Origin: Orobanche coerulescens
Lineage: Eukaryota; Streptophyta; Magnoliopsida; Lamiales; Orobanchaceae
Reading direction: 5' to 3'
NCBI GenBank assembly: GCA_033398695.1
Contig: CM065802.1
Span: 148,600,096 to 148,664,095 of the forward strand
Length of the DNA: 64,000 nt
Part shown: piece by piece, positions 1 through 64,000 of the stretch
Layout of the letters: each line of letters begins with the position of its first letter
How positions within the stretch are numbered: position 1 is the stretch's first letter
Program-made: the position numbers and the translations under genes
Notes under the pieces: model-generated
What the model saw: only the letters and a program-made list of their open reading frames with translations
Databases searched by the model: none
What the model was told of the DNA's origin: nothing

Positions 1-357
1 ACTTAGTGAACAAAACGTATGTTATAATCTATATATTATGTACGCTAAGTGTGTGAAATTACGTAAGCTAAAGATAATACCTTACGTACATAACGCGGTC
101 TTCGGTCTTCGGATAGGGAATATTCGTCGGATGGTGCATTGTCAGACCAACTTTCGGCGTGATAGCGACAGGCAAGTCAACGGGTGTTACGTATATTAGC
201 CGACTCTCGTTACGTACGTAACGATGTGTGATTTAGTCCAGTTAGTTCTGAGTTTTCCTTACGTACGTTAAGCTATCAGCAATAATGTACGTAACATGGC
301 TTACGTACATAAAGCTTCTGGCCTAACATACGTAAAGCCATTCTAAATTTATAAAAG
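1..357 (+). promoter_or_regulatory. U3 dyad array and TATA box of gypsy copy A (5' LTR)
   Basis: Several copies of a TWRCGYRCGYWA-type dyad (here mostly TTACGTACGTAA or one-base variants) lie between base 1 and about 335. They are followed by tttataaaag at 348-357, a good TATA box. A run of CT-rich sequence follows, as at a plant transcription start. The dyads are more decayed here than in the 3' LTR copy. Confidence 0.7.
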
Positions 358-1018
358 GACACCCTCCCTTTCATTTCCTCCGACCCAAAACTCACCCCTT
401 GCTCTTGTATACTATCCTCGACCTTCCCTAAGTCGATTTTAGCTTCCCTAATCAAGTGTTATCCTGTTGGAGTGAGTTGATCAAGCTCCGGAGGAGGTTT
501 TGAAGGTGCTACCATATCATTCTTCGTCGTCCTTCATCGTTCTTCATCCTCTTTTGTCAATTAAGGTAAGTTTATCGAATCTTGAACTCATTTCAGTGTT
601 ATTATACGAGTCATACTAAATTTTCGGATGCCTTGGGTAGTTTAGAACTTTCGATAATGATCGGAACGGTGAAAACTATCACAATTGTTAATTGATGCCT
701 ATCTTGCTAGGAATTGGAATGGGTGATGGTAGTACTCGTAGTTGGATGGGAACTCATAACCGAATTGTTAGTCACCAACACCTTAGAATCATCTTCTTGA
801 AGATTTCAATTATAATCTTATTACCATATCGTAAAAACATTAATAATTCCTTGATGAACTAACTAAAGACTATCGATTCGGATAGGTATTCAAACATGTT
901 AAGATTTTAGAGAATTGGTGCTTAATCGTTCCATTCTAGTAATTTAAACTAAAATTAGTGATAATCACAATGTAGGAATGTTGTATTAGAACATTGATCA
1001 ACGAGATGATAAATTGTA

Positions 1019-2311
1019 GGCTAAAATGTTCCTGGGGTCCCTTAACTTAATTTCAGATAACGATTTAGTACTTTATCTTTTTTTATCCCAACTAAGTCCT
1101 TTATCTTTATAATTTTAAGCAAATTTAGCCTTTTCCGTTGGTCTCCGTTAACTATTGTCCAGGTGGCTGTTAAGCTGCTGACTATCACCTACGTGGCTAT
1201 AAACATTCCTACGTGTCAAATCCCTAACTTATATGCCAAATCCCTAACCTAGCTGTCAATACTCATTCATCACATTTCTCTCTCTATCTACACCCCCTCT
1301 CTCTCTAAATAAAAAAACCCACAATTAGTTCATGTTCGTCGCATCATCTTCCCATTGCTAATCAAATTCAGTGATGGGAGATTCACCCCCCGCCCCCTCC
1401 TCCTCCACTGCCGCCGCACCACCGTCGGTGTATGTAACCCTCGTCCGGCCCTCATCCAAGAAAAAACGCCACAGACCCGTCAAGATCTTCCGTGTCTTCC
1501 GCAACGTCTTCCGCTCCTTCCCCATCATCACTTCCGCCTGCAAGCTCCCCTCCCTCCACAGCGACCGAATTCCCGATCCCAGATCATCCACCGCTGCCTC
1601 CTGCGGCGGCGCCCGCGTCACCAGGACGCTCTTCGGGTACCGAAAGGGCCCCGTCAGCCTCTCCGTCCAGGAGAACCCACGCACACCACCGCCCTCCAGA
1701 ATGAGCTCAGCGACGGGATTGCCTTGGAGTGAGATAGGCTGTCGGAGAGGGAGAGGAAGAAGCTTCTTGATGAGCCTGTCTGGACGATGTTCTGCAATGG
1801 GAGGAAGAACGGGTATGGGGTCAGGAGGGAGGCGACGGAGGAGGGTCTGCACGTGATGGAGGTCCTGAAGGCGGTGTCGATGGGGGTGGGGGTGCTGCCG
1901 CCGTGTGTGGAGGAGGGCGTTGGGGATGGGGAGATGACGTATGTGAGAGGGGTGTTTGAGAGGGTGGTGGGGTCAAAGGATTCAGATGCTGTACATGTTG
2001 AGCCCGGATGGGGATAATGGGCCCGATTTGAGTATTTTCTTTGTGAGGGTATGATAATAGGTTAGGAAATTGACACCTAGGTTAGGGATTTGACACCTAG
2101 GTTAGGGATTTGACACGTAGGAATGTTTATAGCCACGTAGGTGATAGTCAGCAGCTTAACAGCCACCTCGACAATAGTTAACGGAGACCAACAGAAAAGG
2201 CTAAATTTGCTTAAAATTATAAAGATAAAGGACTTAGTTGGGATAAAAAAAAGATAAAGGACTAAATCGTTATCTGAAATTAAGTTAAGGGACCCCAGGA
2301 ACATTTTAGCC
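1019..2311 (+). mobile_element. Pack-MULE (Mutator-like element with captured gene)
   Basis: Terminal inverted repeats of about 242 bp (1019-1260 and 2070-2311) start with ggctaaaatgttcc and differ at only a few positions. They are flanked by a perfect 9-bp target duplication, taaattgta (1010-1018 and 2312-2320), the length typical of Mutator-like elements. The other LTR of the host gypsy element has the empty site (taaagtgta near 9435), which proves insertion. The interior encodes no transposase. It is GC-rich and holds a fragment of a MIZ1-like gene, so this is a non-autonomous gene-capturing MULE. The TIRs contain short tandem copies of tccctaacctaggtgtcaaa at their inner ends. Confidence 0.95.
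1371..2054 (+). pseudogene. Captured MIZ1-like (DUF617) gene fragment
   Basis: MIZU-KUSSEI1-like proteins are plant-specific and act in root hydrotropism. The N-terminal part (frame of 1371) has a basic stretch and then FRVFRNVFRSFPIITSACKLP and, further on, RVTRTLFGYRKGPVSLSVQE. The C-terminal part (frame of 1787) has TMFCNGRKNGYGVRREATEE, HVMEVLKAVSMGVGVLP and ERVVGSKDSD. The end PDGDNGPDLSIFFVRV and its stop are back in the first frame, finishing at 2054. All are hallmarks I recognise from DUF617. Lesions: a frame change with apparent loss of sequence near 1680, an in-frame stop at 1730-1732, and a one-base shift near 1988. No intron is visible, but MIZ1-like genes are usually intronless, so this does not distinguish DNA from RNA capture. 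Whether it is transcribed is unknown. Confidence 0.85.
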
Positions 2312-3245
2312 TAAATTGTAAAATGGCGAACCGAGGAAATAAATAATATGCATTATGGTCAAAAATAGAGAATTTCGATTTTGGCGACATGAACAACCAA
2401 GTTTAGGATCCTAACGGGACGGGGTGGAAAGTTGTCATTAATCATCATTGTTACCCTAAGATGTTAATCGACGAACATGTAATAGGTTGAGCTTTCGGGT
2501 GTGGTCGTTCGAGCCGTTGTGTTATCAAGGGAGTAACTTTCGTCGGATTTGAGGCAACTGAATCTTGCACGGACCTTACATCTTAAAATTTCAGAATATT
2601 GCATGTATTACTGTCTATGGAATGGTGCTCATCTTATCTATCTCGTCCGGAGTATTCCTGAGTAGATACTTCCGTGACCCTTGGCTGCGGCCTTGCGAGT
2701 TTATATGTTGATATATCTTGTGGAACTGTGTTGAGGGGTAAAACCTGAATGGTACCCACGTCCGGAGTATTCCTCTGTAGATACTTCTGTGACCCTTGGT
2801 TGCGACCTTGGGAGTTTATGTGCTGATAAAAGAAATGACGTTGAATATTCGGTGATAACCTTGTTTCCTGAATTTATCTGATTCTATCAATGAAATTGGT
2901 TCGATTTGTCTGACCTAGGTTGACTGACACGATACGTCGTGTCAGGCAAATTTGTTGAATATGTGCAGGACATTCCCAAAGGTTCCGGTCAGGCTTGAGC
3001 ACTGTTGGGGAGAAGACTTGTTAATTTCTTAAACTAAATTTGAATAATCCACGTTGTGTAATAACCGTACGAGCGTACTTCATTGCCTTTTGTATTTCGG
3101 TTGTACGAATGCTTTCATTAGAACATTTCAGCAAACCATTTGTTGAATAAATTATTTTAAAACCTCTTTTAAAACTCGCCTTGTGGGTCCCACTTGGGAT
3201 TCACGGCACTGTGACGTCCGCTTTATTTTGGGGAGTTACAGAAAA

Positions 3246-3257
3246 TGGTATCAGAGC
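3246..3257 (+). other. Primer binding site, initiator Met tRNA type (gypsy A)
   Basis: tggtatcagagc lies five bases after the 5' LTR end and is complementary to the 3' end of plant initiator Met tRNA, the usual primer of plant gypsy and copia elements. Confidence 0.93.
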
Positions 3258-3466
3258 GCCGAAAACTCACATGGAAAGTTGTATCAAAATATTTTGAAAA
3301 TGTTTTGCCTTCAAAAGTCCAACACTCCTGGCGACCGTAACTCCTAGAGGAATGTCGAGGTAAAAACACGTAAACTCTTGAGAATCAGGTAGAATGTTTG
3401 AATTCAGTAAAAAACTCAGAGACTGTTTGTACTAAACTAACCTTCTACATCGAACAATAATTACTA

Positions 3467-4650
3467 ATGGCACGTCATGGAGCTAGAAGGAAAGTAAACA
3501 CTGCACAGGGTTCCGCTGTGAATCAACAGGAAGACAGGAACACCGGTGAAACTAACCCAACCGGAAATCAGCCACCGCCCGTTAATCAGAACGAACAGGA
3601 AGCGGAAAATCAGAACAACCGGGGATTTGATCCAGCCTTCGTCCAGACACTCGCCCAGGCCATTGCTATGGGGATCGCTCAGGCCAATCGGGCAGAACGG
3701 GTACCGCTCATTAACATAGAAGAGAACACTGGGAAGGACCGTTAGCTGGGAGAGATGCTGAAGGCTATACCGCCATTATTCGATGGATCAAGGGATAAGC
3801 ACGTGGACGATTGGATCTCCGAGATGGAGACTGCCTTCGAGGCGATCGGTTGCCTAGGGAACCGAAAGGTACCGTTCGGAATCAACCAGCTCCGTGACAC
3901 CGCAGCCCGATGGTGGAGGACCTATAAGACAAGTACTGCCCCTGGTCAGCTCAGACTGCTCGATCTCGGAGTTTCTTCAGTGCAGGACTTCAGAACTTAC
4001 CAGTACCCAAAATCATTCGAGCTTATAGGACCGAACTAAGCTATGTCGCACAGATGGTTCCATCGGAAGATCAATGAATTTGCCACCTTGCTCAATGGTT
4101 GCCAGAAGATGTTCAACGTTACGCGGTCGGGTTTCACTGCACCACTCTGAGGGCATATGAAGACGTGGTCACAGCATATGCTGGTACGGTTGTCAGTTCG
4201 GATTCCGGGCATAACCAGAAGAAGCAGAAGACATCTAATCAGTTCGAGAGCACCAGTAGAATGAACTAGGGAATTGGGTTCTCCTCTAAATCAGTAGCTT
4301 CATCTCAACAGAAAGGAACATCTGACGGACCCTCTCGCCGGAGCTGTTTCAATTGTGGCATAGTAGGGCATACCATGAGTCAGTGTCGTAAGGCATCAAC
4401 AAAGTGTTTTTCATGTGGAAAGGGTGGGCACATGTCTCGCTACTGTTCACGGATCAAACCTACACCAATTTCAGCTCCTCAGAGTCAGCAAGTCTCGGTT
4501 TAGTCATCCAGAGCATCCTCCATGTGCGACTATCGATCCCCATCTTACCAAACTCCTCCATACGATGCTGGAAGAGGCCGTGGGCGCTGCGGAGGCACTT
4601 CACCCTCCTAGGGGACACTGCCATCCCGCGTGTCCGAACTAAGGGCTACT
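3467..4650 (+). pseudogene. gag: Gag of gypsy copy A (broken)
   Basis: Capsid/nucleocapsid precursor that would package element RNA in cytoplasmic particles. ATG at 3467 opens a polar N terminus; an in-frame TAG at 3743-3745 interrupts it, and the same frame continues with PPLFDGSRDKHVDDWISEME and ARWWRTYK, a plant retrotransposon gag block. The frame is lost after about 3960. Two CCHC zinc knuckles remain near 4345-4437 (CFNCGIVGHTMSQC and CFSCGKGGHMSRYC, both CX2CX4HX4C). The remainder to 4650 is frame-broken linker. Not functional as it stands. Confidence 0.85.
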
Positions 4651-4677
4651 GATAACCAGACTGCACCTACTGTCTTA

Positions 4678-7600
4678 GGTACACTTCTTATTAATTCCTA
4701 GCCTGTTCATGTACTATTTGATACTGGAGCTACCCATTCGTCCATATCCGTAGAATGTGTTAACCGTTTGAATCTTCCTTGTGTACCTTGTGAATCTTTT
4801 ACTGTAACGCTACCCGAGGGTAGCAGGGTGGGGGGTAATTTGGAAGTTCGAAACTACCCGATCCGTATCGATAATCAGGGCTGGACAGCAAATCTCATGG
4901 TTTTCCCACTCCAGAACAAAGACGTTATTTTGAGTATGGACTGGATGACAATGCACAGGACGGTATTAGACACATATCACCTGATAGTTTCCGTTACAAC
5001 TACTGACGGTGCCACTGACATAATCAAAGGCCGAGAACACTTTAGTACTAAGGGGTCCCTCAGTCTCCTTACAGCAGGAGTATCATGTGACGATTGGGGA
5101 ACGTATTATTTGTGTTATATTCTTCAGGAGGACACATCATAATTATCGGTTGTTAATATTCCCACGGTGAACGAATTTCCGAATGTTTTCCCCGATGAAT
5201 TACCAGGATTGCCATCACGACGGGAGGTCGATCTCTCGATTGAACTTGAGCCAGGAACGACGCCTATCTCCAAGGCACCATACAGGATGGCACCAGCCGA
5301 GATGAAGGAATTAAAGTTACAACTCGAAGAATTGCTAAGGAAGGGGCTCGTTCGTCCGAGCACTTCGCTATGGGGTGCACCGGTTCCTTTTTGTCAAGAA
5401 AAAGGAGAACTCTCGGCGCTTGTGTATCGATTACAGAGAACTAAATAAGGTCACTATTAAGAACCGTTACCCGCTTCCGAGGATTGATGATTTACTGGAT
5501 CAACTACAGGGAGGGACCGTGTTTTCAAAGATCGATTTACGTTCTAGATATCTCCAATTGAGAATTCGAGAGGAGGATATTCCAAAGACCGCATTTCGAT
5601 CAAGATACGGACAATACGAGTACATGGTGGTGTCGTTTGGCTTGACTAGCCATTTTCATGGAATTGATGAACAAGGTTCTGATAGAATTTCTCGATAAGT
5701 GTGTGGTAGTTTTTATTAACGACATTTTGATCTATTCCCGGAGCCGACAGGAGCATGAGGAACACATGAGGCAGGTGTTGAGTGTTTTGAGGAAACACCA
5801 ACTTTATGCCAAACTTTCTAAATGCGAGTTCTGGATGCCGGAGGTGACCTTTTTGGGACATGTAATTTCAGAAGAAGGCGTTAAGGTGGACCCTCAGAAG
5901 ATCGAGACAGTTATGAGTTGGGAACCACCAAGAAATGTCAAGGAAGTGAGGAGTTTTCTGGGATTGGCAGGATATTATCGATGGTTTGTCGAAGATTTTT
6001 CTAGTATTGCCCGGCTGTTGACGAATATACTAAGGAAAAGTACCAAGTTTGTCTGGACAACAGATTGTCAGGAGAGCTTCGAAGAACTAAAGAGGAAGCT
6101 GACTACCGCGCCAGTACTGGTACTACCGCAAGGCACAGAAAGATTCGTAATATACACCGATGCGTCTAAGGATGGACTTGGATGTGTGTTCATGCAAAAT
6201 GATAGAGTTATTGCATACGCCTCTCGAAAACTTAAACCATATGAGGTGAACTATCCGACGCACGATTTGGAACTGGATGCAGTGGTCCATGCCCTTAAGA
6301 TTTGGATACACTACCTTTATGGGGTTACTTGTAAGATTTTTACGGACCACAAGAGTTTAAAATATATTTTCACCCAGAGGGAGTTAAACATGAGACAGAG
6401 GCGTTGGCTGGAGCTGATCAAGGATTACGATGTGGAGATTTTATATCAACCTGGAAAGGCCAACGTCGTAGCAGATGTACTGAGTCGGAAAACTGCATAG
6501 GAGATGACACTATCCGGTTTAACGATACAGTCGGAATTGCAACAAGATCTAAGGAGAAATGGTATTGAAGTATGGATACAACACCGTCAGGGACAGTTGT
6601 GCTCAATCAACATTCATTCATCCTTGCTGGACGAGATACGCCTGGCACAAATAGAAGACCCGGAACTTCGTACGATCGTCGCAAGGGTCGACGGGGGATT
6701 ATTTCAGACTACAGGATCCAAGGGAACTTGGTGAGTTTTAAGAACAGAATTTGTATTCCACTGAATGACGAGCTTAAACAATCTATACTCAAGGAAGCTC
6801 ATTCTACTCCCTATTCGGTACATCCCGGGGCGAGCAAAATGTATAAGGATCTGCGGAAGAGCTTCTGGTGGAAGAACATGAAACAGGAGGTAGAGAGGTT
6901 TGTTGCTCGATGTATGACATGTCAACAGGTGAGGATTGAACACCGCAGGCCGGCCAAAATCATGCAGCCCTTACCCATTCCGGAATGGAAATGGGAGAGC
7001 ATATCAATTAATTTTGTCACCAAGTTACGAGTGACGGCGTGAGGAAAAGACACGATATGGGTCGTTGTATACCGACTGATGAAGTCGGCACATTTCATTC
7101 TAATTCAGGAGACCACCGGGACAGAGCAGCTGGCCGCCATCTTTATCCGGGAAGTAGTGAGACTACATGGCGTTCCCTCGGGAATCATATCAGATAGAGA
7201 CACTAGAATAGTGTCCCGTTTCTGGAAGGTTGTCCACAAGGGTATGGGTACTCAGTTATATTTTAGCACGGCCTATCACCCTCAAACATATGGACAGACC
7301 AAACGTACTATACAGACCATGGGGGATATATTAAGAGCGTGTGTACTCGATTGGGGTAAGGATTGGGCCAGACACCTCTGCTTGGCGGAGTTTTCATACA
7401 ACAACAGCTGGCATGCAAGCATAGGCATGGCACCCTTCGAGGCCTTGTACGATAGGAGGTGCAAGTCTACTCTGTGTTGGGATGATGCGTCTGACGTCGT
7501 CGCTACCGAGTTGGATCTGATCCAGGAATCTATTAAGAAGATTTCCATCGTTCTAATACACATGTTGGCAGCTCAGAGCCGCCAAAAGTCATATGCTACG

Positions 7601-8047
7601 GACCGCTAACGACCGTTGGAATTTATGGTCGGGGACCACGTTTGGGTCAAAGTATCGCCGATGCGGGGTGTTCGGCGCTTCGGCCAGAAAGGCAAATTGA
7701 GCCCGAGATTTATTGGCCCGTTCGAAATACTGGACCGAGTTGGTAAACTCGCTTATCGACTGGCGTTGCCACCTTCATTAGACGGAGTGCATAACGTCTT
7801 CCACGTTTCCCAGCTAAGGAAATACGTGTACGACCCAAGTCACAAGATTAATTTCGAGGAGGTAGAGATTTCTAATGATGCTACCTTTAGAGAAGTCCCA
7901 ACCGAGATTTTGGATCGACGCGTAAAGACACTAAGGAATAAGGCCATATCTCTTGTAAAAGTTCAATGGTCGCACCATGGCATAGAAGAAGCGACTTGGG
8001 AAACCGATTCGAGCATAAGGGAGAATCATCCCGAGTTATTTTATTAG
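4678..8047 (+). pseudogene. pol: Pol polyprotein of gypsy copy A (PR-RT-RH-IN-chromodomain, inactive)
   Basis: Order of blocks: aspartic protease (FDTGATHS near 4717-4740), RT (5167-5990), RNase H ([11 protein letters not shown], about 6150), HHCC zinc finger and integrase core (6800-7600), then a chromodomain-like tail (VKVQWSHHGIEEATWE) ending at 8047. Frame changes occur near 5390, 5650 and 6500, and stops near 7040 and 7607. The RT catalytic FIDD motif reads FIND (aac at 5718-5720). The integrase catalytic Glu of the D,D(35)E triad is Lys (aaa at 7301-7303). So even apart from the frameshifts, copying and integration functions are lost. Closest relatives in the window are copies B and C. 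Confidence 0.93.
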
Positions 8048-8068
8048 TTTCGGGACGAAAATTCTTTT

Positions 8069-8081
8069 AAGGGGGGTGGTA
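8069..8081 (+). other. Polypurine tract of gypsy copy A
   Basis: aaggggggtggta lies directly before the 3' LTR start (TGTAATACC at 8082), where plus-strand DNA synthesis is primed. Confidence 0.85.
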
Positions 8082-10363
8082 TGTAATACCACCAGTATTA
8101 CATGCTGTTTCACGTTGAGCGATCATTTCTATTTCTACTATGTAATAAATAAATGTACTCTGTCGCGATAAACGTATTTTGAATGATATGTTCGTACTGT
8201 GTTATCGTGAATAAAGCTTGTCCACACTTGTTATTCTTGTAATGTGATTGTGTGATGATTGATGATTTGTCGGTGACATACCTTGATGTCGTTGGACAAT
8301 TATCGGTGCTAATATGACGGTGGCCAACGTCTTGTTCCCCGAGAGATTACTCGACGAGATTGAAAGGGAGTCGCGTTATAAGGAATCAATGTGATAATAA
8401 CTTAGTGAACAAACTGAACCTTACGTACATTATAAGCTATGTATTACGTACGCTAAGTGTGCGACATTACGTACGCTAAAGATAATACCTTACGTATGTT
8501 ACGTGGTCTTCGGTCTTCGGATAGGGAATCTTCGTCGGATGGTGCATTGTCAGACCAACTTTCGGTACGATAGCGATAGGAAAGTCAATGGGTGTTACGT
8601 ACGTTAGACGACTTTCATTACGTACGTAACGATGTGTGTGATTTAGTCCAGTTAGTTCTGAGTTTTCCTTATGTATGTTAAGCTTTCAGCAATAACACAT
8701 GTAACATGGCTTATATATTCTGGCCTAACGTACGTAAAGTCATTCCGAATTTATAAAAGGACACCCTCCCTTTCATTTCCTCCGACCCAAAACTCACCCC
8801 TTTCTCTTGTATACTATCCTCCACCTTCCCTAAGTCGATTTTCGCTTTCCTAATCAAGTGTTATCCTATTGGAGTGAGATGATCAAGCTCCGGAGGAGGT
8901 TTTGAAGGTGCTACCATATCATTCTTCGTCGTCCTTCATCGTTCTTCATCCTCTTTTGTCAATTAAGGTAAGTTTATCGAATCTTGAACTCATTTCAGTG
9001 TTATTATACGAGTCATACTAAATTTTCGGATGCCTTGGGTAGTTTAGAACTTTCGATAATGATCGGAACGGTGAAAACAATCACAATTGTTAATTGATGC
9101 CTATCTTGCTAGTAATTGGAATGGGTGATGGTAGTACTCGTAGTTGGATGGGAACTCATAACTGAATTGTTAGTCACCAACACCTTAGAATCACCTTGTT
9201 GAAGATTTCAATTATAATCCTATTACCATATCGTAAAAATGTTAATAATTCCTTGATGAACTAAATAACGACTATCGATTCGGATAGGTATATAAACATG
9301 TTAAGATTTCAGAGAATTAGTGCTTAATCGTTCCATTCTAGTAATTTAAACTAAAATTAGTGATATAATTACGGTGGCCTTGAGCCATAATCACGACGTA
9401 GGAATGTTGTATTAGATCATTGATCAACGAGATGATAAAGTGTAAAATGGCGAACCGAGGAAATTAATAATATGCATTATGGTCAAAAATAGAGAATTTC
9501 GATTTTGGCGACATGAACAACCAAGTTTAGGATCCTAACGGGATGGGGGGGAAGTTGTCATTAATCATCATTGTTACCCTAAGATGTTAATCGACGAACA
9601 TGTAATAGGTTGAGCTTTCGGGTGTGGTCGTTCGAGCCGTTGTGTTATCAAGGGAGTAACTTTCGTCGGATTTGAGGCAAGTGAATCTTGCTCGGACCTT
9701 ACATCTTAAAATTTCAGAATATTGCATGTATTTCTGTCTATGGAATGGTGCTCGTCTTATCTATCTCGTCCGGAGTATTCCTGTGTAGATACTTCCGTGA
9801 CCCTTGGCTGCGGCCTTGGGAGTTTATATGTTGATATATCTTGCGGAACTGTGTTGAGGGGTAAAACCCGAATGGTACCCACGTCCGCAGTATTCGTGTA
9901 TAGATACTTCTGTGACCCTTGGTTGCGACCTTGGGAGTTTATGTGCTGATAAAAGAAATGACGTTGAATATTCGGTGATAACCTTGTTTTCTGAATTTAT
10001 CTGATTCTATCAATGAAATTGGTTCGATTTGTCTCACCTGGGTTGACTGACACGATACGTCGTGTCACGCAAATTTGTTGAATATGTGCAGGACATTCTC
10101 GAAGGTTCCGGTCAGGCTTGAGCAGTGTTGGAGAGAAGACATGTTAATTTCTTAAACTAAATTTGAATAATCCACGTTGTGTAATAACCGTATGAGCGGA
10201 CTTCATTGCCTTTTGTATTTCGGTTGTACAAACGCTTTCATTAGAGCATTTCCGCAAACTATTTGTTGAATAAATTGTTATAAAACCTCTTTTAAAACTC
10301 ACCTTATGGGTCCCACATGGGATTCACGGAACTATGACGTCCGGTTTATTTTGGGGCGTTACA
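8082..10363 (+). repeat. 3' LTR of gypsy copy A (2282 bp)
   Basis: Starts TGTAATACC and ends GTTACA, and matches 1-3240 apart from the Pack-MULE. Contains dyads at about 8410-8735, TATA box tttataaaag at 8750-8759, and two tandem repeats of about 60 bp in the transcribed part (about 9767-9831 and 9890-9948). Next to it (10364) is unrelated minus-strand LTR sequence, giving a clear insertion edge. Confidence 0.93.
8405..8759 (+). promoter_or_regulatory. U3 dyad array and TATA box of gypsy copy A (3' LTR)
   Basis: Dyads of the TTACGTACGYWA type at about 8410, 8433, 8464, 8489, 8593, 8616, 8668 and 8725, several 22-25 bp apart, run up to the TATA box at 8750. A diverged single-sided CCAGTTAG element lies at 8645-8655. 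Confidence 0.7.
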
Positions 10364-10647
10364 CCCAGCCAGTGCCCGCACCCGTCCGTCCAGTGCCCGC
10401 ACTCGTCCGGCCAGTGCCCAGCCGCCATGACTCGACGACTCGATTTTTCGAAAACGCATGGAACAAACCCGAAAAGACGCTCGAGGACAACAACATCCAT
10501 CCGCAATGAAAACAACGGATAACAAATCACCCCATACGGCCATAAATCTAAAATTAGTAGTCGAGAAAAATAATACCAGCGCTCGACAACTGGGAAATAT
10601 CTGAAGAAAAATCTAAAATAACCGGAACGAAAATCATGGGTATTACA
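10364..10647 (-). repeat. 3' LTR fragment of LARD copy 1
   Basis: Ends in tattaca at 10647 next to a purine tract (on the minus strand, aggggggtagaa), the signature of an LTR/interior edge. It contains about three imperfect tandem copies of a 21-bp unit starting cagtgcccgcacccgtcc (10370-10425). Truncated by gypsy copy A. Confidence 0.75.
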
Positions 10648-12459
10648 TTCTACCCCCCTAAAAATAAGTTTCGTCCCGAAACTTAAAACAAAAGCAAGGC
10701 GACTCTCGACAATACACCAGAGCTCCATGCAGTATAAAGCTACTACGATCCGATTCAATACGCAAAAATGCTTACAAAAAGCCACGAGCATGAATCACTG
10801 CGGTTGATAAAACTGAGCAGCACAAAAATCAAATCACGAATCTAACGCTGAAATGTATGAAATTCCAGTAACTCAAAGATTTGGAAGATCAAATATGAAG
10901 ACAATTTCCCAACACTTATGGAAATTACGAAGTGGCCTAGACGCTCAGTAATCACGATTAAGAGATCGAATAATGATGAAAGAATAACAATGATCGAGCG
11001 ACGACAATCAAACAACAACTCTGAAGTTCACACCTCAAATCAAGACATTAATAAGCCTGTAGGAACCACGAGGTGTTAATTTAGTACACGGTTCACAGGG
11101 AATCGATCCGAACTTGGGAATATCACAATGATATACAGATCAATTTGGAACAATATGCGAATTTGCTCGAATGACAAAGGCGAGAAACAACACAAGGTCA
11201 GAAGCATCAACGAACACAATCGAGTCGATACGGCCGAACAAAAAGGAAGCAAAAAAAAATATGGGTATTACACCATATCACCTTTAAAAGAGGTTTCGTC
11301 CCCGAAACCTAAACAACGAAAACGAAGTGCTGGAATAGCAACCTTCCCGGCCATATCCTCTTGGTCCGCATCCGATCTTCATCACCATTAGTGTCGTGGT
11401 CACGACTGCGTCCTTTGTCCATCGGCATACTTAGCGGATACTCGCTCAATACAATGGCACAACTTCGCAAAATAACATACTAAAGTGCCAACTCGGCACG
11501 GCATATCACATAAGGTAACTAATAACAACTCGATAAGAAAATCCACGAGGTATCCTTTTAAATGATATCATTTGCAATTTCTTGGATTTGTATGCTATTC
11601 AAAATAAAAATTTAAAAGTACTTTTGGTACCTCCGGTTGTTTTATCAAAACTTGTAAACAACAGGCTTTAACCGTCTCATTTTGAAATCATTTGCAAAAC
11701 AATATTTTCTGTGCAACCGACATTGTCAAAACCACCATGCCACAACAGCATCACCGTTAATAACAAACAAGGTAATCACGTAAGGTCATCAAACCATTCG
11801 TACATACTTTAATCAGTACAGGAATATTTTCCAAAACCGAGTTTGTAGTTTAAATCGAGTGAGATTTTTCATCTTTCACTATATATTTTTGAAAATAAAA
11901 ATCGTATTGGTTTTTGAAATAAAAAATTTTTATGGTGTGAAAGATTTTTTTTGAAAATCATGTACTCGAATTGTTTGAAAATACAATAGTACGTTAAAAA
12001 TCATTTCCGAAAATTCTCCCAACACTACACAAAAAAATCATCGACGATAACAGTTTACAAAATGTTCAAGGTACTTTAAAACAACTCTTCAATACCGTCG
12101 AGGTTTTATTTGAGAATCTTAGGCCGGCTCGCAAATTTCAAACAATTTTTAAAGTTCACATGAAGCCGCTGATTTGATCGCAACGTCAAATTAGTTTCAA
12201 AAATTGATTTTCCACAACTTGCACAAACTTATGAAGGTTTCAGAAAAGCATTTTCGAACACATACACAGCAGACATAATTTATCAATTTACTGAACAAAA
12301 TCAATTATAACTTAGTGCAATGAAAAGTCATAATACACATTCATACAAAACAGTTGTCATTACTAGACAACACACATAGAATACAGTCACGGGTGATTGA
12401 CTGCAAAGGTTAGGCCTAACGGCTAAAAGAAATGCGGTTCTCTAGCCTCTGTCCCGGCT

Positions 12460-12585
12460 AACTAATGCGTGCTACAACAATTATTTAGCGTGCGCTACCC
12501 ATGCTGCATTAGCACGCGCTAGCCTCGCAATTAGCGTGCGCTAGCTGCTCCAACTCAGTAACATGATCGCGAATATATATACGAC
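12460..12585 (+). promoter_or_regulatory. Four dyads followed by a TATA-like run inside LARD copy 1
   Basis: Four TAGCGYRCGCTA-type dyads at about 12462 (degenerate), 12485, 12510 and 12532, spaced 22-25 bp, followed by gaatatatatacg near 12571-12583. This matches the array-plus-TATA layout of LTR promoters in this window, but on the strand opposite to the element, and no ORF follows. Promoter activity is inferred only. Confidence 0.4.
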
Positions 12586-13464
12586 GTTACTAGAATCGAT
12601 GGTCACAAATAAACAACAACACGTTCGAATCTCAAAGCCAATAATTTAACACTTCATGAGCAACCATCAAAAGATAATTGTTATTCAAAAACCAAAATCT
12701 CACCTCTTATTAAATAGGGCTATCTCATGTACACATACCGATTGACCCAGCATTCACATCACTATTTTAATCATAAAACTGGCACCATTGCCTAAACAAT
12801 GAGAACATCATTATGTACTTCTTGACTAACAACCATGAAACTAAAAAGTTGAAAGCGAGAGTCACGTCTTGAGTACATTTTGTAGACCCCATTCGAGTTT
12901 AATAATCGTGTTTTGAAAACTTACAATACAAAATGCAAATGAAATATCGGTAGTTTGAATTCTCCAAAAAAAAATCCGACCTTGAGGTGATCATACGAAA
13001 ATCAAACTTTTTCCTCCCTTTGGAGGATGCTTTAAAACAAAATTTACGTGACTCCCCAAATACATGTAAAGCTTTAAAATATCACATTGATGAATTTTTC
13101 TTTGCGTAACCACACCAAGGCCATTACTCTTGTAAAAACGACTTATACCAGGATGTGTGTATATATACATATACGCTGGCACCACTTTTCATTCTAGCAT
13201 AATTCGAGAATCAAACAAGCATAGGCCACATACACTTAAACTTTACCCCGAAATACTAATTCACACAACTAGCTCATATGGCACAACATGTAGTAGGGAG
13301 ACTTACATCCACAGATCGCACGAAGATGATAGCTGCATCTTGATACTAATCACGGCCGACATCACAGACGACGCGTCGCGACATGACTTAGGCAGGCATA
13401 ATATGACAGGACAAGACACGATAATACCCGACTGGACCCGACATCCTAGGTTTCCACAACCTAA

Positions 13465-13476
13465 GCTCTGATACCA
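13465..13476 (-). other. Primer binding site of LARD copy 1
   Basis: gctctgatacca on the plus strand (TGGTATCAGAGC on the minus strand), four bases from the LTR edge at 13481; initiator Met tRNA type. Confidence 0.88.
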
Positions 13477-13480
13477 TAAA

Positions 13481-15290
13481 TGTAACACCCCAGAATCAAA
13501 TTGGAAATATTACACGCCGTAGACCCTCTCCGTGAGGATCCACCAGGTTAGACATCAAAACCACACAATAAATTACATACCGACATGATAAAATACCAAA
13601 TCAGTAGACCAACTTGGTCTTTCATCACTAACATACAAGTCAAAAATACATATTTCTATCTCGACTCATACCCATGCAAGGGTAAAATACACTCACAAAC
13701 AAAAAGTACGACAGCGGAAGAGACCATACACGAACTCTGATTGACTGCATCCAAAGCTGGCCTTCGTGTGATTAGTATCATTCGCCTTCCATCATCCTTC
13801 GCGCCGATCCTGTGTTTTGCTCCCAAACCTGCATATACCTGGATGCAAAACAGACATCCACCCCCCGAATACTCGGGGGTTAGCAAAACTCCATTGTTTT
13901 GCTAGTACAAGTATAAAGTGCAAATACGAGCCATACACAACACATTCCGAGAGTACAACGAAAGACTTCCTGAGATATTTTGTTTAATTAAAAATAGTTC
14001 AAGTCTTGAAAGTAGAAATGAAACAAGTAAGCACTTTGAAAACACGTCCAAATCTCGGGAGTTTTGAAAACATTTGTGATTGAAAAGTTCTTAATTCCTC
14101 GAAAGCCACTTAGGGTCACAACCCCAAAGTTCATTTTCCAAAATGCAAATCCGTTAACAAAACACGGGGTCCATGACCCAAATATTCCCGGACACAAAAC
14201 ATAGGGTCCACGACCCGATCATCCACTTCAATTCACTTCCAAATACACATTACACACAATAAATTATTTTTATGCCATTTTAGCCAAACACCAAGACTCG
14301 ATATATAATGTCTCTCGACCCCAAGCACCAAGAATTGTGATACTCCGGACATATCACAATTAATCATCAGTACAAACACTCTGGCAATTCTCGCGACCCG
14401 GTCCGGCCCTCAAGCCACCAAGTCCCTATGCTCCCCATCGAGCGACCCCAAGTGAGAATGCCCACTCGAAAGTAACTCTCGCAACCCGGTCCATCCGCTA
14501 AGCCACCAGGTCCCCGTGTGACCCCGTCGAGTCAATACCCAAGTGAGAGTACCCAAGAAAAACCTTACAACTCTCATCAGTTCTCATTTCCAAAACTACA
14601 ATCCTCAAGAGTCAATCACAATATATATAGTCGAGGTATTTTGCTATAATAGCCAAACTACCCAACAAATACTCACGACCCAGAATTAATACTATCCACA
14701 AGGAAGCACAGTTATCTCTACAACTCCGAACGTCACAATCAATATCACATAACTCGCATATTCACCGATAACCACATGACTCCACGCACAATTCTTAACA
14801 AAAGGATTGAACCTTAAATTACCGACGAATAATGTTGATAAACAGTACAATAAATAATTTCTTGCTAGAAAGATTTGTACTGTTGATCAAAATCAACTAA
14901 GGAAAGAAGACGGAGATGGCCGAAATGGACTTCCCAGACAGAAAAATGGTTCGGCTGATTTGAAAAGGGAGGGCCGATTTTTATCTCATAAAATTAGGGT
15001 TGTGTAATTTTCTCTTATGACAACTACTTGTCCAAGACCCTTTATTTATACTAAGTAAACCCTAGAGTCCAACTCTAATATTTGCTTAGTTGCCCCTCAA
15101 CTTATTAAATAATACAATACATATAATATATTATATTATATATTACTTATTATTTAATCCTCTAATAATATAATATCTAATATTATATTTATCTTTTTCA
15201 ATTGATATAATTAAATAATATAATATATATAATATTTTATATTATATATTACTCATTATTTAATTTCTTTAATAAATATAATATCACGGG
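13481..15290 (-). repeat. 5' LTR of LARD copy 1 (truncated)
   Basis: Starts TGTAACACCCC next to the primer site. The first part parallels LARD copy 2 (ttacacgccgtagaccctctcc in both). Two tandem repeats at about 14385-14455 and 14475-14555 share aacccggtcc and ccaccaggtcc blocks. A TATA-like taaataaagg (minus strand) lies at 15041-15050. The upstream part is extremely AT-rich (15100-15280). The LTR stops at 15290 where the inverted arm begins; the missing U3 was not found beyond 25466. Confidence 0.75.
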
Positions 15291-15728
15291 ATGGGAGTTC
15301 CGAAGCCCGTGCGGCGTCCCGGGGGCCCTCACACCCCGGGACCATCCTATCCCACATAGCATGCCAACTGGTTTCGCCCTGCCATGGGCTCATCAGGGAG
15401 ACGGCATTAGTCCCCGACCAGTTGTGCCCTACCAGCAACGATCCCCTTCATAGTCAAGTCCTCGACTAGCGACAGGATCTCCGGACTAAACCGGGTCGGC
15501 ATGCCTGACTCGGCCAGACCGATGCATCCGGGAAAACAACGCCTTAACGCTAATGTCGCCCCCTTTACCCCTCTTGTAGCAAGCTAACCAGAAGGCACGC
15601 CTCATTTGGACGGTCAACACGGACACGACATATCGGGTCGTGACATCCTCCCCCACCCAAATTACAGCACGTCCCCGTGCTGGGGGAGAATGTTTCTTTC
15701 CGCACACTGTATTGTCGCACGCACACAA
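15291..15728 (-). repeat. Left arm of a 438-bp inverted repeat (LTR-like)
   Basis: Near-perfect inverted copy of 25030-25466. Read on the minus strand it is a purine tract (gggtgggggagga), then TGTCACGACCCG... (from 15645) and so resembles the 3' end of a gypsy element followed by an LTR of about 355 bp, pointing leftwards. No target duplication is visible outside the arms. Confidence 0.75.
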
Positions 15729-15762
15729 CCGATGAGGGCGGGGAGTGAACGCCGGTGCAAAG

Positions 15763-17601
15763 TGTAACACCCTCAAGATGTTCGAGGTATATTACAGCGC
15801 CGTGAATTCCCTATATGGGACCCACCAGGCTGAACAAACATCATACTCATCGACTCACAGAACAACAGGATAACACCTCGTCATAAAGACGCCCAACAAA
15901 ATAATCCACCCGGTTCAACCGGTCAAACATAACACCATAATTCGACACAAACATAATAATCAACAATACAATCCAGACGAGTAAAAATTCTTAAGTACTC
16001 GAGTACTTCTATTAGTTCAAACAAAACCACAAAAGATAAAAAGATAGAAGACACTAAGACACCACTCGTGCACAATCATCACGCACGGCCATCATCCGCA
16101 TACTGGTCCAGCGCCAGTTCATCTCGATGAACCTGACCTGAAATTCATAAAACGAATTTCCCCAAAACGGGTCCCCAGAGGGGTTAGCAATTACGCTAGT
16201 ACAAGTAACCAAATGAACAACTTACATCTTACACATATAGTAATGCATGCAATCAAGAAAACATAGTTCCAAAACACTCATTTCCGGAAATGCCATAGTC
16301 AAATCACATTTGTAAAATTCACCACAATTAACCGTCGATCCACACCTCCGTGGACCCCTACCGAGACCCCGTCGGATCTAACCCGTAGTGGTTAAAAGCA
16401 AAGCTCGTCGATCCACACCTCCGTGGACCCCTACCGAGACCCCGTCGGATCTAACCCGTAGTGAGCATACACACACACACAATTTCTCATACACTACTAC
16501 TATGTCAAGATCGTAAGTTCATAAGGATACTTGCCTCGATCAAAAAGACGGTGACACGAACGGGAATGGAGGATCAAAACACGACCGCGAGAAACCGGCG
16601 GAAATGAACCTAACGATTTTAATAACACAATCACAACCACTTCTAAATGATTACGGAAATGGAATACACCCGGAAACCTGCCTACGATTCATGTATATTT
16701 GTATAAAAATAACAATGAGGGCGGACCAAGAAAATCGCCCGGAATCGCCTTAGCCGCGAAGAGGAGGAAGAAAAGAGAAATTGTGTTTATCTCGGTCAAC
16801 TCCCTGGTTTATATAACCAGGGAGTGTTAGCGCGTGCTAAAACCTCAAGGTTAGCGTGCGCTAACGGGATAAAATTCCAATCCATACAGTTAGCGTCCCA
16901 GTCCAGTAGCCAGATTTCTGACCGTTAGCGTGCGCTACTCGAAATGTAGCATGCGCTAATAACCTCTCGGTAGCGCGCGCTATCGACCAATAGAGTGCGC
17001 TACCTGGACATCAGCCGAGTCTAGAAGCTAACTGCCCAAAACTCACCTGACCCGTTAGCGTGCGCTAGCGTACAAACGTAGCGTGCGCTACCTGGCTCCT
17101 GACCGAGTTCAGTAGTAAACTGTCCAGTACTGGAAAGTCACGCTAGCGCGCGCTACCGAGCAACTTAACGTGCGCTAGTCTCCCGACATTAGCGTGCGCT
17201 AGACAAGGTAGCGTGCGCTAATCCGATAGTCCAGAGGGCTGGGAAAAAAACTGCCACTCCCAGGGCTAACTCGCTAGCGCGCGCTACGAAGTAAACATAG
17301 CGTGCGCTACAAAGGGACTTCTAGCGTGCGCTATGCAGAAAAATTAGCGTGCGCTAGGTACGGAATATAAACGGTCCACAACACCGGAACACGAACGAAA
17401 CATCAAACGGAACACCTCAAAACGCATCATAGCATAGAATGGATCCACGGCAACCCCGAAACGGTGGTTCCGCACAACAATTACGAGAATCAGATCAATA
17501 GATGAAGGAAAAGTTACACTGAAAGATACACGAGGGTCGCTACAATCGAGAAATACACCGAAATGAAAATACAAGGGAAAGAAAAAAATACGGATATTAC
17601 A
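15763..17601 (-). repeat. 3' LTR of gypsy copy B (1839 bp, internal deletion)
   Basis: TGTAACACCC ... TATTACA edges; matches 22489-24623 almost base for base. It lacks about 290 bp, at a junction near 16728, compared with the other LTR (the lost part is about 23456-23727). The junction lies in short repeated ccaagaaaatc-like sequence, which suggests slippage or illegitimate recombination. Two tandem repeats with ccacacctccgtggaccc lie at 16333-16390 and 16407-16464. Confidence 0.94.
16807..17356 (-). promoter_or_regulatory. U3 dyad array and TATA box of gypsy copy B (3' LTR)
   Basis: About 16 copies of TAGCGYRCGCTA-type dyads, at about 16827, 16850, 16924, 16945, 16968, 16990, 17054, 17076, 17143, 17166, 17188, 17207, 17272, 17296, 17320 and 17343. 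Clear sets of four are spaced 19-24 bp. Sets are separated by CCAGTA/CTGG elements (16903, 17123) or a related gtccagagggctgg (17228). TATA ttatataaac (minus strand) is at 16807-16818, downstream of the array on the element's strand. Confidence 0.8.
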
Positions 17602-17615
17602 TTCTACCCCTCTAA
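17602..17615 (-). other. Polypurine tract of gypsy copy B
   Basis: On the minus strand tagaggggtagaa directly precedes TGTAATATCCG, the 3' LTR start. Confidence 0.85.
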
Positions 17616-17636
17616 AAATAAGTTTCGTCCCGAAAC

Positions 17637-20600
17637 TTAAGAAACAAACAACTCAGGGTACCTAGCACGCATGCTATCCTCGGTTTCCCAAGTTGCCTCC
17701 TCGACACCGTGTCTCGACCACTGCACCTTGACCAAAGGTATGGTCTTATGTCTCAGTCGTTTCTCACGATGATCCAAAATCTTCAATGGACGCTCTTCAA
17801 AAGTAATATCCTCGGCGACATCAATCTCACCATAATCGATGACGTGACTAGGATCCGGGACGTATTTCCTCAGCTGGGAAACATGAAAAACGCTATGAAC
17901 ATGACTCAAGGCCGGAGGTAACGCCAAACGGTATGCCAACTCACCGACTCGCTCGAGAATCTCAAAGGGTCCAATAAATCTCAGACTCAACTTCCCTTTC
18001 TTCCCGAAACGAAAAACTCCCTTCGTCGGCGACACCTTTAGCAAAACGTGGTCTCCCACCTCGAATTCCAAAGGTCGACGACGGACGTCGGCATAAGACT
18101 TCTGTCGACTCTGGGCAGTCAACATCCATTCCCGAATTAATTCTATCTTCCGCCTCGTCTCTAAAACGACATTCGGCTCGGTCCCGACCAAATCGGACGC
18201 CTCATTCCAACAAATCGGTGATCGACATCGCCGCCCATAAAGTGCCTCATACGGTGCCATCCGAATGGACGCGTGCCAACTATTGTTGTACTTGAATTCG
18301 ATCAATGGCAAATGCTCCTCCCAGTCACTGCTCCAATCGAGAGCACAAGCACGCAACAAATCCTCGAACGTCTGGATAGTGCGTTCCGACTGTCCATTTG
18401 ACTGGGGATGAAAAGAGGTACTCAACTGCAAACGGGTGCCCAACGCCTTATGCACCGCCTGCCAGAAGTGCGATACAAAACGGCCATCACGATCCGAAAT
18501 GATAGACTTCGGAGTACCGTGAAGCCTCATAATCTGCGCGATAAACACACGAGCTAACTTCTCCGGGCCCCAAGTCTCCTTAATGCCCAGAAAGTGTGCT
18601 GACTTGGTCAGACGATCAACTATCACCCATACCATGTTCATGCCCGACCTCGATCTCGGCAAACTCGTAATGAAATCCATCGATATATCTTCCATTTTCC
18701 ATTCCGGGATGGGAAGTGACTGCAACAACCCAGCCGGTTGCTGATACTCGATTTTGACCTGCTGACAAGTCAAACATCTCGCTACAAACTGTGCGACCTC
18801 CTCCTTCATATCATTCCACCAGAAGTTCCTTCTCAAGTCCTTGTACATCTTACTCGAACCAGGATGAACGGAGTAAGGTGTAGCATGGGCCTCCCGCAAA
18901 ATACTCTGTCTCAACTCTGAGTCGTTCGGCACACAAAGCCGACTCTGGAATCTCAAAATACCATCCTCGTGAATCACAAACCCAGGAGACTTTCCCTTAA
19001 GAACGTTCTCTCGGATTTGAGTAATCATCGGATCCTCTAACTGCTTCAGTTTAATTTCATCGATCAAAGACGACGAAATCTCTAAGGCACAAAGTTGCCC
19101 GACAGTTCCCGGCAACAAAACCTCAACATCTAACTCGATCAAAGCCCGCTGAATCTCAGACTGAGACGTAAGGATCTCAAGCGTTCGCAACGCAATCGGT
19201 TTCCGACTCAAGGCGTCGGCCACGACGTTCGCCTTGCCCGGATGATAAAGGATTTCGAGGTCATAATCCTTAATCAGCTCTAACCACCTCGTCTATCTCA
19301 TATTCAGCTCCCGCTGAGTAAATATGTATTTCAGACTTTTATGATCGGTAAAAATCTGACATGCAGAGCCGAAAAGATAATGACGCCAAATCTTGAGCGC
19401 GAAAACGACTGCCGCTAACTCTAAATCATGAGTAGGGTAGTTCAGCTCATACGGCCTCAACTGTCTCGACGCATAGGAAATGGTCTTGTCGTGCTGCATC
19501 AATACGCACCCAAGACCCTGACCCGAAGCATCGCTATAAACGGCAAAACCCTCGTTGCCACATGGCAACGCCAAAACCAGGGCTGAAGTCAAATGCTTCT
19601 TCAGTTCCTCAAAACTCGACTGCCTCTCGTCATTTCAGACGAACTTCTCGGTTACGGAGCAAGCTGCGTGGCGGTGAGCTAGTTTCGAGAAACCCTCGAC
19701 GAACCTACGATAGTAGCCAGCCAAACCCAAGAAACTACGGAGTTCCTTCACATTCTTGGGCGGTGCCCAATCCAACACTGCCTCGATCTTCTGCGGATCT
19801 ACACGAACCCCCTCGGCTGAAATCACGTGACCTAGAAACATCACTTCCTTCAGCCAGAACTCACATTTCGAGAACTTCGCATAGAGTTGCTCGGTCCTCA
19901 AAATATCTAACACTACCCGCAAATGATGGGCATGCTCTTCCTCGTCCCTCGAATAAATAAGAATATCGTCAATGAAGACGACAACACAATTATCCAAATA
20001 CTCGATAAAGATTTTGTTCATCAACTGCATGAACACCGCCGGTGCATTAGTTAACCCGAAGGGCATAACTACAAACTCATAATGTCCGTATCTCGTCTGA
20101 AAAGCTGTTTTCGGCACATCGGACTCCCTCACCCGGAGCTGATAGTACCCTGATTTCAAATCAATCTTCGAGAACACCGCAGCTCCCTGCAACTGATTGA
20201 ACAAGTCATCAATTCTCGGCAAAGGATACTTGTTCTTGATGGTCACCTTGTTTAGTTCGCGATAGTCGATACACAAACGTAGTGAATCGTCCTTCTTCCG
20301 CACAAACAGGACCGGTGCGCCCCAAGGCGAGGCGCTCGGCCGAACATACCCCGACTCAAGAAGCTCACTCAACTGCTTCTTCAGCTCGGCCATCTCTGAA
20401 GGTGCCATGCGATATGGTGCCTTCGAAATCGGAGCCGCGCCCGCCTCTAACTCTATAGCAAACTCAACCTCACGATCTGGTGGCAATCCCGGTAACTCAT
20501 CAGGAAATACATCAGGAAACTCACTAACAACTGGAATTGATGAAAGCTCGACCCCACCATTCCCCGCCTTCAAGGCGTAACACCAATAATCCATACACCC

Positions 20601-21177
20601 CTTCCGTAGGAGTCTAATTGCCTTCAAAGAGTTAATAACAAGTTTCTGGTTTCCCCTCTTTCGCCCCGCGAAAGAGTGCTCGGTGCCATCCTCGGCTAAC
20701 ATAGTGATGATTCTCGTACGGTAATTCACGATCGCACCATGCCGTTCGAGCCAATCATCCCCAAGAATTAAATCCTCACCCTCAATTCCCACAACAATAA
20801 GATTAGAGAGCCAAGCCCTCCCACAAATAGTCACAGCACAATCTCGAATCTCACGGTCACCAACGATCCTATCGCCGCTAGGAAGTTTAACGATGAAAGG
20901 CTCGCATGGCGATAAACAATCAAGACCCAAACGGTGCACACATTCCAAAGACACGAACGAATGCATAGCACCAGAATCAAAAAGCACACTGACAGGATGC
21001 AAATATGTGAACAGTACCTGTGGCAACGGTAGCGGCTGGGTCATCGGCCCTCCTCATCTCATAAACGCGCGGGTGGGCGGAGCCGACACTGGAAGCTCCC
21101 CCTCGGCTGGGCTGACCCCGGCCTCTCCCTCGGCTAGCACTCGGTGGAGACTGCGGAGCAAACGAACCTTGATTCAC
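17637..21177 (-). pseudogene. pol: Pol polyprotein of gypsy copy B (one frame with two stops)
   Basis: Protease DSG at about 20978-20970; RT with FSKIDLKSG and intact FIDD (near 19965); RNase [12 protein letters not shown] (near 19540); integrase HHCC finger (H113, H120, C150, C153 of the last 528-residue segment) and D183, D244, E280, a proper D,D(35)E; chromodomain-like end VKVQWSRHGVEEATWETE. All blocks lie in one reading frame, broken by TGA at 19632-19634 (TGG in relatives) and TAG at 19290-19292 (CAG in copy A). Just before the first stop about 15 residues differ from copies A and C, as if two compensating indels occurred. Much closer to function than copy A. Confidence 0.95.
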
Positions 21178-21185
21178 GCTTGGTT

Positions 21186-22250
21186 ACCTAGGCGCTGGGA
21201 TGGAAGCCTGGGCATCAAGGATTTTCTCTCTCTCTCAGCACAGAAAGCAGCTTTGTGGCCTGGCTGGACACACCGATTACACGTCAGCAAAGGACTCAGA
21301 CATGTACGACTAATGTGACCCGGTCAACCACAGTTAAAACACTTCGTATCCCGAGAAGGAGTATTGGTAGTTCCACGAAAACCTGCAGTAGAACGGGCGG
21401 GACCACCGCCAGCTGAAAAGTTAGCAGACTGGAACTTCTGCTGACCCCCACCTTTGTGACCCGAAAAATTTCCGGCAGACTTTTGCTTCTTGCTCTCGCG
21501 AGCCGCCTCACTCGCCATCACAGACATATCGTAGGCAAGGGCCCTACTCTGATAATCCTTTAAGGTAGTGCAAACTAGTCCGGACATGTAATCACGAATC
21601 GACTGTTTCATCCGCCTGGAGAAATGGAAAATCTTATCGCTCTCTTCCCTAACTTGGGCCTTCACGAAGCCCAACTCCCGATTGAAATCGGCAATGGCAC
21701 AGGAAAGCAGGGGATATCCGGTGAGCATCAAAGAAGGCATGGACTCGGGCTTGTTTGACCGGCCACGGGCAATACTCGCTCTCCATCAGGTCCTTAAACT
21801 CGTCCCATGAAGCAGCACGGTCTCTTGGCTCAACGGCTTCCCACCAGTCGGTAGCATCCCGGTGAGAAAATCTTGGGCAATAGGGACCTTGCGGTCCTGG
21901 GACGATTGGTGGCGACAAAAACTTTGGATATCTCCTTGATCCACCTCCCGATCAATCGGGTCGAGGCTCTGGAAACCGGGAGGTGCATCTTGATGACATC
22001 CTGTAGCCAACGATCTCCGCCCTAGCGGCTTGGGTGGATCCGGGTTACGAACACTTTGAGCTATTGCCGCCATTTGGTTCACCATTTCTTTGCATAACGG
22101 CCGCAATACCAAGGTCGGCGCGCTCTGAGAAGAAGCATGGCTGTGACGGTCGCCGTCTTGCCGGCTCGAAGACTGCGGCGTGGCCGCCCCATTGCCCACG
22201 TCCCCGTGTCCACGACCACGACCGCGACCACGACCTCTTCCAGCATCTAT
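21186..22250 (-). pseudogene. gag: Gag of gypsy copy B (frameshifted)
   Basis: Starts with a DAGRGRGRGRGRG arginine-glycine stretch typical of these gags; the codon just before it is ATA (22250-22248), so the start may be lost. Blocks PPIVPGPQG, ATDWWEAVEPRD, then SDKIFHFSRRMKQSIRDYMSG are spread over three frames (changes near 21910 and 21740). Two zinc knuckles near 21340-21255 (CFNCG-stop-PGHISRTC and CNRCVQPGHKAAFC) have a TGA where CGA is expected at 21324-21326. A TAA lies at 21183-21185. The nucleocapsid part overlaps the start of the pol-encoding sequence without a gap. Confidence 0.87.
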
Positions 22251-22470
22251 ACTGGAGTTAAATAAGTAGCAAAAGCCATACGATGGTAAGTACAAGAAAA
22301 GAACAATCACAAATCGAGAATCAAAGGTACGATACAAGGGAATAAGGAATAGAGGAAGGAAAACTTACGGGCACTGGTAGTACCGGAATCATGGCAGCGT
22401 GACAATGATGTGCAAAACAAAACACAACAAGACCCAATAAACCGACAAGCTTAGGTATCCATAACCTAGT

Positions 22471-22482
22471 GCTCTGATACCA
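22471..22482 (-). other. Primer binding site of gypsy copy B
   Basis: gctctgatacca on the plus strand, six bases from the 5' LTR edge at 22489; initiator Met tRNA type. Confidence 0.93.
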
Positions 22483-22488
22483 TTTTTT

Positions 22489-24623
22489 GTAACACCCTCA
22501 AGATGTTCGAGGTATATTACAGCGCCGTGAATTCCCTATATGGGACCCACCAGGCTGAACAAACATCATACTCATCGACTCACAGAACAACAGGATAACA
22601 CCTCGTCATAAAGACGCCCAACAAAATAATCCACCCGGTTCAACCGGTCAAACATAACACCATAATTCGACACAAACATAATAATCAACAATACAATCCA
22701 GACGAGTAAAAATTCTTAAGTACTCGAGTACTTCTATTAGTTCAAACAAAACCACAAAAGATAAAAAGACAGAAGACACTAAGACATCACTCGTGCACAA
22801 TCATCACGCACGGCCATCATCCGCATACTGGTCCAGCGCCAGTTCATCTCGATGAACCTGACCTGAAATTCATAAAACGAATTTCCCCAAAACGGGTCCC
22901 CAGAGGGGTTAGCAATTACGCTAGTACAAGTAACCAAATGAACAACTTACATCTTACACATATAGTAATGCATGCAATCAAGAAAACATAGTTCCAAAAC
23001 ACTCATTTCCGGAAATGCCATAGTCAAATCACATTTGTAAAATTCACCACAATTAACCGTCGATCCACACCTCCGTGGACCCCTACCGAGACCCCGTCGG
23101 ATCTAACCCGTAGTGGTTAAAAGCAAAGCTCGTCGATCCACACCTCCGTGGACCCCTACCGAGACCCCGTCGGATCTAACCCGTAGTGAGCATACACACA
23201 CACACAATTTCTCATACACTACTACTATGTCAAGATCGTAAGTTCATAAGGATACTTGCCTCGATCAAAAAGACGGTGACACGAACGGGAATGGAGGATC
23301 AAAACACGACCGCGAGAAACCGGCGGAAATGAACCTAACGATTTTAATAACACAATCACAACCACTTCTAAACGATTACGGAAATGGAATACACCTGGAA
23401 ACCCGCCTACGATTCATGTATATTTGTATAAAAATAACAACGAGGGAGGACCACAACCAAACCCTCCCGATTTCGCAAAACTATGAAAATATACTATGAA
23501 TCCGTAGGAAAACTAATGATATTAACAAGATAATTCATATTCATCATGAATCCACCAACAAAACGAAATGAATCGGACGAAAATCCCAAAACCCCCAATT
23601 TATCCAAAAGTAGGGTTCTAAGAGATTTTACCTTGGATTAAGATGAAAGATTCGTGTTGATGTTGTTATAATACACCAAGAACTCAAGGAAGATGTTGGA
23701 TGAAATGATTGGAGGAAGAAATCGCCAAGAAAATCTCCCGGAATCGCCTTAGCCACGGAGAGGAGGAAGAAAAGAGAAATTGTGTTTATCTCGGTCAACT
23801 CCCTGGTTTATATAACCAGGGAGTGTTAGCGCGCGCTAAAACCTCAAGGTTAGCGTGCGCTAATGGGATAAAATTCCAATCCATACAGTTAGCGTCCCAG
23901 TCCAGTAGCCAGATTTCTGGCCGTTAGCGTGCGCTACTCGAAATGTAGCGTGCGCTAATAACCTCTCGATAGCGCGCGCTATCGACCAATAGCGTGCGCT
24001 ACCTGGACATCATCCGAGTCCAGAAGCTAACTGCCCAAAACTCACCTGACCCGTTAGCGTGCGCTATCCTACAAACGTAGCGTGCGCTAGCGTACAAACG
24101 TAGCATACGCTACCTGGCGCCTGACCGAGTTCAGTAGTAAACTGTCCAGTACTGGACAGTCATGCTAGCGCGCGCTACCGAACAACTTAACGTGCGCTAG
24201 TCTCCCGACATTAGCGTGCGCTAGACAAGGTAGCGTGCGCTAATCCGATAGTCCAGAGGGCTGGGAACAGAATTGCCACTCCCAGGGCTAACTCGCTAGC
24301 GCGCGCTACGAAGTAAACATAGCGTGCGCTACAATGGGACTTCTAGCGTGCGCTATGCAGAAAAATTAGCGTGCGCTAGGTACGGAATATAAACGGTCCA
24401 CAACACTGGAACACGAACGAAACATCAAACGGAACACCTCAAAATGCATCATGGCATAGAATGGATCCACGGCAACCCCGAAATGGTGGTTCCGCACAAC
24501 AATTATGAGAATCAGATCAATAGATGACGGAAAAGTTACACTGAAAGATACACGAGGGTCGCTACAATCGAGAAATACACCGAAATGAAAATACAAGGGA
24601 AAGAAAAAAATGCGGATATTACA
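22489..24623 (-). repeat. 5' LTR of gypsy copy B (2135 bp)
   Basis: Full-length partner of 15763-17601. Tandem repeats in the transcribed part lie at 23059-23116 and 23133-23189. The block 23250-23620 is strongly similar to 54985-55360 in LARD copy 2, although their U3 parts differ. Confidence 0.95.
23806..24378 (-). promoter_or_regulatory. U3 dyad array and TATA box of gypsy copy B (5' LTR)
   Basis: Same arrangement as 16807-17356: TATA at 23806-23817, then about 17 TAGCGYRCGCTA-type dyads up to 24378. It carries one extra copy near 24080, apparently a local duplication, with cctacaaacgtagcg and gcgtacaaacgtagc side by side. This LTR would drive the element. Confidence 0.8.
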
Positions 24624-24628
24624 CAAAG

Positions 24629-25029
24629 AGGGCACGGTCAAAGTGCGGCTCCTGACAAGGCTTCTAGGCAGAGAACATGAACCGATTCTATGCCACAATA
24701 AGAGGTGGTCCTAGGCTTCTGAGATCAGACGGTCTGGAATGTGGACACACTTGTATTGCGCACTTTTGGTAGCTCCACCTTTCGGTGACCTGGGTGTAAG
24801 AGCGTGGATCATCGTGGGCCTCTGCGGGAACCTCGACATGCGGGAAAAATGCAGCGGCTGAGGGAATGCTGTTCAACCGAGGTACTAACGCCAGGAAGCG
24901 CATATGGTGAAGGTTGATGTCGATTGGTGATGCGGTATGTGCGTGGTGCACTGCGGGCTAGCGCGAGGCGCGCGTGTGAAGAGCCTGTCCATCAAGGGAT
25001 GGTGCCGCATGTGTATGGCCACGATCGTT
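24629..25029. other. Unidentified sequence between gypsy copy B and the right inverted arm
   Basis: About 400 bp with balanced base composition, unlike its AT-rich surroundings. It has an open frame on the minus strand (24951-24688) that I do not recognise. If the right arm is an LTR with its purine tract, this is the 3' interior of that element. No retroviral domain is visible. Confidence 0.4.
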
Positions 25030-25466
25030 TTGTGTGCGTGCGACAATACAGTGTGCAGAAAGAAACATTCTCCCCCAGCACGGGGACGTGCTGTGATTTG
25101 GGTGGGGGAGGATGTCACGACCCGATATGTCGTGTCCGTGTTGACCGTCCAAATAAGGCATGCCTTCTGGTTAGCTTGCTACAAGAGGGGTAAAGGGGGC
25201 GAAATTAGCGTTAAGGCGTTGTTTGCCCGGATGCATGGTCTGGCCGAGTCAGGCATGCCGACCCGGTTTAGTCCGGAGAGCCTGTCGCTAGTTGAGGACT
25301 TGACTATGAAGGGGATCGTTGCTGGTAGGGCATAACTGGTCGGGGACTAATGCCGTCTCCATGATGAGCCCATGGTAGGGCGAAACCAGTTGGCATGCTA
25401 TGTGGGATAGGCTGGTCTCGGGGTGTGAGGGCCCCCGGGACGCCGCACGGGCTTCGGAACTCCCAT
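25030..25466 (+). repeat. Right arm of the 438-bp inverted repeat (LTR-like)
   Basis: Inverted copy of 15291-15728. On the plus strand gggtgggggagga (25101-25112) is followed by TGTCACGACCCG (from 25113) and about 354 bp that end at ggaactcccat, after which similarity to the left arm stops. The two arms thus look like two 3' element ends facing outwards. Confidence 0.75.
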
Positions 25467-26845
25467 TGTAAGTTGATGCAACAGTGAGAATTCTTGCGAC
25501 AACAACCAAGTTGACGAGGTGATGCCCGATAGGGGAAGCTACTCTGTTAGGCCTTCATTTGGGGTTCTTATGTTTTTAATGCTTATGTGTTATTTTAGAG
25601 GTGATTCTATATATATATATAGTTTGTATATATATTTTACTAAATTTATGAAATGAGCCCATGGAAAACTTTATCATACATAGTTTGTACAATATGCTAA
25701 AAGGTGTAGATGTATTTACTGTTAGAAAATTTATATGATTGTAAAAAAAAAAATCAAGCGACGAACAAACAAATCCAAACTGTGTGCAACGCAATAAACC
25801 AAAAAAATGGTATATCTACCTAAAAATTAATAAAATCCTACCGAGGCAGCCCAAGTTATACATTGTTGTATATTTTAGCCTCACCATCACGGTAACAACT
25901 CAACAATTTACTCAAACATTACACAATCGACAATTAGATACAATATAAAAAAGTTATGATAACATCAGAATCAAATCAACTAAAATAAATACAATACATT
26001 ACATATAACTAATTACATAGACTAAAATAAAAAGACAATAACAATAAAAAAACCTATAAACTTCTCTAAAAGGCATCTAAATTCCGCCATATGCTCATTC
26101 AACCGCACCAACATTACGTAAAAAATAAGTAGATATTCAACCAAAGACCGTGCAACGCACGGGTTGGATAAAATCTCGTAGGGCTTAAGTCTCTTCTTAC
26201 TTGCAGTAATTTGACTTTTACATCACTCAGCTGCTAATTTTGGCCATATTTTTTTATTAATATAAAAAATAGTGGTATATGAATATATTTTGGTTTATTA
26301 TAATATATATTTTTTGGGATTGACTATGGTGGAAACACCCTTAATGGTGAAATCTAGAAACCAATTGCATTATTAAGTAATTTCATTGCTTATTTGTTAT
26401 TATTTGTTGCATCAAGCTGGTCGCTAGTATATGCAACAAATAATGCAATAAAAAAAATACATAAATGCATATAATTCTACTCATCTACAGCCGTTAGATC
26501 GCTAATATCAATGGCCAACAAAAGTTTCTAAATTTCACAAGGTAATTAGTTTTCATATGATCTATTTCCTATATTTTTTAAATATTATTTTGTTGTATTT
26601 TTGTATAATAAAATATTTTAGTAGTTAAACAACTATACATTAACCGACGTAAATGTCGAACTGTTATAAAATATACTCCAGTTAGACCAAAAATAGTGGC
26701 GGCTACTTCTTCTTGGCCGACCACCACATATGAGAAGAAAAAAAGGAAAATTAACCATTTGTCTTGCTCTAATGGCCGGGTTCGAATCCTGCTAAGGACA
26801 CGAATTATTTAGAGCCTATGACCCCCAGTTTAGGCTGAGGGGGAG
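25467..26845. other. AT-rich intergenic DNA without genes
   Basis: No ORF with recognisable motifs. It holds ATATAT runs near 25607-25640, an A run at 25743, and an imperfect hairpin accgtgcaacgcacgggt at 26148-26165, like subterminal hairpins of plant Helitrons. A pol III B-box-like ggttcgaatcc lies near 26781. The last part (26830-26845) is a purine tract leading into the next LTR. Confidence 0.5.
26148..26166. repeat. Helitron-type hairpin remnant
   Basis: accgtgcaacgcacgggtt can form a stem of about seven pairs and resembles the GCCCGTGC...GCACGGGC hairpin at 33425-33443. No CTAG end was found at the expected distance on either strand, so this is at most a decayed end. Confidence 0.3.
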
Positions 26846-29800
26846 TGTAATATCCTAGAATTTCGCATTATTTTATCTGAGTTGTACTGTACAGAGTGGG
26901 AGCGACACAGTATGGGTGAATAATTTTGGGAACTGTGACAGACGTGCCAGTATATCTATCGAGGCTATATTTAATTCTAGGATATTAGATGCTTGATATG
27001 TTTTTTGATGTCGGATATACTGTATGAGTATTGTACAATTGTCATACTTGGTCGACAGTTGTGTTTGAGGATATCGTGCATCAGATGTATCGTATGAGAA
27101 TGTTATCGGGACGAGCACGTGTATTTAGCATGTCGCGTGTACGTATTCGGTATATTGAGACGGCAGACAGGAGCAGAAATGGCTAAGTATGAAAGCCATT
27201 ACGTACGCTACATAATGGAGCATACGTACGTAACTGAGCACGATTAACGTACATTAAGTTATGTACACTACGTACGTTAAGAAGATAATCGGACAGGATC
27301 GAGCTGTGGTCGGCAGGTGGGCCCGGTGTCGGCAGCTTTCGGCGCGGATGTGGACAGGCGAGTCAACTTTCAGTCTTACGTACATTAGGGATGCATCATT
27401 ATGTACGTTAAGAAAGTGTGTTCTGTAGCAAGTCAACTGTGTATTACGTACGCTACGGCGAGGTCATTACGTACGTAACACTAGGCGCGAAATAAGACAG
27501 TGAGCCCTGGATGTCGATTATGTATGCTATACAGGACATGTAGCGTACGTTAAAGAGGCTTACGTACGTTAAGGTTGGGTCTTAACGTACGTAACAAACT
27601 GTGCAGGTTATATATATTAAGAATTGGTCTTTCATTTCCTCACGAGAGGAAACACATTTCTTCCTCCCAAACTTCATTCCTCCTCACTCCTGGCCCTAAT
27701 CCTGACCCTTGTACCTTGGTTAAGACCTTGGGGAGTTGATTAGAAGCTTGAAGCTTGGAGTTCTTGATGTTTTTGGAAGTGTTTGATCTTTGGGATTCTT
27801 CTTCAAGAGGTATGTTGGATAACTCTTCTTGTTGATTCAGATTTTGATATTGTGTTGACGTTCTCCTTCGTATAATGATGGTTACGGTGTTGTTGTTGTG
27901 ATTCTTGAGGTTGTATGAATTTTATATTGAAGAACAAAATGATGTATACCTTGGGTTATGAATTAGATAATGGTTTAGATGATAGAACTCATCGAATTAG
28001 GTCGTTTTGTTGGCTACAAACATGATTATGGATTAATTCATGTTCTTAAAGAACTCTTGAATTATATATGTCGTGATTTATGGGATTTGGAAAGATTATG
28101 GTTAATTTCGGTATATGGTTATTCGTGATGAAAACCAGTAATTGAATTTCTATGAATTTACACAGATGAGCAATGTTAATCCGAAATTAAGATTGAAGTC
28201 GGAACCAAGAATGTTTAAGACATTGTTAGAATTATTGATTATCGAATTTCGGCTTATATTCGTATTGTTAAGAGTTGATATGGTCGGTTTCGTATGATCG
28301 AGATGTCGTTGAACCGTTGAGTTTGATTGGTTGGTTATATCGGTTGTTGACTGTTATTGAACGCATTGTTAATTGGTCATTGCGTTAGGTTGCGTTAAGT
28401 GATCGTTGATGATTAACCGTTGTGCTGCGATTGGAACTGGAGAATGCACGGATCGCCTTGGTCGGGGTTGCGGAGCTTGTAGATGAAGATGACGGGATTG
28501 GTAACAAATTCATCGTATTGGTATCGAGGCAAGTTATGCTTGCTCAGTTCATAATGTTTAATAAATGTTTCGTTTTCATTTCATTTATGATTCATATAGC
28601 AATGGTATCATGGAATATGAATTGTCGGGATGATGATATGTATATTATGCATGGACTGAGATAAATGGTAATGTATATAATTTTAAAGATGTCTAGTGGG
28701 AACGGAGACGCGAATTATATTTGGTCTATTGTACGAGAAGTTAAATACCGAGACTGGTTATCATGCCGATATTGAACTCGAGAGGGTGGTTTGGTATTAG
28801 TAATGGACTGCACTTCATTTTGGATTATTCAGATAACCGTGTATTCGTTCAAGGATGTTGGTCGTGGAAAGGTTAGCGTCTCCAGATTGAGGTAAATTAA
28901 TATTACTAGATTATGATAATCATCCTGTTGCATTATTGCATCTGTGTGTTGATACTTCATGTGGTTAGTGTGCATCATTATTTGTTACGTTTTGTGATGT
29001 GCTCAAACTGTGTTAGGGGATAAGACCTAAATGGCACCTACATTCCGGAGTATTCCTGTGAGATGCTTCCGTGACCCTTGGCTACGGCCTTGGGGTTTAT
29101 GTGTTAATATCATGTGCATTGTTGAGCATGCTGTGAACTGTTGTCTGACGAAATACGACATTGTGGTCATGTCGGTCTTTCATGATCGAGTTATCATTGC
29201 TCACTTGGAAAGTCTTATGATCCTTGTTGGATACGCGTTTCTTCGAGATTTGTTGTCATGTTGCATCGTGGCATATCTGGAGTTAGATACGTTCTGATCG
29301 TTCATGTGTAGGATTTTCGGGGCGGGCACGTGTAGCATATGTTGGTTTCGACCTCATATTGAACCGTGCACACGAGACGTACTTCGTGAGACTGATTAGG
29401 TACGAGACCAGACGTGTATCTGATTAATACCCGTGGTTGGCTTGTACACGGACACATGTCCGGATCGGGCGCATCGTGACGTCAATCTTGAGTCTTATTG
29501 ATTAGTCGTTCATAGTCCATGTACAATCGGATCTGTTCGATAGTCGGGTTTGTCTTTGAGATCCCATATGTGTTATTTGTATACGGTTGACGATTTTATT
29601 CTATCGTGTATCTGTCCCTGTCGATCCTTTATCGATCTCGTTTGGAGCTATCATATCGTTGGTCAATTCGTTAGTTATTGAACCTCTATAAATCTCGTTT
29701 GGAGTACCCTATCATTGGTAATATCATTCATTATTGATCCTTATTGATTCCGTTTGGGAGTTTGCCTTATCGTTGGTATTCTCGGTCGCTGGTACTTGAT

Positions 29801-30828
29801 TGATCTTGTTGGAGTTACCATATCGTTGGTATTCTCGGTTGTTGATATTCCCGGCTGTTAGTCCTTCATTGATTGTGTTGGAGTCACCACATCATGGCAT
29901 TCTCGTTCGTGGGTGATCCTTTGTCAATATTGTGTGGAGTTATCATGTCATTGATATTCTCGCTCTGATGCATTGGTTTTTTTATCATTATTGATTGTGT
30001 GAGCATTCATGCTTTGTATTGATACCCGGGACTTGCCATTGTCTCGGGACAGTTGATCTACAGATGTACTGTGTGATATCGGTTTTTATCAGAATTAGGA
30101 TTCGATTGTGCGACCCAGCGGACAGGATTGGTCATGGACAGATTATTCCATATTTGAGATGTATTTATGTTTTCGAGAATCTTGGTATCGTTTTGAATAC
30201 AATACAGATGGTTATTTAAATCCATTCGTCACTTGGGAACGCGCAATGTGGATTATGGTAAGGAATGATTTGATATGGATTGTGATGGATCGTTAGGGTT
30301 AAACTGTGAACATTCTTACCTTGTAATTACATTGATATGTAATTGTATTTGATGATGTGATCGTTATCATTGTTGAGTATTATGGTTGACCCCGTCGTGG
30401 GCTTTATCTTTTAGGTACTCGGAGTTCGAGCTAGTAGCGGTCGTGAAGGGATGAGCTTTCTGGTGATACTGGCTATGGCATGGTTATTGGGATTTGTGTA
30501 TTCTTTCTGGTTTTTATAATTTCACTGCAAATGTATTTAATCATGTCTCTATCCGCTGCGTGTGTAATTTTATTATGGCTTTCAGTATTTTTTCCAACTC
30601 GTGTATGCTTTCTAAATGCCCTTTTTGGCGTCTTTGCCTTGTGCTTTCGAATGGTATTTTCTGATGGTAATTGGGATCAACGTTTTGAAAAATATTTGAG
30701 TATTTAAAACATTACTGTCATCGGCCTTTTGGTATTTTTAAATGTTTGCGAAAATGATTTTAGCCTGGTGGGTTCCAATGTGGGGCCTACGGCGCTGTAA
30801 TATTCGTGGATGGTTTTGGGGGTGTTAA
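26846..30828 (+). repeat. Solo or truncated gypsy LTR, about 4 kb
   Basis: Starts TGTAATATCC after the purine tract gctgagggggag (26834-26845). Ends around gggggtgttaagg near 30828, which lines up with the gypsy A LTR end (gggtcccac..., then ...ggggagttaca). It shares ccggagtattcctgtgag, cttccgtgacccttggct and cggccttgggg with gypsy A at 29043-29105, in one copy rather than two. No primer site follows, so it is a solo LTR or the 3' LTR of a lost element. It contains no genes; the 29500-29960 part has loose repeats of ggagttatcatatcgttggt. Confidence 0.75.
27195..27617 (+). promoter_or_regulatory. Dyad array and TATA box of the solo LTR
   Basis: Dyads of ACGTACGT type at about 27199, 27221, 27244 and 27267 (a set of four at 22-23 bp), 27372, 27397, 27440, 27464, then 27518, 27537, 27560 and 27582. 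They are followed by ttatatatat at 27608-27617. This is the same layout as in gypsy copy A, but better preserved. Confidence 0.75.
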
Positions 30829-31014
30829 GGTAGGCCCTAGCCCTCCGAGGTACACTGATGGAATAATTAAATATTGAGGACTTCAAGCGGCAGTGTGGGA
30901 GGTCTGATCTCAGTGGGAATCCGCGGTTGGATGGATGGAATTCAGCATTAAGCAATCATCTAGAAATTACTGAACAATGTGGGAACCTGCGGCTAGATAT
31001 GCTGGATCCAGCAT
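30829..31014. other. Short spacer with a diverged direct repeat
   Basis: Contains two related segments (about 30918-30950 and 30979-31014), each with gtgggaa, cgcgg/tgcgg and a-ttcagcatt/atccagcatt. No ORF. The TRIM-like element is inserted at its right end. Confidence 0.5.
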
Positions 31015-31430
31015 TGTTGGGAAAACGGCCTCAAAGATCCCCAACAATCCTCCCAAAGAACGAAAATAGAGAAAAATAAATAACACAAGAATATACGTGG
31101 AAACTCCAAAACCGGAGAAAAACCACGGGCCTCCAGAGAGAAAACTCCATTATATGACAAATTGTTACAATCACATAGACTAATCTCTCAAGCCAACCCC
31201 CCAATTACACCCACACTCTCAAAGATTTAACTCACATCTTTCTACTCTGTAAAACAAAAGACCAAGAAAGAAAGAATAAAATACTTAATGTGTATTTTAT
31301 GGGGTGCATTAAAATCAAAGCCTTTGGACTCCCTTTTATAGGCTTGAAGTCCCCTTCACCTTCCATTCTTCAACCGATGTGGGACAAACACTTCAAGTCT
31401 TTTCTTTCATTCTAGCCAAAATTCCCAACA
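31015..31430 (-). repeat. 3' LTR of the TRIM-like element
   Basis: 416 bp, with only a few mismatches to 32275-32690. Purine-rich gatggagtt (minus strand) precedes its start at 31431-31440. Confidence 0.93.
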
Positions 31431-32260
31431 AACTCCATCATGGCTAAATAAAAGAAAATCTTCTCTGCGACATCGGCAATCATTGTCTGAACCAACAATC
31501 ATAATTCTCAAAAACAGAGAACTATCATACTCCACCATAAAAGAGTATCACCACTTAGAAAGATCCCTTCTAAGAATTTCACCTCGGCACATGTCGAAAA
31601 ACTTGCTGAAAATTTATGGTGCTACTCCCATCTCTTGGCTCCCATGGAAGTCCTCCAGCCATCGACATAACATCCACCACACACCCCGCAACTATGCCAA
31701 GCCAATGCCCTGTGTGCAATTTGTGGACCAGCTAACACCATCACATCCTTTTTCATGACAACTCCAACATGCCATAAGAATGCATATTCCCTCCCAAAAG
31801 GAAACCTTCTTCAATCATGATGATAGCAACCGAGCTATTTGCCTGACCAGCTCCACCTTGATCTTCATAGACCAAGCAGTATGCCCATATTCTCCGCACT
31901 TCAGCACTACTCGAACCTGGCATACTTTTCATTTACTTGTGTAACCCGGATTGTATCAACATATCCTTGACTTGAACTTGCCAAAAGCCAAAATTGATCC
32001 TTCCGTCAAACTTCTCTACATCGAACCTCATGGGACTAAACCTTGACATCGTATCCGTATATCAAACCCAACAGAACCCTCGTTTATGATGTGGAAGATC
32101 AGATAGAACTGCAACCACAGAGCATACTCCGAACCTCTGAAATACCGAGACACCCTCCAATACGACCAATAGAAATTTGTTTCTGATTTGGAAATTCAGA
32201 CAAAGCTGCAACCACAGAGCATACTCCAAACCTCTAAGACCGAGACCTCCCCCGAACCTG

Positions 32261-32274
32261 GATCCGATACCACT
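32261..32274 (-). other. Primer binding site of the TRIM-like element
   Basis: gatccgataccac on the plus strand; the minus strand reads gtggtatcggatc, as in plant copia elements primed by initiator Met tRNA. Confidence 0.8.
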
Positions 32275-32690
32275 TGTTGGAAAAACGGCCTCAAAGATCC
32301 CCAACAACCCTCCCAAAGAATGAAAATAGAGAAAAATAAATAATACAAGAATATACATGGAAACTCCAAAACCGGAGAAAAACCACGGGCCTCCAGAAAG
32401 AAAACTCCACTATATGACAAATTGTTACAATCACATAGACTAATCTCTCAAGCCAACCCCCCAATTACACCCACACTCTCAAAGATTTAACTCACATCTT
32501 TCTACTCTTTAAAACAAGAGACCAAGAAAGAAAGAATAAAATACTTAATGTGTATTTTATTGAGTGTATTAAAATCAAAGCCTTTGGACTCCCTTTTATA
32601 GGCTTGAAGTCCCCTTCACCTTCCATTCTTCAACTGATGTGAGACAAACATTTCAAGTCTTTTCTTTCATTCTAGCCAAAATTCCCAACA
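32275..32690 (-). repeat. 5' LTR of the TRIM-like element
   Basis: Direct partner of 31015-31430, ending CCAACA at 32690 followed by the agcat duplication. Confidence 0.93.
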
Positions 32691-32695
32691 AGCAT

Positions 32696-33412
32696 ATCTA
32701 ATAATAGGGTTCCACTCCTTTTATTTTTCTAATAATAAATAGGGTGTTGCTGGTTTAGGGTTTAGGATTGGAATTAATAACTAGTAGTATGAGGTTTCGT
32801 ATAGAAAGTATATAATCTCTGCACATATCATTTGGGCGATTTGTTTGGTGAAAAAATATCCTCAATATGCACAATATTAGCAATTTTTATAATAAAAAAT
32901 AAAAAATAATACAAGTGATTATTTAGGGTGAAAGCCCATAAGTAAAGAAAAAAGTTGAGGATTTTTTTGATTTTGGAAAAAAGTTGTCGGAATCAAAGAA
33001 TGTCGAAGGAACAAAGTTGTCGGAATCAAAGAATGTCGGAGAAGACGCTATTTGAGACTGACTGCCAAAGAATATAGTTGAGGATTTTTTTGATTTTGGA
33101 AAAAAAACAAAATTATCGGAGCATTGTTTAATTTTTGTAAAAAAAAAATATAGGAGGAATCTTTAGGGTGAAAGCCCATAAGTAAAAAAAAAAAAAAAAA
33201 AAAGATGATTAGTTGTAAAATAAAGAAAAACAATGTAAGCTTGCTGATGGAAATGAGACATCATAGCAAGCATTTCATGCCATTTTGTACTTGTTGACCA
33301 AAAAGGATAATGAGAAATCGGTCCTTATTTCATCAAAAAAAAAAAAAAAAATCAACTATGATTGTAATTTATCCTTTAAACTTCCAAACTCTCACCAATC
33401 TTTTATTCCATA
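32696..33412. other. AT-rich spacer with local tandem repeats
   Basis: No gene. Repeated segments include gttgtcggaatcaaagaatg (twice near 32982-33030), gttgaggatttttttgattt (twice, near 32954 and 33071) and ttagggtgaaagcccataag (near 32921 and 33162). Long A runs lie at 33185 and 33337. Confidence 0.6.
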
Positions 33413-33443
33413 CTAGGCAGCATGGCCCGTGCGATGCACGGGC
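33413..33443 (-). terminator. Helitron 3' terminus: hairpin plus CTAG
   Basis: On the minus strand GCCCGTGC-ATC-GCACGGGC forms a perfect 8-bp stem with a 3-nt loop, followed by CATGCTGC and CTAG, then T. This matches the family rule of a hairpin about 10 nt before a CTRR end. It is the rolling-circle termination signal, not a transcription terminator. Confidence 0.85.
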
Positions 33444-34040
33444 TTTGTTTACAGTAAAGAATCATCAGTTTTGCAAAGGTTATCCTTATTTAGTTATATG
33501 GTTAGTTTCGATCAGGCTATTCTACTGGATAAACGCAGTTTGTTTAAGTAAGTTTTTATAAATATAATTGTCTCAAAGAAAAGATATCAAATACGTGAGT
33601 GACTTTCATCGTCGTAATGCAAAACATGTTATTTCAAACACATAGTTTATACTTCACACAACTTAGGCCTTTTTCTTTTGTCTCTTACAGCAAAACTGAT
33701 GTACCAACTTCGAGTCTTGTCTTTCATATGTAACGATTGTGACGTTATATCTTCAAGTAGTATCGATTGATATATAGACATTCTAGAAATAAAATATGTA
33801 ACCAAGTATTAAAAAGCTGATATAATTTCTCGGTTATCATTATGTTCTTTTTAGAACACCAGAACACGAAGCAAGAGAAAACATCACACCGCTTTTTTCC
33901 TATTTATCTCTCTCTAGAACTTAATTTATTGTTATTATAACTTTAGCAATAAATGTTTCGGATATATTTAGTGAGGAAGAATTTATTATTTTATATTATT
34001 TATAAGTTGTCAGGAAGAAAATTTAAAAAGAAAACACGTG
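33427..34040 (-). repeat. Helitron 3'-end segment, outer copy
   Basis: Direct repeat with 35596-36205: both hold tgcgatgcacgggctttgtt, aaagaatcatcagttttgca, the gtttgtttaagtaagttttt stretch, and end near aagaaaacac-tgggttttcctccg. Only this copy keeps the full hairpin and CTAG. Confidence 0.85.
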
Positions 34041-34639
34041 GGTTTTCCTCCGACTATCCACATTCACAATCCTCAACAATCTAATTTCAATTAAAATATT
34101 ATTTTCTCTTTCGACAATTCAATCTCTAATCCAATCTCAAATTTTTATACTCCAACCACAATCCTTACAATCCAATCTAATCTAAAATATTATTTTATAA
34201 AAGTTATATATTTTATTTTTTATTACATATAATTATTTTTTTTAAAATTGTAAGTATAAAAAGTTGGGAAGTTTGGATCCATAGCAAAAAAATCGAAAAA
34301 AAACTGAAAGTTTTTTTAGAATTTGCAAGATAACGATAGGATAGAAATGAAAATATATCAATATTGGACTCTATTTGTAGGGAATTGAAAACCATGAATT
34401 TTGGTATATTTATTATTTTTTTTATTTTTTATTAAAGATATCTTTTTTATTACATAAGTTTTATCCTAAAAAATTTAATACAAACCAATAATAATTTGAC
34501 ACTTGGCATGATTGTTATTTTTAAATGTTTCCAATCTTCTTCAAGGTTGGTTCGGCCGAGGAGGTCAGGATTGTTATTATTAAATGTTTTTTCCTTTTTT
34601 TATTATTTATTTGTTTTGCCTTATTCATGACCCGATCGG

Positions 34640-35161
34640 CAAAGGCTAATAGATCTAGGCGGAGAGAAAAAATTGAAAAGCAAATCACCGTGTAGTTCCT
34701 CCGTCCATTGAAAGCAAACCAAAGCTGCGATTGGGAAATCTAAAAGGACACAACATGAAGATTTGAAGAAGGCTGTTCTCTTTCTTTAGTTAACTCTCCC
34801 CTTTTGTTTCCATACCACTTATCTTAGGGTTTCTTCTCGGGCTTATTATTTGGGGTCTTTGCTCATTTTGTTGGATTTGTTTATGGTGAGAATAAAGTCA
34901 CTAACAGGACATATTATTCTGATAGTCTCATGTTTTATGGTTTTCAAGATATTTTACGCTATTGAAGTGAATTATTCTGATAGTCTCATGTTTTATGGTT
35001 TTACTTCCGGATATCCATATGATGAAGTCGCGATCAGTGGCCATACACGCAATCAAGGAATCTGCAGGGACTTGAAAGAGGTAATTTCTTTTGGACCACC
35101 GAATTACGATTCATTATATTTATTTTGTTTGTGTAAAGAAACCTTGCATTATCGTCATTAA
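34640..35161 (+). other. Possible captured host-gene segment inside the Helitron
   Basis: Between the two Helitron 3'-end copies lies sequence unlike them. A pyrimidine-rich leader-like part (34780-34840) is followed by an open frame from about 34850 to 35161 on the plus strand. It contains SGYPYDEVAISGHTRNQGIC and then gaaagaggtaatttc, which could be an exon end with a GT splice donor at 35081. A 30-bp stretch (ttctgatagtctcatgtttt...) is directly repeated at about 34917 and 34976. I do not recognise the protein. It could equally be chance. Confidence 0.3.
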
Positions 35162-35595
35162 AATTGAAGGAAATCTTTAGTTGTCTTTTGGGTGTTTTGC
35201 GAGAGGTCGTTTGGAGGAACAATTTCCGAATGGGATAATAATTAGTTTGTATTTTAGGCAGTGCACTCCGACATGGTTATGGCACTTGAACACTTCATTT
35301 TAAGCCATAATTTGATTTTTGGTTTTCATGAATTAGCCGAGGCCGACACTTAAATATGCACCCATATCCTACATCCGTATCCGAGTCCGTAGCATAACTA
35401 TTCACATGATTTATTGCCGTTTTTGCTTCTTCTTTTTTTGTAAGTATGAGAATTCATATTTGATTTTTCATCATTTTTAGATGTGGACTCAATAAATAGA
35501 GAGATGCCCGGACTCTCAAGGAATGGGCCCATGTAGGATCATCTTTAGACATATGACGATCAGCTGACATTCATCACCATCACATTATAATGCGT

Positions 35596-36205
35596 TTCAG
35601 GTGCGATGCACGGGCTTTGTTCACCGTAAAGAATCATCAGTTTTGCAAGGGTTATGCTTATTTAGTTATTATGGTTAGTTTCGATCAGGCTACTCAACTG
35701 AATAAATGAAGTTTGTTTAAGTAAGTTTTTGTAAATATAATTGTCTCAAAGAAAAGATATCAAGTATGTGAGTGACTTTCATCATCGTAACGCAAAACAT
35801 GTTATTTCAAACACATAGTTTATACTTCACACAACTTGGGCCTTTTTCTTTTGTCTCGTACACCAAAACTAATGTACCAACTTCGAGTCTTGTCTTTCAT
35901 CTGTAACGATTGTGATGTTAAATCTCCAAGTGGTATCGATTGATATAGACATCCTAGAAATAAAATATGTATCCAAGTATTAAAAAGCTGATGTAATTTT
36001 CCGGATATCATTATGTTTTTTTAGAACACCAGAATAGGAAGCAAGAGAAAACATTACACCGCCTTTTTCCTATTTATTTCTCTCCAGAACTTTGCTAAAG
36101 TATAATTTATTGTTATTATTTCGGATATATTTAGTGAGGAACAATTTATTATTTTATATTATTTATAAGTTGTCAGGAAGTAAATTTTAAAAGAAAACAC
36201 ATGGG
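35596..36205 (-). repeat. Helitron 3'-end segment, inner copy with broken hairpin
   Basis: Copy of 33427-34040. Here only the sequence ggtgcgatgcacgggc survives: the outer side of the stem reads caggtgc instead of cccgtgc and no CTAG follows. It lies nearer the helicase gene and so is probably the original end of the autonomous element. Confidence 0.75.
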
Positions 36206-36521
36206 TTTTCCTCCGTTAATGAAAGCAAAGGCTAAGCATTGGTAGATCTACGAGGTGAGAAAAAATACAGAAGAAAACTTTTGTACCTTGATATTGTCAT
36301 CTTATTAAGATACAAAAAGGTGCATAACGTGTGTAGTGTTACGAAAATCTCATGACTTATTTTCTATGTTTCAGAGCATACCTGAAAGCAAAGAGATAAA
36401 TATTAACCTCAACTAAAATTTGAAATCAAAAAATTTGTGTGATTTTTAGTCTACCTATTATTCTTTATCAAAGTAAATTAATATGTTGTATTTATAGAAT
36501 CGTTAGTCGTACCTTGGGTTG

Positions 36522-38288
36522 CTAGTGTAGGTTTTTAAAAGCTTCCTTATACATAATATTTCTTGTGTGGTGCTTTAATTCCTTGGCATTGTCTTCGATC
36601 ATGAGGATTTTCAGCCCCCCTGGGCTTGTGACTCTAGATAGTGCAACATAGAGTTGTCCGTGACTAAACACAGGGGATGGCAAATATAGACCAACAAAAT
36701 TAAGTGATTGACCTTGACTTTTGTTGATGGTCATTGCATAACATGGCTTTATGGGGAACTGTCTCCTTTTCATAATGAACGGCCATTGAGATTTGGTTGA
36801 GGTGAGCGTAATTCTTGGTATTAAGACGACATCTCCAATATTTGATCCGGTGATGATTTTAGCTTGAATCACAAATTCCCCTAGATGCGTGATAATGAGG
36901 CGAGTTCTATTGCACAAACCTTGGCTTGGATTCACATTTCATAAGAGCATGACTGGTAGCCCCTTTTTGAGCTTTAGGGCATGAGGCGACATCCCTTGGA
37001 ACTTTAAGGAATTTAAAAACTCGGGTGGGTATAAGTGCTCTTGATCAAGTGTATCAGTTGACGCCTTACATATTTCATCCGAACTTTTGTAGGTGACAAA
37101 CTCACCTTCTAGCTTTTTAAACATATATTCATTGATCTCATCTGCATCATCATTTTTTGGAGTTAATATGGCCCTTTCTCTTAGATAGTCTTCCTTATTT
37201 TGCGTGACAGTAACGTCTGGGAATGTTTCTGTAACAATCTGCTCAATGGGACATTTCCATGTTTTAATGATGAAATTTTCTGGAATTTGAATCCAAGTAG
37301 GTTCATCCTCTCCTTCTTTCATTTTTGTTGGCACTTTTCCGTCCCCAACATCTAAAACCCATCTATTAAACTTTTGTTTTTCAGCATCAATGTCCCCATT
37401 CGCGTCATACTCATTAACCCTCATACTGCGTGAAAGTTTGAAAATGTGGCATTTTTTCCATAATTCAGATCTGTTGATGCAAGCATGAACAACTTATTGT
37501 GTTCTCACTTTTGGGATTACAGTAAAATTTGTCAAGTCTCCTCCAAGTAATACGTCATTCCTCCAAACATGCGATCTCTATTTGTGGTATTTTTGTACCC
37601 CAATATGTCTCTCGAGTCTTATCTAGTGCTTGAAAGCATACCTTTGAGTCATCGGTGCTTCGTCCCATATTATTAAGTGACTTCTTTCATTAGTTACGCA
37701 AATGTGTGTTTTGTTTTATACCACATGTGTTATTTTCCATTAATTCCAAAGGTATAACAAACTGCTATGAGTCATTCTCCCTCCCGGAAGAAGCAATGAA
37801 GCAATTCCTGTTTTAACGTTGTAATTAGAAATATAACGAAAGTAATTATGTGGTTGTTAGATTAGTCGGATTAATTAAGAGTTATATTTAGAATGCCATG
37901 TACCTGATGATGCAACTGCAAGGACAATCATTTTGTCTGATCTTAGTCGGGAAATTATGGCCTTGTATAAGAATGTTTTTCCGGTGCCCCCGGGACCATA
38001 TACAAAAATAAAGTCACCTCTTTTTTCTTGTACAGATGCAATGACCTTCTCATAGATTAAATGTTGATCTGGGTTGAGTGATGCATACAGCTTTTCATGT
38101 TCAATCCTTATTTCTCTCATGTTGTAATTTAACTCTTCTCGAATCAAACAATTGTCCATGTTTGTTAGCAACGTGGGGTCTGTCCGTGGAAGATCATCGA
38201 AATTTGATAATGACTTTCCATTTCTTTGCAAAAGCTCCTGTATTTCTACCAAGCAGTAGTTCTTTATTTGTTCTTCTGTGAGTTGCAA
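36522..38288 (-). pseudogene. Helitron helicase region (Pif1-like), broken
   Basis: SF1B helicase part of the RepHel protein, which unwinds DNA during rolling-circle transposition. Walker A GPGGTGKT lies at 37997-37974, preceded by LNPDQHLIYEKVIASV. Walker B LIIWDEAPMTQ falls in the region 37600-37720. Later blocks are ILTPKNDDADEINEYM, MSPHALKLKKGLPVMLL, YAMTINKSQGQS and LYVALSRVTSPGGLKILM, ending at 36522. Damage: frame changes between 37430 and 37870, so this stretch is not one open frame, and TGA at 36936-36938 where relatives have Arg. A GT donor-like site after VASSG (near 37900) may mark an intron. The protein cannot be made whole. Confidence 0.9.
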
Positions 38289-40980
38289 GTCGGGGTACTT
38301 AAACTATTTTCGCTTCTTATGTAAAATATCTTCGGACAAAGCTTACCAATTTTGTTCCCATAACCGTAGTGGACTGTTAAGCTCACAAAATAGCAAAATT
38401 GTAACAAACAAATCTCGTAGCTGCGCGCCTGATGCCCATACGCTTGCTTCTAATATAGCTTGTGTCCACTCTTTGTCATCACTGATTAATCCATATGCAG
38501 AGCAAGCCTCCTTAAATGTTTCGCATATTCTTCCATTGTGTGTCTTTATTTCTTGAAATGATCTAACCCCTTTAACAACGTTTAACAACATCCTTAGATA
38601 ATACCGCTCACCTGATGCGGGGTTACAATAAATGATGCGCCCAATGCATTCTCTTTGTTTCCGAGGCTGCCAAACTTTCTCTTTCTCATGCCACACATAT
38701 TTTGTTGGAATTTTAGCATAAGTGAGTTCCCTCGCATTTGCATCGCTTTTGTTTAGCTCAAACCACTCCGTAAACATCGTTTGTTTGATACTTTCCCTTT
38801 GTAGCAGTGCTGGTAAACTTTGTGAATCATGTAGTGTGATCGTGTTCTGATCTGGCAAGTGAAATGTGAGTTTCATGACTGATGGGTAGCAGTAGTGGAT
38901 GTCAAAACGCAAGATACGCCATACTGCTTCACACGGAGCTAAAAACCGACAATTCAAGTAATTTTTTATTTCATCAACCTGAACAATCTTTTCTTTTTCT
39001 GATTCTATCCCTGAAGTGACATTTTCTTGTATTATGATAGTTGCTCGGTTTGGGCCTTTGTTTAAGTATTTAAATAAGTACTTAATTGCCCTTGATCTAT
39101 TGCACCACTCAACATTAATGTGTGCCTGGTATCTGAGCAAAAGATAGCGATTGTATGGTACGACAAATGAGTTGTCAAATGTGAACTTTCCTTTTCTGGT
39201 AGAAACTTTATTGTTCCTTCGGCGGTAAACAGGGTACCCATCTTCATCAATCGTTGTTTCTGCATAAAATAACTTTGGGAAATGCTTGGCCCATTTTCCA
39301 TCAACGGTGCAAGCAGCATTTTTTGCCTTTTCACCGCACGGTCCATGGAGCATGTATTCTGTAACAGCTTTATATCCTTCTGGATCGTTGATTGGAGAGG
39401 GAATTTCAGCCGAGATTATATCATCTATATCCCTTGGGGTTTTGCATTTGTATATATCTTCAAGCCATACCAATATATGAGCGTGTGGGAGGCCACGTTT
39501 TGGAACTCGATCACGTAAACAACTGGAAAAAAATACGCAAACCAAGCTTGTATTAATATAAATCAGGAAAAAATAGATAATATTGATGGATAAGGTTTTT
39601 GTATCACCTGCTTGACATACTCCAAAAATCTGTTTTTTCATAATATCATCAAGCAGCTCATTTAACTTCATCTTGAAAACTCGGGTGCTAACTTCAGGTC
39701 GATCATGCGGTTTCTGCCAGGGAATATAAGATAACATTTCCGCAATTTCTGGACATTTTGGATTAGAAGTGAAAGTGATGAAGAGATCCGGATTGCCAAA
39801 TTGCCGACATAGAGCCATCGCATCCTAGTAGTTTTGTTGCATATATCTTGGGCTTCCTGTGAAGCTCGAGGGCAAAACTATTCTTTGGCCAATCGCTTCA
39901 GCTTTTGTATCTCCTCTTGTAACAGCGTCATATAGATTATGATAGAGGTCGACACACAAGTCATCTTGATTGTTCCTCGTCCATCTAAGTCTTTGCTCTT
40001 CAATAGCTGTGTAAGCATCCACCAGGAATTGCTGAAATAGGCGTCCACCTCGCAGTAAAGTAGTTCCTTCATTATCTCTATATTGAATTACATAACAATA
40101 GTACTCTCTCATTGTTAAGAAACCATGTTTCCTTTTTCTTTTGCCTGAATTGTTATGGTAAGGTATCTCTTCATGGAAGCCATCCTCTCCGTATGGAAAT
40201 AACAAAGGATACTGTAGTGCCATGTACGATGGATGCAATTCTGATATTCTTTCCGGGCCAAAGTTCTTGTTGTTTACAATAATATCTCTTGTTGCATTAG
40301 CATCACCAAAATCATTTGTTACTAAAACTGCCACTTCAGAAACACTTGGTGTGTTATATTGCCTTGGGTTTGTTCTTTGTCCAAGGAGGCGAAGTTGAAA
40401 GTCATATGAGTTATTTTGGTCACACCAATCTCTAGCCATTCGGAATGATTTGGCATGTAATCGAATTGATCTAACATATGAATGAGGCTTCTGATTATTG
40501 TTTCATCGGTCCCTTCTTTGGTCTGATTATCAATGAAAGCTGACATACGATTGCTGACTTCATTTTGTGTGTCAAAGAAGTAAAGTTGAGCGAACTTGGG
40601 ATGAGCCCCTTCTGCAGGAAGGAGAGACCCCATTTTGTGATATTTTTGACTATTTATTCTAAATGTATATGGCCCTTTTAGTTGATTTATTGAGTGACTA
40701 TTTTTCCTCCAAAAGATGTGAAGCAGAACATGCCATTATATACCCTGATTTGTTCTCTAAACTTTGCTGTGCCAGGATCATTAGAGTTTAACATCGTGCT
40801 TAATGGTGCAGGGGCTTCTTTGAATTTCGGTAAACGCACTTTACCATCTTGGCAGCACATAGAGAACGTAGGATTTGCGGTCTTGTTTGCTTTTTTACTT
40901 CTCTCTTCACGCCACATGTACGCATGACAGTTAGGACACTTGCTTGCTGGCGGGCCAAGGTTATGGTAAGAAACTTGCAA
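38289..40980 (-). pseudogene. Helitron Rep (HUH) nuclease region, broken
   Basis: N-terminal half of RepHel, which nicks and joins DNA. Blocks in order: a zinc-finger-like CPNCHAYMWREERSKK and SMCCQDGKVRLP (40920-40820), HPKFAQLYFFDTQNEVSNRM (near 40595), Helitron_like_N stretch ELHPSYMALQYPLLFPYGEDGF, then DLFITFTSNPKCPEI, the HUH motif LPHAHILVWL (His codons 39485-39483 and 39479-39477) and the two catalytic tyrosines in KYLFKYLNKG (about 39080 and 39068). An intron of 85 bp (39607-39523, GT...AG) fits the family sequence. Lesions: TAG at 39825-39827, a one-base shift near 39497, TAA at 38343-38345, TAG near 38306 and a frame change near 40430. Confidence 0.9.
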
Positions 40981-41099
40981 ACCTTATAAATTAAATGTAT
41001 TACTGTTAGTGTGTGCCAGAGTTAAGCTTGGTTCTTAAAGTTCCAGTGAATTAAAATTAATAATTCATGCTAAATTGATAAATGAATTTTAGTAAGACA

Positions 41100-42060
41100 T
41101 ATACTTGCCTGTCGAGGTAACTGCTGCTCTTTTTGGGACCTTTCTAAACGACCGAGTACCACTTGTTCCTGATAATCCAAATGAATAATACTTTATTTTA
41201 GGAATTGCGTCTGCTGTTTAGAAAATATAAGCTAGGTGCAGGATGGGTTTTAACTGAACCAACACCTTTTCTGTTATATTACCCCTTTTCGTCAAACAAC
41301 TAATGTTCGTTGTTAATAAAATATAAGTTGGCTGCAGTAATGGGTTTAACTCCGTTGCCATTATCTGTTCTTCAGCAGGCTTTACAAATTAGTCTTATTA
41401 TGATAGTCATGGATCTTTAAAACTAACTATGTTAACATGGTGCCTGTTATCCGCTCATGCTTCAATAACGAATGTATACGAAGCAGGATTTAACAAAATC
41501 CGAGGCCATTTTTTATAATGATAAGGCACTAATTTAGTGACCGCTTTAAATTGGCAATATTGGAGCATAGGGGGGAATGTAACATAAAAAGTAAATTAAG
41601 CTGTAAAATTACATCTTCACCTCTATGGATTTAAATTTTAAGTTGTTAACATCCTAAATTCTCATTAACGAAAACTTAATGTGTACATTAGGAGAAGAAA
41701 TCACCTGCTTGTGTCTCTTGTTGATTTGTTTTCTGGTCAGGGAATGTATTTCCTCTTGATTTATGTGTTGGGCCTCTCCTTGACTCTCTCACGTCTAATG
41801 ATTCGCCTGGAATATTTCGCTAATTTATAAGCATAACTATAATGTTTTCGGCTTCAAATATTTCTTAGAAATTTGGAAGATTAAATGAAAGGTTGAATGT
41901 CTTTTTGTACCTGCTTGTTGTGTATTCGCCTGAGTTAATTTGAGACCACAATAAGCCTGCACTTTCCCGACTGGCCTTATATTTGTATGTGAATGTATGA
42001 TTATCGTATTGTGTAGCATGTTGGAGAGGGATGGGATTTTGCTGACACCGTTCCATGGAT
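41100..42060 (-). pseudogene. Possible 5' exons of the Helitron gene
   Basis: Three short open blocks with AG/GT edges on the minus strand: about 42056-41911 (starting ATGGAACGGTGTCAGC, MERCQQNPIPLQHATQ), about 41812-41706 (GESLDVRESRRGPTHK), and about 41168-41110 (GTSGTRSFRKVPKRAA). All are basic and polar. Plant Helitron genes often have small variable 5' exons, and these lie upstream of the zinc-finger block on the same strand. No known domain is visible, so the call rests on position and splice-like edges only. Confidence 0.35.
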
Positions 42061-42140
42061 CTGCAGCATAAAAAACCCGTTTATAGTAGTTATATACTGA
42101 AACTGTCTGTGCAAGTTTGGTTTTTATTATATTTAGTACA

Positions 42141-44509
42141 TGTAACACCCCAAACTAGGCGGATATTACAGTGCCGTGGACCCCCGACTGGGACCCACCA
42201 GGTGAATGAAAATTGATGAATTAAATAATATAATTGTAGTACCGAACCACATTATATTACAAAATACTCCGATGAGGAGCTTAAGTACAATACACCAGGA
42301 CAATACAGAATACTAGTATATTTTATATGAAGATAAAATACACCACCCTGAATAAATAAACGTCTCAAACGGAATTTGCAGCGGAAAATACAAATGACGG
42401 AAACGACTGAAATGACTGAAATAACCGGAAAGACTGGGGCCCCCTACTAGTATCAGTGGGACTCCTCGCCGTCAGCATGCTCTTCCCGTGCCTTTGCCTT
42501 GCCGTGACCTGAAAACAAAATCCCCCAACGGGGTCAGTTACATAGAACAACAATCCTCAAGGGTTGAAAATACACAATCATGATTTAACTGAAGTTATGA
42601 AATATCCTTAATTATGAATTACGCTGAAGAGGAGCATCATAGTATGCCCGTAGTGTTCTGTGCAAGTGTACAAGACGAATGACCGGACACACCCGTCCTT
42701 GTACCTAATTAGTCTCACGGAGTTAATCTTTACCGTGTGCACGGTCCAATGTATCGGTGAACCCAGTACATGACCATTGCGTGCTCGACTAAAAATTCTA
42801 CACATCCGCACCCGGCCACGCAATATGAACCCAGAAGGTCATATGAACGAGAATGACCACAATGAATATCAATGAATAATAATTCGACAAGTTCAAGAAT
42901 GACTCACCGAAATGGAAATAACAGTGAAGTGATTGATAACTCAATGAAATGATTGGAACCGCTGCTCGTGAATGAAGTGATCATTCGGCAATTACAAATC
43001 TCAATATGGTTAATACAATGATGAATGAATTATGATTATGAATGAACAACAACAAAAGGAATGAATATCCTTTTAACCGAGTAAGAATTAACTTATTCAA
43101 CAACGATGAAGAATATCCGTCCACGAACAACGTCCTAAATGAAATGTCGGTCGCTCGAACAACCTTGAATAACACAATTACCAATAATTCGATCATTACA
43201 TGAATCAAATACGATCATAAGCGACTCAAACGTCGATACAACAATACCCAAACTCAAATATATCGAAACCAACTCCAAGATGAGTATTTCAAACCATCAA
43301 AACACTTTCAATGATATCAATAATCCCATAGGAATCCACAATTCAATATTACAACAACGTCAATCGGAAATCCCCAAATTAACCGAAGTCAACCCCAAGG
43401 GTTCTTGATATAAATCCCCGAAATAGCCATTAAAATACATTTATCCAAGGTAGATAATCCATATCTAATATATTCGAACAACAATCCAAGCTTACACGAA
43501 GAAATCGGAAGGAAAAACCCAAAAATCCGAAATTCTAGATCCAAGAGATTAATACCTTTGATTTGATGCGATGAAGATGATGAAATGATGATTAATCCAA
43601 ATGATGAGCTTGAAGATGATGATAGATGAATACACCTCGAAGAAAACTCTCCAAATCGCCCGAAATCGCCCAAAACCGAAGAGAAAATGAGAAGGAATGA
43701 TAAATGACGAAATCTGGGCTACACTGTCCAATTTATAGTCACTCCAGGTTAGCGTGCGCTAGCCCTTGTTCGTAGCATACGTTAACGGGTATTTTGGGTA
43801 GTCCAGTACCCACTGACCGAAAACGGTAGCGCGCGCTACGTACCTTCTGTAGCGTGTGCTACGGCTGTACACTTAGCGTGCGCTAACCCCAAAATGTTAG
43901 CGTGCGCTAACGAATTATCTGATGCCCAGTACTGGAGTCCAGAACCTTCTGTCGTGCACTACAGCCAACAATTAGCGTGCGCTACTACACCAATTGCGTA
44001 CGCTAAAAACCACTCATAGCGTGCGCTATGAATTAATCCAATGCAGTCCAGTAGCCACTGGACTCAACCTGATCCGTCCTTAGCGCGCGCTACACCAAAT
44101 ATTAGCGTGCGCTACAACAACCCACTAGCGTGCGCTACTTACCATTCGTAGCGTGCGCTACTTATAACTCACCTGCAGTCCAGTACCTTCTGGACTGCAG
44201 CCAGGGTAACATTAGCGTGCGCTAATGCTGAGTGGTAGCGTGCGCTACCTGTACTCAATTAGCGCGCGCTAAAAAGAGTATGTAGCGTGCGCTACTCCTC
44301 ACGCACAGCCCACAATGAAAATGACAATGATGATAAACACGACACGAAACTCCAATTAGATTAGTGATGAATGACGATTGATACACAATACAATTACTCT
44401 GAACGATGAATACCATGATTGAATATGAGTGACAAATGATCATTAATGAGTGAAATTACTGAATGATAAATACTGAATGATAATTACTGAATTACAACCG
44501 GGTATTACA
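42141..44509 (-). repeat. 3' LTR of gypsy copy C (2369 bp)
   Basis: TGTAACACCCC ... GTATTACA edges. No partner LTR in the window. Contains TATA at 43731-43740 and the best-organised dyad array of the window upstream of it. Confidence 0.92.
43731..44296 (-). promoter_or_regulatory. U3 dyad array with higher-order repeat, gypsy copy C
   Basis: About 17 good TAGCGYRCGCTA-type dyads plus one degenerate copy near 43946, at 22-24 bp spacing. They fall in sets of four: 43825/43847/43872/43894; 43946/43969/43992/44014; 44076/44100/44124/44147; 44210/44233/44256/44280; and a half set 43747/43771. Between sets lie CCAGTA...CTGG dyads at about 43795, 43926, 44043 and 44176. The composite unit is therefore about 117-133 bp. 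TATA (actataaat on the minus strand) is at 43731-43740. Confidence 0.85.
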
Positions 44510-44521
44510 TACACCCCCCTT
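44510..44521 (-). other. Polypurine tract of gypsy copy C
   Basis: On the minus strand aaggggggtgta abuts TGTAATACCCGG, the LTR start. Confidence 0.85.
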
Positions 44522-44539
44522 AAGAGAGTTTCGTCCCCG

Positions 44540-47500
44540 AAACTAAGGGTCAAACAACTCGGGATAACTCTCCCGCATACCATCCTCGGTTTCCCAAGTA
44601 GCCTCTTCTACTCCGTGTCTAGACCACTGAATTTTAACCAAAGGAATCGTCTTATTCCTCAACTGTTTGATTCGCCGCTCTAAAGCTCGTATAGGACGCT
44701 CCTCATATGATTGATCATCGGCGATCTCGATTTCGTCGAACTGAAGTATGTGACTCGGGTCAGCAACATACTTCCGCAACTGAGAGACGTGAAACACATT
44801 ATGAATTTGGCTCAACTCCGGAGGTAAAGCCAATCGATAAGCTAACTCGCCTACTCGATCCAAAAACGGTCCAATGAATCTCGGACTCAACTTTCCCCTC
44901 TTCCCAAAACGGAAGATACCACGACTCGGGGATACCTTGACCAACACGTGGTCACCTGCCTCAAACTCTAATGGTCGACGACAGTTATCTGCATATGATT
45001 TCTGTCAACTCTGAGCGGTCAACAAACGACTCTTGATCAAATCTACCTTCTCACGGGTGGCTATAAGCATATCGGGCTCGGTGCCGATTGATTCTGATAG
45101 GTCATCCCAACACAAAGGAGATCGACAACGATGACCGTATAAGGCCTCGTAAGGTGCCATCTTAATCGAAGCATGCCAACTATTATTATGCGTGAACTCG
45201 ATCAATGGTAGTTGGGCTTCCCAATCGTCTTTCCAATCGAGGACGCATGCCCTCAACATGTCTTCTAATGTCTGAATAGTCCTCTCTGATTGTCCGGCGG
45301 ACTGAGGATGAAAAGTGGTACTGAGATTAAGTTGGGTTCCCATAACACGATGAACTGATTTCCAAAAATGCGACACAAACCGTCCGTCACGATCGGAAAC
45401 GATACTTTTAGGAGTACCATGCAATCTCACTATCTCTTTGATGAACAGCTGGGCAAGTCTCTCGGGACCCCACGTATCCTTAATGTCAAGGAAATGAGCT
45501 GATTTAGTTAAGCGGTCCACAATCACCCAGATCGTATTCATGCCACGACGACTCGTCGGCAAACTCGTGATGAAATCCATAGAAATGTCTTCCCACTTCC
45601 ACTCTGGAATAGGGATAGGTTTCAACATACCCGCTGGTCGCTGATGTTCGATCTTGACTTGTTGACAGGTTAAGCATCTCGAAACAAATTCTGCGACTTC
45701 TCGCTTCATATTACTCCACCAGTAATTTTGTTTCAAGTCCTTGTACATATTGTTAGACCCTGGATGAACAGAATAAGGGTTAGCATGAGCTTCTTTCAAA
45801 ATTGAGTTTTTCAACTCGTCATTCGCCGGTACGCACAACCGATTCTTAAATCTCAAAAGTCCATCCTCGTGGAACACGAATCCAGGGGATTTCCCCTGAG
45901 CCACATCCTCGCGGATGCGCAACAATGATGGGTCCGAACCCTGATTCTCTCTGATTGCCTCCTCAAGTGACGATGAGATCTCCAACATACAAAGTTGTCC
46001 CTGAACTCGCTGAAGCCAGACCTCGATCTCGGGTCTAAGGAATTCCTGCTGAAGCTCCTTCTGAACTATTAAATGGGCAAGCATCTGCTCCTGAATGGAC
46101 TTACGACTCAAGGCATCGGCGACAACGTTCACCTTGCCCGGGTGGTAAAGGATCTCGATATCATAATCTTTGATTAGTTCCAACCACCGCCTCTATCGCA
46201 TATTTAACTCCTTCTGAGTAAATATATACTTCAAACTCTTGTGATCGGTGAAAATCTGACAGGTGACGCCATAAAGGTAATGACGCCAGATTTTCAAAGC
46301 GAACACCACAGCTGCTAGCTCCAGGTCGTGGGTTGGATAATTAACCTCGTAAGGTCTCAATTGCCGTGAAGCATAGGCAATAACCTTTCCATTCTGCACG
46401 AGCACACATCCGAGACCCTGTCCGGACGCATCACTATAAACCACGAATCCTTCCGTCCCCTGCGGCAAGGAAAGTACAGGTGCTGACATTAACCGGCTCT
46501 TGAGTTCCTCAAATCTCCGTTGACACGCGTCGGACCACGTGTATTTCTTATCCTTTCGCAAAAGGTTCGTCAAGGGTTGAGCGATTCTAGAAAATGCCTC
46601 CACAAATCGCCGATAATAACCCGCTAATCCGAGGAAACTTTGGATTTCCTTAACATTCTTCGGAGGTAGCCAATCTCTAATAGCCTCCGTCTTCTGAGGA
46701 TCGACCCGAACTCCGTCTGAAGAAATTACGTGTCCGAGAAACGTCACTTCGGACATCCAGAACTCACATTTGGAAAACTTCCCATAAAGTTGTTCTCGTC
46801 TCAACACGTCGAGCACTTGATGAAGGTGAAACTCGTGTTCCTCCCGATCACGAGAATAAATCAAAATGTCATCGATGAAGACAACAACAAACTGATCCAA
46901 AAAGTCGATGAAAACCCAATTCATTAACTGCATGAATACCGCAGGTGCATTAGTCAATCCAAACGGCATTACCACAAACTCATAATGACCATAGCGTGTT
47001 CGAAACGCCGTCCTCGCGATATCCGACTCTCGAATCCACAACTGATGATATCCAGATCTTAAGTCGATCTTGGAAAATACTGAAGCTCCCTGAAGTTGAT
47101 CTAAGAGATCATCAATACGGGGTAAGGGATACTTATTCTTGATTGTCACCCTATTCAACTCCCGATAATCAATACACAAGCGAAAAGAACCATCCTTCTT
47201 CTTGACAAATAACACTGGTGCTCCCCACGGGGACGCACTCGGTCGAATATAACCCTTCTCGAACAACTCCTCAAGTTGGTTCTTTAATTCCTGCATTTCG
47301 GTCGGGGCCATTCGGTACGGTGCCTTCGATATCGGGGACGTACCAGGCTCCAACTCAATCGTGAATTCCACATCCCTCTGTGGAGGCAAACCAGGTAACT
47401 CGTCTGGAAAAACATCGGCATATTCCATCACTACCGGAATGTCTGTCAACATTACTGATGATTTCTCGGTTTTGGTCATATAACACCAATAACCAACACA

Positions 47501-47865
47501 CCCCTGATTGAGTAATCTCACTGCTTTCATCAAATTAATGACCTTACCAGAACAGCCGGGATTACCTCCCTGAAACACACATTCAACCCCATCGTCTGAA
47601 ATGATAGTGATCATACGCTTACGGACACTAATGATGGCATCATGACGATCTATCCAATCAATACCCAAGATGACGTCGTCTCTGGCCAAATCTACTACGA
47701 TCAAGTCCGCTGGCCATGCACGACCATGAAGCTGAATCGGACAATTCTGAATCTCACGATTACCGATAATTCTTCTACCATCGGGAAGGCCAATGACATA
47801 AGGCTCACAATTAGTAGCACTACCCAGACGTAGTCTACTCAAACATGACTCGGAAATGAATGAAT
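44540..47865 (-). pseudogene. pol: Pol polyprotein of gypsy copy C (N terminus removed by copia insertion)
   Basis: One reading frame from the protease (just after the active site, next to the copia LTR) through RT ([13 protein letters not shown] intact near 46870), RNase H ([11 protein letters not shown]), integrase (H133, H140, C170, C173 and D203, D264, E300 in the 392-residue segment), to the chromodomain-like VKIQWSRHGVEEATWETE. Damage: TAG at 46193-46195 in the same codon as in copy B, TGA at 45005-45007 where copies A and B have Arg, and a two-codon in-frame loss in IGPF--LDRVG. The insertion separates it from gag. Confidence 0.95.
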
Positions 47866-49408
47866 TGTTGACTCAAAATGTATTTTGATGATTATTCCAT
47901 TCAAAACATTTAATTAGATCAATCTCAGTTCGATATTATATTGAAGGAGCTAAATAATGTTAGCGCACGCTACTCACCTCATAGTAGCGCACGCTATCGA
48001 GAAATGCATGTACAACCCAATTAGTCAGCTGTAGCCAAGTGAAGTCACCTGATGGATAGCGCACGCAAGTCATTCAACATTAGCGCACGCTAAGTAACTA
48101 CATTTAGCGTATGCTATACAATCAATATTAACGCACGATATCGTATCATTCCAGAGGACAGTGAGGTTTGGAAGGAAATCGGAAATGGATTTTGCGCACG
48201 CTACATACATCAACTTACGTACGCTAAATCAAGGATGTAGCGCACGTTATTACTCACTACTTGCGCACGCTACCGATATCAAGGTCAGTAGTCCAGTAGC
48301 TACTGGACTCAATACGTCAAGGACTCTACGTACGCTACACAGGGTAACGTACGTTATTGAATGAAATATTTAGCGCACGCTAAGGTATAGGCATTAGCGC
48401 ACGCTAAAAGGAGTCAGCATATTACCGTTTGATTTTCTACCGTTGGAAGGCAAGAGTCAATGAAGATCCGTGAAATCTGGAAAAGTTGGAATTAATTAAT
48501 GCTAGCGCACGCTATGCATACTTGCTAGCGCACGCTAAGCTCAAATCTAGCCATTGGATAAAGAGACGTTGGGGAGACAAACCAACATTTTCAAAGTCAA
48601 GATTGAAGTCCTATTGACCAGTCGATAACGCACGCTACGGATTCATAACTAGCGCACGCTAGCCATACAATTTTACCGTTGCAACATTCTTTGTGACCGT
48701 TCAGAAAAGCCAAGTCAAGGTCGATAGCGCACGTTAGTCGAAATTATTAGCGCACGCTAATAATATGTTTTTTAGTATTTGAAGGATGGCTCTCACCTAT
48801 AAATACCCAAAGGGCTTGGGTATCAAACACACAACTTCAAGCATACAAGCATACAAGCATACAAGCATTCTTGAGCTCAAATCGCTACTGATTACTATAT
48901 TATAAGTTGTGAGAAAGAAAGATACAAGAGTGATTTTTTTGTAATATCTATTATTCTTTGTATTCTTTCATTTGATTGTAAGTGTTGAATCATTTACACT
49001 TGAGCGTAAAAGAAACGAATCAAGAGTCACTAATCCGGTGTTATTAGGATCTTTGATCTGGCATTGTTAGGATTATATTCCCATATTCGTATAGTGAGGA
49101 TTATCTAGTTCCTATAGAACACTAGATAAACAAACATTTATATTGAGAGAGAGGTTGAGCTTGGACCGATAGAAGACAAGCGATTGTAACGGTTGTTAAC
49201 TCGGACCGATAGAAGACGAGTCAAGACTGTGGTTGTTCTTGAGCCAATAGAAAAAGAAAGTCGGAGAGAGGACGTAGGCAAGTTGCCGAACCTCTATAAA
49301 TCTTTGAGTCTTTAAATTCCGCACTATCTTTTATTTATTCGCAAGAAATTTGGTTATTCCGCATTACCACTATTCAACCCCCCTTCTAGTGGTAAATTTA
49401 TCTCTTCA
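47866..49408 (+). repeat. 5' LTR of the copia element (1543 bp)
   Basis: Starts TGTTGACTC; the first 313 bp match the 3' LTR start at 63688 with few differences. It ends ttca at 49408, two bases before the primer site. The array of dyads is followed by TATA at 48798-48805. Confidence 0.92.
47955..48805 (+). promoter_or_regulatory. U3 dyad array and TATA box of the copia LTR
   Basis: About 20 dyads, mostly TAGCGCACGCTA, at about 47958, 47983, 48055, 48080, 48103, 48126, 48190, 48213, 48236, 48260, 48324, 48343, 48368, 48392, 48501, 48523, 48622, 48648, 48722 and 48746. They come in sets of four or two at 22-26 bp. A perfect gtccagtagctactggac dyad lies at 48288-48305. TATA tataaata is at 48798-48805. 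This matches the gypsy arrays although the element belongs to another superfamily. Confidence 0.82.
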
Positions 49409-49410
49409 GT

Positions 49411-49423
49411 TGGTATCGGAGCG
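49411..49423 (+). other. Primer binding site of the copia element
   Basis: tggtatcggagcg, two bases after the LTR; initiator Met tRNA type with one base different from the gypsy primer sites. Confidence 0.9.
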
Positions 49424-49469
49424 GGTCTCTTTTTAAAGGTTTAACCACCTAAGAGAAAAAGATCCGCAA

Positions 49470-52400
49470 ATGGCACTTCTTGGCCAAATTGAAGGAAATG
49501 CTCTCAACCGTCCTCCTTTCTTCGATGGTTCCAATTTTATGACGTGGAAAAAGAAGATGGCGATCTTCGTTCAAGCCTATGATATTGAAATCTGGAAAGT
49601 TATTGCTCTTGGTCCTAAACTTGCTAAGAAAGAGGATGGATCGTTGAAAAAGATCGAAGAATTCAACGACGAGGATTGGAGAAACACACACGTCAACTCA
49701 CGAGCTACTAAACTTCTCTATTGCGCTCTTAATCCCGAAGAACTCAATAGGATATCGTCCTATGAAAGCGCAAAAGAAATTTGGGAAATTCTCGAAGTCA
49801 CTCATGAGGGAACCACCCAAGTCAAGGAGACCAAAATTAATATGCTACTCCATGACTACGAACTTTTCTCCATGAAAGATGAGAAAACGATCACAAATAT
49901 GTTGGATCGATTTTCGGCTATAACCAATGGTCTTGCATCTTTCGGAAAGCCTATATCGAGCAGCGACAAAGCTAAGAAAATTCTTCGAACGTTGCCACGA
50001 GAATGGGATGCCACGGTCACCGCGATCATGGAGTCCAAAGATCTCAACAAGCTCGAATTTAGTGCCCTCATCGGGTCACTCATCAATTATGAGATCGTTC
50101 TCAAGTCTAGAGGCACAAAACCAAAGCCTCGAGAAAGAGTAGTCGCATTCAATGTTGATAGCGACGTTGAGGAAGATGTTCCCGAAGATGAAGACGACGA
50201 GGAACTCGCTCTCTATGCCAAAAACTTTAGAAGGTATAAAATCCTAATTCAAAAGAGGCGAAGTTTTCTTGGTCGGGATGGAAAACCGGAGCAAAAGAAG
50301 AGTGGCTATACTCCCATAAAGAAGTTCGACAATAATTGTCGGAAATGTGGTCCAGCCGGTCACTATGCCAAAGAATGCCGAGGATCCTCTTCAAAACCTC
50401 AAATGGAAAGATTCAAAAAGAAGGAGGTCCTAATCGCTTCTTGGAGTGATGACGAGGAGGAGATTGAAAGATCTCTAGACGCAAATCTTGCATTCATGGC
50501 ACTCGACTCCGAAAGTAATATCGAGGTACCGGCACCAAGGAAAAGCAAGTGGTACATTGATAGCGGATGCTCAAGGCACATGTGCGGCTCCGAGGACTTA
50601 TTTGAAGACCTCGAATACCAAGAACAAGGACATGTGACCTTTGGGGATAATCAAAATGGAAAAATCAGAGGCATCGGCAAAGTCGGTAAGGAACCTTCTC
50701 CTTCTATCAACAAAGTATTGTTTGTTGAAGGTTTGCATCATAATCTTCTTAGCGTTTCGCAACTTTGTGATGAAGGTTTTAAAATTCTCTTCGAGCAAAC
50801 GCATTGCACGGCATTTAGAAATAATAAAATTGCATTCATTGGTTTGAGATGTGGAAACATCTATATTGTTGATCTTAACGATAAAAGTTCATTCAATGAA
50901 AAATGTCTTATTACCTTGGACGACAATGCATATTTATGGCATCGAAAATTGGGGCACACTTCTCTACCTATCATTTCTATTTTATCTAGACACGACCTTG
51001 TTCGTGGATTGCCCAAACTCAAGTTTGATAGAAAGCATTTGTGTGAATCATGCATAAAAGGGAAACACACTCGAGAATCCTTTAAACCAAAATTCGAGGT
51101 TTCCACTAGTCGAGTTCTTGAACTTGTGCATATGGATTTGATTGGACCATCTAGACATGTTAGTTTAAATGGCAAACTTTACACTTTGGTTATTGTTGAT
51201 GATTTCTCTCGATTTACTTGGGTTAGATTTTTAGCACATAAGGATGATGCATTTTCCGAATTTTCTAAATGATGTCGTTTGGTATCAAATGAGAAAAATC
51301 TCTCCATAATTTCTATTCGCACCGATCACGGAGGTGAATTTGATTGCACTCTGTTTGAACTTTTATGTGATAAATATGGTATTAATCATAACTTTTCGGC
51401 CCCTAGAACACCTCAACAAAATGGAGTTGTTGAAAGGAAAACCCGATATTTGGAAGAAATGTCGAGGACAATGCTTAAGGAATACTCTCTTCCACGATAC
51501 TTTTGGGCCGAAGCAATTTTTACGGCATGCTATGTGATTAACCGGGTTCATGTTCGTAGAACTCATCTTAAAACCCCGTATGAATTATGGAAGGGCAAAA
51601 AGCCCAATATTGCTTATTTTCATCCTTTTGGTTGCAATGTATTTATTTTGAACAATGGCAAGGATAACTTAGGCAAGTTTGATGCTAAATCCGATTCCGG
51701 AATATTTCTTGGTTATTGTACTAATAGTAAAGCATATCGTGTTTATAATATTAGAACGAATGAAGTTGAAGAGTCCATACATGTTAAATTCAATGATATG
51801 ATCTCACCCCCGAGAAAGGTAGAATACTTTGATGATGCAGGTACTTTTCCGGATCCCTCACCCGAAGTGAAGAAAATTTCGGAAATCGAAACGAACACAA
51901 TCGTTGATTTACCGAAAGATTGGAGGCACATCAAAGATCATCCAAAGGACCTCGTGATTGGAAACATTGAAGACGGTGTTCAAACCCGAAGGAGAACCAC
52001 CGAATTTATGGCTCATTGTGCTTTTGTATCCGAAATAGTTCCCAAGAATATATTCGAAGCTCTCGATGATGAAAGTTGGGTGATGGCAATGCAAGAGGAG
52101 CTTGTGCAATTTATGCACAATAATGTATGGAATTTAGTTCCCGCTCCTAAAGATAAAACAATTATCGGAACTAAATGGGTGCATAAAATTAAGAGTGACG
52201 AAGACGGTTATCCAATTCGAAATAAATCTCGTTTGGTCACTCAAGGATATAATCAAGAGGAAGGTCTTGATTACGAAGAAAGCTTTGCTCCCGTGGCTCG
52301 ACTCGAAGCCATCCGCTTGCTATGTGCATTTGCCACCCATAAAAAGATCAAACTATTTCAAATGGATGTGAAAAGTGCATTCTTGAATGGGTACATTCAA

Positions 52401-53570
52401 GAAGAAGTCTACGTCAAGCAACCTCCCGTTTTTGAAGATCATCAATTTCCGGATCATGTCTACAAGCTCAACAAGGCACTCTATGGGTTGAAACAAGCAC
52501 CCCGAGCATGGTATGATCGTTTAAGTCAATTTTTAATTGCAAATGATTATAAAAGAGGCAAAGTCGATAATACCTTGTTTCTTAAAATATTAAATGATGA
52601 TATACTTATTTGCCAAATCTACGTTGATGACATTGTATTCGGAGCTACTAATGAATCCTTGTGCCAAGATTTTTCTAATCTTATGAAAGGAGAGTTCGAA
52701 ATGAGTATGATGGGAGAATTAACGTTCTTCCTTGGGCTTCAAATCAAGCAATGCGAAGATGGAATTTTTATCCATCAAACGAAGTACTCAAACGACCTCC
52801 TCAAGAAATTCAATATGGAAAGTAGCAAGGTGATATCTACGCCAATGTCTTCATCATTAAAGCTTGAGAAAGATGAAAATGGCAAATCCGTAGATCAAAA
52901 ATTATATCGAGGTATGATCGGATCTTTGTTATACTTGACTGCATCTAGGCCAGATATAATATTTGCTACATGTTTATGTGCTTGATTCCAAGCTAATCCC
53001 AAGGAATCACATTTAACTGCTTGCAAACACATTTTTCGTTACTTGAAAGGAACTATTGGACTAGGTCTATGGTATCCTTCTTGCTTAGATTTTAATTTAA
53101 TTGCATATAGTGACGTCGACTTCGGCGGATGTAAAATTGACAAAAAGAGTACTAGTGGTACATGTCATTTTGTTGGATCATGTTTAATATCTTGGGGAAG
53201 TAAAAATCAAACCAGTGTAGCATTGTCTACAGCTGAGGCCGAATATGTCGCTGCAGGGAGCGCCTGTGCTCAAGTGTTATGGATTAAAAATCAACTCCGC
53301 GACTACGGCATATATTTTGAAAATACCCCTATCCTATGTGATAACACTAGTGCAATTAATCTGAGTAAAAATCCTGTGTTGCATAGTAGAACTAAACATA
53401 TAGATATTAGACATCATTTTCTACGCGATCATGTTCAGAAAAAGGATATCTGTTTAATTTTTGTCGGGACGAAGGATCAACTTGCTGACATTTTTACAAA
53501 ACCTCTTCCCGAAGAATCATTTAATTCCATTCGTTTACAACTTGGTATGGGACATATAGACAACTTTTGA
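49470..53570 (+). pseudogene. gag-pol: Copia Gag-Pol polyprotein with two in-frame stops
   Basis: A single reading frame of about 1366 codons. Gag block RPPFFDGSNFMTWKKKM at the N terminus; CCHC knuckle CRKCGPAGHYAKEC (residues about 290-303); protease YIDSGCSRHM (D364); integrase HHCC finger (HRKLGH...CESC) and core with [17 protein letters not shown] and [13 protein letters not shown] with [20 protein letters not shown] and YVDD at 52620-52631; RNase H with YSDVDFGG, STAEAEYVAA and TKHIDIRHHFLRDHV. Stops: TGA 51270-51272 in integrase and TGA 52983-52985 (Arg CGA in relatives) between RT and RNase H. All catalytic motifs are present, so decay is recent or slight. Confidence 0.95.
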
Positions 53571-53581
53571 AATAAGTTTTC

Positions 53582-56331
53582 TGTAACACCCCCAATCCAC
53601 TCAGGGATATTACACGCCGTAGACCCTCTCCTCGAGGATCTACCAGGCTGATAACTAAAATCAAACATCTAAACATCGCCTTTAAGGCTAAAATGACTCA
53701 GTAGACCGACTTGGTCTTTCAATAATAACATACAACTCATTCCCAAACACATACCCACGCAGGGGTCAAAATAAAATAAACTCCCGTACAACGGGGAAAA
53801 GATACCGCAGCGGAAAAGAAAATACAATCGACCAATACGAGATCAACGGAACCTCGTTTGATTAGTATTGTTCTTCTTTCATCATCCTTCGTGCCGACCT
53901 CGTGCTATGCTCCAAAACCCGAATGCAAAAATAGACATCCACCCCGAATACTGGGGTTAGCAAACTCCTTTGTTTTGCTAGTGCTAGTACAATTGCTAAA
54001 ATACGAGCCATACACTACAAGTTCCAAGAACTATAATTATCAGTAATACTCAAAGATCCGAACGTAAAGATAAGTTCTTCCCGAGGCTAGAGTTTTTGGT
54101 TTACATTTCCAAAACCGAAAGATCGCAAATAAGGGAAACAATTTACAAAACAGTTAAAATGCCATCGAGAGTTTTAATAGAAAACAATTTAGGATTATCA
54201 AATCCTAACCTTTCCAAAATCAACAGGTCACATTTCAAAGGTTTTGTTTTCACAATTAGAAAACCAACAAAGAATACACAAGGTTAAAACCCATGTCACG
54301 TGTCTTCGGCGGACATAACATCAATACAATATAATCACCCAAGATACGTAAACCTTGGTCACCAAAATACAACATCAACTCGTGAATCCGTGGCTATACC
54401 ATCGATTCCCTTCGTGGCCCCGTCGGACCCTCCCAAGGTGAGTAGAATGCGTTTTGAAATCATATACACCAATTCGTGAAGTTTTACTCGTGAATCCGTG
54501 GCTATACCATTGGAATTCCCTCCGTGGCCCCGTCGAACCCTCCCGAGGTGAGCAAATACATTCACCAAACAAACAACCACACTCGTGAATCCGTGGCTAT
54601 ACCATTGGAATTCCTCCGTGATCCCGTCGGACCCTCCCGAGGTGAGCGAAATACATTCACACAATTAACATGTCACAACAAGGATATTCATACAATCCAC
54701 CAAAGGCAACAAACACAAAGCACGACATAATCGTCAAATCACAATGCACCAAAATGAGATAATATATGCTCACACGCGTTATCAAGCGCAACATCAACAC
54801 CAAACATATCCATAGGATTCACATAGTCACTTACAACCCACACAATTTACAAAACACACGCGTTTTGAAAGTGAGCCTTTAACGAGGCTAGTCGAATCTT
54901 TTGAAAAACCCGTTTCAAACAAACACACACACATACCAAGACGATCACCAATCATCATATCCACAAAACAAGAAATGTATGGACAAGGTACTTGCCTCGA
55001 ATAATTAGACGATGACACGAACGGAACGGAAGAGTTGAACACGATCGCAAGGAACCGGCGGAAATGAACCTAACGATTCGAATAGCACAATCACAACCAC
55101 TTCTAAACGATTACGGAAATGGAATACACCCGGAAACCCGCCTACGATTCATGTATATTCGCACAAAAATAACAACGAGGGCGGACCACAACCAAACCCT
55201 CTCGATTCCGTAAAAATCACGAAATATACCATGAATCCGTAGGGAAACTAAGAATACCAACAAGAATAATCATATTCATCAAGAATCCATCAACAAAACG
55301 GAAAGAATCGGACAAAACCCCAAAATCCCCAATTATCCAAAAAGGTAGGGTTTCAAGAGATATTACCTTGAGTGATTCAAGTATTAAGATCCGTAGAACA
55401 CGCGTTAGATTGTTTATCCGAGCCTCACAACCGAAAAGAAATGATGAAAATCGACCCCCGGATGAAGAACTCTCTCCCTCTATATCTCCTCTCTCGCGGC
55501 GCGATGGAAAAAATGGGAAAGAAATGAGCTTCACGCTCAAAACAACGCATTTATAGTGTAACACGCAGAGCCTATCGGCCGGCCTATCGGCCGATTGGCC
55601 CAACCGATTGCCATACGGGATGTAGGCGAGAGTCTATCGACCCCCTATCGGCCGAAAGGCTCCCGAAGTGCTCGCCAAAATCAAACGACCATAACTCTCT
55701 CGTCCGGACTCGATTGACTCACCGCTTGAACCATTGGAAAGCTAATTCGATGTTCTATAATATTGCAAAGATTTATAATTTTGGAGTTACCAAAAATTAA
55801 TGGTGATCTAACAAAGACGAACTCATACTTAGAAAAGTCGTTTAGTAATCCCGAATTCAACAAACGACACCGAAACCCGAACACGAATACGAACCAAGAT
55901 ACGGTTACGAAGTACTCACAAAGACGAATCTAAGAGCTAGTAGGACACACAATTCCGACCACCAAGGCTCGAAATTCGACAACGGAAGGTAATTACCCCA
56001 AACTTTGGGAAATTACGAAAATGGCCCAAATGCCCGAAAATCACCATACGTGATCGAATAACCAAACCGAGTTCACAACACGTCTAACAAAGTTAAACGG
56101 ACTTGGGAAACTCAAACAGTTAGCCGGTCGAGATTCGCAAGAATCGAACTCAAGTGCGAAAAGTCGCTAAAAAGCACGTAACTCAACGAAACGACACCGA
56201 AACGAACTCGATGTCAAAAGTGTAGAATTAATCATTCTCGGAATGACGAAACGGACATGAGCGAAGTCGTCAAAACAGGACTTCCGCCAAAAAAAAGAAA
56301 TTACCGGAAATCAAAAATTGCGGATATTACA
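53582..56331 (-). repeat. 3' LTR of LARD copy 2
   Basis: TGTAACACCCCC ... GGATATTACA. Three tandem repeats with ccgtggctataccat and ccccgtcg(g/a)accctccc lie at about 54379-54440, 54488-54550 and 54582-54645. The block 54985-55360 is closely similar to 23250-23620 of gypsy copy B. Confidence 0.95.
55550..55665 (-). promoter_or_regulatory. U3 palindrome cluster and TATA box of LARD copy 2 (3' LTR)
   Basis: TATA (actataaatg on the minus strand) at 55550-55558, then clustered copies of the palindrome TATCGGCCGATA or halves of it from 55571 to about 55657. It occupies the place where gypsy copy B has TAGCGYRCGCTA dyads. Confidence 0.65.
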
Positions 56332-58921
56332 TTCTACCCTCCTTAAAAGAAGTTTCGTCCAAACTTAAAACAAGTAGGAGAAGAAATATTCCGCCAGAAA
56401 ACTCAACGAGATACACAAGAATGCGTAACTAACGCCCAACGGCGAAATGTTACAAACAACGCAAAGGAGTATACGGCGTGAAAACACGCTCCACGGCGAC
56501 CAACACAACGTCGCCGTTAGGGATATAATAAAAACAACAAGTGACAACGTCATCAAGCGGATAATATAGCCAAGTCAATTATCCGACAATCACAAATCAC
56601 AACGAGCGAAAATCAATATGATTGACCAACCCAACGACACCAATCAAAACGCGAGTCAACCGAACAAACACGAAATCCCACCGCCTAAGGGTGGAAGATC
56701 GAAGCGAAACTAATTTCCCGAACTGAAGGGAATTACGAAGGAGCCTGATTGTTCGCCAATCACGGAACGAGGTCAATATAAACCGAACAATCAAACGATC
56801 AAACCACAACGATCGAGACAACAGAGATCGAAGAATCATGTTCGAATCACAAAGAACAATAAAGTTCAAACAACAACTCCAAGGTTCACATCTCGACTCG
56901 AGACAATACATGATCCGGTGAAAACAACAACGTATGCATTCACATAAGATCCACATGAAAGGGAATAGCAATAGAAAAGTCACAACGACAAACGAGTTAT
57001 TAGAAATAATACCACACTCGCTCGATCAACAAAAGCAAGGAGCAGGACAAGCTCGAAATGTCAACGAACATAAGCGAGTCGATGAGTCGAAAATGTAAAA
57101 GTTCAAGATCCACCCACTTCGAATAAAAGAACTCGTAGAACCAAAAGATGTTACTTCCGAACAAGGTTCACAAGAATCGAACCAATTCGGAAAGTGACAC
57201 GATAACGATTGACCCAAAACAAGATCACACTGCTCGAATGATGAACCCGAAATACAAAACAAGTTCAAAGCAGTACCATCGAACACGAGCGAATCGATAG
57301 ATCGGAGAAAGAGAAAATACAAGTCTAAAAACAACACGGGTACTACATTCGACCTCTTATAAAAGAAGGTCGCCCGCAACTCACAACAAAGAAATCAAGG
57401 TGACGACACAACCAAAGAACCGGCGAAATATCCTTCAAAGGCCTCTCAAAGCCGATTCTCGATATCTGTCTTTGAAGTTCGCGCCCGAAAGACTCGGAAC
57501 TCCACTCGCAAAACTAGATCCCGTGACGAAAGATAATTGGTACGTGCATGCCCCGGCACACCACGGTTGAAACACCTCGGCTCGGCATACCGAAAATACA
57601 ACGCTCGATACAATGGATTTAAAACACCGCAAAACAACATACCGAGATGCCAACTCAGCATCACCTATCAACGCATACAAAAATCACAACAACGGCATCA
57701 TTCGAAGATTACAACATCCCGAACGATACCCATCACACAATCACAAACATCATGAAACAATCACCCATGTGTATAACGCATAAAAATCCAGGCTTTAACA
57801 ACCCACACTAGTGCGACAATACGCAAATCGCCACGAGGCGATAAACAAGAAACACCGTTCACACCTCTCACAGAGGGCCAACAAAACATATGCGTGGCGA
57901 ACGACTCGACACTCACGCCACCAATTCAATCACAATTGGGGTTGACACCGTAACGAAAGTTCAAAACCATACACGCATTTCCGGTCCGCAAACAGAATGA
58001 TAGGTTTTAAAACGAGAACCACCTTTTGAAAACAGTTTGGAAACAACAGTTGATCTTGAGTATCATTTTACAAAAAGTAGTACAAACACCATTATCGAGA
58101 CTTTGAAAATCATCTTGCGTTTGAACAAAAATGAGGACACCTTTCCTTTAGTGAAAAACTTTCAAAAATATTCGACCCTTGGGTCTAAGCAACTGCATTT
58201 GAAAATATCTCAAAAACATTTTTGGTCCTCAACCGGAATTTTTTTTTTTTTTTTTTTTTTTTTTTGAAATGTATTGCGGCATTAGAAAACACCTTGAAAA
58301 CACCGCAAGAAAATAATTCGTTTTAAAAGTACGTCTCGCATTTCAATTTTCTAAGATACTCAAGGTTTTCAAAAATAATTCAATGGGTTAGAATGCCCAA
58401 AAGGTCAATGACGGTAGTACTTATCAAAACTCACAAAATCATTTGAAAACACCCAACTACCGTCAAAACGGTCAAGGCCAACAACTCGGTTAAAGGAATC
58501 GATTTTCGAAATAAAATTCAGTCGGTAAGATACCGAAAGCTATTACAAAGGAACTCACGCAGCGGAAAAAAAAGAAATAGAGTCCAACATGCACAATCCA
58601 GCAACTACTCCTCACATGAAAGAAATATGAGAGTCAAATAGTCACGTATCAAGAAATCAAAATCCATAAGAGGATTCCGTCACTTAGCAAATAAATCATA
58701 AAAATAGCTCGTGTCACACGAGGCACAACACAAAGAAGGGAGACTTACAGCCACAGGTCGCACGAAGATGATGATCGCCCCACGATACTAATCACGACCA
58801 ACAAACTCAGACGACGCGTCGCGACACGACTCAGTCAGATAAAATCCGACGAGACAAAAACTCGATAGACACCACTGACCCGGACACTAGGTTTCCACAA
58901 CCTAAGCTCCGATACCATTTA
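56332..58921 (-). other. Non-coding interior of LARD copy 2
   Basis: No recognisable ORF. Purine-tract signature next to the LTR (56335-56375, gaagtttcgtcc), and a second, decayed version at 57345-57385 preceded by acgggtactaca. A run of about 28 T lies at 58239-58265. The end near 58740-58905 (agacttaca-ccaca-gtcgcacgaagatgat) is shared with copy 1 (13300-13330), as expected for the leader next to the primer site. Confidence 0.8.
58906..58917 (-). other. Primer binding site of LARD copy 2
   Basis: gctccgatacca on the plus strand, that is TGGTATCGGAGC on the minus strand, four bases from the LTR at 58922. It matches the copia version of the primer site at one variable base. Confidence 0.9.
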
Positions 58922-61690
58922 TGTAACACCCCCAATCCACTCTGGGATATTACACGCCGTAGACCCTCTCCTCGAGGATCTACCAGGCTGATAACTAAAA
59001 TCAAACATCTAAACATCGCCTTTAAGGCTAAAATGACTCAGTAGACCGACTTGGTCTTTCAATAATAACATACAACTCATTCCCAAACACATACCCACGC
59101 AGGGGTCAAAATAAAATAAACTCCCGTACAACGGGAAAAGATACCGCAAATGGAAAAGAAAATACAATCTGGACCAATACGACATCAACGGAACCTCGTG
59201 TGATTAGTATCGTTCATCTTTCATCATCCTTCGTGCCGACCTGTGCTATGCTCCAAAACCTGAATGCAAAAATAGACATCCACCCCCCGAATACTCGGGG
59301 GTTAGCAAAACTCCACTGTTTTGCTAGTGCAAGTACAAGTGCAAAAATACGAGCCATACAATACAAGTTCCAAGAACAATAATAATCAGGAATCCTCAAA
59401 GATCCAAACGTAAAGAAAAGTACTTCCCGAGGCAAGAGTTTTGGGTAAACATTTCCAAAACCGAAAGATCGCAAATAAGGGAAACAATTTACAAAACAGT
59501 TTAAAATGCCATCGAGAGTTTTAATAGAAAACAATTTAGGATTATCAAATCCTAACCTTTCCAAAATCAACAGGGTCACAGCCCAAAGGTTTTGTTTTCA
59601 CAATTAGAAAACCAACAGCAATACACAAGGTTAAAACCCATGTCACGTGTCTTCGGCGGACATAACATCAATACAATATAATCACCCAAGATACGTAAAC
59701 CTTGGTCACCAAAAATACAACATCAACTCGTGAATCCAGGGCTATACCATTGGATTCCCTTCGTGGCCCCGTCGGACCCTCCCAAGGTGAGTAGAATGCA
59801 TTTTCGAAATCATATACACCAATTCGTGAAGTTTTACTCGTGAATCCAGGGCTATACCATTGGAATTCCCTCCGTGGCCCCGTCGAACCCTCTTGAGGTG
59901 AGCAAATACATTCACCAAACAAACAACCACACTCGTGAATCCAGGGCTATACCATTGGAATTCCCTCCGTGATCCCGTCGGACCCTCCCGAGGTGAGCGA
60001 AATACATTCACACAATTAACATGTCACAACAAGGATATTCATACAATCCACCAAAGGCAACAAACACAAAGCACGACATAATCGTCAAATCACAATGCAC
60101 CAAAAATGAGATAATATATGCTCACACGCGTTATCAAGCGCAACATCAACACCAAACATATCCATAGGATTCACATAGTCACTTACAACCCACACAATTT
60201 ACAAAACACACGCGTTTTGAAAGTGAGCCTTTAACGAGGCTAGTCGAATCTTTTGAAAAACCCGTTTCAAACAAACACACACACATACCAAGACGATCAC
60301 CAATCATCATATCCACAAAACAAGAAATGTATGGACAAGGTACTTGCCTCGAATAATTAGACGATGACACGAGCGGAGCGGAAGAGTTGAACACGATCGC
60401 AAGGAACCGCGAAATGAACCTAACGATTCGAATAGCACAATCACAACCACTTCTAAACGATTACGGAAATGGAATACACCGAAACCCGCCTACGATTCAT
60501 GTATATTCGCACAAAAATAACAACGAGGGCGGACCACAACCAAACCCTCTCGATTCCGTAAAAATCACGAAATATACCATGAATCCGTAGGGAAACTAAG
60601 AATACCAACAAGAATAATCATATTCATCAAGAATCCATCAACAAAGCGGAAAGAATCGGACAAAACCCCAAAATCCCCAATTATCCAAAAAGGTAGGGTT
60701 TCAAGAGATATTACCTTGAGTGATTCAAGTATTAAGATCCGTAGAACACGCGTTAGATTGTTTATCCGAGCCTCACAACCGAAAAGAAATGATGAAAATC
60801 GACCCCCGGATGAAGAACTCTCTCCTCTATATCTCCTCTCTCGCGGCGCGATGGAAAAATGGGAAAGAAATGAGCTTCACGCTCAAAACAACGCATTTAT
60901 AGTGTAACACGCCAGAGCCTATCGGCCGCCTATCGGCCGATAGGCCCAACCGATAGCCATACAGGATGTAGGCGAGAGTCTATCGACCCCCTATCGGCCG
61001 AAAGGCTCTGGAAGTGCTCGCCAAAATCAAACGACCATAACTCTCTCGTCCGACTCCGATTGACTCACCGTTTGAACCATTGGAAAGCTAATTCGATGTT
61101 CTATAATATTGCAAAGATTTATAATTTTTGGAGTTACCAAAAATTAATGGTGATCTAACAAAGACGAACTCATACTTAGAAAAGTCGTTTAGTAATCCTG
61201 AATTCAACAAAACGACACCGAAACCCGAACCTGAATACGAACCGAAGATACGGTTACGAAGTACTCACAAAGACGAATCTAAGAGCTAGTAGGACACACA
61301 ATTCCGACCACCCGAAGGCTCGAAATTCGACAACGGAAGGTAATTACCCCAAACTTTGGGAAATTACGAAAATGGCCCAAATGCCCGAAAATCACCATAC
61401 GTGATCGAATAACCAAACCGAAGTTCACAACACGTCTAACAAAGTTAAACGGACTTGCGGGAAACTCGAAACAGCAGTTTCGGTCGAGATTCGCAAGAAT
61501 CGAACTCAAGTGCGGAAAAGTCGCTAAAAAGCACAGAACTCAACGAAACGACACCGAAACGAACTCGGATGTCAAAAAGTGTAGAATTAATCATTCTCAG
61601 AATGACGAAACGGACATGAGCGAGTCGTCAAAACAGACTTCCGCCGAAAAAAAAAGAAATTACCGGAAATCGAAAATTGCGGATATTACA
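58922..61690 (-). repeat. 5' LTR of LARD copy 2
   Basis: Partner of 53582-56331, with small indels only. Tandem repeats at about 59727-59790, 59838-59900 and 59934-59996; TATA at 60895-60902; TATCGGCCGATA cluster 60919-61010, including a perfect cctatcggccgatagg at 60929-60944. Confidence 0.95.
60895..61010 (-). promoter_or_regulatory. U3 palindrome cluster and TATA box of LARD copy 2 (5' LTR)
   Basis: Same layout as 55550-55665, with better preserved palindromes. This LTR would drive transcription of the element. Confidence 0.65.
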
Positions 61691-61728
61691 TTTTCTACTC
61701 AAGAAATCAACATCATTGATTCGCTTCA

Positions 61729-61946
61729 TTCGCTAGCGCGCGCTAGCTTCACTCTCTTAACGCGCGCTAAAAACTGCTTTCGATAGCGTACGCTAACCTC
61801 ACTGCCTTGCGTACGCTAATTAAAAACTTTTCGAATTCCATATTAGCTACTGGACAGTCCAGTAAGCTTTTCATTTTATACCTAACGTACGCTAACTCTA
61901 TGTTCCTAGCGTACGCTAACTAAAAATCCGTTGACTATATATATTC
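61729..61946 (+). promoter_or_regulatory. Internal promoter-like block before the additional ORF of the copia element
   Basis: Six dyads (about 61729, 61755, 61779, 61805, then 61883 and 61904). The first four form a set at 24-26 bp and are separated from the last two by a ctactggacagtccagtaa dyad at 61849-61867. ctatatatattc at 61935-61946 is a good TATA box, and a pyrimidine-rich leader of about 100 bp leads to the ATG at 62073. This is the same grammar as the LTR U3 arrays, but in the interior of the element. Confidence 0.7.
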
Positions 61947-62072
61947 CGTACAACCCAGAAACACACTCATCCTTCCTAACGCACGCAATCGCAAGAACAC
62001 TCTTTTCAGAGAAACCCTAGCCGCAAATCGGATTCTTCAAACTTCCTCAGATCTTCAATTCCTCTCCGATTG

Positions 62073-63324
62073 ATGTCGAGCAAGAATCGAAAAGCCATGG
62101 AAAAAACATACAATAACCTAAAACGTCCTCTCAACGCACAATATGGTGCGACTCGATTCATCTCATCCACCACATCGAGGGTATTCTTTGAAATCCTTCC
62201 ACAAGAGCATATTACGGATTGTTATTTCTTCAACTTCCCGAGTCTGGAACGGGTAAATGTCGCTATCTCTGATTTCTTTTCTTCGATCGGAATTGCTCGT
62301 TTCATAGAATGTAAAGACCCTATTTTTCCTGAACTTGTCCGCGAATTCTACGCCAATCTTCATGTGGCCGAAAGTGAAGGGTCTTCATCCCTTGTTTTAG
62401 GAAGTTTTGTTGGAGGAACGCGAGTGAATTTCCTCGGATATTTTGTCACAGATTTTTGGTTTATCATCCGACGGGTTTGTGTGTACTGGAAAAACTATTG
62501 CCGATGATACTGGAGTCAGGGGAATCGATGTCAAAGAGTTCCTTAGCTCAAAGGCTGTTATTGACATAACGGACGATTTCTTCGAAAACAATGACTTTGG
62601 GATCAACATTCGTCTACTCCTAGTAGCTCTCACAAAGTGCTTAATGCCGAAGGTGAATACTCAGCATAAATTAGTGGGAGTCGACAAACATGTGGTGTAT
62701 CGAGTTCTTAATGATGATAAAGTGAATTTTGCCGATATCGTCACCAGCTGGATGAAGGTGAAGGGCGACCTTTTTCGGTCGAAGAACTACACGTCTCGCT
62801 CCCGCAAGGCTGGAATGCCTTATGGCTCCATTCTCACGGCCATATTCAGTTTTTACCATGTCGATTTGTCGAAAGACAAGGCTGTCCCCGTCTCTCTCGG
62901 TCATGAGATTTCGGACTCTTTGCTTAAAGCCATGCATTATGTCCGAACGTCCAACCGAGGCTGGATTCTATTCCCGTATCTTCGTGACGACGACCAAGTG
63001 GAAAAAGGGTCGCGCATGCCTACTCCAGAGGAGAAAATCACTCGCCGGGGACCACATACTCTTAGAGAGATGCAAACCGGGGAGTTCCTGAGGAAGCCCA
63101 CTTCCAAAGGGAAGCGCCCGATGAAAGATGTCGTCACGGAGGAAGAGGAAAGCGACCTTTGCGCTCGGATGCGGAGCATCGAGACCTCTCAGCTTGAAAT
63201 TCGAGAGGATGTTCGGTCTCTACGCACGGAAATCCGGGAAGTTCGCGGGTTGATCTCTGATTTCATCCGTTACACACACCCTTCGTTTCCTTTCCCATCG
63301 TCCTCTTCCGATCATGCACCTTAG
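62073..63324 (+). pseudogene. Additional ORF of the copia element (plant transposon protein type), one frameshift
   Basis: Starts ATG at 62073. The first frame runs with MEKTYNNLKRPLNAQYGATR, VFFEILPQEHITDCYFFNFP and FPELVREFYANLHVAESEG to about 62430. The second frame continues with GFVCTGKTIADDTGVRGIDV, GSILTAIFSFYHVDLSKDK and SLGHEISDSLLKAMHYVRTS, and stops at 63324. A one-base change near 62430-62445 separates them. The middle resembles what is annotated in plants as putative plant transposon protein; the C terminus (SIETSQLEIREDVRSLRTEI) looks like a coiled coil. No clear signal peptide or membrane segment, so an envelope role is doubtful. Function unknown. Confidence 0.72.
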
Positions 63325-63675
63325 AATTTAGGACTTCTGGTGCTTGGTTGTAGAATCTTATTATTCGAATGATCTTTATGTCATGAAAACTCTATGTATT
63401 GCTTGAACTCTATCTTAATGATATTCGCATTTCACTTCATTTGGTATATGTTGTTTACGTGTATTGCTATTTCCGTAATTTCACTTTGGTTAAAGGCATT
63501 TTCGTTGGTATTTGTTAAAAATGCAACAATTCAGGGGGAGTTCCTTTTTGTTTATCTCAAAAAAGGGGAGAATACTCCAAAAACCGAGATATACTAATAT
63601 ATCGAACAAGTTACCTTGATTCGAATCATTTAAAATGTTTTTGCAGGTATAAATTAAATATTTTGACATCATCAA

Positions 63676-63687
63676 AAAGGGGGAGAT
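63676..63687 (+). other. Polypurine tract of the copia element
   Basis: aaaagggggagat directly before TGTTGACTC, the usual copia purine tract and LTR start. Confidence 0.9.
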
Positions 63688-64000
63688 TGTTGACTCAAAA
63701 TGTATTTTGATGATTATTCCATTCAAAACTTTTAATTAGATCAATCTCAGTTCGATATTATATTGAAGGAGCTAAATAATGTTAGCGCACGCTACTCACC
63801 TCATAGTAGCGCACGCTATCGAGAAATGCATGTACAACCCAGTCAGTCAGCTGCAGCCAAGTGAAGTCACCTGATGGATAGCACACGCAAGTCATTCAAT
63901 ATTAGCGCACGCTAAGTAACTACATTTAGCGCACGCTATACAATCAATATTAACGCACGCTATCGTATCATTCCAGAGGACAGTGAGGTTTGGAAGGAAA
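63688..64000 (+). repeat. Start of the 3' LTR of the copia element
   Basis: Matches 47866-48178 with few differences and continues past the window. It already contains dyads at about 63783, 63808, 63904, 63927 and 63950. Two positions are closer to the consensus than in the 5' LTR (tagcgcacgctata versus tagcgtatgctata near 63927; aacgcacgctatc versus aacgcacgatatc near 63950). Confidence 0.92.

Follow-up and report, generated by a model that had tools for sequence, protein, structure and literature searches.

A palindromic motif array before the TATA boxes of Ty3/gypsy and Sirevirus-like Ty1/copia elements in Orobanche coerulescens, a putative binding array for a dimeric activator

Why should LTR retrotransposons of two superfamilies carry the same short palindrome, in ordered arrays, in front of their TATA boxes? 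The window, i.e., the whole stretch of 64,000 nt of Orobanche coerulescens DNA that was analysed, contains 112 sites matching TWRCGYRCGYWA with at most one mismatch (88 of them exact), while the expectation from 100 dinucleotide shuffles of the window is 3.75 (sd 1.9, largest 10). The arrayed palindrome that the first-pass annotation had reported in gypsy and copia LTRs is therefore real and more extensive than noted, and a comparison with shuffled sequence, run here within the window, confirms the enrichment. All 112 sites fall into ten clusters, which cover 3,977 bp; arrays are indeed present in the range 16807..48805 given earlier, but five of the ten clusters lie outside it.

The distances between neighbouring sites (n = 111) are dominated by 23 bp (33 cases) and 24 bp (25 cases), in agreement with the proposed spacing near 23 bp. 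A strong tendency to sets of four had also been claimed; in the six arrays used for counting (D 5' LTR, S, B, C, copia 5' LTR and env; sites with up to two mismatches) it is seen in 14 of 26 sets, but ten others are pairs and two are triples. The 12 flanking columns on each side of the site hold at most 0.29 bit of conservation, so the 12-bp site, and not a longer repeat, is the unit that is kept.

The gypsy-type features are as follows.

13 to 335, plus strand: array cluster 1, gypsy D 5' LTR, 10 sites (up to two mismatches), consensus TTACGTACGTAA, TATA at 350
8421 to 8737, plus strand: array cluster 2, gypsy D 3' LTR, 9 sites, TATA at 8752
12463 to 12543, minus strand (inferred): array cluster 3, a single four-site set within the internal region of a gypsy-like element
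15763 to 24623, minus strand: gypsy A/B element with both LTRs, flanked by the target site duplication (TSD) CAAAG, PBS at 22471 (reverse complement)
16828 to 17356, minus strand: array cluster 4, 3' LTR of A/B ("gypsy A"), 16 sites, sense TAGCGCACGCTA, TATA from about 16815 downwards
23827 to 24378, minus strand: array cluster 5, 5' LTR of A/B ("gypsy B"), 17 sites, TATA from about 23814 downwards
27199 to 27594, plus strand: array cluster 6, LTR S (starting at 26846), 12 sites in register, consensus TTACGTACGTTA, TATA at 27609
43750 to 44294, minus strand: array cluster 7, gypsy C LTR, 17 sites, sense TAGCGCACGCTA, TATA from about 43737 downwards
53582 to 61690, minus strand: gypsy-type element E, inserted in the copia linker with TSD TTTTC

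"Gypsy A" and "gypsy B", formerly listed as separate elements, are the two LTRs of one. The LTR at 26846 had been called solo; the purine tract AGGGGGAG at 26838-26845 abuts it, so that S looks like a 3' LTR or a truncated element. Coding matches to B, C or D were sought 5' of S and none was found, and its gypsy nature is thus deduced from LTR similarity only. The element around the 12463-12543 set is probably a minus-strand, non-autonomous, gypsy-like one. A/B, C and D may be chromoviruses. Gypsy pol domains are clear in this set; B and C are homologous (68-74% amino acid identity over pieces of reverse transcriptase, integrase and chromodomain), and D shows 68% in alignment with C over the chromodomain region, the chromodomain matches being weak and under the Pfam cut-off (E 2e-4 in A/B, 0.0037 in C). 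Element E has no TWRCGYRCGYWA site with up to one mismatch; it carries the palindrome CTATCGGCCGATAG and partial copies of it upstream of its TATA (about 60900).

The copia features are the following.

47866 to 49408, plus strand: copia 5' LTR, nested in gypsy C
47961 to 48759, plus strand: array cluster 8, copia 5' LTR, 20 sites, consensus TAGCGCACGCTA, TATA at 48798
49437 to 53570, plus strand: copia open frames, with gag, integrase and reverse transcriptase matches up to 52985
61734 to 61988, plus strand: array cluster 9, internal, before the env-like gene, six sites upstream of the TATA (61936) and one downstream
61980 to 63324, plus strand: env-like gene, spread over two stop-to-stop frames (61980-62507, 62428-63324)
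63678 to 63685, plus strand: terminal polypurine tract (PPT) AGGGGGAG, first base 10 bp before the 3' LTR
63688 to 64000, plus strand: copia 3' LTR, truncated where the window ends; array cluster 10 at 63783-63962

The element at 47866-64000 looks like an env-containing Sirevirus (Ty1/copia). The definition of Sireviruses includes the position of the PPT octamer relative to the 3' LTR (PMC2829016), and AGGGGGAG starts here 10 bp before it. The 5' junction, CA/GTTGG/TATCGGAGC at 49407-49422, is identical to the Sirevirus CA/ATTGG/TATCAGAGC in 14 of 16 positions. Exact copies of AGGGGGAG number two (63533 and 63678), fewer than in any element of the published table, where Sireviruses have three to five PPT copies in the linker (PMC2829016). 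The LTR also carries CTATAAATA. No Pfam match was obtained for the last of the copia open frames (52986-53570), the best 120 of 7987 matches listed bear generic names only, and a search for relatives of the pol in viral contigs gave three pattern matches, none confirmed.

Orientation is uniform wherever the centre is CA or TG: read in the direction of the element's transcription, such centres are CA 59 times and TG never (A 12, B 12, C 12, copia 5' 16, copia 3' 6, env 1); the two LTRs of one element are not independent in this tally, which excludes the 12463-12543 array, whose strand is inferred and whose two centres would be CA if minus and TG if plus. Gypsy A/B, gypsy C and the copia element have one oriented 12-mer, TAGCGCACGCTA, in transcription sense, and the variants listed earlier as TAGCGTGCGCTA for gypsy on the minus strand and TAGCGCACGCTA for copia on the plus strand become identical when so read. 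The D and S arrays have all centres TA and may form a second subclass.

TATAWA starts 14 bp after the last site in D, 12-14 bp in A/B, 14-16 bp in S, 12 bp in C, 17 bp before env and 38 bp in copia, the chance of its starting 10-20 bp downstream of a random point being 1.1%. The first-pass statement that each array lies directly upstream of a TATA box on its own strand is borne out for all of these, but not for the 12463-12543 array, which on its presumed strand lacks a TATA within 90 bp and has one 30 bp off on the opposite strand.

The arrays contain another element, GTCCAGTA, present 13 times in the window compared with 1.27 expected. Twelve of the 13 copies lie inside arrays, and all twelve are in the gaps between site sets.

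24144 to 24157: A/B element, overlapping halves GTCCAGTACTGGAC between site sets of the 5' LTR
17122 to 17135: other LTR copy of A/B, one half with a mismatch
44046 to 44063: gypsy C, inverted pair GTCCAG, 6 bases, CTGGAC, centre 32 bp from the flanking sites
44178 to 44195: gypsy C, another inverted pair, centre 32 bp from the flanking sites
48291 to 48308: copia LTR, GTCCAGTAGCTACTGGAC, centre 32-33 bp from the flanking sites
61848 to 61864: env array, everted form

The D and S arrays have no clear second motif. This second shared motif had escaped the first-pass annotation.

The reading that we favour starts from the observed site numbers, orientation and spacing, the proximity to TATA, the second motif and the presence of an array at the env promoter. 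To judge from these sequence features, the arrays are most likely a putative binding array for a dimeric activator. We put at roughly 0.55 the probability that they are enhancer blocks read by a dimeric factor, with gypsy and Sirevirus-type elements using one address. They would act upstream in the LTR promoters, and at the env-like gene's own promoter in the Sirevirus-type element. A sequence-specific factor, most likely host-encoded, would bind each 12-bp near-palindrome as a dimer, and the sets of two or four bound dimers, together with a second factor on the GTCCAGTA pairs in the gaps, would make up one assembly that ends 12-38 bp from the TATA and promotes or licenses transcription. Gypsy families and the env-containing Sirevirus-type element of this genome would thereby be served by the same address. 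A role confined to the LTR, such as one in RNA packaging or integration, would not predict an array before the TATA of the env-like gene. In homologous gypsy elements the spacers are beyond alignment while the sites persist.

The dimeric factor suggested earlier fits the phased near-palindromic sites before TATA in both superfamilies, but the "two helical turns" attached to it were inexact, the mean distance within sets being 22.9 bp, or about 2.2 turns at 10.5 bp. We rejected clean helical phasing: besides this step, the periodicity between sets is moderate and non-specific (R 0.55 at 10.5, 0.58 at 11.0; n 20). Compensatory symmetry between half-sites was not found within families (2/11, p 0.96; 3/10, p 0.35; 6/7, p 0.06; 80 sites). 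No plant factor matching the motif was identified, and for a NAC-type reading of the half-site TWRCGY, which we considered, there was nothing decisive among the matches listed.

Other readings of the same arrays have to be weighed against it. Retrotransposon U3s often carry subrepeats and the sets could be duplications, so that a chance repeat might have been amplified in each family without any function; with only 12 bp kept from site to site, and the motif and its orientation recurring in distinct families as well as at another promoter, this is very improbable. The arrays could instead work as nucleic-acid structure, with U3 RNA hairpins from paired sites feeding small RNAs or with the cores adopting unusual DNA. 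Purines and pyrimidines alternate in the consensus core RCGYRCGY, 18 of the 24 one-mismatch sites differ by a C-to-T or G-to-A change within a CpG, the usual mark and here a sign of past CpG methylation, and the palindromes in the regulatory region of maize Sirevirus LTRs are hotspots of small-RNA mapping (PMC5311732). Silencing, however, gives no reason for keeping the sites, and the narrow TATA distance, the uniform sense orientation and the array at the env promoter are left unexplained, so that we find this account unlikely. A more doubtful one still makes the factor element-encoded: the env-like protein of the Sirevirus-type element would work in the nucleus in a VANC-like manner, activating its own LTR and gene or countering their silencing, and gypsy elements would use it in trans. 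The env-like gene does sit behind its own array; its relatives (22 aligned) begin with a basic stretch, and the first 45 residues of nine of them contain 8-10 K/R against 3-6 D/E. Hydropathy maxima over 19 residues in these nine are 1.2-1.8, one being above 1.6, in keeping with the lack of a clear membrane helix, and the protein model predicts a long helix at 367-419, a possible C-terminal coiled coil, at low confidence (mean pLDDT 54). Comparison with solved structures gave 12 chains, mostly coiled coils, at E 0.028 or weaker. The targets of VANC21 are likewise dense same-orientation motif arrays in non-coding regions (PMC5735166). Against this, a search for known DNA-binding domains in the env-like protein found none (its first frame alone has a weak PF20167 match, E 0.0017, under the cut-off), all 25 relatives at E 0.001 or better are from Orobanche, and 4 of the 13 Sireviruses that bear repeated-motif (RM) boxes lack env, so that arrays of this type do not need it (PMC2829016).

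The sharing of the array by the two superfamilies may stem from exchange between them or from recruitment of a shared factor. It had been argued that dissimilar spacers rule out common descent; this does not hold, since the spacers of the homologous gypsy B and C are no more alignable than the C and copia ones (masked spacers, best local score 28, z 4.5, for B-C and 35, z 5.3, for C-copia, both hits within the second motif), and lost spacers are therefore no argument against it. Among 42 U3 pairs compared with the motif masked, ten had a z of at least 3, these two included (D5-S 6.7, A-C 5.2, env-X 4.3, S-X 3.9, B-env 3.7; A-env, B-copia and copia-env about 3.0). We rejected spacer homology as the source of these values: of eight alignments inspected, five (C-copia, A-C, B-C, B-copia, copia-env) consist of the second motif, B-env and env-X are TATA-like runs of 11-12 bp, and D5-S is a 35-column stretch. 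The array would, under exchange, have arisen once, in gypsy or in Sirevirus, and then crossed to the other superfamily by recombination or by template switching in reverse transcription of co-packaged RNAs, after which the spacers decayed and the sites stayed. C and copia have in common the oriented 12-mer and the second motif, which matches at 19 of 20 bases and in both is centred 32-33 bp from the sites to either side of it. When the two arrays are anchored by their last site, 11 of the 17 positions coincide to within 2 bp (gap-shuffle p 0.0011, set-preserving p 0.0048; 20,000 shuffles, 1,000 for other pairs). This makes exchange a live alternative. The position agreement is suggestive only: C-copia was the one of 15 array pairs that stood out in the anchored test, and the match is near the limit after correction. 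D5-S gave p 0.045 and 0.058, and the same test fails to flag B-C (p 0.63 and 0.66) despite their homology; with free offset (200 shuffles) p was 0.03 for B-C, 0.015 for B-copia and 0.02 for C-copia. Set order from the TATA is 2,4,3,4,4 in both B and C but 2,2,2,4,4,4,2 in copia, and C and copia spacers have no residual similarity beyond the second motif. We hold exchange tentatively, at odds well short of even, and since it is compatible with the same function these odds overlap with those of the shared dimeric factor.

If the shared-factor reading were confirmed genome-wide, one cis-regulatory address in two retrotransposon superfamilies would explain the joint activation of unrelated elements; two unrelated kinds of element may answer to one putative switch protein. 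It would also supply a defined probe for the factor behind Sirevirus RM boxes and test the movement of LTR promoters between superfamilies as cassettes. The far-reaching version, a two-motif block of TAGCGCACGCTA sets and GTCCAGTA pairs that transfers across superfamilies as a cassette and is switched on jointly by one reader, possibly a nuclear env-like protein, is a speculation that we think improbable.

Among known systems, the stress-response boxes of Tnt1, Tto1 and ONSEN are repeated host-factor sites in LTR U3s, with motifs other than those described here, and we know of no ordered array of them common to superfamilies. The exact motifs gave no literature match with a plant title, and no title among the matches listed (open licences only) dealt with one motif common to gypsy and copia LTRs. 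EBNA1 of Epstein-Barr virus is a dimer. The stretch removed as its binding site at Qp contains TAGCGTGCGCTA (PMC2921154), a likeness in working only, in that a viral protein reads a region with this dyad. Kingdom and setting are different, nothing points to descent, and the present elements give no evidence of a protein of this sort. The VANDAL transposons do not belong to the LTR elements. The VANC arrays of Arabidopsis VANDALs are also dense, one-orientation short motifs in non-coding DNA that evolve with the family, but the motif is YAGTATTAY and no palindrome, its binder is known and element-encoded, and it has no tie to an LTR TATA (PMC5735166). The only candidate here is the env-like gene, with no known DNA-binding domain.

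The closest parallel is the RM boxes of Sireviruses, high-copy LTR palindromes shortly before the TATA, nearly all with CpGs, with further copies before env where an element has that gene, and with flanks diverged between elements; their role was left open (Bousios et al. 2010, PMC2829016). The arrays described here are likewise palindromic, in eight or more copies (20 in the copia LTR) and clustered upstream of TATA, and seven sites at 61734-61988, six of them before the TATA, precede env. In 12 of 13 elements, Tnd-1 being the exception, the RM box has a CGG-CCG core, and RM boxes are described as missing from the remaining Ty1/copia elements of that study, which compared Ty1/copia only (PMC2829016). 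The core here is CGYRCG, the sites stand in sets mostly of two or four at 23-24 bp and are accompanied by another motif, and Ty3/gypsy elements that have gypsy pol carry these sites too. Such arrays before TATA and env are thus already described as Sirevirus RM boxes, while what is new is a motif without CGG, a grammar made of two motifs, and the use of that grammar by Ty3/gypsy and Ty1/copia elements alike.

The 12-bp near-palindrome TWRCGYRCGYWA is present in the window in 88 exact copies and in 112 copies at no more than one mismatch, the expectation from 100 dinucleotide shuffles being 3.75 and the largest shuffled count 10. All 112 sites are confined to ten clusters occupying 3,977 of the 64,000 bases, and beyond these clusters only matches at two mismatches (28) were found. 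Five clusters fall within the range 16807..48805 to which the first-pass annotation had assigned the motif, while the other five lie outside it. The site columns hold 1.0 to 2.0 bits and the 12 flanking columns on each side at most 0.29 bit. Neighbouring sites of one set (a group of two to four close sites) are separated by 22.9 bp on average (sd 1.5, n = 56; 23 bp in 29 cases and 24 bp in 16), and in six arrays 14 of 26 sets comprise four sites, 10 two and 2 three. All of this site evidence comes from a single 64-kb window. The main features concerned are as follows.

15763-24623, minus strand: gypsy A/B element, primer-binding site at 22471, flanked by the duplication CAAAG
47866-49408: 5' LTR of the copia element
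53582-61690: gypsy-type element E, duplication TTTTC, nested in the copia linker, LTRs of about 2.7 kb, short internal region
61980-63324: env-like gene of the copia element, two frames

Gypsy A and B, initially described as separate elements, are the two LTRs of one element with CAAAG on both sides. Their identity is 99.3% over a 966-bp stretch but 94.3% over the 899 bp that hold the arrays, a difference perhaps due to accelerated decay of CpGs within the arrays or to conversion. A 438-bp inverted repeat (15291-15728 and 25030-25466, 97% identical) flanks the element, whose integrase piece matches SH3 and also, weakly and under Pfam's cut-off, the chromodomain. Gypsy C (minus strand) agrees with A/B at 68-74% on the amino acid level over the compared pieces; for gypsy D (plus strand) the values against both are 57-77% in most pieces, 43-47% at the protease end and 30% in one gag piece, its other gag piece having no match elsewhere in the window. 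The D 5' LTR contains an insertion (963-2312) with 250-bp inverted repeats (1012-1260 and 2069-2317, 96% identical) and a 204-codon open frame on the minus strand without a Pfam match. The LTR at 26846 (S), putatively gypsy-type as judged only from the LTR, has a purine tract directly before it; it is not the clean solo LTR it was taken for.

The copia element starts at 47866 within gypsy C, whose pol frame stops at this point, and extends past the window end. It appears to be a Sirevirus carrying an env-like gene, as judged from this gene, the octamer position and the 5' junction: the purine octamer AGGGGGAG begins 10 bp 5' of the 3' LTR, and the junction matches the published Sirevirus junction at 14 of 16 bases. 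Its two octamer copies, however, fall short of the three to five in the table of PMC2829016. In one env-like frame PF20167 is matched weakly (E 0.0017, which is under the cut-off), in the other not at all. Relatives of the second frame at E 0.001 or better number 25, every one of them from Orobanche (47-65% identity), and of 22 scanned, 21 match PF20167; a broomrape-type host is thereby suggested, though not proven. The copia and gypsy pol relatives span many plants (best 120 of 7987 for each).

The proposed position of the arrays just upstream of the TATA box in both gypsy and copia LTRs was borne out. On the sense strand the last site precedes TATAWA by 12-16 bp in gypsy-type LTRs (D 14, A/B 12-14, S 14-16, C 12) and by 38 bp in copia; TATAWA starts 10-20 bp downstream of a random point in 1.1% of 20,000 draws. 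The env-like gene's own TATA is preceded, at 17 bp, by another array of TWRCGYRCGYWA-type sites. The tenth cluster, a lone set of four at 12463-12543, departs from this pattern: its element, gypsy-like and probably non-autonomous, has it in the internal region, and the presumed strand shows no TATA up to a distance of 90 bp.

Read in sense, every CA-or-TG centre of the listed LTR and env arrays is CA and never TG: 12 each in A, B and C (minus-strand LTRs, thus TG on the plus strand), 16 in the copia 5' LTR, 6 in its 3' LTR and 1 in the env array. LTR pairs count one event twice, so the independent arrays are B (12), C (12), copia (16) and env (1); the 12463-12543 set (2 centres), with its strand only inferred, is left out. 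Since sense centres are uniformly CA, TAGCGTGCGCTA and TAGCGCACGCTA, listed earlier as separate dyads, are one oriented 12-mer. This uniformity shows that the site is read directionally or was spread by duplication. D and S have a TA centre in 26 of 26 sites and may form a separate subclass.

A second motif, GTCCAGTA, has 13 copies in the window (1.27 expected), 12 of them within array blocks, between sets. These 12 occupy nine places (A and B LTRs counted separately), in six of which the pair GTCCAG...CTGGAC is found at no more than one mismatch. For copia and two of the gypsy C gaps, the pair centre lies 32-33 bp from the flanking site on either side; the pair is self-overlapping and off-centre in the A/B element and everted upstream of env. 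No clear copy exists in D or S.

Part of the element E LTR is 85-88% identical to the A/B LTR over 206-392 bp, the outer LTR type being common to both, but the U3 of E has no TWRCGYRCGYWA site at up to one mismatch. Another palindrome, CTATCGGCCGATAG, stands just upstream of its TATA instead (one full and two partial copies in the right LTR, partial copies in the left), which suggests that the motif before TATA may be swappable within one gypsy group. The window also holds Helitron remains (36939-40502, minus strand; Helitron_like_N and PIF1 helicase matches in separate frames) and direct repeats at 31014-31431/32274-32691 (96% identical) and 33429-34052/35601-36215 (90%).

The arrays are best read as what would be a protein-bound enhancer block upstream of TATA, because the TATA distance is narrow, the orientation single, two promoters of one element are so equipped and only 12 bp are conserved. 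The near-palindromic form suggests a dimeric factor, although a test for half-site covariation found none. CpG transitions account for 18 of the 24 one-mismatch sites, so the inserted copies were probably methylated. It is conceivable that the reader is the element-encoded env-like protein, since members of its family have a basic N-terminus, are predicted to carry a long helix at the C-terminus and show no clear membrane helix; however, a search of this family for a DNA-binding domain found none, and the structural model is poor (mean pLDDT 54).

The unlike spacers had been held against common descent of the arrays. They are no argument against it, because the homologous B and C spacers align no better than those of C and copia: the best local scores of masked spacers are 28 (z 4.5) and 35 (z 5.3), respectively, both falling on the second motif (19 of 20 identical between C and copia). 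When the arrays are aligned on their last sites, 11 of the 17 sites of C come to lie no more than 2 bp from one in copia (p 0.0011 by gap shuffling and 0.0048 by set-preserving shuffling, 20,000 shuffles, 15 pairs tested), which is suggestive only; the B-C pair, of certain descent, does not stand out by this measure. An exchange of arrays between the gypsy and copia superfamilies is thus a tentative explanation, somewhat doubtful on balance, beside which stands the independent recruitment of the same factor by both. Under either, the sites are what was kept.

Among the matches listed in the open-licence literature for the exact motifs or for palindromes shared by LTRs, no title concerned one motif common to gypsy and copia LTRs. 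A stretch removed from a herpesvirus promoter as an EBNA1-binding site contains the exact dyad, according to PMC2921154, a likeness that we take as a coincidence of use and not kinship. Small RNAs have been mapped to the LTR palindromes of maize Sireviruses (PMC5311732). The RM boxes, repeated motifs of Sirevirus LTRs (PMC2829016), belong to one kind with the present arrays: 12 of 13 elements have the RM core CGG-CCG, and of the 79 linker copies in Sireviruses with an env gene, 77 are placed upstream of it, as is our pre-env array. For arrays in a single orientation that are bound by the element's own protein, the closest case known to us is that of the VANC targets (PMC5735166, PMC10398659).
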